The position numbers and the translations under genes were made by a program. This document shows, in pieces, positions 1 through 64,000 of a DNA stretch of 64,000 nucleotides; the first letter of the stretch is position 1, and every line of letters starts with the position of its first letter. This DNA comes from Pycnococcus provasolii (taxonomy: Eukaryota; Chlorophyta; Pseudoscourfieldiophyceae; Pseudoscourfieldiales; Pycnococcaceae), in assembly GCA_938743325.2 (NCBI GenBank), contig OW568894.1, positions 372,001 through 436,000 on the forward strand, given 5' to 3'. The notes beneath the pieces are model-generated. The model did not search any database. It was not told where the DNA came from and was given only the letters and a program-made list of their open reading frames with translations.

Positions 1-1884
1 GTCATCTTCGCCGCGTTCTGCGCTCTCGCTCGAGTCGCTATGGTGATGCGTTAAGTTGTGAGAGTGCTTGTGATGGTGTGATGCTGCACTCTCGGCAAAG
101 TCTTTCGCGCGCTGTGCGGCACCGCTCGCACGCTTAAGATCCTCGGTTGCATCCTTCACCCAGGTCGACCCACCCACTCGAACAAAGTTTTCCTGAGCAA
201 TGTCAAGACTTTCCATTGCATTCGAGACTTCGGCAATGCTCGCGTTCGCCTCAGCCTGCACCTTGTGAAAGTTGGCAACCGTCCTCGCCACTGCCACAGT
301 TTTGTGCTCGTCGAGCATGTCCTGCACCGTGCTCCACGTTGACACCGTGGCAAATATGCAACCTCCAACAATCAGAAAACGACTGACATTCGAGTTGCGT
401 CGCTGATTTTTTGTCGAGCAGAGACTGGCAAAGAAGCGGATGACCGCGCTCATGAGTACAGAGTCTGCCATGCCAAGCTCGGCAGCAGCCCGCTTCGCGG
501 AGTTGCTAACGAAGATCGAAGTATCAGCCGCGGCTTCCACCTCGTCAGCCACAAGTTCTTCGGAACTTCCATGTAACTTGCTCACAGTCGCCTTGCCGCC
601 GGACGAACGCTCGCGCGTCTTGAGAAAAATCATCCCAGGCAAGATGTAGCTCATGATCATGGACGCGGTGGCACCCGTGAGTCCAAATGCCGTTTTGACG
701 TTAGGCACGTAGATTGCGAGCAGCAGCGCCATGAGAAAGGGCGCGATGGTCATCACATAGTGCATGTTTGCCTTGAAATTTGAGCTCTTGGTGTCACTCG
801 CGCTCAGCGCGAGGGAGTTTTCAAAGTTGGAGATGAGGAAACTTGTGAGAGGCTGCACGACCATCGGCACGGTGCCAATGATGGTCACGCCGAAGCCGAG
901 CCTGACGACGCGGCTGAGCACCGGTCCGAGAAATGCGCCGTCGAAGTTGCGCAGCACGTTTCCCGCGGTTCGGTCTCGAAACGCAAGGTAGCCGCAGCTT
1001 CCCACAAGGATGTAAATGAAGGTGACGACGCACATGGCGCGCACGGACACACGCTGCTTGACTTCCACGGAGGAGGAGACGAGCGTTCCCATGACCACGA
1101 ACAGGGCTGTGTGCGCGGTGAGCGCGAAGCACACGATGGGCAAGCTTGAGAAGAGCCCGTCGACGTCGAACAGCACGATATCCCCAACGCCGAGCTTCGG
1201 CATCTTCACGGCCGCCACGTCGATGACGACGGAAACGAAGACGGCGATGATGCCAATGGTGAGCGACGACACATATGCGAGTATGTTGACGTTCCTTGCT
1301 GTGACGAGGCTGACTGGCAGCATGCCGCACATGACAACGCAGCACATGACGAAGGTGCGGCTAGGCTCGGCGCCTGGTGGCAGCACGCTGTTGGCGATGG
1401 GCGATATGACGTCTGCGAGGATGTTGACGTAAGCGACGAGTGCGCCAAGCTGCAGCGTGAACGTGCACAGCTCCACCACGACCTTTGCGCGTGAGCCCAG
1501 CACAGTTTTCGCGAGGTCGTGATATCTCGTCGCCCCTACGGCGTGTGCGTTCTGAAGGAGGTACTGCAGCGAGAGCGTGGAGAGGAAGGACACGGTGAGC
1601 ACGAGCGCGGTTGCGAGTACGATCCCGCACGACGCGTAGCAGGACGGCAGGCTGAGCACTCCCGCACCAATGATTGCGTTCGAGAGGTTCATCGACGCTT
1701 GCTGTTCGGTCGCGCCGCCCCCCGTTGCAAGTTTTTCTCCGCCTTGTGATGATGAGGAGACTTTGGCACTCCCAAGATCCCCACCACCGCTGGATGAAGA
1801 GGCCGCATTTGAGTTTGAGTCAAACTCCAACACACCAGGAGACGCCAACTCGACATCCCTATCGTTATTGGTGTTGTTGTCCAT
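1..1884 (-). CDS. AAAP/SLC38-type amino-acid transporter, C-terminus off window
   Basis: The reading frame is open from an ATG at 1884 to the window edge (628 codons), so the C-terminus is missing. After a Ser/Gly-rich cytosolic leader of about 60 residues comes the family's first-helix signature, NLSNAIIGAGVLSLP at residues 66-80, followed by about ten hydrophobic segments to about residue 440. This is the layout of amino acid/auxin permease (AAAP, SLC38-like) secondary transporters, which move neutral amino acids with H+ or Na+ across the plasma or vacuolar membrane. The family normally ends near 450-500 residues. Here a further hydrophobic segment (near FLIVGGCIFATVSTW) is followed by a helical and then His/Ser-rich tail, which is unusual. 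Substrate and membrane cannot be read from sequence. The family call is firm; the role of the tail is unknown. Confidence 0.85.
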   Translation of the reverse strand, partial: MDNNTNNDRDVELASPGVLEFDSNSNAASSSSGGGDLGSAKVSSSSQGGEKLATGGGATEQQASMNLSNAIIGAGVLSLPSCYASCGIVLATALVLTVSFLSTLSLQYLLQNAHAVGATRYHDLAKTVLGSRAKVVVELCTFTLQLGALVAYVNILADVISPIANSVLPPGAEPSRTFVMCCVVMCGMLPVSLVTARNVNILAYVSSLTIGIIAVFVSVVIDVAAVKMPKLGVGDIVLFDVDGLFSSLPIVCFALTAHTALFVVMGTLVSSSVEVKQRVSVRAMCVVTFIYILVGSCGYLAFRDRTAGNVLRNFDGAFLGPVLSRVVRLGFGVTIIGTVPMVVQPLTSFLISNFENSLALSASDTKSSNFKANMHYVMTIAPFLMALLLAIYVPNVKTAFGLTGATASMIMSYILPGMIFLKTRERSSGGKATVSKLHGSSEELVADEVEAAADTSIFVSNSAKRAAAELGMADSVLMSAVIRFFASLCSTKNQRRNSNVSRFLIVGGCIFATVSTWSTVQDMLDEHKTVAVARTVANFHKVQAEANASIAEVSNAMESLDIAQENFVRVGGSTWVKDATEDLKRASGAAQRAKDFAESAASHHHKHSHNLTHHHSDSSESAERGEDD

Positions 1885-2815
1885 CGAGATCCCTGACTGA
1901 GATGTCTGAGATGTCTGAGATGGATGTCTGGGCAAGATGGGGATGTCGCGAAAACGAAAGCTCGGGAACCTCGGAACGGCTTAAGCGTTCGTCGAGTTTT
2001 TAGATGCGCGTGCAGACGACAAAAGACGTGATGTGATGTGTGGTGGTCCGACGCATAGTTATGCAGAAGGCCTCGTTCGACCACCTTGCACTAAGCTTAC
2101 CAGAGTGGTTTACCCGAGTGGTTATTAACATCTTTACCAGGATGGATTGGTTCGACCATCTATGTACATGGAGATGATCTCTCTCTCCACCTATAATAAG
2201 TTCTCGACCTAATCTCTCGTGTTAAGTGTTAAACCCACCATTGAGGTGGTGAAGATGTTAGTTCCCAGACGTGGTCAAGAAGTTCGTTCACAGACGTGGT
2301 CAGGATGTTAGTTCACGGAGGTGGTCAAGATTGGTCAAGATGTTATTTCACGGAGGTGGTGAAGATGTTCGTTCACAGACGTGGTCAAGATGTTCGTTCC
2401 CAGAGGTGGTCACGAAGTTCATTCCAAGCAGTGTGTCCTTCTCTTCCAAGGTCTTCCAAGGGTCCAAAGTCCAAACCACCTGCTGAGTGCTGAGATTTCC
2501 AAACCACGATACTCTTAAGGTTAGGGAGTTTTTTATTTCTTGCACGCGCCTTACATCCAGGGTGTGAGCAAGGCTGAAGGAGTTTTCTCAAAAGGCACTA
2601 TAAATGTAGTATAGTATCTGGTTCCGTTTCAAGGAGACCCTTCTCCTTCTCCTTCTCCTTCTCCTTCTCTGGCTCTGGCTCTGATAGTGGTGGGCGTGAA
2701 GATGATGATGTTGGTTCACATCATCTTGTCATACGTAAGATAATGTTGTTTAAACCTCATGTTACACTCTTCTGTCGTTTCGCATCATGGACGAGTCTTT
2801 TGGCGTCATGACGAG
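1885..2815. other. Intergenic region with minisatellite and CT-rich tract
   Basis: No convincing gene is seen between the transporter start and the TAF11 stop. The stretch contains a 25-bp tandem repeat (2246-2430), a CCTTCT microsatellite at about 2637-2670 and otherwise unstructured sequence. The first 150 bases probably hold the transporter promoter and 5' UTR. Confidence 0.6.
2246..2430. repeat. 25-bp minisatellite, seven units
   Basis: Seven consecutive units start with GTGGT and follow the pattern GTGGTCAAGATGTTCGTTCA plus five bases. Six units are 25 bp and one is 35 bp through an internal 10-bp duplication, giving exactly 185 bp. Units differ from each other at one to four positions, so the array is not freshly made. 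The short open frames here are by-products of a period that is not a multiple of three. Confidence 0.85.
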
Positions 2816-3394
2816 TCACCGCATGAGCGGCCTCGGCCTTGTGTGCGTCGGGCTCGTGACGACGGCGCCGCGGCGGAGCAGACGCTGGTAAACATCGCGG
2901 ATTTGCTGCGGAGTGAGCGGCGCGTCACCGCCGGCGATACCGCGCGCCTCCGTGACGAGCTCGCCCACAAGCACCTTCGCGACGCCTCCGACGACGACCA
3001 TGACGTCTTCCGTGACAGGCGCCCCGGCCGTGACCGCGCTGATGAGTCTTTTCATCTGCGACTTGGAAAGTTGCGACCTTCGAAACGTCTCGTATCGCGC
3101 GAGGTCTTCCCCTTCGAGCGTCGCTAAGGTCGCCATGACGCCGTCAACAGCTTCTGCACCACCTGGTTCGACACCCTCCAACGAACCTGCATCACCTGGC
3201 AAGCCGCTCCGTGCTGTAGCAAGTCCCCCCCCCACGTCCCCCACAGCCTCCCCGGCAGCGTTTTTATTCTCCGTTTGTTCCCCAAGCAGCAGCGCGGACG
3301 CCGCCGCCGCCGCGTCGACCGCGACCACGGGCGCGGGTTTGCTGGGTTCCATCTGCGCATCGAGCTCGTCCCACCAGTCGTCGTCGTCCGCCAT
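2816..3394 (-). CDS. TAF11: TFIID subunit TAF11 (TAFII28-like)
   Basis: 192 residues from the ATG at 3394, chosen because MADDDDWWDELDAQ is a plausible acidic N-terminus and the preceding codons lie in a GTGTG-rich leader. The acidic, low-complexity first 95 residues are followed by the TAF11 histone fold at about 98-178. It includes YETFRRSQLSKSQMKRLISA, then a helix with VMVVVGGVAKVLVGELVTEA, then a PLTPQQIRDVYQRL helix. In known TFIID, TAF11 pairs with TAF13 through this fold and contacts TBP/TFIIA, acting in the nucleus at RNA polymerase II promoters. The length is close to the usual 200 residues. It is transcribed away from the tautomerase gene, and the shared interval contains a telomere-like tract. 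Confidence 0.92.
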   Translation of the reverse strand: MADDDDWWDELDAQMEPSKPAPVVAVDAAAAASALLLGEQTENKNAAGEAVGDVGGGLATARSGLPGDAGSLEGVEPGGAEAVDGVMATLATLEGEDLARYETFRRSQLSKSQMKRLISAVTAGAPVTEDVMVVVGGVAKVLVGELVTEARGIAGGDAPLTPQQIRDVYQRLLRRGAVVTSPTHTRPRPLMR

Positions 3395-3500
3395 GGTGTA
3401 CCAGTGTGGTGTGGTGTGCACAGTGTGGTGTGGTGTGGTATGGCAGAAAAGGGAATGATGGGAAGGAGATGCACAAACAAGAAGAAGAAGAAGAGAGGAA

Positions 3501-3577
3501 ACCCGAACCCGAACCCTAACCCTAACCGTAACCCTAATCCTAACCCTAACCCTAACCCTAACTCCTAACCCCGAACC
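3501..3577. promoter_or_regulatory. Interstitial telomere-like CCCTAA tract between divergent genes
   Basis: About a dozen units of the CCCTAA/CCCGAA type in direct succession, some imperfect. It lies 107 bp upstream of the TAF11 start and 160 bp upstream of the tautomerase start, so it may be part of a shared promoter. In plants, short telomere motifs (telo-boxes) are established promoter elements. That role here is inference. Confidence 0.7.
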
Positions 3578-3736
3578 AATCCCTGCGCAAAATCAATCGC
3601 CCTTTTTAAAAACCAAACCCCGAATCATGAGGATCCTCGACCATTTTCCCCGACTACAGTATGTAGGTCCCTTTTGCTTTTGTGGATAAGGACTTCGAAG
3701 ATATTTTTATTTGTGGAAAATAATACAGTACGCGAA

Positions 3737-4240
3737 ATGCCGTTCGTGAACATAGCTTGGTTGCCCAAGTCTGTCCGCGCTGACCCGCAAGTGCGACGGG
3801 CTGTCGCGCGTGCGGTCATTAACGCGCTCGTCGCGTCACCCGCAGAAGTCGACGCGTCGAAAGTTGTCGTACGTCATGTTTACTGTATTTTTTTTTTTGG
3901 ATTTGATTTTATTGATGTTATTGATGTTTTATTGATTTTATTCGTGTTCTTTCTCACGTGTGCATGTGGATTTCTTTCTCATTTTGTGCACGTGGTTTGA
4001 ATAGATACATGTTTGTGGCCCGTGTCGTGTGATGGGATACGGTATCGTGTGATGCCTTCACACGTCAACATTTCTAACAGTCAGCCCATCTCTCTTCACA
4101 CACAATACGCGCGTTCCACGTTCGAATACAATACACTTGCATTCGTATCGTAACAGGTGCGATTCAGCGAGGCGGTTGACGGCTTCCCGCTTCCAGCGGG
4201 GCATACGGACGACTCGACGAAAGATGTCAAGCTCGACTAA
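3737..4240 (+). CDS. 4-oxalocrotonate tautomerase-family protein, two exons
   Basis: Exon 1 is 3737-3868 (44 codons) and exon 2 is 4157-4240 (27 codons plus stop). The intron, 3869-4156 (288 bp, T-rich), begins GTACGT, ends AACAG and is in phase 0. The product is 71 residues, the size of small tautomerase subunits. It starts M-PFVNIAWLPK, so removal of Met would expose the catalytic Pro-1 that defines this superfamily. The helix at residues 15-32 and strand VVVRFSEA at 43-50 fit the beta-alpha-beta fold. These enzymes catalyse keto-enol tautomerisation of 2-oxo acids and act as oligomers. An in-frame ATG at 3674 exists, but starting there would bury the proline. The substrate is unknown. Without splicing the frame runs into intron sequence, which earlier gene callers could miss. 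Confidence 0.7.
3869..4156 (+). other. Spliceosomal intron of the tautomerase gene
   Basis: Donor GTACGT and acceptor TAACAG, with T-rich runs in the first 100 bases and lower GC than the flanking exons. Joining the flanks gives an uninterrupted conserved strand (KVV/VRFSEA). Confidence 0.7.
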
Positions 4241-4488
4241 CATGAGCTATACTTGTGCTAAGTTCGCTCACTCAGTAACGTAAGAGAAGTTGACTTTGTC
4301 CAGCGCCACATATGCCGACGTTGTCTTTTTACGATAGGGAGGTGGCGCATATCCCGCGCGCAAGCAAACTGGTGCACGAGGTTATTATCAAAAGAAGATA
4401 AGCGTAATATTACAGCGCGAATTATTCAAAGAAAATTCGCACGACTCCAACAGCACGATTGCCGTGCAATGAATAAAAAATCGTGTTT

Positions 4489-7400
4489 TTAAGCCTTCAA
4501 GTAGAACACCCACGTCGCCGTCGTTTGCGCCTCACAGCTCACAATCAGCTTCGCGTCGCTCGCCTTGCCTTCCTGAGCGGTGTACTTGACCGCGACATCG
4601 ATCGTCCGTTTTGCAGCCAACGTTTGCGTGCGATCCACCACGAAGCACGGGTTGTCACACACGAACGTGAACACCGCCTCCGCGGGGAAGACGTTCTTGA
4701 ACTTGAACGTGCCAGCACCGCCCTTGATTTCCACCGGCCCTTGAGGTTTCGGTGGAACGCAACGTCCGCTCACGGGGCAAACGAACGTGCCCGCGGTGGG
4801 GTGGCTGACAGTCAGCACGTCGCGGAAGTTCTCGCCGAGACGCGTTGGCTCGAACGCAATCTCCACCTCTTGCTCGACAGCCTGCTCGTAGCGTTGCGCC
4901 ATCGTCGCATCCTCTAGCTGAGCCACCACCGCGGTCACCTCCGCTTCGCTCTCAAAGTCGTTGCCCGTCTCAAACTGGCACGAGTACGTCGCCTTCTCGT
5001 CCAAGAAGTGGTTAAACCTGAAGTAAGACACCGCCCGCTGTCCCAACGGAACGTTGAACGTCAATGCCCTCTCCATACCAGCCATCGTGCCACTCAGCAC
5101 GAGATCCCACTCGAACACGCCAAGCTCGTCGCAGCTCAATGTCAGCTTAGCATCCTCCTTACCGACGACGAGCGGGCGGTACACAAGCTCGACGTCCGAA
5201 GACTCGCCCGCCTTGACAACAACAGAGCCGGCAGCGTCTGCGACGCGTACACGAGCATTGTCGCAGCTCGTCTTGAGCGTGACATCCTTGCTGAGAGGAT
5301 TCGCGACGCGAACCATTCGTGTGATGCGCTGGCGAACGGCACCTTCCAGCTGCACCGTTCCACGAGACGACGGAGGTCCCGCGGTGAATGAAACCTCGTA
5401 CCACATATATTCGCCCGTCTTCTCGTTCAGGAATGTCACGCGAGCAGACATCGTGCCCTCGCGGTGCATGAGCGCGTGCAGGCGATACACACGCTCGGAG
5501 TGCGCGGGCACGTCGAGCGCGGGCGGTCCCGTGAGCGAGAATGCCTCGTCCACCTCGCTCAGCATCTCGATCTTCGCCAAGAAGCGCTGCGCACGCGGCA
5601 GCCAGTTCGCCACGCTCAAAATCTCCGTGTGATCCTCCTTGGCCACGAGCTCTTTCGATACTGAGCCGCTGCTTGGAGGTTCGCCCGCCGTGCCCTGGAG
5701 GCGGTACAAGCGTCCGCTGCCATCCGGCAGCGGGAAAAACACCGACCCTTCGTGCATGCCACCCTCGCGCGTCATCGCCGTGGGTTGGAATGTGAGCTCG
5801 TACGTCGCGGAACCGCCCGCGGCAACCTGCAAGAGCTCGGAACCCTTCCAGAAATCGTTCGTGATCACCGGCTTCAGCTGCCAGGCAGTCTGCGTGTCGT
5901 TCTGCAGCGTGATGGATTTCGTGTCCGTGCCCCGCACGGGCGTCGAGAACGAAACCACCTCTTCGAGAGGCTCCACGGTGGTGCACGAGCCGCTGAGCGT
6001 AACGCGCATTTCCCCGCCACCCTCGACATGGCACGTCACGCGCTCGGCACGCGCGTCGGATCCGGAAATCGATGCGTCGGGGTGGAACACCACGTCGATC
6101 TTCACCTCCTGGCCCGCGCCGAGAAAACCCTCCGCAGGCGTGAGCGAGAAGTGCGGTCCAAGCGCCGCGAGATCCCACGAAAACTTCGCATCCACGTCGC
6201 CCGTGTTCTCGATGGAAAGGCGCTTTGTGAGCTGGCTTCCCAAAACCACGTGACCGAAATTCAACGACTCGGCGTTGAGCTTCAGTTCCGTTCCGATGCA
6301 AGCGCCTCGCACGCTGAACAAAGTCATTTCCACACCCTGCACGGTGACCGGAATCTCCTCGTCGAATGGCCGCATGCGACCCGACGGCCTGTACGTCAGG
6401 TTGATCGTTGTCGTCTCGCGGCCGCGCAGGTAGATGTTTCCATGCGGCACCACGCTGATGCCGTACTGCGCAAGCGTGGGCATGGCCAAGTCGAGGCTGA
6501 GCGTCGCGGGAACGCGCGAGCGGTTCGTGATCTTCACAACCTTGAGGCTGTCGTTGTTCGCGCGCAGGCTTCCAAAGTTCACGTTCTTCGACACGGAGTC
6601 GGCGAGTTCCACCGCGAGCGGGGTTCCTTCGCCCGTGACGGTGACAGGGATCGTGTACAGACCCTGGATCTCGAACGATATTGTCTCGCGATACGACGTT
6701 GCATCCTGCGGCATGAAGCGCACGTTGATGTTCGTCGATTCCCCGGGACCGAGAACTGTCGGTCCGCTGTTCAGCTCCAAGTATGGAGTGTTCAAGAAGC
6801 TGCAGTCGAAGTTGACATCGATCGAGTCTTCGTTCGTGATCGTCAGCGTCGTCTCGTTTGCGCTCATGCCCTTCTGCTGGATGAAGCATGCGCCGAACGC
6901 ATAGCTCGTCCACGAGAAGGCGAGCTTCGGCTTGTGGCCCGCGCCGCTCAGGTTGAGGGTGTACTTGTGGCCGTTCTCGATCTGACAAGTAACGCGGTAA
7001 TTCTCGAGATTCTCCGGCGTGTACGGGTTGTACGACAGCTCGCAGTTCATGCGTTCGCCCGTTCCCACGGTGCCAGTCATGGGCGATACCGAGATGCGAG
7101 GGTTCGGACCACAGTCGAACGCGTACGTGAAGGCGACGTTGCCGCGGTTGATGATCGACATCTTTTTCACCGATCGGTCGCGGACAATCACAGAGCCAAA
7201 GTCCACGTCGTTGGATCCTGGTGCGAGTTCCATAGCATTGCCGTCAGAACCCACAATCTGGATCGTCTCGTGGATCGAGTATCCTTCGCCCTTGACGTTC
7301 AACGTGAGCGGCAAGGGCTTCTTGCGCACGTTGCACACGACATTAAAGTTTATGGGTGCCTCCTGGTTTGGTGCGAACGTCGTGACAATCGGGAAGCGCG

Positions 7401-10400
7401 TGTTGGGCGCCACCGTGCCCGAGCTCGGTTCGAACGCAATTTGAGGCTTTCGTCCCATCATGGCAATGCGCGCATCGGATGCCTCGTACGTCGCTTTGTC
7501 GAAATTGAATGAGAAGGGCGTGGCCTCGTTGTTGCAGATGTAGATCGTCTCGCGACCCCGCGCGCCGAGTAGGACGCGGTCGAACTGGATCGCCGCACGG
7601 TCGAACACCAGACTCGGCTCGTTCACCGTGCCGACGAGAAGGAACGGCACCGTGATGTTCTGCCCGAGAATGGTGAACGTCCAGAAGCTCTCGGCGACAC
7701 CATCCGGCTCGTTGCCCGTGGGGAAGAAGCTGAAGCTCATCTCGTACTTGCGACCGCCCTCGATGCGACCCTGGCGATTGTTGCAAGTGAACGCGGAGCT
7801 GCCCTCCGCACTCTCGTTCATCGGCGTCCACAAAAAGTCGAACGCGATAGACGTGGGATTCAGGGCGAGGAAGCGAACCACGTTGCGCACCTTCGTTCCA
7901 AGGCTGTCGAACTCGATCACTCGCGTCTCCGGCGCAAGCGTGCCAACAACACCCTCCGGGCCAGGAAGCGCAGGGTTGCGCCGGCCCGTGGCTATGTAGT
8001 CAGACTCCTGCAGCTCGAAGTGGCACCACGGACGCGTTGCGCGGCCTGACAGCTGGATCGACAAAGGCTGGAAGCTGCCATCCAAATCTGGAATGTCGAT
8101 GTGGAGCGTACGATCGCACGATTCCACCTCAGTGGGGGCGAAGCGAAGCGATAGCACCGCCGTCTCGCCACTCGCCAGCTCTCCCGTCGATGGCGTGATC
8201 ACGTACGGGCCATCGTCGGGCTCGATACGAATGGAGTAGCTCATCTTGCTGCCAGATGTGTTCTTCAGCGGCAGCGAGTGAAGTCGCGTTTGGTACATCA
8301 TCGTCGGTCGGAAGTTGATCGGCGTTTCGGGGCACTCGTAGCGCGCATTGTCCGCAATTGCAAATACCTTGATCGAAATGGTGCGCGAAGCATCCTTCTC
8401 TTCGCCCTCGCCTTCCACCACCTCATACTCGGGCTCGGGCTCCGCTTCTGCCGTTGCCGTTACCGCCTCCGACTCGTCGCCACCAGCGTCCTCCCCGGGT
8501 GTCTCAGCATCACCGCCGTCCTCCGTGCCGGCGTACGTCACGCGCCTTGGGCGGTCGTCCCAGTCAGCCACGGCGTCGGCAATTTCGACCGCAGTGTACT
8601 TGATCTGAGCGAGCTGAATCGCCACCTCAACCCCGTCGTGCGTAACGGCGTCCTCGATCGGCGCAAACACGGCGGTAATCGCCTTCGTGGCACCCGCCTT
8701 GATGTGACCCACTCGCGGCACAAAGGTGACGTCGCCCATTGTGTCCGCACCTCCCTCGGCGGGAAACTCGAAGCGCACTGGTGTGCTGGCGTTGTTGCGC
8801 AGGACGAAGCCAACTTCGCGACGCTTACCCACGGGTCCGTCAGAAAAGTGCAGCTCGTCGTCGTAGCCATCCGGAAGATCTTCGAATGTCACCAGCTCCG
8901 TGTAGCACGTGGCATTCAAAACCAGACGCTGCGTCTCGTAGCGGTTGTACTGAACGAGCATTTTGACGTCCGCCGTGTAGTCGCCGAGTGCCGCGGGTGA
9001 GAACTCCACCGGAACGATATGTGCCCTCTTCGGCTCGAGAGTGATAGGAACGCCATTCTCGCCCAGGCTGAAGTCCTTGTTAGGGCGCATGTTCATTCGG
9101 AATGTCGCGGGAACGATTCCATTATTCTTGAGGTGGATGGATCGAGTAACCTTTTTGCCCTGCAGCAGACGAGGGAAGCTGAGCGCGAGTGCTCCATCTT
9201 CCGTGAACTCCGTCGGCTGCTCGATCGTGATCGTGGGAAGTGTGCCCTCTCCATGAACCTCGCAGGTAAATGACTTGGTGCGCGGATCGGCACCGTTGTC
9301 CACGACGGCCTCGAACAAACCAACATAAGATTGGATCGTTGTGGGCAAGAAGCGAAGCGTGACGTACCTCGTCTCCTGCGGCGGAATCTCCCAGCTCGCT
9401 GGCGTGACGGTGATCGGAAACTCCGCCGGGGGGTCATCCATCTTGGGAGACACTGAGAAGTTCACCGTGCAATTCACCTTCTGCGTATTTGAGATCTTCA
9501 GGTTGGCGACGAGGCCGCCCTGGTCGTCACCCTCACCGGAGTCAGCCTTGTTCGTAACCGCAATCGTGGGCCCAAATGAGAACGCTTTCTCACGCATCGC
9601 GTAGACGCGCTCCATGGGATTAAACGGATCGAGCGCCTGCACGATACGGTGCTCCTCGAAGATAGAATTCACGTCCGTGCAATTGACACCGGGAACGCAT
9701 GAGTCACCCATGATTTCGTAAGGCATTCCACCGGGTGAGTCCGCGGGGTCGCGGTCCGCAACGTTGATCCCAAGAATCTCTGCGTACGAGCGATCGTTCT
9801 CCGCGGCGAAGATCACCTCGAAGGTCTCCGACTCGCCCGGCGCAATGGTTCCCTTGAACGGCTTGACAGTGAACTGCCCCACGACAAGCGCGTTCGGATC
9901 CGCATTCTTGTCCGGCACCTTCTCCTCCTCGCCTTCTTTCTTCTCCTTCGCACCGTAGTCGCTGAGGTCATACTCAAAATCGAACTCGCCCGTGTTCGCA
10001 ATGGTGAATGAGCGTGGTGCGGAGGTGGTATTGTACACGTGAGGACCGAAGACTATTCCGCGTTGCGGGCGCACCGTGTACGTCGCAAACACGGCGCGTA
10101 GATCGATGCGAATCGGTATGCGATCCTCTTTCTTCTGCGTGAGCGGCTCCCAGAGCTCAAGGACGGTGTCGGTGTTGGCTGCAAGAGAAACGGTTCGCTT
10201 CAGCGTGTGCTCCTTGTTGAAGTGCACAGTGATCGTTTCGCTGACACCCGGCTCGATTGACCCTTCGATAGGAGATATTGTGAACAGCTCCTTCGCCACG
10301 TGTGTCTTTTGGTGAAACTTGTAGTCGATCGTGTACTTGCCAGTGTTTGTCACGACCAACTCGCGCGCCTCGTCGTTGACCGCCTTAACGACGCCGAAAT

Positions 10401-13400
10401 CGATTCCGGATGGTTTCTCGCCGTCCTTTTCATCCCCGAACGAAACGTCCACCTCGATCAGGTACGCTTCCGCGGTCACTGGCACCTCGATGGTCTGCGC
10501 AACATCCTGCAGCTCATCGACGTCGACGATTTCAATCGTGAGCTTATGCGCAAGCTCTGTCTTCTCCTCCGCGGTGAAGGTGAAGGTTACCTCGTGCTCG
10601 CCCAGGGCGGCAATCTCGCCCTCGGTTTCGGAAATGCTGAGAGTCGTCAGGCCCTCGTCAATGCCCGTAATGCGCCACTTCGCTGGCAGGAGGCATGTGT
10701 TCCTGATCGTGATGGTGCGCGTGTCCGTGTGTCCAACGAGGATTCGCTGGAACACCACCGATCCTTCCTGGCCCTCTTCGGTGCTGAGACCGTCAATCTC
10801 GACGCGAGGCTTCGCGCCGTAGCAGTTGACGGGAAACTCAACCGTCGTGGGATTGTGCTCCACCGTGCACACTACGGCATCCGAGACCGGTCCTTCCTGT
10901 GAAGGGAACGCGTACACCGTCAAATCCTTCGTCTCGTCAATTGCGAGCATGAGTTCCTCAGGTTCCACCGAGAAGACGCCTGCAGGGTGCACATCGCCCT
11001 CGGGCAACTCGACGTCGTCGGGGAGGCCCTTCATCGCGAAGTTCACCTTCAGCTCAAACAGCCCGTTATTTGTGATGCGGAAGCGCGACGTTTCAGCGGG
11101 ATTCGGATCCACCTCCTCCTCGCCCTCCTCAACAGGTTTCTTCTCAAGCTTCGTCTTGCCACACAGCAGCGGACCAAACTCGAACCGATTGCGCGGAATA
11201 ACGTATTGCTTAGACACAAGCGCCGCGCCGAGCTTCGTGCGCGTTCTTCGGTAGAACGCATTTCGGAAGTCGTCGTTGATCTGAGGGTACGCGCAGCGAC
11301 CCTCGAGCGTGAAATTCTCTCTCACTCCGTCTGACCCGCCAATCTCAAAGCCAAGTTGCTCGCTGTTTGTGCCCACCTCCGGCGACGAAAATCGCACGAG
11401 AATGTGCACGCGTCCCCCGACGGGGATCACCCAGCGCGTCTGCGTGGAAAGCTCAATCTCCTCCACCTCCCCACCTTCAGGTTCGGGGGCTTTCTTCTCA
11501 CCTCCGTCGGCGACACCATCCGCGGCACTATCGTCACCCTCCATGCCATCTGCCGCCATGTGTGTTTGCGGTGGCGTCAGGATTGTGAAGTGTGTCACCG
11601 GCATGCGCGAATCGCGCTGCTTGGGACGATAAATGATTGCCTTGGGAACCATCGGTGGAATCGGCGGTTCCTCCGCCAGAACCAACGGGAAGCCATACTT
11701 CGAGCCGAGCTCCTTCGGGCCGCCGCGCACATTCGCGTACATTTCCTCCTCGGTCGATCCTTCGACGTCTTCTACCTGAATTAGACGCGCGGACGCGATC
11801 GGTGCAGCGTGTTCGCCGATCCAAGTAAGAACCGATTCGACGATATTCGCGTGCTTGTCGAACGCAGCCTGGCTCTCTTCGGTGAGAGTCGGCGGCGGTG
11901 GCTCCTCCGTCTCTGCTCCCTCCTCAGCCTCACCTTCCGCATTCTCTGTTTCTTCCTGCTCAGGGGGCTCTTCACCCGCGGCAGCAGCAGCCTCGGCCGC
12001 TGCTGCAGCCTCCGCAGCAGCCTTTTCCTTGAGAAGGATGTCCTCCCGACGCGCAGCCTCCTCGGCGCTGATTTGTGCGCTAATAACAAACAGGCGTTTC
12101 GGTCCGCTGCGAACATACTTCTTCTCCGTTTCTTCTTCCTCATTGGCAGCCTCTTCCGCCTCCTCGTCTGTTTCTGCCTTCTCAGGCTCAATCTCAGATT
12201 TTGTCAAGCTCAGTGCTGCCGCATACGCGTCGAGTACAGTTGCCGTGTCAGCGTAGGTACAGGCCAGGCCATTGAGAATTGTACCTCCAGCTGCCATCTT
12301 CCATCCAGGCGGATTCGTCTCGCCCACGTTTTGCGCAAGGCAAGCTTTCTGGCCAAGCCAACACTGGAAAATTTCGGTGAGCAATTCGGCGCCAAGGGTT
12401 CCAGGTGTCGTCTCTTCACCCTCTGTGTTCACATCATCATCGCCCTTCCAGCCGGTAGCTTCCTTGACACGCTCAAAAAGTGGCGCCGCAGTTTCCGGTG
12501 ATTCCGCTTCCCCTTCACCTGCAGCTTCAGCATTCTCGCCATCGCCTTCCTCGCCCGAAGCTGCGGGGGTAATATCGATAGTCTCAACTTCCGGCGGAAC
12601 CACCTCTTGCCTCATGATGGCAAGAATAACCTCATCCGGTGTTGCCGTACGAACGTTGTACCGCTCACCAATGGTTGTCGCGAGAGCTGAAGCGCGCGAA
12701 AATGGGCCACCGAGAACTAGAGCGTTCAGAGAGTCGTCGTGAAGCATCTCCATCTCTACTGCCTGCTCGAGCTCGCCAACTTCCTCGCCAACTTCACGTG
12801 CCTCGGCGTTTTCGGCAGTGGTCTCATCGCCGCCCTCTTCAGCCTTCTCACCCTCCGTTGGCTCTGCTTCATCCGCACCATCTGCCTCGGCGTTTTCTGC
12901 CGCCGCCGCCGCCGCCGCCGCTGCCGCTTCTTCCTCGGCCTTGAGTCGTCGCAATCTCTGCTTGTTAGCAATTGCAACTTCAGCCCAAATTTCCTCCCCA
13001 GGTTGGCGAGGGTCGAACAGAATCTCTTTGGCGTCATCAAACGCATCGTAATGGCGCAGCATCTCCTCCTCCTCGAGGTATCGCTTATCCGTATCCAGGC
13101 AGAATACCTCGATGGGCTTCTCTGAGGTGTTGACCATGAAAAAACGTGCCTCATTTGGCTTGAGCGGAAGCTCTGGCTCCCCCGTTTCCTCGTTGGTGCG
13201 TCCAGGCTCGCCGGGAAGGATTGCGCCAAGATTAAGCACGGGTGGATCGAATGAGATGCCAAGCTGATGCATCGTGCCCTGTGCCACGACTTGGACTGGT
13301 TTTGGATTGTTCAATATTTTGATTGGGATGCGTTGCCTATACGCCTCTTTTTCGACGCTTGGTGTGAAGCAGATCTGAACGTCAAACTTTTGGCCGGGTT

Positions 13401-16400
13401 GCAGCGTTCCTCGCTCGGGAATCGCCTGGAAATAGTCCCAGTCGCGATTGTTCTCCATCGGCTTTTTCACAGACCAGTCTGCGGCGACGTTTTTCTTGTT
13501 GTGCATGCGCACGGTAATCACCTGTTTGTGCCCCACCTGCACACTTCCGAAGTCGAGACGTTCTTCCGAAAGCACAAGCTCAGGCATCTCGACTACTGCT
13601 TTGATCGTCAGCATGGCACTCGGACCGCCTCGCAGCTCTACTGGGCATTCAATCTGCGTTGGCCCGAGCTCCACCGCGGAGGAGTTGAATGTCAGCGTTG
13701 CATCCACGATTTCGTTCTCTGGAAGCTTACCGACCGTTTCGGGGTCAAGCGTCATGCCATACTGCGCGAGAATGTGCTTGTCCGCAATGATCGTTAGCGG
13801 ATCCTTGCTGGTATTTTGCATGCGGAAGCGGCGCTGCTTCTGCGTACCCCTGCACACGTATCCAAAATCAACCACGTATCTGCTGAGAACAGTGTGCTCC
13901 TCCGGAAGTTTGCGCCTCCGCCTCGGATCGTCCTTCTTACTCTTTGGCTTACCCGTCACGGTGATCGGATCAATGCCTGCCGCGATTGCCTCGGCCACCT
14001 TAATCTGCGTCTCCTTCTTCACGTCGATCGCCTCGCGCTCTTTGCCAAGCAGAAAGTTGCAAAGGTGCACGCGATCCGCCTCCTCCTCCAGCTCATGCTG
14101 TGTGTACGCGTGCGGGCCCTTCGCAAGATTCAGCTCCGAGCGCGGCGCGCGAGACATCGCCGTGTCCATTCGCGTGTCCGACGTGCGCCCACGGGACATA
14201 GGCATTCGACTCCTGGAAGTGCCCGCAGTGTTGGGGGGCTTTCGCGGCCCAATCTCCGCGAGGATCACACTAGCCTGCTCTAGTGCGAGGCGGTACGCGT
14301 CGTCAAATATGCGAGGCAGGCTCAGCACCACGCTTGGGTGAGTTGCCTGGCACTTGATACGCACCTTTGTTGGCTCGAAGTGCGCCACCTCAATCAGGAA
14401 GGCATCGTCCAGCTTATCCGGGATGACTCCAGAGATTTTCAACTTGAGCGATTCCTTTGACCCGGCGCCAACGCGGCCTCCAAAGTTGGAGCAGTCCACA
14501 ACCACGGACTTCCGCTCAAGCACGTCGAGATTGACGCGGAATTCAAACGGAACCTTGCCAGAGTTGTGGATCACGACGTCACGTTCTACGGTGCGATTGT
14601 ACGGCATGTCGTGAAGCGCCACAACCTGGGGGTCCACGGAGAACTTGATCACACTCGATTCCGCATTCAGCTCCGTCTCGTACGTTGGCCCTCCTTCGAC
14701 TTCGCAGACGGCTAGCGCAGACAGCTTCACCTGTGGAAGCGCGAAGTAGCTGTACTCAAATGTCTCAGTCTCGCCAGGTTTGAGAGTTCCTCGAATGGGG
14801 AGAATATCAAAAGCCTGGTTGGATTTCAGCTTGCGCCGACCATCACCATTGGAGTCATCGACGAATCCCCAGTCGTAGACAGCGTCGACGATCGAAACAT
14901 TCTTCACCATGCAGTACATACGCTTCGTTGTGTCATTCAGTACACTTCCAAAATTAATAATCTGATGGTCAAACGATAGGTTGGGGTAGTGCACTTCGCC
15001 CATAAGCTCAACGGAGTCCTTCTGAGGATTGTCCGAGTACGTGATTCCAATCTTGGCCGGAAATTTCATCGTCAGGCGGTCGCCGCGGCAGTTGGGATCG
15101 AACGTCACGGTCGTTGTTCCCGTCTCATCCGGGAGCAGCGACCACTCGGTGCGATCGACTATAAACGGGTTGCCCGGCTTCATAGTGAACGTGAGAGGAA
15201 GCTTCGAAACGTTGCGAACCGTCAGCGGCTGGTGCTGAATTTCCGGCGGGAAGGTCTCGGGTGTGTATTGGTAATAAAAGGCAATGCGGTTGCTCGAGAA
15301 TTCGAGGAGTGGACGCGCAACGTCGGAGTGCACGTTCACGTCGAACACGGTCTTCGTATTCTTGCCGATGGCGGACTTGCAGTTGAGAATTTCGTGCACG
15401 AGGCCAGGATCCGTCACAAAGCCAGAGATGACAAACGCGCACGATGTCTTCGGCGCCATCGTAACCTTCGTGGGATAGATGCTGAAGTTGTGCTCATTCT
15501 CCACTTCTTTCTTGTCCTTCTTGTCCCCCGTGCGGCTCTTCGACGTGCCTGGTCTCTTAGTCGTGTTCGACCACGTAAGCGTCTGTGTTCTTCTGCCGTA
15601 GTTGTGCAGGATGTACTCGCGCTCAAAGCCGCGGTTGGTGAATTGAGGCCCAAAGTCGACGATCGACGTTTCGTGCGGTGGCCAGTGCTCGCACGTCACG
15701 GTGCTGCCGATGCCTACTGAAGAAAGCGGAATTGCGGAGTCGTCGCCCTCCATCACGAGGATGTTGAGAACATCCGTGAAGTTGATGGTGTCATCAAGAT
15801 AGCAGCTCACGGTGAGTGTCATGCTGTCGGCGGGCATCAGCTTCGCCTCGCGAACATCCACCTCGTACACGCTTGCCTCCTTGCGTTGTGTGCCCGTGAT
15901 GTACGTTTTAAACTCTGCGGGAATTAGGCTCGCATTTGTCACCGTCACCTGTCGTTGATGTTTCTTCAGCACCTCCAGCTTGCCGTAGTCAATCGCAGGC
16001 GACGTCGTTGGCACCATCTCGCCAGAGGATGACTCCACAGCATACGTCAGAACCGCGCCGATGCTCGTGGCTGCAATCGTCACCTCCATAGGGTCGTCGC
16101 TCGAGCCCACAATCTGCACCTTGGCCAGCAGGTGAATTTTTCCCAGGCGCATCGTAGCGAGGCTGAACTCAATCTCAGCCTCCGACTTGGCTGCGATAGT
16201 TCCCTCGAGCACCGCGGCGGTGTACACGCCAAGTCCCTCGCTCTGCTCGTCTTGAGGAAGAACGCGGTACTTTGCCGGAAGCTTACTTTCATTCACAAGC
16301 CTGAATGTGCGCGTGTACGGGTGCCTTAGGAAGCAGTCGCCAAAGTCGAGCGTGTCCGTGACGATGGACACCTTGGGGATGCAGCAATCAGCAGTCAGCG

Positions 16401-18519
16401 GTATGCTGTGCGCCTCCTCGCGAACACCTGGAATGTCCATGACAAGCTCCGTGTCGTAGTGTATAACTGTACGGCTCGTGAGTTCGATCGATACCTTCTG
16501 CGTGCCTCCGGGAAGGATGGCGCCTGCCGCGGGTGTGATGAGAAACTCGTCTGGAACCTCCGGATCGTCGACGCTGTCCATGTACTCCACAGGAACACGC
16601 AGCAGAAACTTCATCGGAATCTCGCTCGTATTTGCAATCGTGATCTCCTTCTGGTACGAGAACCCGTACGAGACGATCCCAAAGTCGAGGTTCTGCGTGT
16701 CCACCTCGAACGTCGGCCCAACCACCTCACCTAGGAACTGCAGTTCGAGCGTCTCCCCGCTGCCGGCTATGGACCACTTAAACGTCTCATCGACGGTGCC
16801 AAGGAAGTTGCTCGCAAACGTCACGAGGATGGGCTGTACCTGCCCCACGGCGAGCACTCCGGAGTCCGGCTCGAACTTAAACTTCGACCCAAACAGAGTG
16901 TCGGAGTGAGGCTCCATGCTGTACTCCGCGGGAATATCACCGCGATTCATCAGCTCCACCTCGTACTGGTGCACGCTATTGATGTATGTGTCACCGACGT
17001 TCAGCACGTCGTACGACAGGATCGCCTTTGGACCGACGCCCTTGCCCTTGAGAGACAGGGGCAAGCGCTCACCTCGCCCGCTCACATCGCAGAACGCGGT
17101 CGACGGCACCTCCCCGGAGTTTAGCGGGCCAAATCTGACCGTCAGCTCCAACTCGGTGTTCGGCCAAATGCTGCCCTCGAGCGGGTATATGGCGTACAGC
17201 TCGTCGGCGAATAGTTGCCTGTCGCTGGCGATCTTCTGCCTGTGCAAGCGAAGCGTGTGCGCGTGCGCCACGGCGTCGTGAACGTCAAGGCCGCCTTCGC
17301 TCTCCGACCCGGTGTACTCCGACTCGTCGCCATCCTGCGATGCGCGCTCCTCGTCGAGCGCGTCGGCGTCCTCTACGAAGCGTAGAGCCTCGCGCTCCAA
17401 CTCCGCCGCATCGGCATCATCCATCGCGCGTCGCTCAATCTCCTCAATCTCTGTCGCAAGGTTGCGCCAGCTGAAGTGCACAACCTCGCTGCTATTGTTC
17501 ACGAGGTAGAACGTTCTCTGCGACTTTGTCTTGATGAACGTGGGCAGCATCTCCACGCCCTCGCACGGCACGCGGCCCCACGGCATCTCCATCTCCATCT
17601 TCACGTCCAGCTCCTTGCCCGTTCCCGTGAGACGCGTGTACGTCGTCTCGCCCGTCCCGTAGTCTACAATCAGCTGCGCCTCGTGCACGCCGGCGGTTGG
17701 TGGAACGAAGCTCACGGTAAGCTGCACGGTGCCGTCGGGCGCCAGTCTTCCCTGCGTCGGCGACAGCTTGAAAGTTTCGCTTGTGCTTGTGAGGTTGAAC
17801 ACCGCCTCTGCGGCGCCGACGTTGCGCAGCAGGAACGTCTGCGTCGTCTCCACCTTACAAGGCGTGGTGTCAAAAGCGACGGCGTCGGGCACGTTGAGCG
17901 CGCCGACGGCGCCGTGCGCGCGAATGGGAACGACAAACTTTTCGCGCTCGGTGCAAACGATGAGGTCGCAGAACACCGTGCTTGCGCTCTGCGGCGTGAA
18001 CTCGACGACGTACGCGCTCTCCATGCCCGCGGCGCACTTGCTTCCCTGCTTTGCTTCCTGCACCTCTGTGACTTTGAAGTATGGCGAGTCGGGCGGGAGC
18101 ACCTTAACGCGTCGCGGCACGTCGTCGTTGTTGCGCAGCATGAGTGTCTGCTTGTACGTGTGGAACGCCTCGAAGCCGTTGAAGTCGACGACGGGTGGGA
18201 AAGGCTGGAAGAGTGGCTCGTCGACCGCGACGCGGCTTGTTGTCCAGTGTGTGAAGTCGTTCATGTTGAGAAGTTCGACAATCTCCGGCTTTGGCCTCCA
18301 CCCGTCGAGGTAGTTGGGCGGCTGCGCGATGGTTTGGAGGAGCATGGATGGCGTTTTGAGCACCTTCGTGTTGGGATCGTCGCCTTCGCTGTATTTCTTG
18401 TACGGCACGGTGGCGTCTGCGGCCATGTGTCCCATGAGTGGCGAGCGCGGCGACGTCTTCTTCTTCTGCAACGTGAGGGGGATCCCCGACGTTGTAGACG
18501 CCGCGCCCGTGTCTTGCAT
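4489..18519 (-). CDS. HYDIN: HYDIN-like central-apparatus protein, intronless
   Basis: 4676 residues from the first ATG at 18519; the frame extends upstream only through a GTG. The N-terminus contains LFQPFPPVVDFNGFEAFHTY and the bulk is tandem ASH/MSP-type immunoglobulin-like modules. Recurrent strings such as LDFG, TFXLRN, FSVXPXXGXXXPG and ITVXFXP recur about every 100 residues. Residues about 1927-2145 form the adenylate-kinase-like insert known from HYDIN, followed by Ala/Glu-rich low-complexity sequence to about 2200. Vertebrate HYDIN has about 5100 residues, so this is near full length. In known systems HYDIN builds the C2b projection of the axonemal central pair and is needed for ciliary beating. 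The P-loop-like site reads GGPFSRAS and lacks the lysine of an active kinase. The long overlapping frames on both strands are shadows of this GC-rich gene. Confidence 0.95.
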   Translation of the reverse strand: MQDTGAASTTSGIPLTLQKKKTSPRSPLMGHMAADATVPYKKYSEGDDPNTKVLKTPSMLLQTIAQPPNYLDGWRPKPEIVELLNMNDFTHWTTSRVAVDEPLFQPFPPVVDFNGFEAFHTYKQTLMLRNNDDVPRRVKVLPPDSPYFKVTEVQEAKQGSKCAAGMESAYVVEFTPQSASTVFCDLIVCTEREKFVVPIRAHGAVGALNVPDAVAFDTTPCKVETTQTFLLRNVGAAEAVFNLTSTSETFKLSPTQGRLAPDGTVQLTVSFVPPTAGVHEAQLIVDYGTGETTYTRLTGTGKELDVKMEMEMPWGRVPCEGVEMLPTFIKTKSQRTFYLVNNSSEVVHFSWRNLATEIEEIERRAMDDADAAELEREALRFVEDADALDEERASQDGDESEYTGSESEGGLDVHDAVAHAHTLRLHRQKIASDRQLFADELYAIYPLEGSIWPNTELELTVRFGPLNSGEVPSTAFCDVSGRGERLPLSLKGKGVGPKAILSYDVLNVGDTYINSVHQYEVELMNRGDIPAEYSMEPHSDTLFGSKFKFEPDSGVLAVGQVQPILVTFASNFLGTVDETFKWSIAGSGETLELQFLGEVVGPTFEVDTQNLDFGIVSYGFSYQKEITIANTSEIPMKFLLRVPVEYMDSVDDPEVPDEFLITPAAGAILPGGTQKVSIELTSRTVIHYDTELVMDIPGVREEAHSIPLTADCCIPKVSIVTDTLDFGDCFLRHPYTRTFRLVNESKLPAKYRVLPQDEQSEGLGVYTAAVLEGTIAAKSEAEIEFSLATMRLGKIHLLAKVQIVGSSDDPMEVTIAATSIGAVLTYAVESSSGEMVPTTSPAIDYGKLEVLKKHQRQVTVTNASLIPAEFKTYITGTQRKEASVYEVDVREAKLMPADSMTLTVSCYLDDTINFTDVLNILVMEGDDSAIPLSSVGIGSTVTCEHWPPHETSIVDFGPQFTNRGFEREYILHNYGRRTQTLTWSNTTKRPGTSKSRTGDKKDKKEVENEHNFSIYPTKVTMAPKTSCAFVISGFVTDPGLVHEILNCKSAIGKNTKTVFDVNVHSDVARPLLEFSSNRIAFYYQYTPETFPPEIQHQPLTVRNVSKLPLTFTMKPGNPFIVDRTEWSLLPDETGTTTVTFDPNCRGDRLTMKFPAKIGITYSDNPQKDSVELMGEVHYPNLSFDHQIINFGSVLNDTTKRMYCMVKNVSIVDAVYDWGFVDDSNGDGRRKLKSNQAFDILPIRGTLKPGETETFEYSYFALPQVKLSALAVCEVEGGPTYETELNAESSVIKFSVDPQVVALHDMPYNRTVERDVVIHNSGKVPFEFRVNLDVLERKSVVVDCSNFGGRVGAGSKESLKLKISGVIPDKLDDAFLIEVAHFEPTKVRIKCQATHPSVVLSLPRIFDDAYRLALEQASVILAEIGPRKPPNTAGTSRSRMPMSRGRTSDTRMDTAMSRAPRSELNLAKGPHAYTQHELEEEADRVHLCNFLLGKEREAIDVKKETQIKVAEAIAAGIDPITVTGKPKSKKDDPRRRRKLPEEHTVLSRYVVDFGYVCRGTQKQRRFRMQNTSKDPLTIIADKHILAQYGMTLDPETVGKLPENEIVDATLTFNSSAVELGPTQIECPVELRGGPSAMLTIKAVVEMPELVLSEERLDFGSVQVGHKQVITVRMHNKKNVAADWSVKKPMENNRDWDYFQAIPERGTLQPGQKFDVQICFTPSVEKEAYRQRIPIKILNNPKPVQVVAQGTMHQLGISFDPPVLNLGAILPGEPGRTNEETGEPELPLKPNEARFFMVNTSEKPIEVFCLDTDKRYLEEEEMLRHYDAFDDAKEILFDPRQPGEEIWAEVAIANKQRLRRLKAEEEAAAAAAAAAAENAEADGADEAEPTEGEKAEEGGDETTAENAEAREVGEEVGELEQAVEMEMLHDDSLNALVLGGPFSRASALATTIGERYNVRTATPDEVILAIMRQEVVPPEVETIDITPAASGEEGDGENAEAAGEGEAESPETAAPLFERVKEATGWKGDDDVNTEGEETTPGTLGAELLTEIFQCWLGQKACLAQNVGETNPPGWKMAAGGTILNGLACTYADTATVLDAYAAALSLTKSEIEPEKAETDEEAEEAANEEEETEKKYVRSGPKRLFVISAQISAEEAARREDILLKEKAAAEAAAAAEAAAAAGEEPPEQEETENAEGEAEEGAETEEPPPPTLTEESQAAFDKHANIVESVLTWIGEHAAPIASARLIQVEDVEGSTEEEMYANVRGGPKELGSKYGFPLVLAEEPPIPPMVPKAIIYRPKQRDSRMPVTHFTILTPPQTHMAADGMEGDDSAADGVADGGEKKAPEPEGGEVEEIELSTQTRWVIPVGGRVHILVRFSSPEVGTNSEQLGFEIGGSDGVRENFTLEGRCAYPQINDDFRNAFYRRTRTKLGAALVSKQYVIPRNRFEFGPLLCGKTKLEKKPVEEGEEEVDPNPAETSRFRITNNGLFELKVNFAMKGLPDDVELPEGDVHPAGVFSVEPEELMLAIDETKDLTVYAFPSQEGPVSDAVVCTVEHNPTTVEFPVNCYGAKPRVEIDGLSTEEGQEGSVVFQRILVGHTDTRTITIRNTCLLPAKWRITGIDEGLTTLSISETEGEIAALGEHEVTFTFTAEEKTELAHKLTIEIVDVDELQDVAQTIEVPVTAEAYLIEVDVSFGDEKDGEKPSGIDFGVVKAVNDEARELVVTNTGKYTIDYKFHQKTHVAKELFTISPIEGSIEPGVSETITVHFNKEHTLKRTVSLAANTDTVLELWEPLTQKKEDRIPIRIDLRAVFATYTVRPQRGIVFGPHVYNTTSAPRSFTIANTGEFDFEYDLSDYGAKEKKEGEEEKVPDKNADPNALVVGQFTVKPFKGTIAPGESETFEVIFAAENDRSYAEILGINVADRDPADSPGGMPYEIMGDSCVPGVNCTDVNSIFEEHRIVQALDPFNPMERVYAMREKAFSFGPTIAVTNKADSGEGDDQGGLVANLKISNTQKVNCTVNFSVSPKMDDPPAEFPITVTPASWEIPPQETRYVTLRFLPTTIQSYVGLFEAVVDNGADPRTKSFTCEVHGEGTLPTITIEQPTEFTEDGALALSFPRLLQGKKVTRSIHLKNNGIVPATFRMNMRPNKDFSLGENGVPITLEPKRAHIVPVEFSPAALGDYTADVKMLVQYNRYETQRLVLNATCYTELVTFEDLPDGYDDELHFSDGPVGKRREVGFVLRNNASTPVRFEFPAEGGADTMGDVTFVPRVGHIKAGATKAITAVFAPIEDAVTHDGVEVAIQLAQIKYTAVEIADAVADWDDRPRRVTYAGTEDGGDAETPGEDAGGDESEAVTATAEAEPEPEYEVVEGEGEEKDASRTISIKVFAIADNARYECPETPINFRPTMMYQTRLHSLPLKNTSGSKMSYSIRIEPDDGPYVITPSTGELASGETAVLSLRFAPTEVESCDRTLHIDIPDLDGSFQPLSIQLSGRATRPWCHFELQESDYIATGRRNPALPGPEGVVGTLAPETRVIEFDSLGTKVRNVVRFLALNPTSIAFDFLWTPMNESAEGSSAFTCNNRQGRIEGGRKYEMSFSFFPTGNEPDGVAESFWTFTILGQNITVPFLLVGTVNEPSLVFDRAAIQFDRVLLGARGRETIYICNNEATPFSFNFDKATYEASDARIAMMGRKPQIAFEPSSGTVAPNTRFPIVTTFAPNQEAPINFNVVCNVRKKPLPLTLNVKGEGYSIHETIQIVGSDGNAMELAPGSNDVDFGSVIVRDRSVKKMSIINRGNVAFTYAFDCGPNPRISVSPMTGTVGTGERMNCELSYNPYTPENLENYRVTCQIENGHKYTLNLSGAGHKPKLAFSWTSYAFGACFIQQKGMSANETTLTITNEDSIDVNFDCSFLNTPYLELNSGPTVLGPGESTNINVRFMPQDATSYRETISFEIQGLYTIPVTVTGEGTPLAVELADSVSKNVNFGSLRANNDSLKVVKITNRSRVPATLSLDLAMPTLAQYGISVVPHGNIYLRGRETTTINLTYRPSGRMRPFDEEIPVTVQGVEMTLFSVRGACIGTELKLNAESLNFGHVVLGSQLTKRLSIENTGDVDAKFSWDLAALGPHFSLTPAEGFLGAGQEVKIDVVFHPDASISGSDARAERVTCHVEGGGEMRVTLSGSCTTVEPLEEVVSFSTPVRGTDTKSITLQNDTQTAWQLKPVITNDFWKGSELLQVAAGGSATYELTFQPTAMTREGGMHEGSVFFPLPDGSGRLYRLQGTAGEPPSSGSVSKELVAKEDHTEILSVANWLPRAQRFLAKIEMLSEVDEAFSLTGPPALDVPAHSERVYRLHALMHREGTMSARVTFLNEKTGEYMWYEVSFTAGPPSSRGTVQLEGAVRQRITRMVRVANPLSKDVTLKTSCDNARVRVADAAGSVVVKAGESSDVELVYRPLVVGKEDAKLTLSCDELGVFEWDLVLSGTMAGMERALTFNVPLGQRAVSYFRFNHFLDEKATYSCQFETGNDFESEAEVTAVVAQLEDATMAQRYEQAVEQEVEIAFEPTRLGENFRDVLTVSHPTAGTFVCPVSGRCVPPKPQGPVEIKGGAGTFKFKNVFPAEAVFTFVCDNPCFVVDRTQTLAAKRTIDVAVKYTAQEGKASDAKLIVSCEAQTTATWVFYLKA

Positions 18520-19743
18520 GATGACCTCTGATACCGTTAAGCCACCCTTAAGAGGCCGTTGAGCCACAGCTGAGCCTCGCTAAGCGGCCTGCCACAGGTG
18601 AGGTGAGGCTTACTCGCTCGCTAAAGGTGCCGGCCACAGCGACACTCTGGTGGCGCTTGGGCTTAAGCTCGCTGTAAGGCCAGCCAGCGGCGGGCGCAGA
18701 CCAGGGTCTGGGAGAGGTCTGGGAAGAAGACGGGTTTTGGGCGTGCCAGCCAACGCCAACGTTGCAACGGGTAACGACGCGAGAACAGCGACGCGAGGCC
18801 TTGCAAGGCTCTCAGGTGTCAGGCGAGTTTTAGGATGAACTCGCATAGGGCGAAGGCACGGCACACTAGTCTATGCTGTGGTGTGGTCCCTAGGCTGCAT
18901 CCCTCGAGGCTGAGGCGTCGAGCGCGATAGGATTCCAAGGCATGTTCTCGAGAAACGAAACGAAAAGAAATGCCGCGTCCCGTGCACGATTCCCTACAGG
19001 ACAGGCCTACAGTTGCAGTTGTAGGCGAAAGCAGCTCACGACATTAGACGAAGAGTCACCGACTGACCAGTGACCGATCGGCCGGCCCCTCTCTCCATGC
19101 AAGTTGCAACCTTCACGAGACCACCTTGCTTGAGAGGGCCTGGAGAGAGCCGTGGCTCAGGAGCCGGCCTGTCTTCGAGTTCTGCCTTCTTTGGAGTTGG
19201 GACGAACATGAGCAAGAATATACAATTGGCCGGTCATCCTAGACATCACCCAACTGCCATGAGCCTCATCCATGATAAGGTTAAGACTGCTAACAGGACT
19301 GCTGATCGTCTCCTAAAGGTATCGTAAAGGACGTACTAGTAGTAGTCTATGGAGGGAGACAACAGGACACGCGAGACTTGTTGTCGCTCGCTAAAGGTAA
19401 AAGCTCCAAGCGACTCCAAGCAGTCCCATGATTGTCTAGAGAGTGGTTTGTTTCTTGGCACTGCACTGGGCCCTTGCACCTTGGCCGTCTCATCTTCGAG
19501 CCTTCCAGGTACGCTCGGGATCCTCTGTTCTTGCGTCCTTGCAAGGGGGAAGGGGGCTGCAATAGGGAGGGGGGGAAGGGCTGAAGTGAAGTGAAGCTGA
19601 AGTGAAGTGGTTGCAACGGAGGGCAAGGGGCTCCTTAAGGGGCAAGGTGTATGGGAGGGAAGTTAAGTTCCGCCATCACTCAATTGTTTTTTATTTATCT
19701 GTCCTCGTGCTGCTCGTGCTCTCATTCCCCTTACTTTACTACT
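18520..19743. other. Divergent intergenic region
   Basis: No gene is seen. The sequence nearest HYDIN is rich in CTTAAG-type palindromes and AGCCTCGCTAAG-like words, probably the HYDIN promoter and leader. A short GAAGTGAAGTGAAG repeat lies at about 19581-19609, and a polypyrimidine stretch precedes the ATG at 19744. Confidence 0.55.
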
Positions 19744-21147
19744 ATGCCGCCCAAGGCTGCTGACCCTCCTCCTGGTGACACTTCAGACATGTCGCGTTAC
19801 GAGTCGCAAAAAGCCGTGCGTGAACGTGTTCAGCATATGCTCCGTCGACTCTGGCTGCACAGCGACGAAGTGCAAGTCAAGCAGAGAGCCAAAAGCTGGG
19901 CGGTCGACCACTCCATCAACGAGTGCATGTCGCTCGTTGACATGGTGTTCACGCCGAGACAGGATTCCGCGCTGTACAAAGAGTCCGTCGCAAGCGGGTC
20001 GTGGGAACAAGATGTCGAGCCAGAAACAAGGCCAATCGACCCGTGGGCACGCGCCGTCATCGAACTTAGGCCGCCAGAGGAGAAGACGCCTGTGCCCGTC
20101 GAAACGAGCAAGCCGACGGGAATACGAAAGAGCCCGAAGAGCCCTGTCGACGACGGCGAGGAAGTCGCGCCGCCCATACGCATGTGGCCTATTCCCAAGC
20201 CCGAGCCGCGCAAGCTGTCAAAAGAGGAGATTGAGAGAGAGCGAAGGCTGCTGGACGACATCGAGACGAGGCGGCGCGCTGCGGAGCTCGCGACGAAGAG
20301 AAAGACCAAGGCGGAGGAGGAAGTCGCCCTGCTCAGCCAGCTACAAAAGGACCTCAAGGGGCACGAGTACGGATACGACCACCGCGGCGCCGTCTGCGTC
20401 TACTCGCGGCTCGACCCGGAGAGGCTTCCCGAGCAGACGGTCAACCCGTCGAGCCAGCAGTTCGCGCCACCTCCCGCCGCGGCGGACGAGGAGGAGGGAC
20501 GCACGTCGAGAATCGCGTCGCCGGTCAAGGTGGAGCCTTACATCCCCACCGAGCTTGTCGACGGCCAGGCGGTTGTCGAGCGCTTCAACCTCATTGGCGG
20601 CGTGACGGTGCGCGAGGGAGCGTTCGTGAAGAGCGGCCCGAAAGCGAAGCCTGATCCGGATCACCTATCGCAGAAGGAGTTCCTGAACATCGTGGGCCGC
20701 GACGGAAGTGGCGAGCCACCGTCGACGGCAGATGGCGCAAACGACGGCGCGGCGCCGTCCGACGAGCGCGACGGAGGTCCCTCGGCGTCGAGCACAGTTG
20801 CGAGCGCGAGTCCGACTGTTAGCGTCGTCGAGCCACACTGGCTCTTGGACGCCATCCCTATCGAGCCACAGCCTGCGCCTGCTCCTCCGCCAGATCCAAA
20901 CGAGGTGTTTGTCGCCGCCGCGGACTGGGGCATACCTGCCGCCGCAAGGTCCCAAGGAGCCAAGGCGACGATGTTCCCGCGTCATGCGTCGAAGACCGTG
21001 CACGAGCTTGCACTCGGCAAGACGCTTCCCAAACTTCCGCGCGATCGCGCCTACCGGCCACCGCGCGTGCGCAGCCCCGCATTGGAGAACGAGACGCCAC
21101 GCAACCGCAATCCGGAACAGCTGCTCCCGCCCATGCGTGGCGCCTGA
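19744..21147 (+). CDS. C2orf81-like (DUF4639) protein
   Basis: 467 residues from the ATG at 19744 (MPPKAADPPP); an upstream in-frame ATG at 19651 would add a T-rich, UTR-like leader. The region RERVQHMLRRLW at about 25-36 and the downstream pattern SWEQDVEPETRPIDPWARA resemble the N-terminal part of the C2orf81 family. That family couples a helical segment to a W-(E/G)-x-D-x-EP motif and an x-D-x-WA box. A charged helix (about 155-200) and a Pro/Ser-rich C-terminus ending in Arg/Pro repeats follow. Human C2orf81 is poorly characterised and is expressed in ciliated tissue, so a ciliary role here is inference. It lies head-to-head with HYDIN, about 1.2 kb away. The family call rests on short motifs only. 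Confidence 0.45.
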   Translation: MPPKAADPPPGDTSDMSRYESQKAVRERVQHMLRRLWLHSDEVQVKQRAKSWAVDHSINECMSLVDMVFTPRQDSALYKESVASGSWEQDVEPETRPIDPWARAVIELRPPEEKTPVPVETSKPTGIRKSPKSPVDDGEEVAPPIRMWPIPKPEPRKLSKEEIERERRLLDDIETRRRAAELATKRKTKAEEEVALLSQLQKDLKGHEYGYDHRGAVCVYSRLDPERLPEQTVNPSSQQFAPPPAAADEEEGRTSRIASPVKVEPYIPTELVDGQAVVERFNLIGGVTVREGAFVKSGPKAKPDPDHLSQKEFLNIVGRDGSGEPPSTADGANDGAAPSDERDGGPSASSTVASASPTVSVVEPHWLLDAIPIEPQPAPAPPPDPNEVFVAAADWGIPAAARSQGAKATMFPRHASKTVHELALGKTLPKLPRDRAYRPPRVRSPALENETPRNRNPEQLLPPMRGA

Positions 21148-21482
21148 CAAGAAGTAACCTAACATCAAATGTTGATTTCCATCTGATTTGTGTGTTTGTG
21201 TGTGTTGGAAGTCCCACCATCTTCGCCAAATCGTCGTACGCGATTCGCCCCATCTTTTTGCAAACCGTGATTGCGTATGATTTGAGCCAAGCAGGAGCAA
21301 CTTTCCACGATTGGAGTATTTTACTATTTTTCTTTTTTGTTGTAGTAGGCTAACTCACCCATATTCGTAAGTACAAGTCTTCGACCGTGAGCTGCGCTGC
21401 CGATTCCGCCGAGTGAGATAACTAAATACTTGCCTGTGGATTGTGACGCGGTAAATGAACAAATAATAATGAATGGTTTTAT
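21148..21482. other. Convergent 3' region
   Basis: Low-GC sequence between two convergent genes, with T-rich runs at about 21318-21340 and a possible AATAAT polyadenylation-type word near 21463. No gene is seen. Confidence 0.5.
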
Positions 21483-22220
21483 TTACAAGTCGCCATTGCC
21501 ATCTTTGGTACTGAAATTCCGTCGCCACCACTCTCGTGGCCACCTCGTGAGCGCCGACTCCGCCTTCATGCGCGGTCTGTCCCTGTCATCCAAGAACGGG
21601 TTCGTCGGTGGATTGAGCAGACCGTCCGGCCTTCCTCCGACGAACGCGACAGGTCGCCTAACTTCTTCCCTTCCGCTACTCATCATGCCGACGGCGATAA
21701 CCGCGACAGGTATTGTCATCGCGACGGCTACGCCTGCTGCGGACGGCGCGCCTGCTCTGTTCGTAGCGACTCTGGGATGTTTCCTCCTCACAGATGCGTG
21801 TGCCGTGCTGTACGTTGAAGCTTGAGCACCTTGAGCGCTTCCATAGCGTTCGCCACCACTTCTTCTCAGTTTCCCGTGCGCTTTGATGGTTTCATATGCG
21901 TCCGCGACTCTTCTGAATTTCTCCTCGGCTAAACGCGCTTCTGTGGCTAAAAGTCCAGAATCACAAGCAGACTTCAAACCTGCCGAAGAACCTGCAGATG
22001 CCGATGATGCCGATGATGCCGATGCTGCCGATGAAGATGCAGATGCACTACTCTTATTAACGAGCACAGCATCCGGGTGTGTTTGCTTGACCATGTAGAG
22101 GTACGCGTCGTGGATATGCTTGTGCGAGTAAGAGGTGTGCGGACATAAATGCAGTGTCCTAAAAGCGTCATCAAGCACCGAGCCTGATGAGGGACCATGA
22201 CCAGAGGGTGGCGTGGCCAT
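21483..22220 (-). CDS. J-domain (DnaJ-like) protein with one membrane segment
   Basis: 245 residues from the ATG at 22220; the frame continues upstream only through a TTG. Residues 14-115 form a J domain: helix I (LDDAFRTLHL), helix II (HIHDAYLYMVKQ) and the diagnostic HPD at 48-50. A 40-residue Ser/Ala insertion follows before helices III (EEKFRRVADAYETI) and IV. A hydrophobic segment at about 160-180 (AAGVAVAMTIPVAVIAVGMM) suggests a single-pass membrane anchor. J proteins stimulate the ATPase of Hsp70 partners through HPD. The long insertion between helices II and III is unusual and coincides with a GATGCC/GAT trinucleotide repeat at 21995-22060. Compartment unknown; mitochondrion or ER are candidates. 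Confidence 0.8.
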   Translation of the reverse strand: MATPPSGHGPSSGSVLDDAFRTLHLCPHTSYSHKHIHDAYLYMVKQTHPDAVLVNKSSASASSSAASASSASSASAGSSAGLKSACDSGLLATEARLAEEKFRRVADAYETIKAHGKLRRSGGERYGSAQGAQASTYSTAHASVRRKHPRVATNRAGAPSAAGVAVAMTIPVAVIAVGMMSSGREEVRRPVAFVGGRPDGLLNPPTNPFLDDRDRPRMKAESALTRWPREWWRRNFSTKDGNGDL

Positions 22221-22317
22221 TTTGATTTTGGAGAAATCTTCCGGGAAACCAGAGAAAAATCGATTACAAGCGCCGCAACTCCATTCCGACGAACGCGCCC
22301 AGGCCAACCCCAACCCC

Positions 22318-22340
22318 TTGGGTTAGGGTTTAGGGTTAGA
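22318..22340. promoter_or_regulatory. Telomere-like TTAGGG tract upstream of the J-domain gene
   Basis: Three units of GGGTTAG/GGGTTTAG type, 98 bp upstream of the J-domain start codon. It mixes TTAGGG and TTTAGGG spacing. A promoter role is inferred from the repeated position of such tracts in this window. Confidence 0.55.
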
Positions 22341-22440
22341 AAAAGAGAATGAATGGCGTTCGCTCTGGCTGGTGCTTGATTTGGGTTGGTTGGTTACCCT
22401 TAGAGTACAATGTGCACGTGAGATTTGTTTACAAGATGCC

Positions 22441-23463
22441 TCAACGAGTCATGAACCGCGTGCCGTTCAGCTCACCTAAGCGCAACGCATCGGTAGGTGC
22501 CTGGCCGCTATAGTTATCACCCCAGCACGCGACGCTCCCGTCGGCTCGCAGTGCCAGAGAGTGTCTGTTGCCCGCGGCGACCGCTACGAAGTCGCCATCC
22601 ACGCCGGCGGGAGGCGCTTGGCCGGCGTTGTTCCATCCCCAGCACGCGACGCTCCCGTCGGCTCGCACTGCCAACGAGTGTTGGGTGCCCGCGGCGACCG
22701 CTACAAAGTCGCCCTCCACGCCAGCGGGAGGCGCCTGGCCGTGGTTGTTCCGTCCCCAACACGCGACGCTCCCGTCGGCTCGCAGTGCCAACGAGTGTTG
22801 GGTGCCCGCGGCGACCGCTACGAAGTCGCCCTCCACGCCAGCGGGAGGCGCCTGGCCGTGGTTGTTCCGTCCCCAGCATGCGACGCTCCCGTCGGCTCGC
22901 AATGCCAACGAGTAATCGAAGCCAGCAGCGACCGCTACGAAGTCGCCCTCCACACCAGCGGGAGGCGCTTGGTCATTATCGTTATCACCCCAGCACGCGA
23001 CGCTCCCGTCGGCTCGCACTGCCAACGAGTGACTGTAACCCGCGGCGACCGCTACGAAGTCGCCCTCCACGCCGCCGGGAGGCGCTTTGCCGAAGTGGTT
23101 ATCACCCCAGCACGCGACGCTCCCGTCGGCTCGCAGTGCCAACGAGTAATCGAAGCCCGCGGCGACCGCTACGAAGTCGCCCTCCACACCAGCGGGAGGC
23201 GCTTCGCCATTATCGTTATCACCCCAGCACGCGACGCTTCCGTCGGCTCGCAATGCCAACGAGTGACTGTGACCCGCACTAATCACGGCGTTTGCCCTCG
23301 CGCGCCGAATGCGCCTCTCTTGAACGGCGGCGAGTCGCCGCGGCCTGTGCACGGTGACGAGCCAGTCGAGCCATACGGCGATGGCTTTGTCCTTCAGGCT
23401 CAGCAGCAGGTGGTGGTTGTGTGACGCTGACGCTGACGCTGGTGGGACATTCTTCATGTGCAT
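22441..23463 (-). CDS. RCC1-type beta-propeller repeat protein
   Basis: 340 residues from the ATG at 23463. After a 65-residue basic, helical N-terminus come seven tandem repeats of 39 residues. Each reads about SLALRADGSVACWG then DNxxGxAPPAGVEGDFVAVAAG. The W-G-x-N and internal G-x-x-x-S-L-A-L spacing is the RCC1 pattern, and seven blades would close one propeller. The last copy is shortened and diverges after APT. RCC1 folds serve as guanine-nucleotide exchange factors or as protein-binding scaffolds; nothing here identifies Ran exchange activity. Repeats are almost identical at DNA level (117-bp period), indicating recent unit duplication. The opposite-strand frame is a mirror artefact of this repeat. 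Confidence 0.85.
   Translation of the reverse strand: MHMKNVPPASASASHNHHLLLSLKDKAIAVWLDWLVTVHRPRRLAAVQERRIRRARANAVISAGHSHSLALRADGSVACWGDNDNGEAPPAGVEGDFVAVAAGFDYSLALRADGSVACWGDNHFGKAPPGGVEGDFVAVAAGYSHSLAVRADGSVACWGDNDNDQAPPAGVEGDFVAVAAGFDYSLALRADGSVACWGRNNHGQAPPAGVEGDFVAVAAGTQHSLALRADGSVACWGRNNHGQAPPAGVEGDFVAVAAGTQHSLAVRADGSVACWGWNNAGQAPPAGVDGDFVAVAAGNRHSLALRADGSVACWGDNYSGQAPTDALRLGELNGTRFMTR
22500..23280. repeat. 117-bp tandem repeat encoding the RCC1 units
   Basis: Roughly 6.7 copies of a 117-bp coding unit with strong conservation of GACGCTCCCGTCGGCTCGCA on the + strand in every copy. The adjacent copies near 22690-22800 and 22810-22900 are almost identical, pointing to recent unequal exchange. 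Confidence 0.85.
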
Positions 23464-23596
23464 GCACGGTGACGTTCATGCGATGCTGACCAGTAGGGTT
23501 GGGAGCGCGAGGCAGGCGCCAGCGGAGGCGGAACCAAACCCGAATCGCCGCTGGGCAAGTTTTCTTCATCCCCTCGGGCCTCGGAAACCCGAACTT

Positions 23597-23620
23597 CCCC
23601 TAACCCGCCTTTAACCCTAA
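23597..23620. promoter_or_regulatory. Degenerate telomere-like motif upstream of the RCC1-repeat gene
   Basis: CCCCTAACCC and AACCCTAA separated by six bases, about 135 bp upstream of the RCC1-protein start codon. Short and degenerate, so weaker than the tracts at 3501 and 62247. Confidence 0.4.
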
Positions 23621-23625
23621 AGGTT

Positions 23626-24611
23626 TAAGCTCAGCGATCCCCCTCTTCCTCTTGACCCACTTGACGATGCGTAAAGGTTTTTATGAGCGTGTGATTAAGC
23701 TTACCTTTAAGCTCAGCGATCCTCCTCTTCCTCTTCCTCTTAAGTTCTTGACCATGCGTATGAGCGTGTGATTAAGCTTAAGCTCAGCGATCCTCCTCTT
23801 CCTCTTCCTCTTGAGTTCTTGACCATGCGTATGAGCGTGTGATTAAGCTTAAGCTCAGCGATCCTCCTCTTCCTCTTCCTCTTGAGTTCTTGACCATGCG
23901 TATGATCGTGTGATTAAGTTTAAGCTCAGCGATCCTCCTCTTCCTCTTCCTCTTCTTGAGTTCTTGACCATGCGTATGAGCGTGTGATTAAGCTTAAGCT
24001 CAGCGATCCCCCTCTTAAGTTCTTGACCATGCGTATGGGCGTGTGATTAAGCTTAAGCTCAGCGATCCCCCTCTTAAGTTCTTGACCATGCGTATGGGCG
24101 TGTGATTAAGCTTAAGCTCAGCAATCCTCTTAAGTTCTTGACCATGCGTATGGGCGTGTGATTAAGCTTAAGCTCAGCGATCCTCCTCTTGACTGGCTTG
24201 ACCATGCGTATGAGCGTGTGATTAAGCTTAAGCTCAGCGATCCCCCTCTTAAGTTCTTGACCATGCGTATGGGCGTGTGATTAAGCTTAAGCTCAGCAAT
24301 CCTCTTAAGTTCTTGACCATGCGTATGGGCGTGTGATTAAGCTTAAGCTCAGCGATCCTCCTCTTGACTGGCTTGACCATGCGTATGAGCGTGTGATTAA
24401 GCTTAAGCTCAGCGATCCCCCTCTTCCTCTTAAGTTCTTGACCATGCGTATGAGCGTGTGATTAATCTTAAGCTCAGCGATCCTCCTCTTCCTCTTCCTC
24501 TTAAGTTCTTGACCATGCGTATGAGCGTGTGATTAAGCTTAAGCTCAGCGATCTTCCTCTTCCTCTTCCTCTTGATTTCTCTTGACCATGCGTATGAGCG
24601 TGTGATTAAGG
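23626..24611. repeat. Minisatellite, about 15 units of 56-75 bp
   Basis: Units share GACCATGCGTATGAGCGTGT, then GATTAAGCTTAAGCTCAGCG, then ATCC. They differ in the number of CTCTTC/CTCCTC hexamers and in TTAAGTTCTTGACC versus TTGACTGGCTTGACC. A block of about three units around 24083-24199 recurs around 24258-24375, so multi-unit segments have duplicated. The array lies directly upstream of the coiled-coil gene that starts at 24783. No protein-coding potential is convincing. Confidence 0.9.
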
Positions 24612-24782
24612 TGGTTTGGGAGACCCTCGGGCTCTGTTTGGGGGACCATGACCAGTGTCCTCCTCTCCAGAACTCTCCTCTCCTCCTGTCAAGGTCCATA
24701 TTCCCGCCATATCGAATTTCACTTGGGACCCTTCGTCTCGCGAGTCTCTCTCCGTCTACTTCAGGGGCCCCTTCTGCCCTTG

Positions 24783-25754
24783 ATGGAGGAGGTGAACGTG
24801 GATGCAATAGCTTCGCCAGCACACCACCACCACCGCTCTCACCACAGCTCTCACCAGCAGCTCTCTGGTACCTTAACTGGTGGCGTATCTGGCACGGGTA
24901 CCCTTAGTGGTGGTGGTGGTGTTAGTGGTGGTGTTGGCGATATGACTGCCGTGCACAACGAACTGCTGTGGGTCAAGGCGAACCTCAACGAAAAGGAACT
25001 CGAACTCGCGGAACTCAGAGAACAACACCTCAGCTTAGTTAAGCAATCAGAACAGGCGCGAGTCAACTGGGAAGAGGCGCTCACGTCGAAAGATCGAGCC
25101 ATCGAGCAAATGGAAGCAGCCATCGTCGCGCAAGACAGAAGCATAAAAAAACAACAGGAAGTGGAGAGTGTCAGGCAAAGTGCGGAGAGCGTCGACCCGA
25201 GCAACAGCCTACCAACACCAACGCCAGGAGGGGCTGACGCAAACGTCAGCAACGTGAACAACAGCAACAACGCGTTGGCAGACGTGCTCACCGCGTCACT
25301 CGCGCATCCTCTGCTTGACGACCTACGAACGCGCCTCAGTGCCGCGGAGAAGAGCGCGGAGAAGTACAAGACGGCGGCACACAGCTACAGAAAGCGGGCC
25401 AAGGCGGCGGAGGCGGAGAACCAGGCGCTGAGACAACTCATGGTTTCAGCTGGCATGAATGTTGCGGGTCACGGGCACGAACCTGCCGCGAGTGTACCAC
25501 TACCAACGACGCATACGCCGGCGGTGCGTCAGTCGGCACCCGCCGCACCCGTGAGCACGCCGTCACCCGCGTACGACGCGAGCGACGCGGCCCTGCGTGA
25601 GCGTTGCGTATTATTGGAGAAGCAGCTTGGGAGCACGTCCGCCCGCGAGCAGGCTGCTCGTCGCGCTCTCGCGGACGCGGCACGCGTGCAGCGCGAGGTG
25701 AAGCGTCTGCTATTGAAAATCAACAGCTCAGATTCCGACACCACCACCACCTGA
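24783..25754 (+). CDS. Coiled-coil protein, unrecognised
   Basis: 323 residues from the ATG at 24783 (MEEVNVDAIASP). An in-frame ATG at 24648 would add 45 residues of untypical composition. A His/Ser/Gly-rich N-terminus (to about 55) leads to a heptad-rich coiled coil at about 58-125 (LLWVKANLNEKELELAELRE). A second coiled-coil helix lies at about 180-220 (LRTRLSAAEKSAEKYK), and a third close to the end (LRERCVLLEKQLG). Linkers are Pro/Ala/Thr-rich. No catalytic motif or targeting signal is visible. It could be a cytoskeletal or ciliary scaffold, but nothing proves this. It starts 170 bp after the minisatellite. Confidence 0.65.
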   Translation: MEEVNVDAIASPAHHHHRSHHSSHQQLSGTLTGGVSGTGTLSGGGGVSGGVGDMTAVHNELLWVKANLNEKELELAELREQHLSLVKQSEQARVNWEEALTSKDRAIEQMEAAIVAQDRSIKKQQEVESVRQSAESVDPSNSLPTPTPGGADANVSNVNNSNNALADVLTASLAHPLLDDLRTRLSAAEKSAEKYKTAAHSYRKRAKAAEAENQALRQLMVSAGMNVAGHGHEPAASVPLPTTHTPAVRQSAPAAPVSTPSPAYDASDAALRERCVLLEKQLGSTSAREQAARRALADAARVQREVKRLLLKINSSDSDTTTT

Positions 25755-25795
25755 AACGCCTACGAAACCAACCCCGAATTGTAACATATATGCCA

Positions 25796-25886
25796 AACCC
25801 CTAACCTTATCATGCAAGGACGGTAACCCCTAACTAAGAAAACGCGAACCCCTAATTAACTTCCTGGGGGGTCTAACCCCTAACTG
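25796..25886. promoter_or_regulatory. Scattered telomere-like ACCCCTAA motifs
   Basis: Four copies of ACCCCTAA (near 25796, 25827, 25851 and 25876) spaced about 25-30 bp, ending 164 bp upstream of the next start codon. Unlike the tracts at 3501 and 62247, the copies are separated by unique sequence. Confidence 0.45.
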
Positions 25887-26049
25887 TTTTTCCTCCCTGT
25901 TTTCAGAATTCTCTCCCTCCTTCTTGAAAGTTGAAGCCGTTTCTTGAAATCGTTTCGGAGCCAGTTGATATTGATTTTCCTGCTCGGTGGCCATGGCATG
26001 GCGTCTGCTTCCCTACGAGTAATGTCTGCATGCACGCAATAGTAATAGT

Positions 26050-29000
26050 ATGATTCGGTTTGTGTATAAGCTTCATACGGATGGCTCTCGCTCTTCTGGT
26101 GGTTCCTATGGGCGTCGGTATGGTCGTTATTCCGTGACGGAGGAGCTGTATGACGAGGATTCGTATTCCTCCTCTATGGGGGGTGGATCATCATCGATCT
26201 TTCATTCCGGGGCGGCTTCGTCTAGTGAAATCAACCAACTTGCCAAGCTTTTGTTTTCGAACCTGTACGACGCGCCGTCGGTGCCGGGGACGTCTTCGAA
26301 CGGACAGAACGGTGGTGGTCCTCATGGGGGTGAGACTTGGGAACATGATGGCAATGGCTTGGATGAAAACAGAGGACAGTCGACAGTCGACGTACATAGT
26401 TCGCAGCAGAAAGATCCTTGTGATGTGCCGCTGGGACGCGCCGTCGCGCTCTACGAACCGCGACACGTGGTTTCGGCGTCGGCGCCTAAGGCGTCGGCGC
26501 AATCGGTTGTCGAGCCTTCGGCTGGAGAGGATGAGATGGATAACATGGACGACATCGTCAGCGCGCTAGCGGCGTTCGTTGGCGTCGACGACGACCACCA
26601 CCACCACCACGACCACGACGAGCAGACACAAACACCGCCGACTTTGAGCCCTTCGACTTCGCCGTCACGACCACAGCAGCAAGCTGTTTCACGCGCAGCA
26701 CCTCGCAGTCCCAGCGGACGCGTGACGTGCGTCACCACGTGCGCGCTCGCAAACGGGCATAACGTGCTCGCGTGTGCCGTGCAAGTGCCTGACCTCTCCG
26801 CCGCCAAGTCCACTATCGAGCTATTCGACTCGGTGCGCAGCACGCCGCTAGGATGGGTGCCGTGGAAAGGACGCGCGCCTGTCGTTGCCATGGCGGCAGA
26901 TGCCTCGGCCCTCCTGATAGCCACGCGCGATGGAGGCTTGTACACGCTCAAATTGGACGAAATTGTGCGCTCAACGAACCCAGCAGCACCGCCCGCGACG
27001 ATGGTAGAGCTGTGGGAACCGTGCGACGACGCCGCGCCAATCGCAGCTTGCCTTTGGTGGCAAGCATCTGCCAGCGGCGTGCGCCAGCCGATCGTCGCAT
27101 GCCGCGATGGAACGGTGCACCTTCCCGCGATTGACGCGACCTTGAATGGGAAGCGACGCCAGCGAAGCGTTAGCATCGCCGTATCGACGCGTAGCGTGCT
27201 GGGCACCATGGAGCTCGTTTCCGAGGCAAGCGGCGCGTTTCTGCTAATCTCCGAGACGTGCTTCAAAACGCCGAACGGAACGCTGCTAAGAAGCGGCGGG
27301 GCGCCGTTTCACGCGCTGGACCTCGAGTACACTGGCCGCGATGGGCGGCACCACTCCATCCTCGACGAAGCGACGGATGCGTTTGCTCCCCGCGAGCTAG
27401 ATGGCGGTGAGTATGGAACCGCAGGCGCGGCGGAAACCACAAGCGCGCTCTCCGCTCACGCGGTGCGCCGAAAGATGATCACGTACGTGTGCCGCATGGA
27501 CGTGGAAACGTGGGACACGCACTGGTACGACTCGATGCGGCCTGACCACGCGCTGTTCAAGGTAAATGTGCCAGAGCACACCGTGGACATCCTGTTCTCG
27601 GAGAGCATACTCTTTGCCATTTGCGAAGCTGGGGTTGATTTGCAAGGCCACATGCTTGACGATTACGAGCCGTCGACGCCAATCGCGATCCGTCGCACGT
27701 ACTCTCCGGACGGCCCGCGCTTCGTGCTCAGCGCTCTCGGCGTGCACTCGAAGGTCACGCTTCACAGCTCGGACGTGCCCAGAGGTTGTGCCTGCAGGCT
27801 GCTTGAATGCGAGCGTCTGCCGAGCAGCAGCTCCTCGTCTCTGAGCAGTCTTGCCAATGGCTGTGATAGCAGCAGCAGCAGCAGCAGCAGCAGCTTACCC
27901 ATCGCGCTGGCCTGGGGCCCAGGCGGCGCCGTCGCATTCGACAACCACGTCAAGCCCGAGCATGTGTTCGTGAGAATTCTCGCGGATGCCGTGCCAACGC
28001 TAGGATTTGCAGCCGCCGCGGATGTCGCGGAGGCATTTGCCATCGCGCTTAGGCTAGATGTGCTGGAGCTCTTCCAGCTCGTGGGCATGGAGTGGCTACA
28101 CCAGAATTGCCAATTCGGCGCCGGGCGCTTCGAAAGGAGTCTCGTTGATGTCGCGCACTGCTTTTTGAGAGGGTCGATGGATCGCGGCAGGGCAACATTG
28201 GAACTGCTGAAAGCAGGAATGAGAGCAGATGCCGCCATCGACGAGGTGTACGGCGTCGCAGATCCCTCAGCTTGCCGCAAAGATGCCACGCTGGCGGATG
28301 CTGTCAAGGTGCACTCACTCTGCTTGGATGTTGTGCAAGATTCGAACGCGTCGAGCGCCTCTAGGATGGCGGCGAATGCACTCGCCGAGCGAGTCGTGGC
28401 ATGGGCACGTGCGCCAAGCTTGAAAGACGAGGGGGGCAGTGCGATTGCGGAGATGGAGGATTTCCTCATCCTGCGTTCCCTGACGGAAGCGAGCGCAGCC
28501 ATTCGCCAGATGCGACGACGATGCGTTGGATCTCGCGACGGCGACGGCGATGTCGACGCCGACGCCGACGCAAGTGCAAATGTGCCTTCGAACTTTGGAC
28601 ATGCGGATACGCTAACGAAGGTGGAGGAGCGTGTTGCGCGCCTGCCATCGGAGGATCTTAGCATTGCGCTGCGTGGCCAAGCGTTCGACCCAAAGTGGGC
28701 ACTTGGCTTAGCGCTGATGCGCGGCTCGCACGCCGCGGCGGCAGCGGTGTACGCCTCCGTGGGGGCCTGGAGGCACGAGCTCGCGTGCTTGTCGATGCGC
28801 GGCGATCTTCGTGAGCTCGAGGATGCGCTGATGCGCATTGGCGTTGCGCGCGGGCGACTGTCCCTCGAGGAAAGCGTGGATCGCACGCGTACGCTTGTGG
28901 CGTTGTGGCCACGAAGTGGATGGGAACGTCTGGAGGAAGTTCTTCTGGGTCGTTTCTGGAATGCCGGCAACGAGTCGGTGGTTCGTGCACTTGCATTCGA

Positions 29001-29097
29001 GTGTGGTGAATTGTTATTTTCATCCGCCTTCTGGTGGCGCATTGGCGAGCAATGCATGCTTTCGAATGGCACCACAACGATACACAAACAACTGTAA
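26050..29097 (+). CDS. Large protein with beta-rich N-half and helical C-half, family uncertain
   Basis: 1015 residues, single exon. The first 210 residues are Ser/Gly/His-rich and probably disordered, with a DDDHHHHHHDHDE run near 178-192. Residues about 220-640 alternate short hydrophobic strands with Gly/Asp turns (VVAMAADASALLIATRDGGL; ITYVCRMDVETWDTHW), as in a beta-propeller. A poly-Ser run at about 610-620 follows, then a helix-rich segment to the end (AEAFAIALRLDVLELFQLVG; WALGLALMRGSHAAAAAVYA). Propeller plus alpha-solenoid is typical of vesicle-coat and tethering subunits. A BLOC-2/HPS3-like protein is one possibility, but no diagnostic motif is seen. Confidence 0.6.
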   Translation: MIRFVYKLHTDGSRSSGGSYGRRYGRYSVTEELYDEDSYSSSMGGGSSSIFHSGAASSSEINQLAKLLFSNLYDAPSVPGTSSNGQNGGGPHGGETWEHDGNGLDENRGQSTVDVHSSQQKDPCDVPLGRAVALYEPRHVVSASAPKASAQSVVEPSAGEDEMDNMDDIVSALAAFVGVDDDHHHHHDHDEQTQTPPTLSPSTSPSRPQQQAVSRAAPRSPSGRVTCVTTCALANGHNVLACAVQVPDLSAAKSTIELFDSVRSTPLGWVPWKGRAPVVAMAADASALLIATRDGGLYTLKLDEIVRSTNPAAPPATMVELWEPCDDAAPIAACLWWQASASGVRQPIVACRDGTVHLPAIDATLNGKRRQRSVSIAVSTRSVLGTMELVSEASGAFLLISETCFKTPNGTLLRSGGAPFHALDLEYTGRDGRHHSILDEATDAFAPRELDGGEYGTAGAAETTSALSAHAVRRKMITYVCRMDVETWDTHWYDSMRPDHALFKVNVPEHTVDILFSESILFAICEAGVDLQGHMLDDYEPSTPIAIRRTYSPDGPRFVLSALGVHSKVTLHSSDVPRGCACRLLECERLPSSSSSSLSSLANGCDSSSSSSSSSLPIALAWGPGGAVAFDNHVKPEHVFVRILADAVPTLGFAAAADVAEAFAIALRLDVLELFQLVGMEWLHQNCQFGAGRFERSLVDVAHCFLRGSMDRGRATLELLKAGMRADAAIDEVYGVADPSACRKDATLADAVKVHSLCLDVVQDSNASSASRMAANALAERVVAWARAPSLKDEGGSAIAEMEDFLILRSLTEASAAIRQMRRRCVGSRDGDGDVDADADASANVPSNFGHADTLTKVEERVARLPSEDLSIALRGQAFDPKWALGLALMRGSHAAAAAVYASVGAWRHELACLSMRGDLRELEDALMRIGVARGRLSLEESVDRTRTLVALWPRSGWERLEEVLLGRFWNAGNESVVRALAFECGELLFSSAFWWRIGEQCMLSNGTTTIHKQL

Positions 29098-29283
29098 TAT
29101 AACATTTGTAGTTTCTCTTTTCTATCCGGATTGCAATAGCGCCAGTGATTTGTCTGAATTGTGAATGAGGTGAGAGTGGGCGACCGTTGCGACCGGAAGG
29201 TAAACAACACTGAATGAGCAAAATCACAGTTTTAGTTTTTTCTTTATTTTACCCGAAAAGGAACACAGGGAAAGAGCGGTTGC

Positions 29284-30393
29284 TCACAACGGCGGCAGCT
29301 GCACCTCTCCACGCGCATCATCTCCCATGCGCTTGACGAGCGCGAAGTTTGTCAAAACAAGCTCAGCCTCCTCCCAGCATGCGGCTCGCGTCACGTTCGG
29401 GTGAAGGTCGTTTGTGTCGTTCCACGCGTAGTCACCGAATAGCACCACCTGGTACCCCGCGCCTGCAACTTCCTGTGCATATCCGACGTTGTCGTCGACG
29501 AGAACGTCGGCATTCACCTCCTCGCACAGCTGTGCCTTTGTTTTCGAAGGTTCGTTCGGGTCAAGCGTCCAGTGGTTTCCAAAGAGCACGTCGTCGAACG
29601 TGTCTCCAAACTCGTGCGTGATCCACGCTTCCGTGAGTTCCCTGATGACGTTCTGCCTGCTTGTGACGACGCAGAGCGAGCATCCCATCTTTTCTTTCAG
29701 TGATTTGAGCGCGGACTTTGCGCCCGGAAGCACCTCCAGTCCGCTTCGGAAGTGTTCTTCGCTTTCGAAGAAGGCGTGAACGATTTGCGCGGACGTCTCC
29801 TGGTCGCACTGCCAGACGCGAGCGAAGTTGTACTCGAAGTAGTTCTCCTCGGAGTAGTGCATGCTGTGCGTATCTTTGACGTACATGTTGAGTCCGTGGA
29901 GGAATCGCGCGAGCACCTCGTCGACGTCGACGGCGACTCGCAGGTTCTTCGACGACGACGTGTCGTTGTAAAGCGCCCACGCGGGTGGTCCCGTCAATGC
30001 TGGTGTGTTTGTGACGAAGTTGTTCTCTGCTGACTTTGACGACGTCGGCGTGGCTGCTGCTGCTGCTGACGACGGTGATGATGACGACAGTGATGATGAC
30101 GACGACACTGACGACGACGCCGCCGAAGACGACGTGTTGTCAAGGGATCCAACGGGTCCAACGGCACGCGGATCCACCGCCTTACAACTTAAGGTTGAAC
30201 GATGCCCTTGAGTTGACCTTTCAAAGGTTGCCGGAAGGCCCTTTGACTGCTTCTGCCCTTGAGACGAAAGAAAATGACGGGATGAAAGACACGGAGGACG
30301 AGACACTCGAGGAGTATGAGCTGCTGCATGGAAAGTCCTGGAAGCTGGCGTGGATGTTGTGTTTCTTGCACGCATATGCATGGGTGTCGCCAT
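29284..30393 (-). CDS. HAD-superfamily phosphatase, 5'(3')-deoxyribonucleotidase-like, organelle-targeted
   Basis: 369 residues. Residues 1-70 are rich in Arg/Ser/Thr/Ala with few acids, like a chloroplast or mitochondrial transit peptide, followed by a Ser/Ala low-complexity linker to about 145. The HAD core then shows motif I VAVDVDEVLARF (nucleophile and acid/base Asp at about 156 and 158) and motif II VVTSRQ. The motif III lysine lies in SKTKAQL, and motif IV reads VLVDDN. An Asp-x-Asp-Glu motif I with a small helical cap is typical of 5'(3')-nucleotidases and their algal relatives. These remove phosphate from (deoxy)nucleoside monophosphates by a phospho-aspartate route. Substrate is inference. 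The adjacent TGACGACGA-type repeat (30050-30120 on the + strand) encodes the Ser run. Confidence 0.82.
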   Translation of the reverse strand: MATPMHMRARNTTSTPASRTFHAAAHTPRVSRPPCLSSRHFLSSQGQKQSKGLPATFERSTQGHRSTLSCKAVDPRAVGPVGSLDNTSSSAASSSVSSSSSLSSSSPSSAAAAATPTSSKSAENNFVTNTPALTGPPAWALYNDTSSSKNLRVAVDVDEVLARFLHGLNMYVKDTHSMHYSEENYFEYNFARVWQCDQETSAQIVHAFFESEEHFRSGLEVLPGAKSALKSLKEKMGCSLCVVTSRQNVIRELTEAWITHEFGDTFDDVLFGNHWTLDPNEPSKTKAQLCEEVNADVLVDDNVGYAQEVAGAGYQVVLFGDYAWNDTNDLHPNVTRAACWEEAELVLTNFALVKRMGDDARGEVQLPPL

Positions 30394-30602
30394 GCTTCAG
30401 AGAGAGAGAAGATGAAGGGGATTATGCGGAAACTGAGAGGAGAGGATGGCTCGATGAAAGGGGCCGTGGGGTTCGCGCTCCCGGACACCGACCCCCTTCC
30501 GGCCTTCCGGGGGGGAGATATTTCAGTTCAATTTCAAAATCTTACCACCTGGAGGAGCATTCCACGAGCAAGCAACAGGCGGATGAAAATACAGTAGGCC
30601 TT

Positions 30603-30775
30603 TGTGTGAGGGGATCCCTGTAGGGGATTCCTACCGGTGATTTGAATGATTAGCCCGCGGCGTAACAAGTCTAGAACCTGATGTGAAAACGTCTTGAGTT
30701 ACGACGCGGAGGCGCGATGCAGCACGCATGTAAGGCACGCGCTCTTGTAACAATCATTCTCGAGTAAACATTACA
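30603..30775 (+). repeat. Left LTR
   Basis: 173 bp, TGTGTGAGGG to ACATTACA, identical by eye to the right copy. Confidence 0.85.
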
Positions 30776-30992
30776 TGGAACCTGACAGGTCTTAGAACAG
30801 GACTTGCTAACCCGGTACTCGCGAGCCGTAAGTAGCAGTAGTCCGTAGACACGCTAGCGCACGGTGCGCACTTCGCGCCACAAGCAACGCTCAACTCGAG
30901 AACGGCAGACACGACGCACAGTCGGTCGACCGGAGTGACGTTTGCAGCGCGAAACAAACAAAAAATCACCTACCCCCCACCCTATCGTCCAA

Positions 30993-31757
30993 ATGGTGAG
31001 CACACGCTCAGGCGACACACATCAAGCTGAGACCAACGCGACATCAGCAGCCGCAGCAGCAGCAGCAGCAACAACACGCAATGATGACGACTTCGTCGAC
31101 GCTGATGACAACCACCAAGATTCCGCGCAGCCAGAACAAGCAGCAACGGACCAAGGGACGAGAGCAGCACCACCACGAAGAGCAGCATCACCACGACCTG
31201 CTGGACGTGGCAACCGAGGACGCTCACAACGTCGCGGTGGATCAGCACCTCCATCCCGAAATCAGTCGCCGCAGCACCAGCAGCCGCCGAGGCAGAACCC
31301 AACCAGCAACATCATCCCGATGCGAGACGCGACACTGTCCTCTCATCAGCACGCGCTAACCACGCAGGAAATCGCGCACAGGGAAACGTACCCGCACGTC
31401 CGCGAAGCCCGCGCGAACATCGCATCTCGACGCGTTGCAGCAGCCGCAACCCAACACCGGCAGCAGCAGCAACAGCAACAGCAGCAGCGAGGCACGACAA
31501 TCCCATCGCCAGAGTGGAAAACACGACCCGACCCAGGTACGAGCGACACGTCCGAATCGAACAAAACGCGATGGGACGTTCCGGAATACACCCCGCCGAC
31601 AGCAGATTTTTCCCAGGCACGAGGCATCCTGCAAAACCACAATTCGGGGTTACCACCATCTCGCCGCGACGACGCAACAGCTCGCCCCCCCTCCGCGGCG
31701 CAAACAGCCACGCAACAAGCGACGCGTGAGAGGGCTCAGCAGCCCGCTGGACTCTAG
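30993..31757 (+). CDS. Gag-like reading frame of the LTR element
   Basis: Open frame of 254 codons starting MVSTRSGDTHQ, close to the MVNTRSG start common in plant-type gag proteins. The rest is low complexity: Ala, Gln, Arg, Pro and Ser runs, including a Gln tract near 31458-31490. No CCHC zinc knuckle or polymerase motif is visible. It is the only sizeable frame between the LTRs. Confidence 0.5.
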   Translation: MVSTRSGDTHQAETNATSAAAAAAAATTRNDDDFVDADDNHQDSAQPEQAATDQGTRAAPPRRAASPRPAGRGNRGRSQRRGGSAPPSRNQSPQHQQPPRQNPTSNIIPMRDATLSSHQHALTTQEIAHRETYPHVREARANIASRRVAAAATQHRQQQQQQQQQRGTTIPSPEWKTRPDPGTSDTSESNKTRWDVPEYTPPTADFSQARGILQNHNSGLPPSRRDDATARPPSAAQTATQQATRERAQQPAGL

Positions 31758-31872
31758 CCACGTGAACGTGGCAGGCGTGGCAGGGCCGACGCCGACCCGA
31801 GCACTGCGCTCGGCAAGACAGAGAGAGAGTGAACGCGACGCGCGCAACAACACGCGGCGCGGTTCAGGGGTG

Positions 31873-32045
31873 TGTGTGAGGGGATCCCTGTAGGGGATTC
31901 CTACCGGTGATTTGAATGATTAGCCCGCGGCGTAACAAGTCTAGAACCTGATGTGAAAACGTCTTGAGTTACGACGCGGAGGCGCGATGCAGCACGCATG
32001 TAAGGCACGCGCTCTTGTAACAATCATTCTCGAGTAAACATTACA
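31873..32045 (+). repeat. Right LTR
   Basis: 173 bp, identical by eye to 30603-30775. Confidence 0.85.
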
Positions 32046-32359
32046 CTTTGCCCCAAGGGGGAGATTAGGGCTTACAGTAGACCACAGATACTCGTCTTCT
32101 CACACCTGACAATATGTCTCTTGCAGAGCCTCTTGCATGCTCTTGCAAGGCTCAAATGTATGACAAATCACAAAAACAAAGAGTGCAGTGAGCACTTCTA
32201 AGAACCACCTTATCCTAGGGGTCTCTTATGATGATGTGAATCGTGTACATATGCTTAAGTTCTTTTAGAAGTACAATTACAAAAATAATTAAGACTACCC
32301 GGTAACAAAAGCTCCTTGAGTGCCTGGTCAAAAGAAAGAAATTCAATCGCCATCATCAT

Positions 32360-35300
32360 TCATGGTGCACCCATCGCATCCGCAGCGGCAGCCGCCGCCA
32401 AAGATGCCGAGTCGATAGGGACGTGCACCAACACGAACACGCTGTCGGTTTTGTGCAGCTGCACGTTGCGACTTGGATTCGTGTACACGTACGGAAGTCG
32501 ACTGCCCTTGCCTTCGTCGCGGTACAACCCAATCGCGATGCGATTGCGACGCTTTAGCAGAACGTCGTACAGCTCGCCATACGTTGACAGCCGAGACAAC
32601 GAGTGGTCGTCAGCCAGCTCGATTTGCTCGAGATATCCCTGGTGGTAAAATTTATCGTTCGCCGCATCGCGATTGTACCGTATCACCGTCTGCTCTGACC
32701 CGCCAAGTAACGACCTCAAAATCGAAAATAGGTTCGGATTGTAGTAGCTCTGGCACACGATCGTGTCAAGCATCGCGCTCGTGTACACGTACCCCGCGGC
32801 GAAAGGCGGGGCCATGAAGTTCTCGCTGCTCGACCAGTGCAGCGCGGGAATCATGAACGCGACGTTCGACGGATCAATCAACTCGACGACAACATTCAAG
32901 TCCGGGGCCATCCTCTTCATGTTCTGGAACGAGAATATGCTGTCGGTATCAATCACCATCTCCGCATCCTCCCTCGTCGATACCTGTGACGTTGCGAGCA
33001 CCACCGCGCTCTGCGCATGCTCAATGCGGCAAGCTCTGAGCACCTTGGAGTCGTACGCGTGACCAATCATCACATAGATGTGCGAAAACTTGCACACCTT
33101 CGACCATGCCAGGGCATCGGGCTGCTCCGGCACGATGACGATGATCTTCTGCAGCTTATCCGTCTTGATCGCCTTGCGACGCAGCGGCGCGGCGAAATGC
33201 GCAATCGCAGCGAACGTTCCTACGTGAGCATACAAGATGACGTGATCTTCCCACCTCTCGTCGACGTGATCGACCAGGGCATCCTTGAGAGGAAGATGGT
33301 CGCGTGAATGGTACAACGCCTCGAATTCTGGAAGGGATCTCTTCGAATCCTGTGTTGTCATCCTTCGCAGCACCGCCGACGAACGACGTCCTGCCCTCCT
33401 CACATTTTTTAGGCGATCGGACTCACTGCCCCCGACGGAGTTCACGGAGCCAGCGCTGATCCGATCTTTCGCGTTCGCATTCGAGTACCCGCCATCATTG
33501 CTGAAATATTCTTCCTCGTCCATAGACGCCGGTGGTGCAAATCGCGGCGAGTCGTATCCGCCCGTAGATCGAGCCAGGCTTCTCGGCGAGGCCATGGCAC
33601 CACTCTCTGCTTGTCTTGCCACCTCGTGGTCGATGCGAGCGGAATCGCGGTCCGCATCATTTGCTTCGGCATCTTCAGAGCTAGCACTTAAGTGTTTTGA
33701 CGAGCCTTCAGGGTCAAAACGTCGACTGCTTCGATGGTGCAGGGTGATCGCCTCACCGTATGTTGCAATTTTCTTGATCACGTCGCTATCCTCGGAGAGG
33801 AAGTACACCACCGTATCCTTCGTGATGACATGATCCAACGGAGCAATCACCACCTTCGGCGAACGCTGATCCGTCCACAGCTCCACGGCGAAGATGACCG
33901 TTTCGAAGCGCTTCTTGATGATCGAGGCGGCATCTGTGAGCTTCATTCCGTGAAATGACCGTCCAAGCGTGTCGCAGTAAATCTCAAATCCACAGCCGTG
34001 GCAGTATTCCTCCTGCCAGTCATGGTTCTCGCAGTCCTCGGGAGGACTGTCATCCCGGCTTGAAATGAGGTTTGATACGAGCGCGTTGATGCCGGGGCAC
34101 ATGCACGCCATGCCGAGCAGGTTAAGCTTCAGCTCATCGAGACACAATATCTGATCCTTCATCGTGCCAATGAGATTCCCGGAGACGGACGCTGCAGCCT
34201 CCAGGCAGTGTGTGACGTTGTCCTTGTTGCCCGAGCGGTGAAGCTGCACAATGAGGCTAACGTCCGTTCCATCGTGTCGCATGCGATTTGTGATGTGCTT
34301 GAGCGCGAGCGCCTTAAGCGAGTTGGACGCGTCGTCTTCGTCCTTGTCGAGGCACAGCTGATTCGAAAGCACGAAGCATGCCTGCGCCTTGTGCGCCTGA
34401 GCTCGCTTCAGATCTGCGTGTTTCATCGCACTGCCCTCGATGTACTGCAGCTGCCCGTACGACTTCAGAATGGCCAGGATCTGCGACGACGGCGTCTGCG
34501 GGTGCAGGATCACCACCTTGGAGTTCTGGTTGCCATGATCTGGATGGTAGAACTCGTCGAGGAACGTTGTGAGCCCTGCCGACGTGATGCTGCCCGTCAC
34601 GACGACGTGCTTGCTGTTTGCACTCCCCTTGAATCTCGCGCGCGCGTAGAGGCTCTTCTCGCTCAGCAGATTGATGAGGTGGTTCGAGAGTGTGGGCACC
34701 GTCACGAACGTGAATGCGATCGACAGAACGACGGTGATCTTGCCCATCGTCGACTGTGGGTAGATGTCCCCATATCCGACAGTCGAGACGGTGATCACGC
34801 TCAAGTACAGTGCATCGTGGAATTCCATGCGCAGGCAAAGCACGTCGCTTGCAACTTCCGGCGCCCAGCAGCTTCCAAATTCGAGTCCGTGCAGGATGGC
34901 GGCTGTGATCATGATGGATGCGGCGGTGACGAAGCACAGCACGTACATCGCCTGTTGCACCTCCGCGTCGCTCCCCTTGATGCGATTTCTGTAGAAGTAG
35001 CCCCTAAGGATGCGGAGCACTCGGAGCGTCACCAGCGCGTACGCGGCCGTTCCCACCTCCGGCGCCTGCATGCAGTCGCCGTGCGCGCACCCGACGACGA
35101 GTTCCAGAAGCGAGGGAAGTGTTGCGACTAGGCATATGATGCCTTGCGGCGACGTGGCGTATCCCAGCTTAACTTCTGCGACGATGAGGTTGCACATCCA
35201 CTCGATGAGAATGGGCGCCGTCGCGAGAGCGTCGAGGGTGACGACGGCAAGCCCTCGATTTCGGTGGTCGTTGTACGACTCCGAGATGTACAGTCCCAGT

Positions 35301-35962
35301 CCGACGAACACCGCCAGCAGGCACATGACTTCGAGCGCGGTGCCAAAACGTCCTCTCTCGAGGGCTCTTGAGAGTTGTCGTTTCAGAAGCTGCGGGTCGT
35401 CGGCGTACTCCGCGAAGTGTTTCCACCACGAGTCTCCCGTGCAGAGAAGGCTGGAGGAGCTGCTGTCGTCGGCGTTTTCCGAGTTTGCGTACGACGCGGT
35501 GGACGTTTCGCTTCGCGCGCTTTCGTTGGACCTCCTCCACCGCATCGCCACGTCGGGTATGGGCAGTCCAAGCAGTCTCGGTCTGTTTTGGTTCGTCATG
35601 TGGTACTTCGCCCCTGCCGTCGTTTCTCCGTACGGCGCACGAAATTGCTTGACGGCATCTTCGTCTGACGTTCCGTCGCTGTCCTCCTCTCCTCCTCCTC
35701 CTCCCCCTCCTCCTCCTCCTTCGTAGTGATTGTTCGCCTCCACTTCCATGCCCATGTTGTTGGAGGAGTCCGACATGGAAGGCGACTTGAAGAGTCTGTG
35801 CACGCGCCGGTGGTAGTCGAGCACGACGGAGTTGCCAGCGGCAGAGTCCTCGACGGTGTCAACGGACTCCGAGGCGGCGGTCGAGGCCTCTTCTGAGGCA
35901 CCACCACGAGGAGCGGCCGGCCTTAAGTCCGACGCCGCTGGACTGATAGGCAGGCCGAGCAT
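32360..35962 (-). CDS. Slo2 (KCNT)-like high-conductance potassium channel
   Basis: 1200 residues from the ATG at 35962 (MLGLPISP); the frame upstream is open but UTR-like. A Ser/Gly/acidic N-terminus (to about 215) leads into six membrane segments. Of these, LVTLRVLRILRGYF is the S4-like helix with few charges, and TVGYGDIYP (about residues 392-400) is the K+ selectivity filter. Two large RCK regions follow: RCK1 from about 451 (SKHVVVTGSITSAG) and RCK2 from about 903 (EDHVILYAHVG). Near the C-terminus PPFAAGYVYTSAMLDTI and IAIGLYRDEG match the Slo2 pattern. The Asp-rich calcium bowl of Slo1 is absent. Slo2 channels are gated by intracellular Na+ or related ligands; the ligand here is inference. 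A Ser-rich linker at about 770-880 separates the RCK domains. Confidence 0.88.
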   Translation of the reverse strand: MLGLPISPAASDLRPAAPRGGASEEASTAASESVDTVEDSAAGNSVVLDYHRRVHRLFKSPSMSDSSNNMGMEVEANNHYEGGGGGGGGGGEEDSDGTSDEDAVKQFRAPYGETTAGAKYHMTNQNRPRLLGLPIPDVAMRWRRSNESARSETSTASYANSENADDSSSSSLLCTGDSWWKHFAEYADDPQLLKRQLSRALERGRFGTALEVMCLLAVFVGLGLYISESYNDHRNRGLAVVTLDALATAPILIEWMCNLIVAEVKLGYATSPQGIICLVATLPSLLELVVGCAHGDCMQAPEVGTAAYALVTLRVLRILRGYFYRNRIKGSDAEVQQAMYVLCFVTAASIMITAAILHGLEFGSCWAPEVASDVLCLRMEFHDALYLSVITVSTVGYGDIYPQSTMGKITVVLSIAFTFVTVPTLSNHLINLLSEKSLYARARFKGSANSKHVVVTGSITSAGLTTFLDEFYHPDHGNQNSKVVILHPQTPSSQILAILKSYGQLQYIEGSAMKHADLKRAQAHKAQACFVLSNQLCLDKDEDDASNSLKALALKHITNRMRHDGTDVSLIVQLHRSGNKDNVTHCLEAAASVSGNLIGTMKDQILCLDELKLNLLGMACMCPGINALVSNLISSRDDSPPEDCENHDWQEEYCHGCGFEIYCDTLGRSFHGMKLTDAASIIKKRFETVIFAVELWTDQRSPKVVIAPLDHVITKDTVVYFLSEDSDVIKKIATYGEAITLHHRSSRRFDPEGSSKHLSASSEDAEANDADRDSARIDHEVARQAESGAMASPRSLARSTGGYDSPRFAPPASMDEEEYFSNDGGYSNANAKDRISAGSVNSVGGSESDRLKNVRRAGRRSSAVLRRMTTQDSKRSLPEFEALYHSRDHLPLKDALVDHVDERWEDHVILYAHVGTFAAIAHFAAPLRRKAIKTDKLQKIIVIVPEQPDALAWSKVCKFSHIYVMIGHAYDSKVLRACRIEHAQSAVVLATSQVSTREDAEMVIDTDSIFSFQNMKRMAPDLNVVVELIDPSNVAFMIPALHWSSSENFMAPPFAAGYVYTSAMLDTIVCQSYYNPNLFSILRSLLGGSEQTVIRYNRDAANDKFYHQGYLEQIELADDHSLSRLSTYGELYDVLLKRRNRIAIGLYRDEGKGSRLPYVYTNPSRNVQLHKTDSVFVLVHVPIDSASLAAAAAADAMGAP

Positions 35963-37143
35963 ACCAGGTAAAGGTACAGACAGACAGACTCTTAACTTAA
36001 GAACTAAGCTAAGAAACACTCTTTGAACACTCAATAAAGTGAAGATACACACCTGTAGTACACGTACGTAGCACACAGGTACTGTACACAGATACGTACA
36101 CAGGTACACAGGTACACAGGTACTCGCAGACGAGAGACGTATCTGCGGATTTCTCGCTCGCGAGTTCGGAAAGATAGAATATCGGCTCTTGATAATAAGG
36201 TAGGGTATCGTTTGGACTGCTTCGGCGAGAACTATGCAGTCGTACGGGTAGTCTCGACGCGTGCGGTCTTGTTTTGTTTTTTTTCCCGATCCTGTTTCTT
36301 TCTGTCAGACAACCTTTCCTCTCTTTATTTACAGCTTTCCGTTCGGTTCCCGAGACTCGGCGGAAGGATCGCATGGCGTTGATCGCGTTGATTGCATTGC
36401 GTTGATTGCGGTCTTGCGGAATATTTTGATCGCGGTGAGCGGACTCTTCTAAGGAACTGATGAGGAACGATTATTGACCAGGTTGGTAGGGGAGTTCTTA
36501 GGTTTGACGACCGGTTTGTTTGGCGAGCCTCTGGCATCTGGAGTGGGCCCCACACTGGGCAGCCGTTTAGTTTAGGTGAGCCTCGTGTTTCTCTTTGCAT
36601 TTACAGTAGTACTAGTACTATGTACGGACAGGTGAGTGGTATGTACCACTTGACCATGACGAGATGAGTGGGGATCGGGTCACTCGAGCGACCTTTACAG
36701 CTTTACCTGGGCGGGCTCTGGCCTCTGGGATGATTGATCTACCTAGTCTAAGGTGATACCACATAAGAGTCGGGCGGAAAGGTCGGAGAGCGCTGTACAG
36801 TGTACCATGTACATAAAGTGTAAACTCTGACCTCTGAAGTCTGAGAGTCTGAGTCTGAGTCTGGGAGGCCACCTGGAGGTGGTCAAGATGGCTTTGAGGG
36901 AAGGTCGTCGTCGAATTACCAGGATACCTCCCTCATAGTCTATCATAGTCCATGTTTTTTATCGCCTCGCCTCAACGTCTCGACCAGTCGACCAGTCGAC
37001 CAGTCGACGTTCTGCGCGGCGTTTGTCCACGACGTGCGGGATTGATAGTACTAGTCTAACAGGTCAGGCCTCAGCAAGAAATCAAGCAAGGTTGTGGCCC
37101 AGAAGGCATTTTATCCCATAAAATGACAGAAAATACATACATA
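35963..37143. other. Intergenic region upstream of the channel gene
   Basis: No gene is seen. It contains a GTACACAGGTACACAG repeat at about 36060-36122, T-rich runs near 36270-36290, and a threefold GACCAGTC repeat at about 36981-37007. It ends at the TA target site of the DNA transposon. Confidence 0.55.
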
Positions 37144-37356
37144 GTTCTATCCCGAGAAAAACTCTGGAATACACAAGGTTTGCACAGGTGAACGGCGGCC
37201 TTAACGACGTCAGTTCGGTGTTCTGAGACTTGCAAATAAATGAAAGCCCTAACTAAACTACACATGCAACTCTTTTTCGAATTCACCAACGAACACCCAC
37301 CCGGTCCACAGGCATCCCCCATGACGTTCACAATTTTCACCCATTTTTTTCAAATC
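37144..37356 (+). repeat. Left terminal inverted repeat
   Basis: 213 bp, begins GTTCTATCCCGAG and ends CAAATC directly before the transposase ATG. Its mate is 39156-39364. Confidence 0.88.
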
Positions 37357-37653
37357 ATGCCCTTCGTCAAGGGGGATGCGAACAATCCATCTGTGGTGCG
37401 GCAGAGCGCCAAGAAGCGCCAACGTGAGGATAGACTCAAGCAATACGCCCAGCGTAATGCCAAGAAGCGCAAAGAAGTTGCTGAGCGCCGCGCGTTGCCA
37501 ACATCACCCCCAGTAATGGACCGCAAGGGCGTCACGAACCTTAACGACCGTCACATAAAGCAGATGAACGAGATGTTGAAGCGCCATCAAGAGCTCGACC
37601 AGTGGGACCTTGCCATCGCGTTTGGCATCGGTCAGGCCACGGTCAATCTCTAG
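37357..37653 (+). CDS. Transposase N-terminal part (HTH region)
   Basis: 98 codons beginning MPFVKGDANN at the first base after the left TIR. Residues 18-50 are strongly basic (KKRQREDRLKQYAQRNAKKR), and residues 66-98 resemble a helix-turn-helix (HQELDQWDLAIAFGIGQATV), the usual DNA-binding portion of Tc1/mariner transposases. It ends at a stop at 37651-37653, while the next frame (+1 relative) is already open from 37610 and carries the rest. The 44-base overlap could be a mutation or a recoding site. Confidence 0.7.
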   Translation: MPFVKGDANNPSVVRQSAKKRQREDRLKQYAQRNAKKRKEVAERRALPTSPPVMDRKGVTNLNDRHIKQMNEMLKRHQELDQWDLAIAFGIGQATVNL

Positions 37654-39157
37654 GCGCCTTAACGGCGATAGCAGGTTGACGGGAGGTCACGTCGGCCGAC
37701 CGTACGGCTTGACCCCGGCCCACGTGGAAATAATCTGTGACGCGAAACGCGTGGACCCTCGGTCAAGGCACAAGGACTTGTCGAAACGCCTCCGGCGTAT
37801 GGGTGTTCCACTAGGACGGGGATGGCGCGGCACACAGCTCATCGGCCGCGTACTCCGCGAACATGGGTTCACGATTCGAGGGACGAACCGGTACTGCTAT
37901 TTCGAGAAACGACTTTGGTACACACACATGGGATGGAGGGATGGCATGCTGTACATGCTCGGTTGGCATCCAAAGCAAAAAAGGAGATTGGCCTTTCGCA
38001 TCGAGTACAAGCACTTGTATTACACGGACCAGACGCCATTATACTACGGCTTGGCGGCAGACGTCGTCTACAACGATAGGGAGACGTTCATGGAGGAGGC
38101 GCATAAGAAGGGTGCGGGATACCTCAACTTACACGCGACGATTGGATGCCGTGGGTGTGTGAAAGTGGCAGTGTTCCCGTCGTCGACGACGGACGCCGAA
38201 GTCGTGGCGTACACGACAGGCACCCAAGCCGTCACGCACCGCCATATCGGCGGCGGCCCGCTCGTGGATCGCTTACCGGCTGGAACCGTGCACTTGTGGG
38301 ACCGACTTGGACGCTCAGGTAGAGCTTGGAACCCAAAGAAGATGCATTACAATCCGCAAGTGCGCGCGGCGTTTCTGGAACGCGGCATCGGCGTCGACCT
38401 ACTACCTGCCAAGGGAGCCGAGTTCAATCCGATTGAACTATTCAACGGATGGCTGCAACGATATTTGCTCCGTTGGACGCCACGAGGGCGGCCGAAAGAC
38501 GCGTACGGGCAGGTTATCCACGGCGTGCGCACGCGCGAAGAGGCACTCGTCGCGCTCGACCAAGCCCTCCACGAGCTTCAATCGCGCCCGAAGAAGACTG
38601 CGCGGTTATTCCGCCATTGGTATCACCGACGAGTCTGCGGATCCGACGCGTTACGACGGTGGCTCTCTTCACCGGTGGGTGAGAAAATGCTGAAGACACG
38701 CCAACGACTTGGTGAGTCCGCGCCGATGCCAAACATCCTTCAGCGCGCGTTTTCCCGCGTGCTGTACAACGTGCATGCTCCGCCACCACCAGCACCGAGC
38801 GACGTTGCCGGAACGACCACCACTCAGCTTCAACCGCCGCCGCCGCCGCCAAGCAGTGTGCCGCCAAGCAGTGTGCCAAGCAGTGTGCCGCCAAGCAGTG
38901 TGCCACCACCTCCGCCGCCGCCTCAGCCTCAGCCGCCGCCGCCTCCTCCGCCGCCTCCTCCGCCGCCTCCTCCGCCGCCGTCATCAGCGCCGCATGATGC
39001 GCGCTTGAGTGCGGAAGAACGCGAGGCGCTTATGACGCTGACGCCGGACGTAAGCGACGACGAGGCTGAAGAAGGTGCGGCTGCTATGCTCGCGTTTCTG
39101 GACGAGTCATATGACACCGAAGAAAACGATTTCTTCATTGGTGATGACGACGAGTGA
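37610..39157 (+). CDS. Transposase catalytic part, DD44E-type, proline-rich tail
   Basis: Frame of 515 codons; the true usable part begins about where the preceding frame stops. After a second HTH-like stretch (LTPAHVEIICDAKRVDPRSR) come candidate catalytic residues. The first Asp is in YYTDQTPLYYG, the second in VHLWDRLGRSG, and the Glu in KGAEFNPIELFNGW. FNPIE is the superfamily's classic NPIE box. The D-to-E gap is 44 residues, beyond the common 34-41. The C-terminus carries long Pro/Ser-Val-Pro runs (about residues 405-455) and an acidic end, not usual in transposases. The stop codon overlaps the first bases of the right TIR. Confidence 0.8.
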   Translation: MPSRLASVRPRSISRRLNGDSRLTGGHVGRPYGLTPAHVEIICDAKRVDPRSRHKDLSKRLRRMGVPLGRGWRGTQLIGRVLREHGFTIRGTNRYCYFEKRLWYTHMGWRDGMLYMLGWHPKQKRRLAFRIEYKHLYYTDQTPLYYGLAADVVYNDRETFMEEAHKKGAGYLNLHATIGCRGCVKVAVFPSSTTDAEVVAYTTGTQAVTHRHIGGGPLVDRLPAGTVHLWDRLGRSGRAWNPKKMHYNPQVRAAFLERGIGVDLLPAKGAEFNPIELFNGWLQRYLLRWTPRGRPKDAYGQVIHGVRTREEALVALDQALHELQSRPKKTARLFRHWYHRRVCGSDALRRWLSSPVGEKMLKTRQRLGESAPMPNILQRAFSRVLYNVHAPPPPAPSDVAGTTTTQLQPPPPPPSSVPPSSVPSSVPPSSVPPPPPPPQPQPPPPPPPPPPPPPPPPSSAPHDARLSAEEREALMTLTPDVSDDEAEEGAAAMLAFLDESYDTEENDFFIGDDDE

Positions 39158-39364
39158 TTTGAAAAAAATGGGTGAAAATTGTGAACGTCATGGGGGATGC
39201 CTGTGGACCGGGTGGGTGTTCGTTGGTGAATTCGAAAAAGAGTTGCATGTGTAGTTTAGTTAGGGCTTTCATTTGCAAGTCTCAGAACACCGAACTGACG
39301 TCGTTAAGGCCGCCGTTCACCTGTGCAAACCTTGTGTATTCCAGAGTTTTTCTCGGGATAGAAC
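39156..39364 (-). repeat. Right terminal inverted repeat
   Basis: 209 bp, the reverse complement of 37144-37356 apart from a 4-bp gap and very few mismatches. The TA at 39365-39366 follows. Confidence 0.88.
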
Positions 39365-39747
39365 TAGGTAGGAATACTCCTTGGTAGTTTTCTCCCAAGG
39401 CTTCTTCTTACGAGTACGAGTCCCTTTCCGAGTAGTAGGGTTCCTGCGCTCCTCCAGACCTCCACGTCAGTCTAGCTAGGGCCCACCCACTACGGGTACG
39501 ACTTTCTGCATGCATGGCTTGCAAGAATTGAAACACTTGCAAGGGAAAAACCAAAGGCCGAAGGGAAGGGGGAACGCCGGGGAAGCCGCCTTGCTTTACT
39601 ACGTGTCGTATCCTCTCCCCCTTTCCCCTTTCTTTTGCACCAGTGTGCCCTTAAGGGATCCCCCACGCGGCCCGCACGTATCTGGGTGGCCCCCGGCCGT
39701 TGGTTGACCTATCATATATAATTCCATTCTAAGATAAGATATCGTCG
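39365..39747. other. Intergenic region upstream of first CBM20 gene
   Basis: No gene is seen. Features are a GGGAAGGGGGAACGCCGGGG purine-rich run near 39560-39582, a pyrimidine-rich run at about 39610-39635, and a CCCTTAAGGG palindrome near 39650, about 95 bp before the ATG. Confidence 0.5.
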
Positions 39748-40959
39748 ATGGGCGTTCCCATTCCTTCCAGCAGGAATCATAATACGTTCAAGCTCAGAGC
39801 CTGCTCTCTCGGACAATTTTCGGATTCTGCGCGTCCTTTCATTGTTTTTTCTTCCAGAACACTCCAGAAACGTGGGAACGCCGCCTTAACCACCTCGAGC
39901 TCGAGCTCGAGATGGAACGCACGCACCCTGAACCTGAACGACCCGGAAAGACGTTTCCACGCACGAAGACTCGTTCTCGAGGCGTTGCACTCGCCGACGT
40001 CGACGAGCGGATACGGCATGCCGCCTACCGATGAAAACGAATCGCACCACCAGCAGTACAGTGGTACCGTGCAACACATCGACCACTACGGCGGACACGA
40101 CGATAACGCCGTCGTCACGCAGACCACCGCGGACGGCATCGCAGGAACGACCGACCCGATCATGCAAAGTGACACGTACGCAGAGGCGCTCAGGCAGCTC
40201 AAGCAGCTCGAGGAAACCGCCGTGCGTGCGAAGAACTACGCTGTCGCGGCTCGTGTGCAGACTGCCACGCAGGCTGTCGAAACTATCACCGCGCAGCTGT
40301 CGGAGATTTCCAGGCTGGAAGGGACGGCGGTACGCGAACGCGACTACGCCGCGGCTGAGCAGTGCCGACACCACGAGGCGGCTCTGCTTCACGACCTCGA
40401 CGCGAACCTCAACTGGGACTTCTGGGCGCACGACGCACCCGCCGCTCAAACGACGCAAAGCCAGTTCGACCCGTCGGCGCCCTTCACGGGTGCAGGCACA
40501 ACGGCGACGCAGGCGGCGCGGCTCGTTCCCGTGCGCTTCTCTGTCGCGTGCGAAACTGCGTTCGGCGACTCCGTCGTTCTCGTCGGATCCGCGCCGCAGC
40601 TGGGTGCGTGGAGCTTGCACAGCACGATCCCGATGACGTTCGTCGCGGGCGAGACGTGGACGTGCGAGTGCGTGCTTCCCGCAGGTTTGGAGTTCGAGTT
40701 CAAGTTCATTCAACGCAAGGAGCACGACACGGAGTTTGTCGATCCGATGTGGCAAGAGGGCGAGAACTTCGTCGGCTCGATTCCCGTCGACGACGACGTG
40801 CGCACGGTGGACATGCGATGCACGTGGGGTGCCGACGGCGACGCCGCGACGCAAGAGAGCGAGAGTCGCGGCGCTGGCGCGTCAACACCAGGCGGGTCGA
40901 ACAACTTGGTATGGATCTGCAGATCTCTTAAAAGGCGGCTTAAGAAACAAAACAAGTGA
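39748..40959 (+). CDS. CBM20 starch-binding protein with UVR-like helices, copy A
   Basis: 403 residues. The N-terminal 60 residues (MGVPIPSSRNHNTFKLRA...) are Ser/Arg/Thr-rich with few acids, consistent with a plastid transit peptide. Residues about 140-215 hold two UVR-like helical hairpins (QLEETAVRAKNYAVAARVQT; RLEGTAVRERDYAAAEQCRH). Residues about 255-360 form a CBM20: VPVRFSVACETAFGDSVVLV, then LGAW, a second Trp in ETWTCE, FEFKFIQR, and a third Trp in DPMWQEGENF. CBM20 modules bind alpha-glucans. No catalytic domain is attached, so this is probably a starch-binding scaffold or regulator in the plastid; partner unknown. The core 40151-40873 is duplicated in the gene at 43548. Confidence 0.82.
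   Translation: MGVPIPSSRNHNTFKLRACSLGQFSDSARPFIVFSSRTLQKRGNAALTTSSSSSRWNARTLNLNDPERRFHARRLVLEALHSPTSTSGYGMPPTDENESHHQQYSGTVQHIDHYGGHDDNAVVTQTTADGIAGTTDPIMQSDTYAEALRQLKQLEETAVRAKNYAVAARVQTATQAVETITAQLSEISRLEGTAVRERDYAAAEQCRHHEAALLHDLDANLNWDFWAHDAPAAQTTQSQFDPSAPFTGAGTTATQAARLVPVRFSVACETAFGDSVVLVGSAPQLGAWSLHSTIPMTFVAGETWTCECVLPAGLEFEFKFIQRKEHDTEFVDPMWQEGENFVGSIPVDDDVRTVDMRCTWGADGDAATQESESRGAGASTPGGSNNLVWICRSLKRRLKKQNK
40151..40873 (+). repeat. Segmental duplication, copy A
   Basis: 723 bp matching 43978-44709. By eye there are about eight substitutions and one 9-bp in-frame gap (Asn-Ser-Ser present only in copy B). The match stops sharply at both ends. Confidence 0.9.
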
Positions 40960-41461
40960 ATACCCTAATAACCGACCCTTAAAAAATAAAAAAATCAAAG
41001 AAAAAACATAATTTAAAAAAAAATAAAACTATTTTTTTGTGTGTGTGATTTGTGTGAAAAAGAAATCATAAATACAAATAAAATTCCAATCCCTTGGACT
41101 CGCCGAACTCTATTAAAAATATCGAGGAAAAAATCAAACCCGAAAAATCGTCGGGCCCCCCATTTCCTTCGATGTTCGAGTAGTTTCTGGAAAGAGAAAG
41201 AGTCCCCTGAGGAAATGGATCAGATAGATTCGCCCCTGGGGCACTCCCTGGGGCATTGTAAGCCTCTCAAATCCCCCTGGCCCCCCCCCCCTTGAGAACA
41301 ACCAGGGGCCTCAGAATTTCAGAAATGCGCAGTGTTTTGGTCAGTAGTTTTTAGCTTCTTGCTCCCAGGAATTCCTCTGCCACGCGTCGTTTATCAGCCC
41401 TGGTAGTGGGTTCACTGTTCACTGTAGTAGTACTTCACTGTTCACTTCGCTCAATCAATCA
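40960..41461. other. AT-rich intergenic region
   Basis: The first 150 bases are very A-rich with several AATAAA-like words near 40985-41085, likely the copy A 3' end. A C-run near 41279-41292 and two TTCACTGTTCACT words near 41409-41445 precede the next ATG. No gene is seen. Confidence 0.55.
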
Positions 41462-42940
41462 ATGGCGGGTCTGGTTGTACGACGCACGTCGTCCACGCTT
41501 CAGGCTCGTACTAGTACTAAGCCGTCTCTAGCGGTCCGACGTAACCGAAGTGCGTCACTCGTACACCAGCACTCGGCGCATCAAAGCGGAGTGCAACAGG
41601 GGGGCACTTCTTCTTCTTCGCTTAGTAGTAGCACTGCCGGCGGGCTTCCGAGCTGGTGGAAGAATCGACGCAACACAGACACCACAAAACTTCCCGTCGC
41701 CCACGCGCCTGCTGTGGAAGTGGCATCATCAGCAACAACAGGGAACAAGGCTGCTGCCACGGAACGCCTCCATGCCGCGGAACGAGAACTGCAAGAACTC
41801 TTCGAAAACGAAGGAGGCGCACCCAAGGCAAGCGTCGTCGCGAAGCTGAGGTCTGAAATCAACACCCTTCGGCAGCATGCTGGACCACACTACTACACCG
41901 AGGAGGGCCCCCGCCCGGATACATCACCTCATGGACCCATAACCCTGCTGCCGTACAACGACGACGACGAAACAAAAATAAAAACATCTCCTCCAGCCGC
42001 TTCTGTGGTGTCACCACTCTCGTCGTCATCCGTTCTCTCTGCAATCACCCTGTCGGGTGACAACGAAATGGTTGGTGCGACGTACACCAAAAGTGCAGGA
42101 TGGAAGACATTCGTGCGTTCGTCGTTCGACCAAAACAAGAAGAAACAATCAGCAGCAGCTGCCGCTGAGCCTTCTTCTTCTCCTCGTAATGGATGCGTAA
42201 CCCTGCTGCCGTACCACTGCCACAACGGAAATGGCGGTAGTAGTAGTGCTGCTACTGCTGCTTCTAATAATGTCGTCATCAACGAAGAAGCCCAAACTAC
42301 AGCCGCAACAAACCATGATGATGAAGTGGTGGAGGTGGAAGTTTTCCCACCACCCAAAAACGAGGAGGAACACAACAGCAACAGCAGCAACAGCAGCAAC
42401 AGCAACAACAACAACAGGCAATTTTTGGGCGAACTCGGGAAAATCATCACGAATCTCGTGCCCTCGACTGACCACGACGACGAGTTTACGCCACCGGCTA
42501 CACACACGCGAGAGTCGTTTGCGAGGGTACGCGCCGAAGCATCCGCAGCTCTGCAGGTGACTCGCGCCGATCTCAGGGTGGCAAACGCGAAGCTTGCAGC
42601 ATCTAACAAGGAACTGAATGCGGAGAGGCGCAAGGCTGAGCGACTCAAGGCGTCGCTGAGTTCCTGCAGGTCGGACGTGACGGAGCTACGCGCGCAGCTC
42701 GCGGAGACGCGGTTGTTCAATCAAGAAAAGGACAAACAGCTCGAGGATGCGTACCAGGCCTTGTCGGAGGGTGCGACGGAGCGAGGCATGCTGCGCAGTG
42801 AGATCAAGTCGCTCGAGACGCAGCTTACCGATTCAGAAAAGGAGCTTTCAGAATGGGCGAACGAGCTCATAGTTCTGAAGGATGCGATCGATGACGAGAA
42901 TGATAGGAATTTGTCGCTTCACTTGGATTCGGTGGCATGA
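41462..42940 (+). CDS. Coiled-coil protein with possible transit peptide, unrecognised
   Basis: 492 residues. The N-terminus MAGLVVRRTSSTLQARTSTK is basic and hydroxylated, plausible as an organelle-targeting signal. It resembles the start of the neighbouring copy B protein (VVPRRTSSSL). Residues 80-145 include a charged helix (RLHAAERELQELFENEG). Two LLPY boxes (GPITLLPYNDDD and CVTLLPYHCHN) recur in the middle, and residues about 355-485 are a long coiled coil (RVANAKLAASNKELNAERRK). Low-complexity Ser/Asn runs are encoded by AGC/AAC repeats at 42370-42417. No enzyme motif is seen. Lying between the two CBM20 genes on the same strand, it might share their compartment, but that is inference. 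Confidence 0.65.
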   Translation: MAGLVVRRTSSTLQARTSTKPSLAVRRNRSASLVHQHSAHQSGVQQGGTSSSSLSSSTAGGLPSWWKNRRNTDTTKLPVAHAPAVEVASSATTGNKAAATERLHAAERELQELFENEGGAPKASVVAKLRSEINTLRQHAGPHYYTEEGPRPDTSPHGPITLLPYNDDDETKIKTSPPAASVVSPLSSSSVLSAITLSGDNEMVGATYTKSAGWKTFVRSSFDQNKKKQSAAAAAEPSSSPRNGCVTLLPYHCHNGNGGSSSAATAASNNVVINEEAQTTAATNHDDEVVEVEVFPPPKNEEEHNSNSSNSSNSNNNNRQFLGELGKIITNLVPSTDHDDEFTPPATHTRESFARVRAEASAALQVTRADLRVANAKLAASNKELNAERRKAERLKASLSSCRSDVTELRAQLAETRLFNQEKDKQLEDAYQALSEGATERGMLRSEIKSLETQLTDSEKELSEWANELIVLKDAIDDENDRNLSLHLDSVA

Positions 42941-43547
42941 TGAAACAACACAGGTCTACGGAGGAGAGTTGTTGCTACTTGCTAGTCTAGCAGCAAGCAA
43001 GACGGAGAACTAGAGGAAGTTTTTTTTCCATCTGGGAGAATTGGAGGAGAAATCGATTTTTTTAGCAACTGAAATAAATCCATAACAATGAATCAAACAA
43101 CAAAGAAAGAATGTCACGCCTCCTCCTCCTCCCGCAGGCCAGCCACCACCACCACCGCCAAGCGCCAACTTTAATTGTTGAACCGCCGCACGCACGCAAG
43201 TTCTAGATAATAGACGCGCGGTTGAGCCGTTGAGGCGGTTCGCCCTCAAGCCCCTCATCATTCAGAGCAACATACATGTCCGCCATGAATTGAATTCGAC
43301 GCCATGAATTGAATTCCAAAATCGGAAAGGAAAATGGAAATCGGGTTGGAAACTCCCAGAACAAAGAAGGATTTTTCATTCTCGGAACCCCCAAAATAAA
43401 TAATGCATTGACCAAATATCAACCCCCAAATCAGCATGCCGCCGGGGCCGTGGTAGTACATAGAATTTCTCGGTCGGCTGTTACCACTTGGACTTGCCGC
43501 GTGGCGTCACATTTTATCTCTAAATTCCTTTCTTCTCACTGAATTCC
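42941..43547. other. Intergenic region between coiled-coil and CBM20 copy B genes
   Basis: No gene is seen. It includes an imperfect direct repeat of GCCATGAATTGAATTC at 43285-43318 and a CCACCACCACCACCG run near 43144-43158. Confidence 0.5.
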
Positions 43548-44795
43548 ATGGCGTCCACCTCAGCAGGTGTTGTACCACGCCGCACGTCGTCGTCGTTGTC
43601 AGGAGCCGGCAGCACTAGTAGTAGTAGCATTTCTAATTCTAATACTACTCGTCGTGGTATTGGTGGTGTCGTCCACCGCCGCCGACGCACGACAAGCGGC
43701 AGCAGCTACAACAACTTTGCCCACCACCACGATAGCAGGAATCGCGCTTACATGGTTCCCCTGATGACGCCATCCACGACGACAGACACGAATGCTGCTG
43801 TAGTGGTTGTAGACCCTCCTCCTCCGGCTCATCATCATGCTGCTGCCGAACCAAAATCACAATCAGCATCGGCAGGAGGAGGATGGGTGCGTGTCATCCA
43901 GCAGCAAGCGAATCGACAGCAGCAGCAGCAGCAGCAACGATACAACGACAACACGGCAATGACAGCAATCACGACCGCCGACCCGATCATGCAAAGTGAC
44001 ACGTACGCAGAGGCGCTCAGGCAGCTCAAGCAGCTCGAGGAAACCGCCGTGCGTGCGAAGAACTACGCCGTCGCGGCTCGTGTGCAGACTGCCACGCAGG
44101 CAATCGAAACTATCACCGCACAGCTGTCGGAGATTTCCAGGCTGGAAGGGACGGCGGTACGCGAACGTGACTACGCCGCGGCTGAGCAGTACCGACACCA
44201 CGAGGCGGCTCTGCTTCACGACCTCGACGCGAACCTCAACTGGGACTTCTGGGCGCACGACGCACCCGCCGCTCAAACGACGCAAAGCCAGTTCGACCCG
44301 AACTCGTCGTCGGCGCCCTTCACGGGTGCAGGCACAACGGCGACGCAGGCGGCGCGGCTCGTTCCCGTGCGCTTCTCTGTCGCGTGCGAAACTGCGTTCG
44401 GCGACTCCGTCGTTCTCGTCGGATCCGCGCCGCAGCTGGGTGCGTGGAGCTTGCACAGCACGATCCCGATGACGTTCGTCGCGGGCGAGACGTGGACGTG
44501 CGAGTGCGTGCTTCCCGCAGGTTTGGAGTTCGAGTTCAAGTTCATTCAACGCAAGGATCACGACACGGAGTTTGTCGATCCGATGTGGCAAGAGGGCGAG
44601 AACTTCGTCGGCTCGATTCCCGTCGACGACGACGTGCGCACGGTGGACATGCGATGCACGTGGGGTGCCGACGGCGACGCCGCGACGCAAGAGAGCGAAA
44701 GTCGCGGCGGCGTGTCTGGCGGGAACTTGGTATGGATCTGTCGATCTCTGCGGCGGCGCGAGAAGAAGGTTTCACAGAAGACAATCTCGGGCTGA
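43548..44795 (+). CDS. CBM20 starch-binding protein with UVR-like helices, copy B
   Basis: 415 residues. The first 145 residues are unrelated to copy A: Ser/Arg/His-rich, then HHHAAAEPKSQ and a Gln tract (encoded by CAG repeats at 43918-43936), again suggesting organelle targeting. From DPIMQSDTYAEALRQLKQLE onward the protein is nearly identical to copy A. It has two UVR-like hairpins and a CBM20 with LGAW, ETWTCE, FKFIQR and MWQEGENF. An extra Asn-Ser-Ser occurs just before the CBM20. The C-terminal ends differ again (SLRRREKKVSQKTISG). Starch or glucan binding is known for CBM20; the biological role is inference. Third of three same-strand genes. Confidence 0.82.
   Translation: MASTSAGVVPRRTSSSLSGAGSTSSSSISNSNTTRRGIGGVVHRRRRTTSGSSYNNFAHHHDSRNRAYMVPLMTPSTTTDTNAAVVVVDPPPPAHHHAAAEPKSQSASAGGGWVRVIQQQANRQQQQQQQRYNDNTAMTAITTADPIMQSDTYAEALRQLKQLEETAVRAKNYAVAARVQTATQAIETITAQLSEISRLEGTAVRERDYAAAEQYRHHEAALLHDLDANLNWDFWAHDAPAAQTTQSQFDPNSSSAPFTGAGTTATQAARLVPVRFSVACETAFGDSVVLVGSAPQLGAWSLHSTIPMTFVAGETWTCECVLPAGLEFEFKFIQRKDHDTEFVDPMWQEGENFVGSIPVDDDVRTVDMRCTWGADGDAATQESESRGGVSGGNLVWICRSLRRREKKVSQKTISG
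43978..44709 (+). repeat. Segmental duplication, copy B
   Basis: 732 bp matching 40151-40873, about 99 percent by eye, with a 9-bp insertion. Synonymous sites are also conserved, implying recent duplication or gene conversion. Confidence 0.9.
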
Positions 44796-44933
44796 AGGGC
44801 TGAAGGGGTAACAGCACCACAGCAAACAATAAGAAAAAACTTTCGCCACCCGCTTAAACACACACACGCGCTCCACACACACACACACTCTCTCTCTTTG
44901 ACTCCCCGTCACAATTTTCTCGTCTTAGAATCA

Positions 44934-46473
44934 TCAGACACGCGGCGTACCACCCATTTGTGAAATCTGTTCCCTGAGCTTTTGGCAATCGTCGCTCGCC
45001 TTGGTAGAAGATCGCTTTAGGCGAGCTGCCACGAGAACAGCCTCCTTCCTCATTTCCTGAGCCTCCTGCAGCTCACGTCCCTTCCCGTCGAGCGAGGCCT
45101 GAAGCTCCTTAATCTTCGTGACGAGCATCTTAGCCTTGCCTCCGTGCTCCGCCGACTCGCGCTGCAGCTCATCCTTCTCGTGGTCGAGGGAGCTCAGAGT
45201 CGTCTCGAGCTGCTTCGTGCGCGCGCGAGCCGCAAGCACCTCGTCGTGCGCCGACTGTCTCGAAGCCTCGAGATCGTCGCAGCGCCTCTGCAGCTGCGAC
45301 ATGCGAGCGTGATACCCGTCGTTCTCAGCCTGCTTGGACGAGAGCGCCGTCTGCGCGAGAACGAGCTCTCTCTTCAGGTCCTCCACCTGCCTCTGCAGGC
45401 TGGACGAATACTGGTTCTGACGCGACGCGCTCTCCTGGGCAACAGCCTCCACATTACTGAAAGCCTCCTCCTTCGCCTCCAGCAGCATCTCAAGCTCGCT
45501 GACGCGACCTCGCAGCTGCGCCAGCTGCGCCGCCTGAGCCTGGCTGCTCGCGCCCATCGTCCGCAGGCGATTCAGCTCCTCCTCTTTCTGGCGCAGCTGT
45601 TCCTGCGCTTCCGTGGACATGCGCTCGAGTCGCTCCGACGACATGCGCAAGTTGCCAACCTCCCGGCTCTTGTCCTCAGCCTCGCGCACCACAGCCGCGA
45701 GCGTCGACTCGAGCTCCGCCACCTTGCCCTGCAGCTGTGCCCTCTCCCGCGACGCCGAGTCCGCGCTTCCCCCGCGGATCTCCAGAGACCGCACCTGCGA
45801 CTTGAGGCTGTCGTTCTCGCGAACCTTCTCCTCAAGCACGGACTTCGCCTCCGTCATGAGTGTCTCGAGCTCGTTGATTCGCCTCGACGACGACGTGGCG
45901 TCCACGTACTTGTCCGAAGCAGCAGCCACCTCGCGCTGCATGTTCGAGACGAGCGTGCGCAGCTGAAGCACCTCCTCGTCCTTCTCCGCGACGGCCGACT
46001 CGAGGTATGCGACACGCTGGCTGCTTGCCTTACTTCCGCTGCCGCCGGCTGCCGCCGCTGCCCTTGCCGTCTCCAGCTGCGCCTCCAGCGAGCGCATTTT
46101 GGCGCGCAACTCCGCCTCACCTTGCGTCGAGGACGTCATGACGAGCTGCTTGTCTGCTTTGCACCAGTCGACGATCGTCTCCGTGAGGAAGTGCGGCGTT
46201 CCCGTGATGGCGAGGCCGTCGTGGCAAGGTCCGACGTCACTCGAGAACTCGGCGTACTGCTTCGGCGTGAGGATGGCTGTGCCTCCGTTCTTGATAGCCT
46301 CGCAGTTCTCGGCGTTGTAGATGTGAGCTTCGACGAGTCCGGCGCTGTCGAGAACCTGCAGCTCACTCTTCGCGGCAAGCAGCGTCTGGCCCTCCGTCGC
46401 GGCATCTGCCAAGATGGAGAGCGCCTCCTTGAGCTGCGCAATCTGCTCCTCAAGGGTCCATATCTGTTGTTTG

Positions 46474-46508
<35 letters not shown>

Positions 46509-47026
46509 GTGTGTGCGTGTGTTGTTTGGTGAGCGCGTGCGTTCGTGTGTCTGTCTGAGAGTCAAAGAAGCAACTGTCAGGTTTGCTTGCTTACCTTTTC
46601 ACTCTGCTGCTGTTCGAGGTCCGTGATGGTGAGGTCGTGCTTCGCCTTGACCTGATCGGCGAGCGTGGTGAAGAAGTTCTCGCACGCACCACGTGCAGAG
46701 TTTCCGAGTCCGACGACCTTTTCCTTTTCTCGTTCGCAGAGCACAATCGCCTCGTCAAAGTCGCGTTGTTTTTCGGCGAGTTTGCGCAGTGAGGTTGAGA
46801 CTTGGTCTTTCATGCCTGCGACGGATCCTCGCACTTCCGTGGCGATGTGGTCCCATCGTCCTTGTTCTATGCGCGTGCTGTTCATACTCTTCTGCGTGAG
46901 GAGCATGTTGCCTCGCAGCTTCTGCTCGGGTGACGACGACGCGCGCAAGTCGCTCTCAAACGTCGGGTTAGAAACGCCGTACATATTCCCCGAGCGGCCG
47001 AAACCACCACCTGAACGGCCGGACAT
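44934..47026 (-). CDS. Long coiled-coil protein with novel N-terminal region, two exons
   Basis: Exon 1 is 46595-47026 (144 codons) and exon 2 is 44934-46463 (509 codons plus stop). The intron 46464-46594 (131 bp) reads GTAAGC...AACAG on the coding strand and contains a (CAA)n run. Joining gives SEK/IWTLEEQ in phase 0. The 653-residue product starts MSGRSGGGFGRSG. Helices at about 50-150 (KLAEKQRDFDEAIVLCERE) lead to a compact, non-coiled segment at about 175-250 with SAGLVEAHIYNAENCEAIKN and PHFLTETIVDWCKADKQ. The remaining 400 residues are almost continuous coiled coil (QLRGRVSELEMLLEAKEEAF). It is probably a structural or cytoskeletal protein. No family is recognised for the compact segment. 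Confidence 0.75.
46464..46594 (-). other. Intron with CAA microsatellite
   Basis: 131 bp; coding-strand donor GTAAGC and acceptor AACAG. Reads (GTT)n on the + strand at about 46475-46506, expanded immediately before the acceptor in place of a polypyrimidine tract. Confidence 0.75.
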
Positions 47027-47831
47027 ATTCACACAAGCCGACAAGCCTTAAGACTTCACGAGGAAGGAAGAAGCTTAGTGAGGACTAGGTAAGGCCTTAA
47101 GGCTGGCTGTGAAGAGCCTCTGAGCTTTTTGGGGAGCTCCCTCCAAAACACTGTACCCGTAGTAGGATGTTGCTTCGGCTTTCAGGAACAGGATTTTGGA
47201 GGTTTGGAGAACTCAAAGTTTTCCAAACCTTCAGAGTCCTCCAAACTCGAAATTAAAAAAAAACAAGAGGCGTTGGAAAACCTAATACGGTACCGACCTC
47301 TCGCAGTCCTTATGGGCCTATGTACATACACTTCCTCATGGGTACTGTACTGTACTTCTCGTAGCTCTAGGCTTTAGGCTTTCGACTTGTTGTTGCCGCC
47401 TCTCATTCAGACTTCTCAGTGTCATTTTGGGCGGTGGCCTCCTTGCTCTTTTGTTTTCTTCTCTATCGTACATAGTTCTATCTATGGCCTTCTCTCGTAC
47501 CCGGGTAGTTATGTAAGGAGGTGACCACTGGGTGTGTCTTCCCTTTCCTCTTCACGAGGCTTGCTTTGAGTTGGGTTTGGGTTATGGTTGCGCGCGCGCA
47601 TATTTTTTTAATCAACAGAACAGGCCGCCAACGCCACCACTTTCCTACATGACAACACGCGCGCAATATGGTTGGGCGTCTCCCGCTCCTCCTCATCACG
47701 TGGTGGCGATCGACGGCTCACAAGTGACGAAAAACGTGGGAGATTTTTTAGTCTTCCCTCCCTTCCCAAGTTGCCAGTCGTCGCACTCCACTCACCCAAA
47801 ACGACCAAACCTCACTCCCTATCCCCTACTG

Positions 47832-47964
47832 CCAACCCCCAAACCAAACCCCCAAAAACCAAACCAAACCAAACCAAACCCCCAAAACCAAACCCCCAAC
47901 CAAACCCCCAACCAAACCAAACCAAACCCCCAAAACCCAAACCCCCAACCCAACCCAACCAAAC
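47832..47964. repeat. G-free C/A-rich tract
   Basis: About 130 bases composed of C and A only on the + strand, built from AAACC, AACCCCC and AAAACC blocks. The other strand is G/T-only with many GGGGG runs. Confidence 0.8.
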
Positions 47965-48268
47965 TGTACCAGCCCTACTAAAGGTATACATAGGTACCTA
48001 TAAGTACGTGTTATCGCAACAGGGTATTGTGGCATCACATCCCAGTTTTTCCCTACCTAAGGTATTAAAACGTGGTTTCGAAGCCACATCTATACAGTAT
48101 CCACGAACGACCGTCACCGTCACGAACGGCCGTCCGAACCAAACCACACGGGTCCTGTTCTTTTTTCCCGACCGAACGCTCCCACGTGTTGTGTTGTGCT
48201 GTGCTGTGTTGTCGCGACATTGATTGGGCGAGAACGGCGTAGCCGGGCGAGTCTTGTAGAAAATAGGC

Positions 48269-48411
48269 TTAGCGCTAGGCTCAGCGAAGGTGAGTCTCAG
48301 CGCTCAGCTCTCAGCGCTCAGCGTCTAGCGGGCTTCACAAAGCACTTGTTTGTTGTTGGCGCTCACGCTCTCAGCAGCGCTCAGCTTCTCAGCGGAGTCT
48401 CACGTTCTTCT
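48269..48411. repeat. Degenerate CTCAGCGCTCAGC repeats
   Basis: Clustered CTCAGCG/GCTCAGC words, some partly palindromic (AGCGCT), about 650-800 bp upstream of the IQ/EF gene start. Function unknown. Confidence 0.5.
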
Positions 48412-49066
48412 GCGGAGTCTTAAAGAGGATTTTGCAGGGCTTTCGTCACAACAGGTCGAGAGCTCTTTTCCATCAGGGACCGGGATCACTGTTGTCATTC
48501 TGTCTCTCGTCGTGTGTTCATCAACGTTGGCTCTGGGTGTGGCCTTAATCTGGGAACGTTGGGCCTTAACAACGTTGTTGGGTTTAACTCCACTGTGAGT
48601 TCACGGTCACGGCTTTCACCACGGCTTTCACCGTTGGCTTTCACGATTGGCGTGCATTATCGTAGTAAGGTTTCTTTACCGGCGGTTTCTTAAGCTTGCG
48701 TTAAATCAAGCCTTAAGTCTGCTTGTCGTGTGCTCGTGTGCTTCGCTCAATTCACGTTTCGTTTCGTCTTGTTTCCCTTCTTGCGCTTGCTGGCTTGTGC
48801 TGGTTGGTGTTCTCTCACGCATCTTCGGGCTCCATCCTCAGCTTCTTTGGGGTTGGGCTAGGTGTCTCTTTTGCACATCACCCTTGTACGCCGACGTTGG
48901 TGCGCTTCGCCTGCTCGTCAAAGGACCAACAGGCAACTTTCGTCCTCAAGCCACCTCGAAGTGCACTGCGCGGTTCGCCTTGTGTGTCGTCTGCTGCGGC
49001 ATAATACCACCTTCTTTGCAGCTTCTTTTCTTTACTGTAGTGCTACGCACACCACCACACTTGCAC

Positions 49067-52000
49067 ATGTCCGCGGACGACGACGACGATGATGCCCTGG
49101 CGCAAAAAAAGGCAGCCACCTACATCGAAGCGCACTGGCGCGGGAGGCGCGTGCGCGCGGCGTTCAAGTCCGCAATGGTTCAGAAACGAAAACACCACGG
49201 TCTGGCCAGACGCGAATTTCTCATGTTCAACGCACAGAAATACTGGAAGAAATCCGGCTTGGCCATGCACACTATCGAGCACATCACCAACCTGGTACGA
49301 AAGAGGAGTTTCGACGCAAAGCAACGGAAGTTCGAGAATAAGCTTTCGAAGCAGCAGGATGGCTCCACAATTACGCACACCGTCGACGACGAGGAGGCGC
49401 TCATGGATCTCGACTACAGACACCAAGGTGACGCCGACGCGTACACCGCGGAGGCGCTGCTGACACGTCAAGCGCTTCGCAAAGACCCGGAGATATGCAA
49501 GGGCATACGAAAGTGGTGGGACACATTCGACGTCGAGGAGCCCAAGGACACGATGAGCATACACGACTACGCGCACATGCACTTCCTGCTGGACATCTCG
49601 ATGCACGAAATGGGATTCAATCTCCCCGACGATCAGCTGCTCGCGGATGTGCTCGAGGACTGGGCGGAGGACTGCATGGGCGCCCCGACAATGACGTACC
49701 ATGCGTTTGAGGAAGCCATCTTCGAGCTCACCGACCTTTGGACCTACACAACAGAACGGCGCGAGTACGTCAACTTTCTCAAAGACACTCTTGAAAAAGC
49801 TCTCCATATCACGGACAACAAACCCAAACTCGAAAAACGATTAGAAAGATTGGAGTCTAAGGCGGCGATGTTAATCAGAGGTAAAATTGGCGGTGCCATT
49901 GGCTCTGCAAAAAATCCCGCGACGGTGGCGAGCGGATCGACGCTGGACGTGTCGAGCACAGCGGCCGCGACAGTGGCGAGCGGATCGACGCTCAACGTGT
50001 CGAGCACAGCGGCCGCGACAGTGACGAGCGGATCGACGCTCGGCGTGACAGTGGCGACCGACGCGACGGTATCTGCGGGCGGCGACGTGTCAAGGACGAG
50101 CACGGGCAAGACGACCGTGACGTCGACCGGCTCCGACATCTCCGTGTCGGCGCCGAGCGCAGACGCGAAGGTGTCGATCACGTCCAGCGGCTCGACGACG
50201 GTGACGAGCGGCGACGACGTCGACGTTATCGCGGAGGACGCGGTGACAATCACGTCAGGCGAGGGCGGCATGCGTCTGCAGTCGACTGGCCAGCTGGCCG
50301 CGTCGTGTAACGGCGCGATGCAGCTGAGCAGCACGACCGGACCGATGTCCCTGAGCACGGGCGCGGGCGGCGCGTCGCTGGTGTCGCTCGGCGCAGTCCT
50401 CGTGGACGCTGACGGCTCTGGCACAGGCGGCCTCGAGGTCCGCGCCGGCGCATCGGGCGTGGACGTGGACGCGGCCAGCGCCGCGACGGTGACGAGCGAT
50501 GCGTCGGTGAGCATGACGAGCGCGGCATTTACGACGGTGGCGAGCGGATCGACGCTGGACGTGTCGAGCACAGCGGCCGCGACAGTGACGAGCGGATCGA
50601 CGCTCGGCGTGTCGAGCACAGCGGCCGCGACAGTGACGAGCGGATCGACGCTCGGCGTGACAGTGGCGACCGACGCGACGGTATCTGCGGGCGGCGACGT
50701 GTCAATGACGAGCACGGGCAAGACGACCGTGACGTCGACCGGCTCCGACATCTCCGTGTCGGCGCCGAGCGCAGACGCGAAGGTGTCGATCACGTCCAGC
50801 GGCTCGACGACGGTGACGAGCGGCGACGACGTCGACGTTATCGCGGAGGACGCGGTGACAATCACGTCAGGCGAGGGCGGCATGCGTCTGCAGTCGACTG
50901 GCCAGCTGGCCGCGTCGTGTAACGGCGCGATGCAGCTGAGCAGCACGACCGGACCGATGTCCCTGAGCACGGGCGCGGGCGGCGCGTCGCTAAGGCCAAC
51001 AGCTCAGGCCAACTCGGCTCTTGGCTCAGTCGGTGGCAACGGGTCGGGCCGACTCGGCTCAGGTCAATTCGGGGATCGCAATGGCTCGGGCCAACTCCAC
51101 ACGGTCTTATTGACATTACCGCAGTCAACACAACAGGGTCGGCACTTCTTGCGAGCCCCAGGCCAACTTCCTGCGGTGACAGAGCATGAGTATTCCGGGG
51201 CTTCACGATCGCCGCTGGCACATGAGAATACGCATACTTCGGTTTCTCATCCGCAGTCAACACAGCAGGGTCGACACTTCTTGCGAGCCCCAGGCCAACT
51301 TCCTGCGGTGACAGAGCATGAGTATTCCGGGGCTTCACGATCGCCGCTGGCACATGAGAATACGCATACTTCGGTTTCTCATCAACAAGACGACCGGCGT
51401 TGGAAGATCACATACTTGCCTAATTTTGGATACACTCGCCCCGGTCCATACTACCGTACGACCTTAGCATTCGATTCATCTAGTTCGCACACGCAGCCGT
51501 CACATATGAGAGGGCCCCGAGCGAATGGTCTTAAGAGGGTGCCTCGCGAGCTGAGCGACCGTGACGAAGACTACGGCGATCACCTGAAACCATCTGATGA
51601 TCCTCCTCGAAGAGTGGTTAGCGCTGCGATGACCCGGCCATCCGCCGTACCAAAGCTGCCTGAACTTTCCACGATACACGACGAGCAAGCTAATAAGACG
51701 TCACTCGAAAAGCCTACATCTGTATCGGCGCGCTTCAGCTTTGAGATTAAGCTTCCACCAGCGCGTGGTGCGATAAGCGCGCCACAGCAAAGCGCGCGGC
51801 AGCAAAGCGCGCGGCAGCATAGCGCGCGGCAGCATCTGGCAGCATCCGGCGGCTCCGGCTACAGCCTAGCTCAGCAGAGGATTCAAAGTGCACGAGGGAG
51901 AGAGGTGGCCATGCCGCCATCTTCTCGACACGTGGCGTTGCAGACGGTGAATGAGAGCAGCAAGGAGCCCAACTCGCATCTATTGCTATTCGAGGATCTG

Positions 52001-52132
52001 CCCCCCACATTGGCAAGGGCGCCACAGATCTCCGCTCGTCGCCGACCTCACGGCGCGAATCCTGTGAGAGGCATTCGTCGCCATAGCGCGAGGACACACG
52101 ACTTAACGCCGAGGGAGACGCGTGTACATTAA
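49067..52132 (+). CDS. IQ/EF-hand-like protein with beta-solenoid-type repeat insert
   Basis: 1021 residues from the ATG at 49067 (MSADDDDDD). An IQ-type helix lies at about 13-35 (AATYIEAHWRGRRVRAAFKS), and acidic, helical sequence to about 245 contains two degenerate EF-hand-like loops (VEEPKDTMSIHDYAHMHF; DWAEDCMGAPTMTYHAFEEA). Such IQ plus EF layouts are common in axonemal proteins. Residues about 284-641 then switch to a Ser/Thr/Gly/Ala/Val repeat (TVTSGSTLGVTVATDATVSA), with alternating strand-turn composition as in beta-solenoid adhesins or fibres. A doubled 44-residue unit (about 686-773) follows, then a basic Ser/Arg tail with QQSARQHSARQ. The frame is continuous throughout. A calmodulin-binding ciliary role is inference for the N-terminal part only. 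Confidence 0.7.
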   Translation: MSADDDDDDALAQKKAATYIEAHWRGRRVRAAFKSAMVQKRKHHGLARREFLMFNAQKYWKKSGLAMHTIEHITNLVRKRSFDAKQRKFENKLSKQQDGSTITHTVDDEEALMDLDYRHQGDADAYTAEALLTRQALRKDPEICKGIRKWWDTFDVEEPKDTMSIHDYAHMHFLLDISMHEMGFNLPDDQLLADVLEDWAEDCMGAPTMTYHAFEEAIFELTDLWTYTTERREYVNFLKDTLEKALHITDNKPKLEKRLERLESKAAMLIRGKIGGAIGSAKNPATVASGSTLDVSSTAAATVASGSTLNVSSTAAATVTSGSTLGVTVATDATVSAGGDVSRTSTGKTTVTSTGSDISVSAPSADAKVSITSSGSTTVTSGDDVDVIAEDAVTITSGEGGMRLQSTGQLAASCNGAMQLSSTTGPMSLSTGAGGASLVSLGAVLVDADGSGTGGLEVRAGASGVDVDAASAATVTSDASVSMTSAAFTTVASGSTLDVSSTAAATVTSGSTLGVSSTAAATVTSGSTLGVTVATDATVSAGGDVSMTSTGKTTVTSTGSDISVSAPSADAKVSITSSGSTTVTSGDDVDVIAEDAVTITSGEGGMRLQSTGQLAASCNGAMQLSSTTGPMSLSTGAGGASLRPTAQANSALGSVGGNGSGRLGSGQFGDRNGSGQLHTVLLTLPQSTQQGRHFLRAPGQLPAVTEHEYSGASRSPLAHENTHTSVSHPQSTQQGRHFLRAPGQLPAVTEHEYSGASRSPLAHENTHTSVSHQQDDRRWKITYLPNFGYTRPGPYYRTTLAFDSSSSHTQPSHMRGPRANGLKRVPRELSDRDEDYGDHLKPSDDPPRRVVSAAMTRPSAVPKLPELSTIHDEQANKTSLEKPTSVSARFSFEIKLPPARGAISAPQQSARQQSARQHSARQHLAASGGSGYSLAQQRIQSARGREVAMPPSSRHVALQTVNESSKEPNSHLLLFEDLPPTLARAPQISARRRPHGANPVRGIRRHSARTHDLTPRETRVH
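49921..50991 (+). repeat. 612-bp-offset direct repeat within the IQ/EF gene
   Basis: A 459-bp block at 49921-50379 recurs at 50533-50991 (offset 612 bp, 204 codons) with only a handful of differences. The 153 bp between, encoding VSLGAVLVDADGSGTGG and onward, is not repeated, so the array is two units with the second cut short. Shorter 54-bp subrepeats (GCGAGCGGATCGACGCT) occur at each block start. Confidence 0.88.
51122..51385 (+). repeat. 132-bp tandem duplication in the IQ/EF gene
   Basis: Two adjacent copies (51122-51253 and 51254-51385) encoding QSTQQGRHFLRAPGQLPAV and the rest of a 44-residue unit. They differ at about four bases, so the duplication is recent and in frame. Confidence 0.88.
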
Positions 52133-53014
52133 TGAAAATGTAAAATTCTAATGTTCGTGAAAACTGTGCGTGGAGGAGAGAAGCGAATGGCGCCATCATA
52201 AATTTCCTTCTTACCTAAGGTTAAGAACTAAGGACTAAGGCTTAAGGACTACAGTAAAGTGAGAGCTCGCCTTGAGGCCGCATTCCCAGAAGTCCCAGAC
52301 AGAGAATCAGGATCCCAACCCGTTCCTGGTCGACCACCTCTCATCTCAATAAATGACGTCTCCAAATGAGACCCTTGAATCTTCTGCTTGAATCTATCCC
52401 GCTGCACTATCCGGCCTGAAAAACTGTGAAAGCCCTCTCTGGCCTCTGCCTCCTCCTCCTCAGGCTGTCAGGCTGTCAGGGACTTTGTTTTGGATTGTCA
52501 CCTGAATCGTGGCCTAGCTAAACCTTTAGGGGGGAAACCAACCAGGGAAATGGTCGGCCTTGGGAGGATCGAAGAAACAGCCACGGAAGAAACAGCCACG
52601 GGGGATCCCTTGCCGGCCTGAGGTCCCACCCCCCCCCATGGCACCGGGAGGTCAAAAAGGTTGGTCAAAAGCCATCCGTATAATAGATCCGTTGACTTTT
52701 TCAATCTTTCTAGGGGTCACTAGTGGTATACCTTCAATTTCCACGCCCAGTGCAAAAGTCCCCCTAACCTTAGTTTTAATTAGTTTAGTAACCGGTTTGG
52801 CCTTAAAGGTTTTGCGGCCTTAAGTTGCGAATCTATGTATGGCGCCTTACCTTAAATAGTCTAAGTAAGTAAGTCTTGGTGGCCACTCACGCATATTCAT
52901 ATTCATATTCCTATTCATAGTATACGTGATCCTTCGTTATCCATCGTGATTAGGTTTAATAAGGCTCGTCATACCGCTCCGTTTGGTTTGGTTTGGTTAT
53001 ACTCCTAGTTCATC
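52133..53014. other. Intergenic region
   Basis: No gene is seen. Runs of CTAAGG/CTTAAGG at 52212-52250, a doubled GAAGAAACAGCCACGG at 52571-52601, a C-run near 52629 and ATTCATATTC repeats at 52896-52920 are visible. A TTTGGTTTGGTTTGG run lies just before the ATG at 53015. Confidence 0.5.
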
Positions 53015-55204
53015 ATGAGTATATCCAACCACCTGACGCGTTCGCAGTTCTTCCGCCAAGACCTCGCACACACCGTGTTTCTCATGGCGTCCAAAGGTCA
53101 GAAACCTGAGAAACTCATCGCGTACGACGTCGTCGACAAGGCGGGACGCGAACTCGACTTCAGAAGACTGTTCGAGCTTGTGTGTGAAGGACTCACAGGT
53201 GAATACTCAAACGAGTGCGTGAATGACGTGTACACCCGCGAGAAAGAACTCGGGCGTGTCGGGAACGGGCAGCAGCCGTCTCCACCAAGTCTTGCCGATA
53301 CTGGTGCTGATGCCGAGTCAACAGAATCGCCAGCCACGACAACAACAGGACCGTTGGCAAGTCGACACCGCAACTACATCCCCACGCCGCCGATCGTGTT
53401 GGGCACCATGTGGCTCCTGCCGCTGCTAGCCAAACTTTTACGTAAGCTCGGCGAACACGGGCAGGGCGACAAGATGGAGAAAGGCTACGCAATACTCTTG
53501 GATTTCATGGAGTGCGAGCTTCACTCCGTGAAGTACTACGCCCTCGAAGCAGTCATCGCTGTACTGGGCACTGACCCGCAGTTCGATCGCAAGGCGAAGC
53601 AACGGCTGAGGCAACTGGCCAAGGGCGTGCTCGAGGAGGCACGAGGAACAGCGAGGGGAGTGCAAGAGCGGCGCATGAGCCCGGGTTGGTTTGCTGTGTG
53701 CTGGGCTGCCTCCACCACACATCACAACGACGACAACGACGAAGGTGGCGGTTTGGAGGGATTCCAGAGGCAGTGCATCGACATGCTGAATGCGCAATTC
53801 GATGCCGCCTTGTCGAACGGAGATGTTAGCACCATAAACCTTGGCTTGCTGTACGCGATCGGTAGTATATGTCCGCCAGCGCTCATTGACAACGCGCAGA
53901 ATCTGCTGAGTGCCGCGATTACACGCGACATGAGTGGGTCAGCGTGGAAGGAGTCCGAGATACATGACCACATGCTTGCCATGCGGATGGCGAAAAATCT
54001 CAGCTCTATGATCCGCAAGTACCTCCCCGAGGCGGGGCACGAGCAGGCGCTTGACCGCCTGGCAGACGTGACCGCGCTCTACCTGAAAGCCGCGAGCCGC
54101 CGCGCAGTGTCGGGGACAAGTGACCAATGGATTAGCGTCAAGCTGTTGGCACTGGAAGCTCTCTCAAAATGCGCACAGAGCAAGTCCATGGCCGAACTCA
54201 TCTCGTTCCTCACCGAGGATGACCCCAGCACGGTGAGGCGCACCGTCCAGGCGCTGTCGAAGTGTGTGGGACTGAAGCCCACCGTCCACGAGATTGTCAA
54301 GGCGGGTGCACGCACCGCCGCGGAGTCGCTTGACCTGCTCGCTAACAGTCTGCGCTACCTCACGGAAAGCGACAACGCCGCGCGAGAGATGGTGGTGAAC
54401 AAGCTAGAGGACGAGATGTATCACGGTACAGAAGAGTTTCGACGCACGTCGCAGAGGTTGCTGACGGAGATGGGAGGCTCATCCGCGATGCGCAAGCTGC
54501 AGAACCGCACCGAGACGGTCGAGGTGTACCGAATTGCGATGAAAGAGGCTGAGGCGACGATGTCAGAACAGTTTCGCGCGACAATGGGCGACGCTGCGCG
54601 CGGGTTCAACATTGCGCTTGCGATGGACGTGGCAGTGTTCCTCGTCGGCGTGGCGCTCATCGTGGCAAGCGGCATCATTGCCATCCGCAACAATGACATG
54701 TCGTCGATGGCAGGGGTAGGTGTGACGGGCGGGACTGGTGTGCTAGCAACGCTGTACTCGCTGCTCGTGGCGAAGCCTCGGGAGAAGGTGCAGATGGCTG
54801 TGGATCATCAGATGTACCTGAAGGTGGTGTTCTTAGGCTACCTGCGGGAGTTGCACCAGCTGGATCAGAGCTTCACGCGCCGTATGATGGAAGACTCGGC
54901 GTTAGATCAGTCAGAGATGACAGGGTATACTGGCGCCATCCGCACAACGATGAAGGACGCACTCGACCACCTCGTGAAAAACATAGAGACTCACAAAAAG
55001 TACGCCGAAAGGACGCCTGGCCGGGCACGAGGAGGAGGAGGAGGAGGGGGGCGCGGCCGCATAGGCGCGATTCGCGAAGATGGCACGGTCGGCGACAGCA
55101 GCCCCAACGCCGTCACGCCTTTTACAATGGAGGAAGATTTAGAGGCGAGTCTCCAGTCTGCCGCAGACAACGTGCCCGCTGGGGCGGCGAGAGTTGGCTG
55201 GTGA
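53015..55204 (+). CDS. Helical-repeat protein with C-terminal two-TM domain
   Basis: 729 residues, single exon. Residues about 25-90 (DVVDKAGRELDFRRLFELVC) are followed by HEAT/ARM-like helical hairpins at about 125-520 (SVKYYALEAVIAVLGTDPQF; SVKLLALEALSKCAQSKSMA). A segment QFRATMGDAARGFNIALAMD then enters two close membrane helices (about 531-556 and 563-585) separated by RNNDMSSM. A helical region (QMYLKVVFLGYLRELHQLDQ) and a Gly/Arg tail complete the protein. The preceding amphipathic helix plus short two-helix hairpin resembles the two-TM domain associated with TRADD-N modules in cyanobacterial conflict proteins. That match is from memory of pattern, not a search. It could instead be a membrane-bound scaffold. 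Confidence 0.7.
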   Translation: MSISNHLTRSQFFRQDLAHTVFLMASKGQKPEKLIAYDVVDKAGRELDFRRLFELVCEGLTGEYSNECVNDVYTREKELGRVGNGQQPSPPSLADTGADAESTESPATTTTGPLASRHRNYIPTPPIVLGTMWLLPLLAKLLRKLGEHGQGDKMEKGYAILLDFMECELHSVKYYALEAVIAVLGTDPQFDRKAKQRLRQLAKGVLEEARGTARGVQERRMSPGWFAVCWAASTTHHNDDNDEGGGLEGFQRQCIDMLNAQFDAALSNGDVSTINLGLLYAIGSICPPALIDNAQNLLSAAITRDMSGSAWKESEIHDHMLAMRMAKNLSSMIRKYLPEAGHEQALDRLADVTALYLKAASRRAVSGTSDQWISVKLLALEALSKCAQSKSMAELISFLTEDDPSTVRRTVQALSKCVGLKPTVHEIVKAGARTAAESLDLLANSLRYLTESDNAAREMVVNKLEDEMYHGTEEFRRTSQRLLTEMGGSSAMRKLQNRTETVEVYRIAMKEAEATMSEQFRATMGDAARGFNIALAMDVAVFLVGVALIVASGIIAIRNNDMSSMAGVGVTGGTGVLATLYSLLVAKPREKVQMAVDHQMYLKVVFLGYLRELHQLDQSFTRRMMEDSALDQSEMTGYTGAIRTTMKDALDHLVKNIETHKKYAERTPGRARGGGGGGGRGRIGAIREDGTVGDSSPNAVTPFTMEEDLEASLQSAADNVPAGAARVGW

Positions 55205-55330
55205 TTTCGTGCGATGGATTCTTTCTTCGTGTGAAAACATCGAGTGTATGTAGGTATATGTCAGATGCATGAATAAATTATGTTAAAATATGCAAACTTT
55301 TCACTTTTCAAATTTATAACTAAAGTAGTG

Positions 55331-56080
55331 CTACGGTCCAGCAGGGGCGGCGTCTTCCGCTTCCGCGCTACTGGCTGGTGCCGCGGCTACGAGCCTGTCC
55401 AAGTCGACGAGCGCGTGCGGCCCCAGCTGATCCAGTGCGATGTTTTGCGCAATGTATTCCATCACCCCCTTCTTGCCCGAAGCGTCGCGCGTGTATCCGT
55501 CGCCGGCATACAGCTCACGGAGGTCGCACGTGTGCCACAGGAACGCGCGCACGTCGAAGAGTGTTCCCTCAGACTCCGCGAGCCTATCCGCCGTCGTGTA
55601 CCTCGGGTCGCTCGTGCCCGCGTTCTTCACTTCCGCGAGGTCGAACGGCGCACCCTTTACGATTTCCGCGAGAGGCGTGGATTTCAGCGCATCTCGTTGT
55701 CGCTCAAGGATATCCTTCAGCGCTGGATAGGTGGCGGCAATAACGTCAAGCGCCCCGTCCCAGTCGGCGAGCTTAAGCGCTTCGCCCGACGTGAACACTG
55801 CCAGACGGAACCGCGTCCCTTTTGCTCGCTCGCTTGCGACGAAAGAGGCTTCGTATCCGATAGCGTTGAGTACACCGTCTTCGTCTAAGCCGCCAAGCGT
55901 TTTCAGTCCGTCTTCCCCCATGAGAAACACGAGACGTCTATTAGGATCCGGCGTTAATGTTTCAAAGTCTGCTGCTGCGATCCCCCGGAGTACACGCCCG
56001 CATAGCGCGGAGGACTGCGAGGACACGCGAGTGGGATCTCCCGCAAGCAACGCGTCGGCGTAATCGGCCGGCGTCGTCAT
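55331..56080 (-). CDS. Unrecognised soluble protein
   Basis: 249 residues from the ATG at 56080 (MTTPADYADALLAG); the frame upstream is open but Phe-rich and non-conserved in style. Composition is that of a normal globular alpha/beta protein: RRLVFLMGEDGLKTLGGLDE, then FRLAVFTSGEALKLADWDGA, then helices LDVIAATYPALKDILERQRD and an Asp/Tyr-rich turn before VMEYIAQNIALDQLG. No signal peptide, membrane segment or recognised catalytic motif is seen. The C-terminal 20 residues are Ala/Glu/Pro-rich. It is convergent with the helical-repeat/TM gene, ending 126 bp from it. Confidence 0.7.
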   Translation of the reverse strand: MTTPADYADALLAGDPTRVSSQSSALCGRVLRGIAAADFETLTPDPNRRLVFLMGEDGLKTLGGLDEDGVLNAIGYEASFVASERAKGTRFRLAVFTSGEALKLADWDGALDVIAATYPALKDILERQRDALKSTPLAEIVKGAPFDLAEVKNAGTSDPRYTTADRLAESEGTLFDVRAFLWHTCDLRELYAGDGYTRDASGKKGVMEYIAQNIALDQLGPHALVDLDRLVAAAPASSAEAEDAAPAGP

Positions 56081-56956
56081 AAGAAAAAAATAAAAGCCAC
56101 AGTTGTCGCAAGCCCCGGAAATAAAACCCGCAAAACCGGCCGCAAAGTCAAACGAAAGCGGGACAGAAAAAAAAAAGGAAGCCCCACGCACTCACGCACT
56201 CATCAGGTGCCCCCCTCGCATTCTCGAACTTACAGTAAGAGAGGCCGTCGGAGGAAGTCGGAACTATCGTAGAACTACGTACTGTACGCGGCCTGCAGGA
56301 ACAATATTAATACTGTACCAGTCCGCAGAACGGGCCACAAGGACCGTCGGGCTCTGGCGTCACGCCAGTCGTGGCGTCTGGCGACTGGCCTCTGGCGACT
56401 GGCGAGTGGCTGTCAGGCGATCCCACCTCCAGTTGCCAGTGGTTTGTTTCGCGCAACAACGCGGGTATGTACCTTACCAGCCAGTGGTCCTGAGAACCTG
56501 TCCTGAGTGCCTCAGCATTTCACTATTTCAGCAAGGCCTCAGCTGTCAGCGCACAAAGAAACACCACAACACCTCACCCCAACCTGCTCGTCATTCGTCA
56601 ATCAATCCTGCAGTGCTCCTTTCCTCCCCTTTTCCCCTTTCCAGAAGCCAGAAAGAAGGTCGAAGGCTGAACGTCGAGATGCACCGCATATAAAAATCTA
56701 ATGTACCGGACGCCGCTTCGACGAGAAACACACATGCGACGACGCGATTTTGAAACAGTCGGCCGGTAAACTTTATGATAAGCTAGTACCACCTTAATTA
56801 ATTTGTGTGCGTACGATGGCCATATTTGATCATATCATATTCAAATATAAATGGGTGATTTTGATTAATTGATTCATCATTTCATATATATTCCTAATCC
56901 CAATTCCTTCAGTAGTTGTCAACTCGATCAAACATCTCCTCGAGCTCCTCGAGAGC
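56081..56956. other. Intergenic region
   Basis: No gene is seen. CTGGCGACTGGCGAGTGGC-type short repeats occur at 56360-56412, and the last 150 bases are AT-rich with ATATGATCATATCATATTC palindromic words near 56822-56845. Confidence 0.5.
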
Positions 56957-59689
56957 CTAGTACCCAATACCCATGAGTGCTACGAGAACGCCAACCACAG
57001 CACCACCGATGGCCGCCGCCGAATCTGCGCCGGAGGAAGACGATGGCGGAGATGGTGGTGGTGATGGTGGTGGAGAAGGAGGAGAAGGAGGAGAAGGAGG
57101 AGAAGGAGGAAGCGGCGGCGCGTTGTCGTAGAACGTGAAGGAGGAATACGCATTATCATATTTCACCACACCATGATTGGCATCACTCAGTAAGTCGAGG
57201 AATGTGCATGCGTAGAAGGAGGAGGCGGAGGGAGATTCGGAGTAGGAATCGCCATAGACGTACACATTGTGCCCAAAGGATTCCCCATCCAATGCGCGAT
57301 TGCCCTGAAACGTGCACAACGTAAACGTCGACGAGGATCCAGCGCCCAAGGACACCGCGCCTCCTTGTATCTGTGTGGGTTTTACGGGTATCAGCCATTC
57401 AGGTAATGTGGCGCGTGTGTGTTTGGTTGTGTGGGCGAGTCGTTGTTAGTGTCGTTGATGTTGTATGTGGTTGTTCCACCTCTCCACCCGCCGCCTTGAT
57501 GATACGCGTCCGCATATAACGAGGCTGTTGTTGGTGCTACCGCCGCTCCTCGTCGCAATTGATGGCGTGTTGTTGTTGTTGCTGCTGCTGCTGTCATGTG
57601 ATGTCGCGCTGTCGCGGTGATGGCGATGCGACTGACTGGCTCAGCGACGTTGACGGACGGTAGGCGCTTGGCTGTGTACACGAACGGCAAAGACGAAACG
57701 AACGATCCAGTCCTAGAACCATCGTATTGTCTTGTTGTGATGAGCCGAGCTTCAATACTTTTTCTTTGTCGTCGATCGTCATCTGTCCGCACGCACATAT
57801 CGAAGTGCAGCTTTGGATGTCCGCGACGTTCGAACGAGATTTACCTACAGCCACAAGCAGCAACGCTGCGATACCACCAAGGCGGAGGCGACTGAGCGCA
57901 CGCGTAGATACGCAGCGCGAGTTGTCGTCCGTTCACATGTCGGAACATATTCTCATGATAATCATTCGTGACGCGTGTCAGAGACGACGACGGCATTCAC
58001 AAGTGAATGCCCATGACAGCAGCGCCGCCTGGTCCAAGCAGCGCAGCCCGAGGCTGCCTATCAGGCTATCATCACCATCAAGCGAAGGTTCGTTCGTTTT
58101 CCATAAGAATGATGATGAGGTTGCGTCGCGCGCCAGACAGACGCCGATACCGCCGTCGTCGCCGTACGTGAAGTAAGTCTCGCGAGCATAGCCATCATCA
58201 CGATGGAGTGTGACAGCAGCAGCACCACCAACAACAGCAGCATGAGAGAGAGAAAGCGTATGGAGGTGTGTTTTCGCTTGAGCAACCGCTTATTCGTAAG
58301 ACAAAGACGTACCTGTGCTTCGTTGTTTTCAAACGTGCACGCCGTAAAACTCGACACGGTCCCGTACGTGTAAAGAGCACCTCCTCTCTGTTGTTTGGTG
58401 CGACGGAAGAAATCAGCATGCGTCGTCGAGGGGAAGCGTAGCGTAAGTGTGCGAGTATGTGAAAGAGACGGTGGAGAGTGTCGTTGTGTTAGTGAATGTG
58501 TATCTCGAGTCGTTCCTGCAAAATAAGCAAGCAAAGATATTATAGCGACAGAGCGCGAACGGCGGTGGCGCCATACACTACCAGTCAGGTAGGTATATCG
58601 CACGCATCAACACACATCACAGACAAAACGCGTGTAACGAACCGCAGTCCGTCGCTCGTCCGAATCACAAACTGACAGACGGTGGTGGAGGGCCCGCGAG
58701 AGATCAAGTGGCGAATCAAGGCAGAATGAGCACCGCTGGCAGTGCTCATTCGGCGCCGCTTCCGCATCGGTCGGAATTCACGCCGTCGTCGAGGGCACTG
58801 CCGGCACCATCGGCTTGGCCCGACCGAGGGGATTTCGCTTTACCTTTTTCACACAAACGTGCTCATTTCGCTCGGGCTCTGGAGCACACAGTGCTACCAG
58901 TCACTTTGGAGACTCCTCATCCGCATGAGCCACCTCCAACGCTCCGCTAGAGCTGGGGGTGCAAGTCCGTTATGGCTCTCCTTTTCGGGATTTTGGGTTC
59001 CTCAGGTTTTTACTTTTTGACGTGTAACGTTCAGTTCAGGCAGAATGAGATTGATAGGGGAAATTGGGAGAGGAACGTACCGGAGATGATCCCCCTGTCG
59101 CCTTGTTTCCAATGAAGCGGCACGAAGTGAATGTCGCCTTGCCGCTTGATGATGCATACACCGCCCCTCCTATATTTGGAACCGTGTTGTCCTTGAATAT
59201 CACGTTCTCGAAGCGAGTCGCACCCGTCTCGTAGGCATTGACAGCACCTCCATCATCCGTAGTCCATGTCTTCTTGCCGTTCACCAGAGCGAGTTTCTCG
59301 AACACTACCTCGGCAGTGCTGTACTGAGTCGTCTTCACCTGGAAGTGCCGGACCAAATCCTTCGCGTCCAGCATACACGTTCCAGCGGCCACCGTGCCAG
59401 ATACCACGAGCGACGTCGACGAGCACGCGCCCACGATACGCACGGCGTACTTCAGGATGATTCCTCCTAACGGCACAGATACATATCCTGGGGTCGTCGT
59501 GTAGACGATGTCGTTTGTGATTCGCAAGGTGCTCGGCCCGCTGGCCTTGTCGTGCACAGCCTCCTTAAACTGCGCGAACGTCGCAACGTCGACGGTGGTT
59601 TCGGCCAGGCTCAGCTCAGGCCACGTCACACCGGCCATCGCGAGAAGTGCGATGGCAGCAACGACATTCCCACGCGTCGCGCGTCTCAT
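56957..59689 (-). CDS. Secreted/membrane-anchored beta-helix protein, at least three exons
   Basis: Exons: 59081-59689 (203 codons), 58313-58387 (25 codons) and 56957-57370 (137 codons plus stop), all joined in phase 0. Donors are GTACGT at both introns; acceptors are AACAG and CACAG. The 365-residue product begins with a signal peptide (MRRATRGNVVAAIALLAMAG). Right-handed beta-helix coils follow with the recurring pattern GGAVY...FTSCRFIGN / GGALY...FTACTFENN / GGAVS...FTLCTFQGN, typical of polymorphic-outer-membrane-protein-like and pectate-lyase-like surface proteins. The C-terminus has a PPSPPSPPSPPS linker, common in green-algal wall proteins, and a final hydrophobic segment (AAAIGGAVVGVLVALMGIGY). 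It is probably an extracellular or cell-surface protein. Further small exons inside the two long introns cannot be excluded. Confidence 0.68.
57371..58312 (-). other. Intron 2 of the beta-helix gene
   Basis: 942 bp on the coding strand, from GTACGT to CACAG. It contains CAACAGCAGCAG-type runs and open frames without beta-helix character. Confidence 0.5.
58388..59080 (-). other. Intron 1 of the beta-helix gene
   Basis: 693 bp, GTACGT to AACAG. It includes an inverted repeat with 10-bp arms at 58724-58751 (AATGAGCAC / GTGCTCATT core). No further exon is evident. Confidence 0.55.
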
Positions 59690-60655
59690 CTTGATTGCGA
59701 GTGAGAGTGAGCTCCTGCTATACTTTCAGCAGCCCGCACGCACGGAAGTCAGCAGGTGCGAAATTGCGAAACCCTTGAGCACACACACACCTACCTACCT
59801 GCAAGGCAGCAAGGGACAGCAGATATGATGATGCTAACCTTAACAACACAGTACTGCAACTACTAATAACGCAGGTTGGTGAAGAATTAAGATGCACCAC
59901 CACCGCCTGAAAAAAGAAAAGAAAGGATGGCACACACACTGCCGGCACACTGAAGGCACACTGAAGGCACAGGCGCACACCACGCACACCACGCACCGCA
60001 CGCACGCAGTTAATGATGAGGCACCAATGTTCCCGGTGCCCAAGAGAGAGATCAGAGAAGAGGGGGAAACGCCCACGTGCGAGGGGCCGAGGGAGAGCCG
60101 AGGTGCTGTGGTGATGTCAGTGGGGAAGGCGACCAAATACTGTGGGCCGGACGATGAGACTTCTTCGGGAAGAAGACGAATCAAATGGATCAAATTTTTT
60201 AATTTGTTGGCTTCGAAGTTCCGTTCACCTGTTCCGTTCCGTTCAGCCTGTCATCTCGAAGGAGGTGCTCGAAGGAGGTCGTGGATCCTCGCGAAGACAA
60301 AGATGCTTGCAGGAAGGTGTTTCAGGAGGGTTTTGCCTTGAAACTTGAAACGTTTTCACACTGGCACACTCTCACATCACGTAAGAATAGTTCTTATTGA
60401 TGATTGCCACCTCTCTCTCTCTCCTCACTCCAGCTTTGATTTGAACAGTTGAAAGCGGATTTGAACAGTTGCCCCACCTTGCAGCCTTGGCAAAGGTCCT
60501 TGGCAACCTCGCTCGCCCCTCGTGAATCCCTCTCCCTCTCAGACGCAGACTCAGAGTCGGAGTCGGAGGTTGTGCAGCTTGAAGCTTGAAAAGGCCGCGT
60601 CAGGTTTCAGGTTTCACAAGCCGCTTCCTCCCTAGTTCTACCTCAGCAAAACACC
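59690..60655. other. Divergent intergenic region
   Basis: No gene is seen. It has CACACTGAAGGCACACTGAA and CACGCACACCACGCACC repeats at 59930-60006, and a CAGACTCAGAGTCGGAGTCGG run at 60547-60567 upstream of the Tubby-like gene. Confidence 0.5.
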
Positions 60656-62080
60656 ATGGCGTACAACCCTTTCGTTGGGAATACTATGGCGCCGGTTCCT
60701 AGGTCGAAGGCGCGTGCGTTTGCGTCGGCGTCTTTCGACTCCGACTCCGACTCCGAAGACTCCTCCTCCTTCCCAACCGCACAACACGGTGGTTCTGCTG
60801 GCGGGTTTCGCGGCTCGAGTGCTTATGGGGGGGCCACAGCAGCCAGGCCAGGTCTAGGTGGCGCTAGCCAGGGCTTGGTGGGGGCGAACCTTGTGCCCGT
60901 CGGCGCCTCCGGGGCGGCCGTTGAGCGGCCGCAGCCGCTCGTCAACGCCGCGCGAACGCGACGCGGATTCTCCGCCGTGCTTGACGAGGAGGCGGAGATC
61001 GCCGCGGGAGGATCGTTCGGACTCTCGCCCACGAACAGCAACGAAAACGGAAAGGCACCCATCGTGTACGATGCCGTGCCGGCGTACGGCGTGCCGCGCG
61101 GCTTTCAGCCAGTGCAGACACCTCGGGCACTGAAAGCGAACATGGCGAGCGCCCAAGACTCCGACGACGACAGCTCGACGTTGTCAACGCCACTGGCCTT
61201 CGGCGGACCGTCGACGAGCGGAAGCACCGCGGCACAGAGGCAAAAGTACCTCGTCACACCCGCAGCACGAGGCCGCATGACGCAGTGCTACGTCACGCGC
61301 GAGCGAGGGTGGGTGGGCCACTTCCCCAAGTTCTGCATGTTCACGAGTGACGGCGACCAGTTCCTGCTGTCCGCAAGAAGGAAGAAGAAGAGCAAGACGT
61401 CGTACTATCTGCTCTCGCTTGACCGCAACGACGTCTCGAAAGGAGAGGACGTGTACTTTGGCAAGCTGCGCAGCAACTACGTCGGAACGGAGTTTGTGCT
61501 ATACGACAACGGAACGAAGGACCCCACGAAGGCGGCGTCGGCAAAGGAGGCTGCGCTCGGCGACAAGGGCAAGGGCGCCGCGGCGCATGGACATCTCATC
61601 CGCGAGATGGCTGCGGTGCGCTTCAAGCAGACGGCGCTTACCGCGAGCGGAGGCCCACGCGCGCTCACGGCCATCCTGCCGCTTGACGACAATACGCGAC
61701 AGCCGCTCGGGGAGGGACGGCAACTAGGAGGCGAGGAGACGCTCGTTGATAGCTACCTCGCATCGAAGAATGGCGTTCCGCGCATGCCAATTGTCGCGTT
61801 GAAGAACAAACGGCCGAAGTACGACGAGCGCATCAAGGCGCACACGCTCGACTTCAACGGCCGCGTGACGGAGGGTAGCACGAAAAATTTCCAGCTGTGC
61901 GCGTCAGGCGTCGATCCGAGCGACTTTGACAAGGACGACGCGGATGGCGCGGTGGTGCTTCAGTTTGGCAAGTGCGGGACGAACACGTTCGCGCTTGACT
62001 TTTCGTGGCCGATGAGTCCGATGCAAGCTTTCGCCATCGCGCTGTCGAGCATTGACACCAAGCTGTGCTACGTGTTGTAG
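60656..62080 (+). CDS. Tubby-like protein (TULP family)
   Basis: 474 residues. The N-terminal 200 residues are Ser/Gly/Asp-rich and disordered, starting MAYNPFVGNTMAPVPRSKAR. The Tubby C-terminal domain spans about 203-474: YLVTPAARGRMTQCYVTRER, SARRKKKSKTSYYLLSLDRN, VYFGKLRSNYVGTEFVLYDN, then the C-terminal helix MQAFAIALSSIDTKLCYVL. The GKLRSN segment carries the Lys and Arg that bind PI(4,5)P2 in mouse tubby. In animals TULP3 uses this site to deliver membrane proteins into cilia; plant TLPs tether to plasma membrane. With HYDIN in the same window a ciliary role is plausible. There is no obvious F-box, unlike land-plant TLPs. Confidence 0.93.
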   Translation: MAYNPFVGNTMAPVPRSKARAFASASFDSDSDSEDSSSFPTAQHGGSAGGFRGSSAYGGATAARPGLGGASQGLVGANLVPVGASGAAVERPQPLVNAARTRRGFSAVLDEEAEIAAGGSFGLSPTNSNENGKAPIVYDAVPAYGVPRGFQPVQTPRALKANMASAQDSDDDSSTLSTPLAFGGPSTSGSTAAQRQKYLVTPAARGRMTQCYVTRERGWVGHFPKFCMFTSDGDQFLLSARRKKKSKTSYYLLSLDRNDVSKGEDVYFGKLRSNYVGTEFVLYDNGTKDPTKAASAKEAALGDKGKGAAAHGHLIREMAAVRFKQTALTASGGPRALTAILPLDDNTRQPLGEGRQLGGEETLVDSYLASKNGVPRMPIVALKNKRPKYDERIKAHTLDFNGRVTEGSTKNFQLCASGVDPSDFDKDDADGAVVLQFGKCGTNTFALDFSWPMSPMQAFAIALSSIDTKLCYVL

Positions 62081-62246
62081 ATACCGTACGTATAGCTCGC
62101 TGAATGTGTTGGTGTTGATTGAGAGCTCTGACTGATGTTACTAAATAATATCTTTTGAAGTTTCCATGAAATCCTATTATACACTGGAAGGAAGATATTT
62201 ATGTAATCGGTACCGGTATGTATGGACATACTATATTCCAACCTTC

Positions 62247-62352
62247 CGTTATGATTAGGGTTTTGATTAGGGCTTTTGATTAGGGCTATGATTAGGGCTA
62301 TGATTAGGGTTATGTTTAGGGTTAGGGTTAGGGTTAGGGTTATGATTAGGGT
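62247..62352. promoter_or_regulatory. Telomere-like TTAGGG tract upstream of FCF2
   Basis: About 12 units of GATTAGGG(C/T)TAT and TTAGGG type; the last three are perfect TTAGGG. It ends 99 bp before the FCF2 start codon. In plants, telo-boxes are established elements of ribosome-biogenesis promoters, and FCF2 is a ribosome-biogenesis gene. Confidence 0.7.
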
Positions 62353-62450
62353 TGAAGTTTTTTTTTGTTGGTCTTGTCTTCCAAACAAACTTTTTCGGCG
62401 GCGGCGGCGGCACCTTGGCGGCGGCGTTGTTGAATTTGTTTTTTTGGATC

Positions 62451-63347
62451 ATGTTGGAACGTATGGATTTGGCGCTGCAAGCTATCGTTCATCGCGCGTC
62501 TTTGGAAGTGCTTGGTCCTCAACGAACCTCTAGTAGGGTATCTGCGTCTGCGGCGGGAACTCCAACAACAGATCCCGATTTCGCCGGCGATTTGGAGAAC
62601 TTTGCCATCGTGAAGGACACGTCAAATGTCGCAGAGCTCGAGAAGGTTGCGCGCCAACTCCGGTGGAACCCGCACAAACTCGCGTCGTCAGCGCCGTCGG
62701 CGCGTGTTCTCGACGTGAGAAAGAGACACCAAGCTCAGGAAGCCGCGGCGGCTTCCTTGAAGAAACATGGGACTGCTGCCGCAAATGCTGCCGCAGGTGC
62801 TCCTGACAGCGATTCTGACGACGACTCCGACGACTCGAACGCCGCGCCTACTCACGCTCGTGCTTTAGAGTCTGAGGAGACACAAAGACGAAACATCGTG
62901 CACGCCGCCATCGCCTCGAACGGACAGTACCTACGCAAACCTGGGAAGGCGAGAGGGAACGACGACGACACGGACACGGCGGGGAAAAACTGGTTCCACA
63001 TGCCCGCGGCGAACATGACACCCGAACTGAAACGGGACCTGCAGGTGCTCAAGCTACGTGGTGCATACGACCCGAAGCGGTTCTACAAGGGAAACGACGG
63101 AAAGAAACTTCCCAAGTACTTCCAGATGGGAACTGTCGTCGAGGGTGCAACAGACTACGGAGTACCTGAAGCACGACTCACGCAGCGGGAGAGGAAAAAC
63201 ACGCTCGCGGAGGAAATTCTGCACGACGCGAACATCGCGGCGTACCGGAAGCGCAAGTTTCAGCAACTTCAGAGCGAGAAAGTCCCGCGCAAGATTAAGC
63301 GTGGGAAGGTGGAAGCGAAGAAGAAGAAGAAACACAAGAAACTGTAA
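62451..63347 (+). CDS. FCF2: Fcf2-domain rRNA-processing protein
   Basis: 298 residues from the ATG at 62451 (MLERMDLALQ); the longer frame begins only with TTG. A helical, Ala/Asp/Ser-rich N-terminus precedes the Fcf2 domain at about 183-280. That domain shows NWFHMPAANMTPELKRDLQV, then LRGAYDPKRFYKGNDGKKLP, KYFQMGTVVEG and ARLTQRERKNTLAEEILHDA. The basic tail GKVEAKKKKKHKKL is a probable nucleolar signal. In yeast Fcf2 acts in the small-subunit processome on early 18S cleavages; the human relative is DNTTIP2. Length and layout fit the family. Confidence 0.93.
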   Translation: MLERMDLALQAIVHRASLEVLGPQRTSSRVSASAAGTPTTDPDFAGDLENFAIVKDTSNVAELEKVARQLRWNPHKLASSAPSARVLDVRKRHQAQEAAAASLKKHGTAAANAAAGAPDSDSDDDSDDSNAAPTHARALESEETQRRNIVHAAIASNGQYLRKPGKARGNDDDTDTAGKNWFHMPAANMTPELKRDLQVLKLRGAYDPKRFYKGNDGKKLPKYFQMGTVVEGATDYGVPEARLTQRERKNTLAEEILHDANIAAYRKRKFQQLQSEKVPRKIKRGKVEAKKKKKHKKL

Positions 63348-63397
63348 TCATGTTACATAAACAATACAATAAAACACTGCGGTGACTTTTGCTCATA

Positions 63398-64000
63398 TCA
63401 CCTTGGGTCGTCGCCCATATAGATACTTTCGTACATGCGGCGTATGCGTGCTGGAGAGAGGCCGAGTGCCCATCCAAATCCTATGCAAGCGTGTGCGTAC
63501 GTCGCCTTGATTTCCCCACCCAGCTCGACGATGCGCCGTCCGCTCGTGCGCGCGGGTAAGTGGCTCTGCACAATGCGACGCCTTCTTCCTGTCTTCGCGC
63601 CACTTTTGTGCATACGCAAGCACAGATCGGCGTCTTCCATAATGGCAAGTTTCTCGTCGTAGCCGCCGACTTGTTTGAAATCTTCCCTTCGAACGAAAAT
63701 GGACTGGTCGCCAAATACCACGCGTAGTCCACGGCACGCGTCGTACGGCTTTAAGAGGAACGGGTAGATCCACGTTTTGTTTGCGTTGTGCCACGAGCTG
63801 AACTTCATGACTTTGTCGTTGTTGGTCTGTCTGGTGTCGTCCACAATCACAGGCCTGAAGGCGCCCAAGGCGACGTCAGGTTTTGCGAGCTGTCTTCTCG
63901 TTTCCTGCACGAGCTGAGGCGGCACGCGCGTGTCCGCGTGAACGAAGCACACGATGTCCCCCTTGGCGGCGTTTGCACCTAAGTTTTGCTGGCTCGATCG
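63398..64000 (-). CDS. GT2-type glycosyltransferase, N-terminus off window
   Basis: The last 200 residues of a longer protein; the frame is open to the window edge. It contains the GT-A core: QQNLGANAAKGDIVCFVHAD, then TRVPPQLVQETRRQL. The DxD-like metal site is in VHADTR, and the acceptor-side motif is VGGYDEKLAIMEDADLCLRM with the catalytic-base-type ED. The N-A-A-x-G-D-I-x-x-F-x-H-A-D-T-R string matches the small family-2 glycosyltransferases close to TIGR04283. A hydrophobic helix near GFGWALGLSPARIRRMY closes the protein. Donor and acceptor sugars are unknown. It ends 50 bp from the convergent FCF2 gene. Confidence 0.85.
   Translation of the reverse strand, partial: RSSQQNLGANAAKGDIVCFVHADTRVPPQLVQETRRQLAKPDVALGAFRPVIVDDTRQTNNDKVMKFSSWHNANKTWIYPFLLKPYDACRGLRVVFGDQSIFVRREDFKQVGGYDEKLAIMEDADLCLRMHKSGAKTGRRRRIVQSHLPARTSGRRIVELGGEIKATYAHACIGFGWALGLSPARIRRMYESIYMGDDPR

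Follow-up and report, generated by a model that had tools for sequence, protein, structure and literature searches.

Gene content of the window

The window, i.e., the whole 64-kb stretch of DNA that was analyzed, is eukaryotic nuclear DNA with a noncoding share of about 24%. A small number of introns, TAF11 and the ciliary HYDIN-like ORF point to a eukaryote with flagella. It harbors TAF11, FCF2, a Tubby protein, a BK-type potassium channel and a HYDIN/CFAP65-like ORF (4489-18519), the last with 4676 aa in one exon without introns. TAF11 (2816-3394, minus strand, ATG at 3394) carries a TAFII28 domain (E 6e-22). The J-domain gene (21483-22220, minus strand, ATG at 22220) matches DnaJ with an E-value of 7.5e-5, which is under the Pfam cut-off, and the RCC1-repeat gene (22441-23463, minus strand) is its neighbor. 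ORF 26050 (26050-29097, plus strand) encodes 1015 aa and has no Pfam match. The pre-rRNA processing factor FCF2 (62451-63347, plus strand; E 1.7e-36) is the only ribosome-biogenesis gene in the 64-kb window, which contains no ribosomal protein gene and no gene for a Tbf1/TRF-like Myb protein.

Gene starts are ORF-based calls (ATG) and not transcription start sites. A few of these calls are uncertain by some bases, including the 'tautomerase' opposite TAF11 (ATG 3737), whose first exon has no Pfam confirmation, and the syntaxin-like ORF (start 47026); the counts given below are unaffected.

Telomere-motif clusters lie upstream of start codons

Counted on both strands, the 64-kb window has 33 copies of TTAGGG. 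With a cluster defined as at least two copies and a merging distance of up to 100 bp, these fall into five clusters and nine single copies. All five clusters are noncoding and lie 5' of a start codon, and there is none elsewhere in the window. Measured from the nearest cluster edge, the distance to the start codon is 98 bp for both FCF2 and the J-domain gene, 106 bp for TAF11, 133 bp for the RCC1-repeat gene and 167 bp for ORF 26050. The first-pass annotation had reported tracts upstream of TAF11, the J-domain gene and FCF2, which we recovered as claimed (3500-3575, 22318-22337 and 62255-62353), and looser motifs upstream of the RCC1-repeat gene and ORF 26050, which were found as well (23596-23620 and 25796-25883). 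Its statement that coding sequence is free of comparable tracts also holds: no cluster and just two isolated copies are present there, at 9080 in the HYDIN-like ORF and at 35002 in the potassium channel. Two further single copies (37247 and 39260) belong to a transposon, of which they are the mirror-image ends. The stricter unit TT[AC]GGG(G)TT has 29 matches, 27 of which are inside the five clusters. The number of copies per cluster ranges from 2 to 10 with a spacing of 6-29 bp. Orientation relative to the genes is mixed: at TAF11, RCC1 and FCF2 the G-rich strand is the sense strand of the gene, whereas for ORF 26050 and the J-domain gene it is the antisense strand.

An order-3 Markov model, in which coding and noncoding DNA were modelled separately, served as null in 150 trials. 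It yielded 0.45 TTAGGG clusters on average and never more than 3, compared to the five observed, and a value of 0.007 compared to five for clusters of the stricter unit. Since the 167-170 bp upstream of the starts make up about 27% of the noncoding DNA, an upstream position is not rare in itself for a single cluster. For all five clusters to lie within 167 bp upstream under random noncoding placement, the probability is P = 0.0015; like the other P values given here it refers to one window, our own ORF-based starts and five clusters, which may not be independent since three of them lie within 3.6 kb.

A scan of all 6-mers ranked GGGTTA and TTAGGG, two registers of the telomere unit, at the top; each of them forms five clusters, all upstream. 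The next 6-mer, CAAGAA, has five upstream and two elsewhere, with two of its five coming from a tandem array at 23.7-24.6 kb. Other noncoding tandem arrays are located within 167 bp upstream in 6 of 21 cases, which is the background level, versus five of five for the telomeric clusters (Fisher P = 0.007). This confirms the telomere-motif clusters in the promoters as a real and specific observation: they exceed chance and occur only upstream of genes. The association with promoters is therefore supported by the placement statistics, the 6-mer scan and the tandem-array control, but the additional proposal of a general promoter element is not, as at least 16 of about 22 genes have no TTAGGG cluster.

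A fixed spacing of about 100 bp, suggested earlier as a tight range of 98-107 bp, was rejected: given that the clusters are close to the starts, the coincidence of 98, 98 and 106 bp is not significant (P = 0.086). A pyrimidine patch shared downstream of the tracts is not specific, as pyrimidine-rich windows are common to all promoters here.

The five clusters differ in structure

The five clusters are heterogeneous and do not represent one kind of structure. Upstream of TAF11 we found a TTAGGG/TTCGGG tandem tract (3500-3575, minus strand, G-rich strand gene-sense), of which 63 bp are near-perfect, with the TTCGGG variants at one end; a lone TTCGGGGTT copy in the same intergenic region (3616-3624, minus strand) has the orientation of the tract. 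The FCF2 tract (62255-62353, plus strand) comprises ten TTAGGG, four of them in pure hexamer register and the remainder in a 12-bp period, GATTAGGGYTAT. The J-domain cluster is the short sequence GGGTTAGGGTTTAGGGTTAG (22318-22337, plus strand, antisense to the gene), which adjoins CCAACCCCAACCCC; two TTAGGG units stand beside inverted AACCCC repeats.

In contrast to the tandem arrangement at TAF11 and FCF2, the clusters at RCC1 and ORF 26050 are non-tandem. The former consists of four TT[AC]GGG copies (23537-23620, minus strand), 74-157 bp upstream of the RCC1-repeat gene. The latter (25770-25883, minus strand), 167-280 bp upstream of ORF 26050, is composed of TTCGGGGTT and four TTAGGGGTT boxes, which on the plus strand read as one AACCCCGAA and four AACCCCTAA, with spacings of 26, 29, 22 and 28 bp. 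These spacings are not multiples of 6, and the spacers of about 20 bp are mutually unrelated and not telomere-like. Identical AACCCCTAA boxes in unrelated spacers resemble binding sites that have been kept rather than a decayed tandem telomere insert. Within the RCC1 and ORF 26050 clusters the orientation is uniform for 9/9 copies, for which the chance is 1/128 by arithmetic.

The box words also differ, with AAACCCTA in the J-domain and FCF2 clusters only and AACCCTAA/AACCCCTAA/AACCCGAA in the other three. The description of the tracts as far longer than one box applies to TAF11 and FCF2, but not to the other three clusters, with the J-domain cluster having just two TTAGGG.

Gap context of the clusters

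Three clusters sit in tandem gaps and the RCC1 cluster in a divergent gap; the TAF11 gap would be divergent as well, provided that the 'tautomerase' opposite is a real gene. From the ORF 26050 and J-domain clusters it is 42 bp and 104 bp, respectively, to the stop codon of the neighboring gene, which is less than or similar to the distance to their own start. The clusters in tandem gaps may act on the 3' end of the neighboring gene. None of the seven convergent gaps contains a cluster, which is a weak test with a total of only 1995 bp.

Two arrays were noted in divergent gaps. The complex tandem array at 23707-24610 (59/71/175-bp periods) lies between the RCC1-repeat gene and the divergent ORF 24648 and ends 38 bp before the start of the latter. 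A C-rich AACCAAACCCCCA-type array at 47834-47964, with a period that is not telomeric, is in a 2-kb divergent gap, distant from both starts.

Comparison with known telomere-motif promoters

In plants, telo boxes concentrate in 5' flanks. At ribosomal protein genes they are located 0-280 bp from the ATG, and rRNA-processing genes have them too; carriers of a telo box are on the order of 10% of the genes in Arabidopsis and rice (PMC3022908). The comparison with these boxes that was drawn at first pass is apt in this respect. Assignment to the ribosome-biogenesis class fits FCF2 through its function in pre-rRNA processing, but the other four genes are not known for such a role. As for the plant telo box (AAACCCTA; PMC3022908), a telomere-unit motif is found here in the 5' flank near the start (5/5 clusters at 98-167 bp, P = 0.0015). 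The exact AAACCCTA word is present only at the J-domain gene and FCF2. In contrast to the plant element, the repeats are of the six-base TTAGGG type and form clusters of 2-10 copies and tracts of up to 100 bp.

In Saccharomyces cerevisiae, Tbf1 requires a cluster of several TTAGGG for binding but no particular orientation or spacing (PMC2834713), and it helps to keep nucleosomes off some promoters (PMC6410037). The clusters described here resemble the Tbf1 sites of budding yeasts (PMC2834713, PMC6410037) in the clustering of TTAGGG, the free spacing, the occurrence in either orientation to the gene, the promoter position and the exclusion of nucleosomes that is proposed for them. They differ from them in the long near-perfect tandem tracts and in the co-orientation of copies within a cluster, and they are also unlike the Tbf1 site of Candida albicans, which is a strict palindrome. 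Tbf1-type sites are a feature of snoRNA promoters; in the window no Rfam family reached the gathering score, though lineage-specific snoRNAs could escape, and the clusters precede protein genes. Likewise, a search for RNA genes driven from the tracts gave no Rfam or tRNA match.

The Myb-type protein Teb1 binds TTAGGG motifs in many Schizosaccharomyces pombe promoters (PMC5128866). Similar to Teb1 and the AACCCT box (PMC5128866), the motif here is a promoter TTAGGG, and the AACCC(C)TAA core belongs to the same sequence class. The fission-yeast box is 17 bp long and conserved in all core histone promoters; the window contains no histone genes. Finally, like the interstitial telomeric sequences described in PMC7215372 and PMC6410037, the clusters are degenerate (TTAGGG)n of short length at a distance from chromosome ends, but unlike those they are exclusively promoter-proximal here and partly spaced rather than tandem.

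This kind of element is thus already known from plants, budding yeasts and fission yeast, and the long tracts are a variant of it. By analogy, the clusters most likely work like Tbf1 and telo-box promoters. Membership in either class is withheld, because AAACCCTA is found in only 2/5 clusters, the snoRNA link is missing in the window and the binding protein is putative. No earlier account of such promoter clusters in a protist was found in the literature searched, which does not prove that there is none. Finding this design in one more lineage would suggest that telomere-binding Myb proteins were recruited to promoters early or are readily recruited anew. In addition, the long tracts would be a natural system in which to ask whether tandem telomere repeats are by themselves enough to open promoter chromatin.

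Proposed mechanism and alternative explanations

We consider it probable, with some reservation, that the tracts are promoter-proximal homotypic clusters of TTAGGG sites for a putative Myb/SANT 'telobox' factor that opens promoter chromatin. A candidate would be a general regulatory factor of the TRF/Tbf1/TRB/Teb1 type. Such a factor would occupy several TTAGGG copies side by side and keep the occupied stretch free of nucleosomes. The promoter would thereby be open about 100-170 bp before the ATG, and other factors could then activate transcription from there. The long tandem tracts of TAF11 and FCF2 would be the same type of site, expanded by slippage. The binding protein, the exclusion of nucleosomes and the effect on transcription are what we infer from the clusters. 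Nucleosome exclusion is plausible by analogy, as telomere repeats of both human and yeast type are unfavorable to nucleosomes when tested in yeast, including on a minichromosome (PMC3919577; cf. PMC6410037). The mixed orientation to the gene, three sense and two antisense, points to recognition as DNA and makes a signal read in the RNA unlikely. On the other hand, the uniform orientation within the two loose clusters (9/9 copies) is more than recognition of the Tbf1 type would need, which counts against this reading.

Alternatively, the clusters could be interstitial telomeric sequences, in which telomere units were added by telomerase or end-joining at breaks, more commonly in open promoter chromatin, and which have no regulatory role. 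We regard this as rather unlikely, even though the TAF11 tract consists almost entirely of the telomere hexamer, with decay at single positions, and part of the FCF2 tract looks the same. Gaspin et al. suggest that telomerase at promoter breaks seeded the plant telo boxes (PMC3022908), and insertion at breaks is documented in mammals (PMC7215372). However, repair of breaks leaves the spaced AACCCCTAA boxes of ORF 26050, the non-tandem RCC1 cluster and the 12-bp period at FCF2 unexplained, and the lack of clusters in the convergent gaps speaks weakly against it; it could also account for the origin of the tracts and yet leave a function possible. A generic build-up of simple repeats in 5' flanks via slippage or open chromatin, with the telomere motif being incidental, appears improbable. 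Microsatellites and telo boxes do share a 5' bias in plants (PMC3022908) and tandem arrays are numerous in this noncoding DNA, but the other arrays match the 27% background whereas the telomeric ones are all start-proximal, and two of the five clusters are non-tandem.

There is little to suggest a transcriptional or translational effect of G-quadruplexes formed by the G-rich strand, e.g., in the 5' UTR. A relaxed G4 pattern matches the TAF11, FCF2 and RCC1 clusters, all with a gene-sense G-rich strand, but not the antisense clusters of ORF 26050 and the J-domain gene, and it also matches at unrelated sites (18692, 19545, 47817 and 3225). Chance, a subtelomeric position or misassembly is very improbable. 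The sample is small and the feature was picked out of many in the first-pass annotation, but the null models and the scan of all 6-mers speak against chance, and the tracts are spread over gene-dense 64 kb with ordinary genes, from one end through the middle to the other. One could speculate, with considerable doubt, that in this lineage promoters with long telomere-repeat clusters are a standing class for part of the genes and that one protein could serve both chromosome ends and gene switches, which would couple promoter use to telomere state.

Mobile elements and duplications

The region 37138-39370 is a DNA transposon with terminal inverted repeats of about 220 bp that are 97.7% identical. 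It contains a DDE_3-like ORF (37799-39157; weak match, E 0.0015), its ends start with TA, and it is IS630/Tc1-mariner-like. Searches for relatives via FCF2, the transposase and the Tubby proteins in viral contigs, and via the exact 29-bp transposon end in viral and prokaryote contigs, returned none in which conservation of the sites could be seen.

The region 30603-32045 has an ORF of 254 aa without a Pfam match between direct repeats of 173 bp (TGTG...TTACA), which are identical and 1.1 kb apart. The sequence CTTTG on either side could be a 5-bp target duplication, and by its sequence the region resembles an LTR element that is recent, very small and devoid of a polymerase. Furthermore, the segments 40151-40873 and 43978-44709 are a recent duplication with 97.7% identity, coding for a protein with a starch-binding (CBM20) domain; the 5' parts of the ORFs differ. 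Within an ORF that weakly matches DUF2345 (in Pfam, conserved in bacteria), a 460-bp segment is duplicated with 99% identity (49920-50991).
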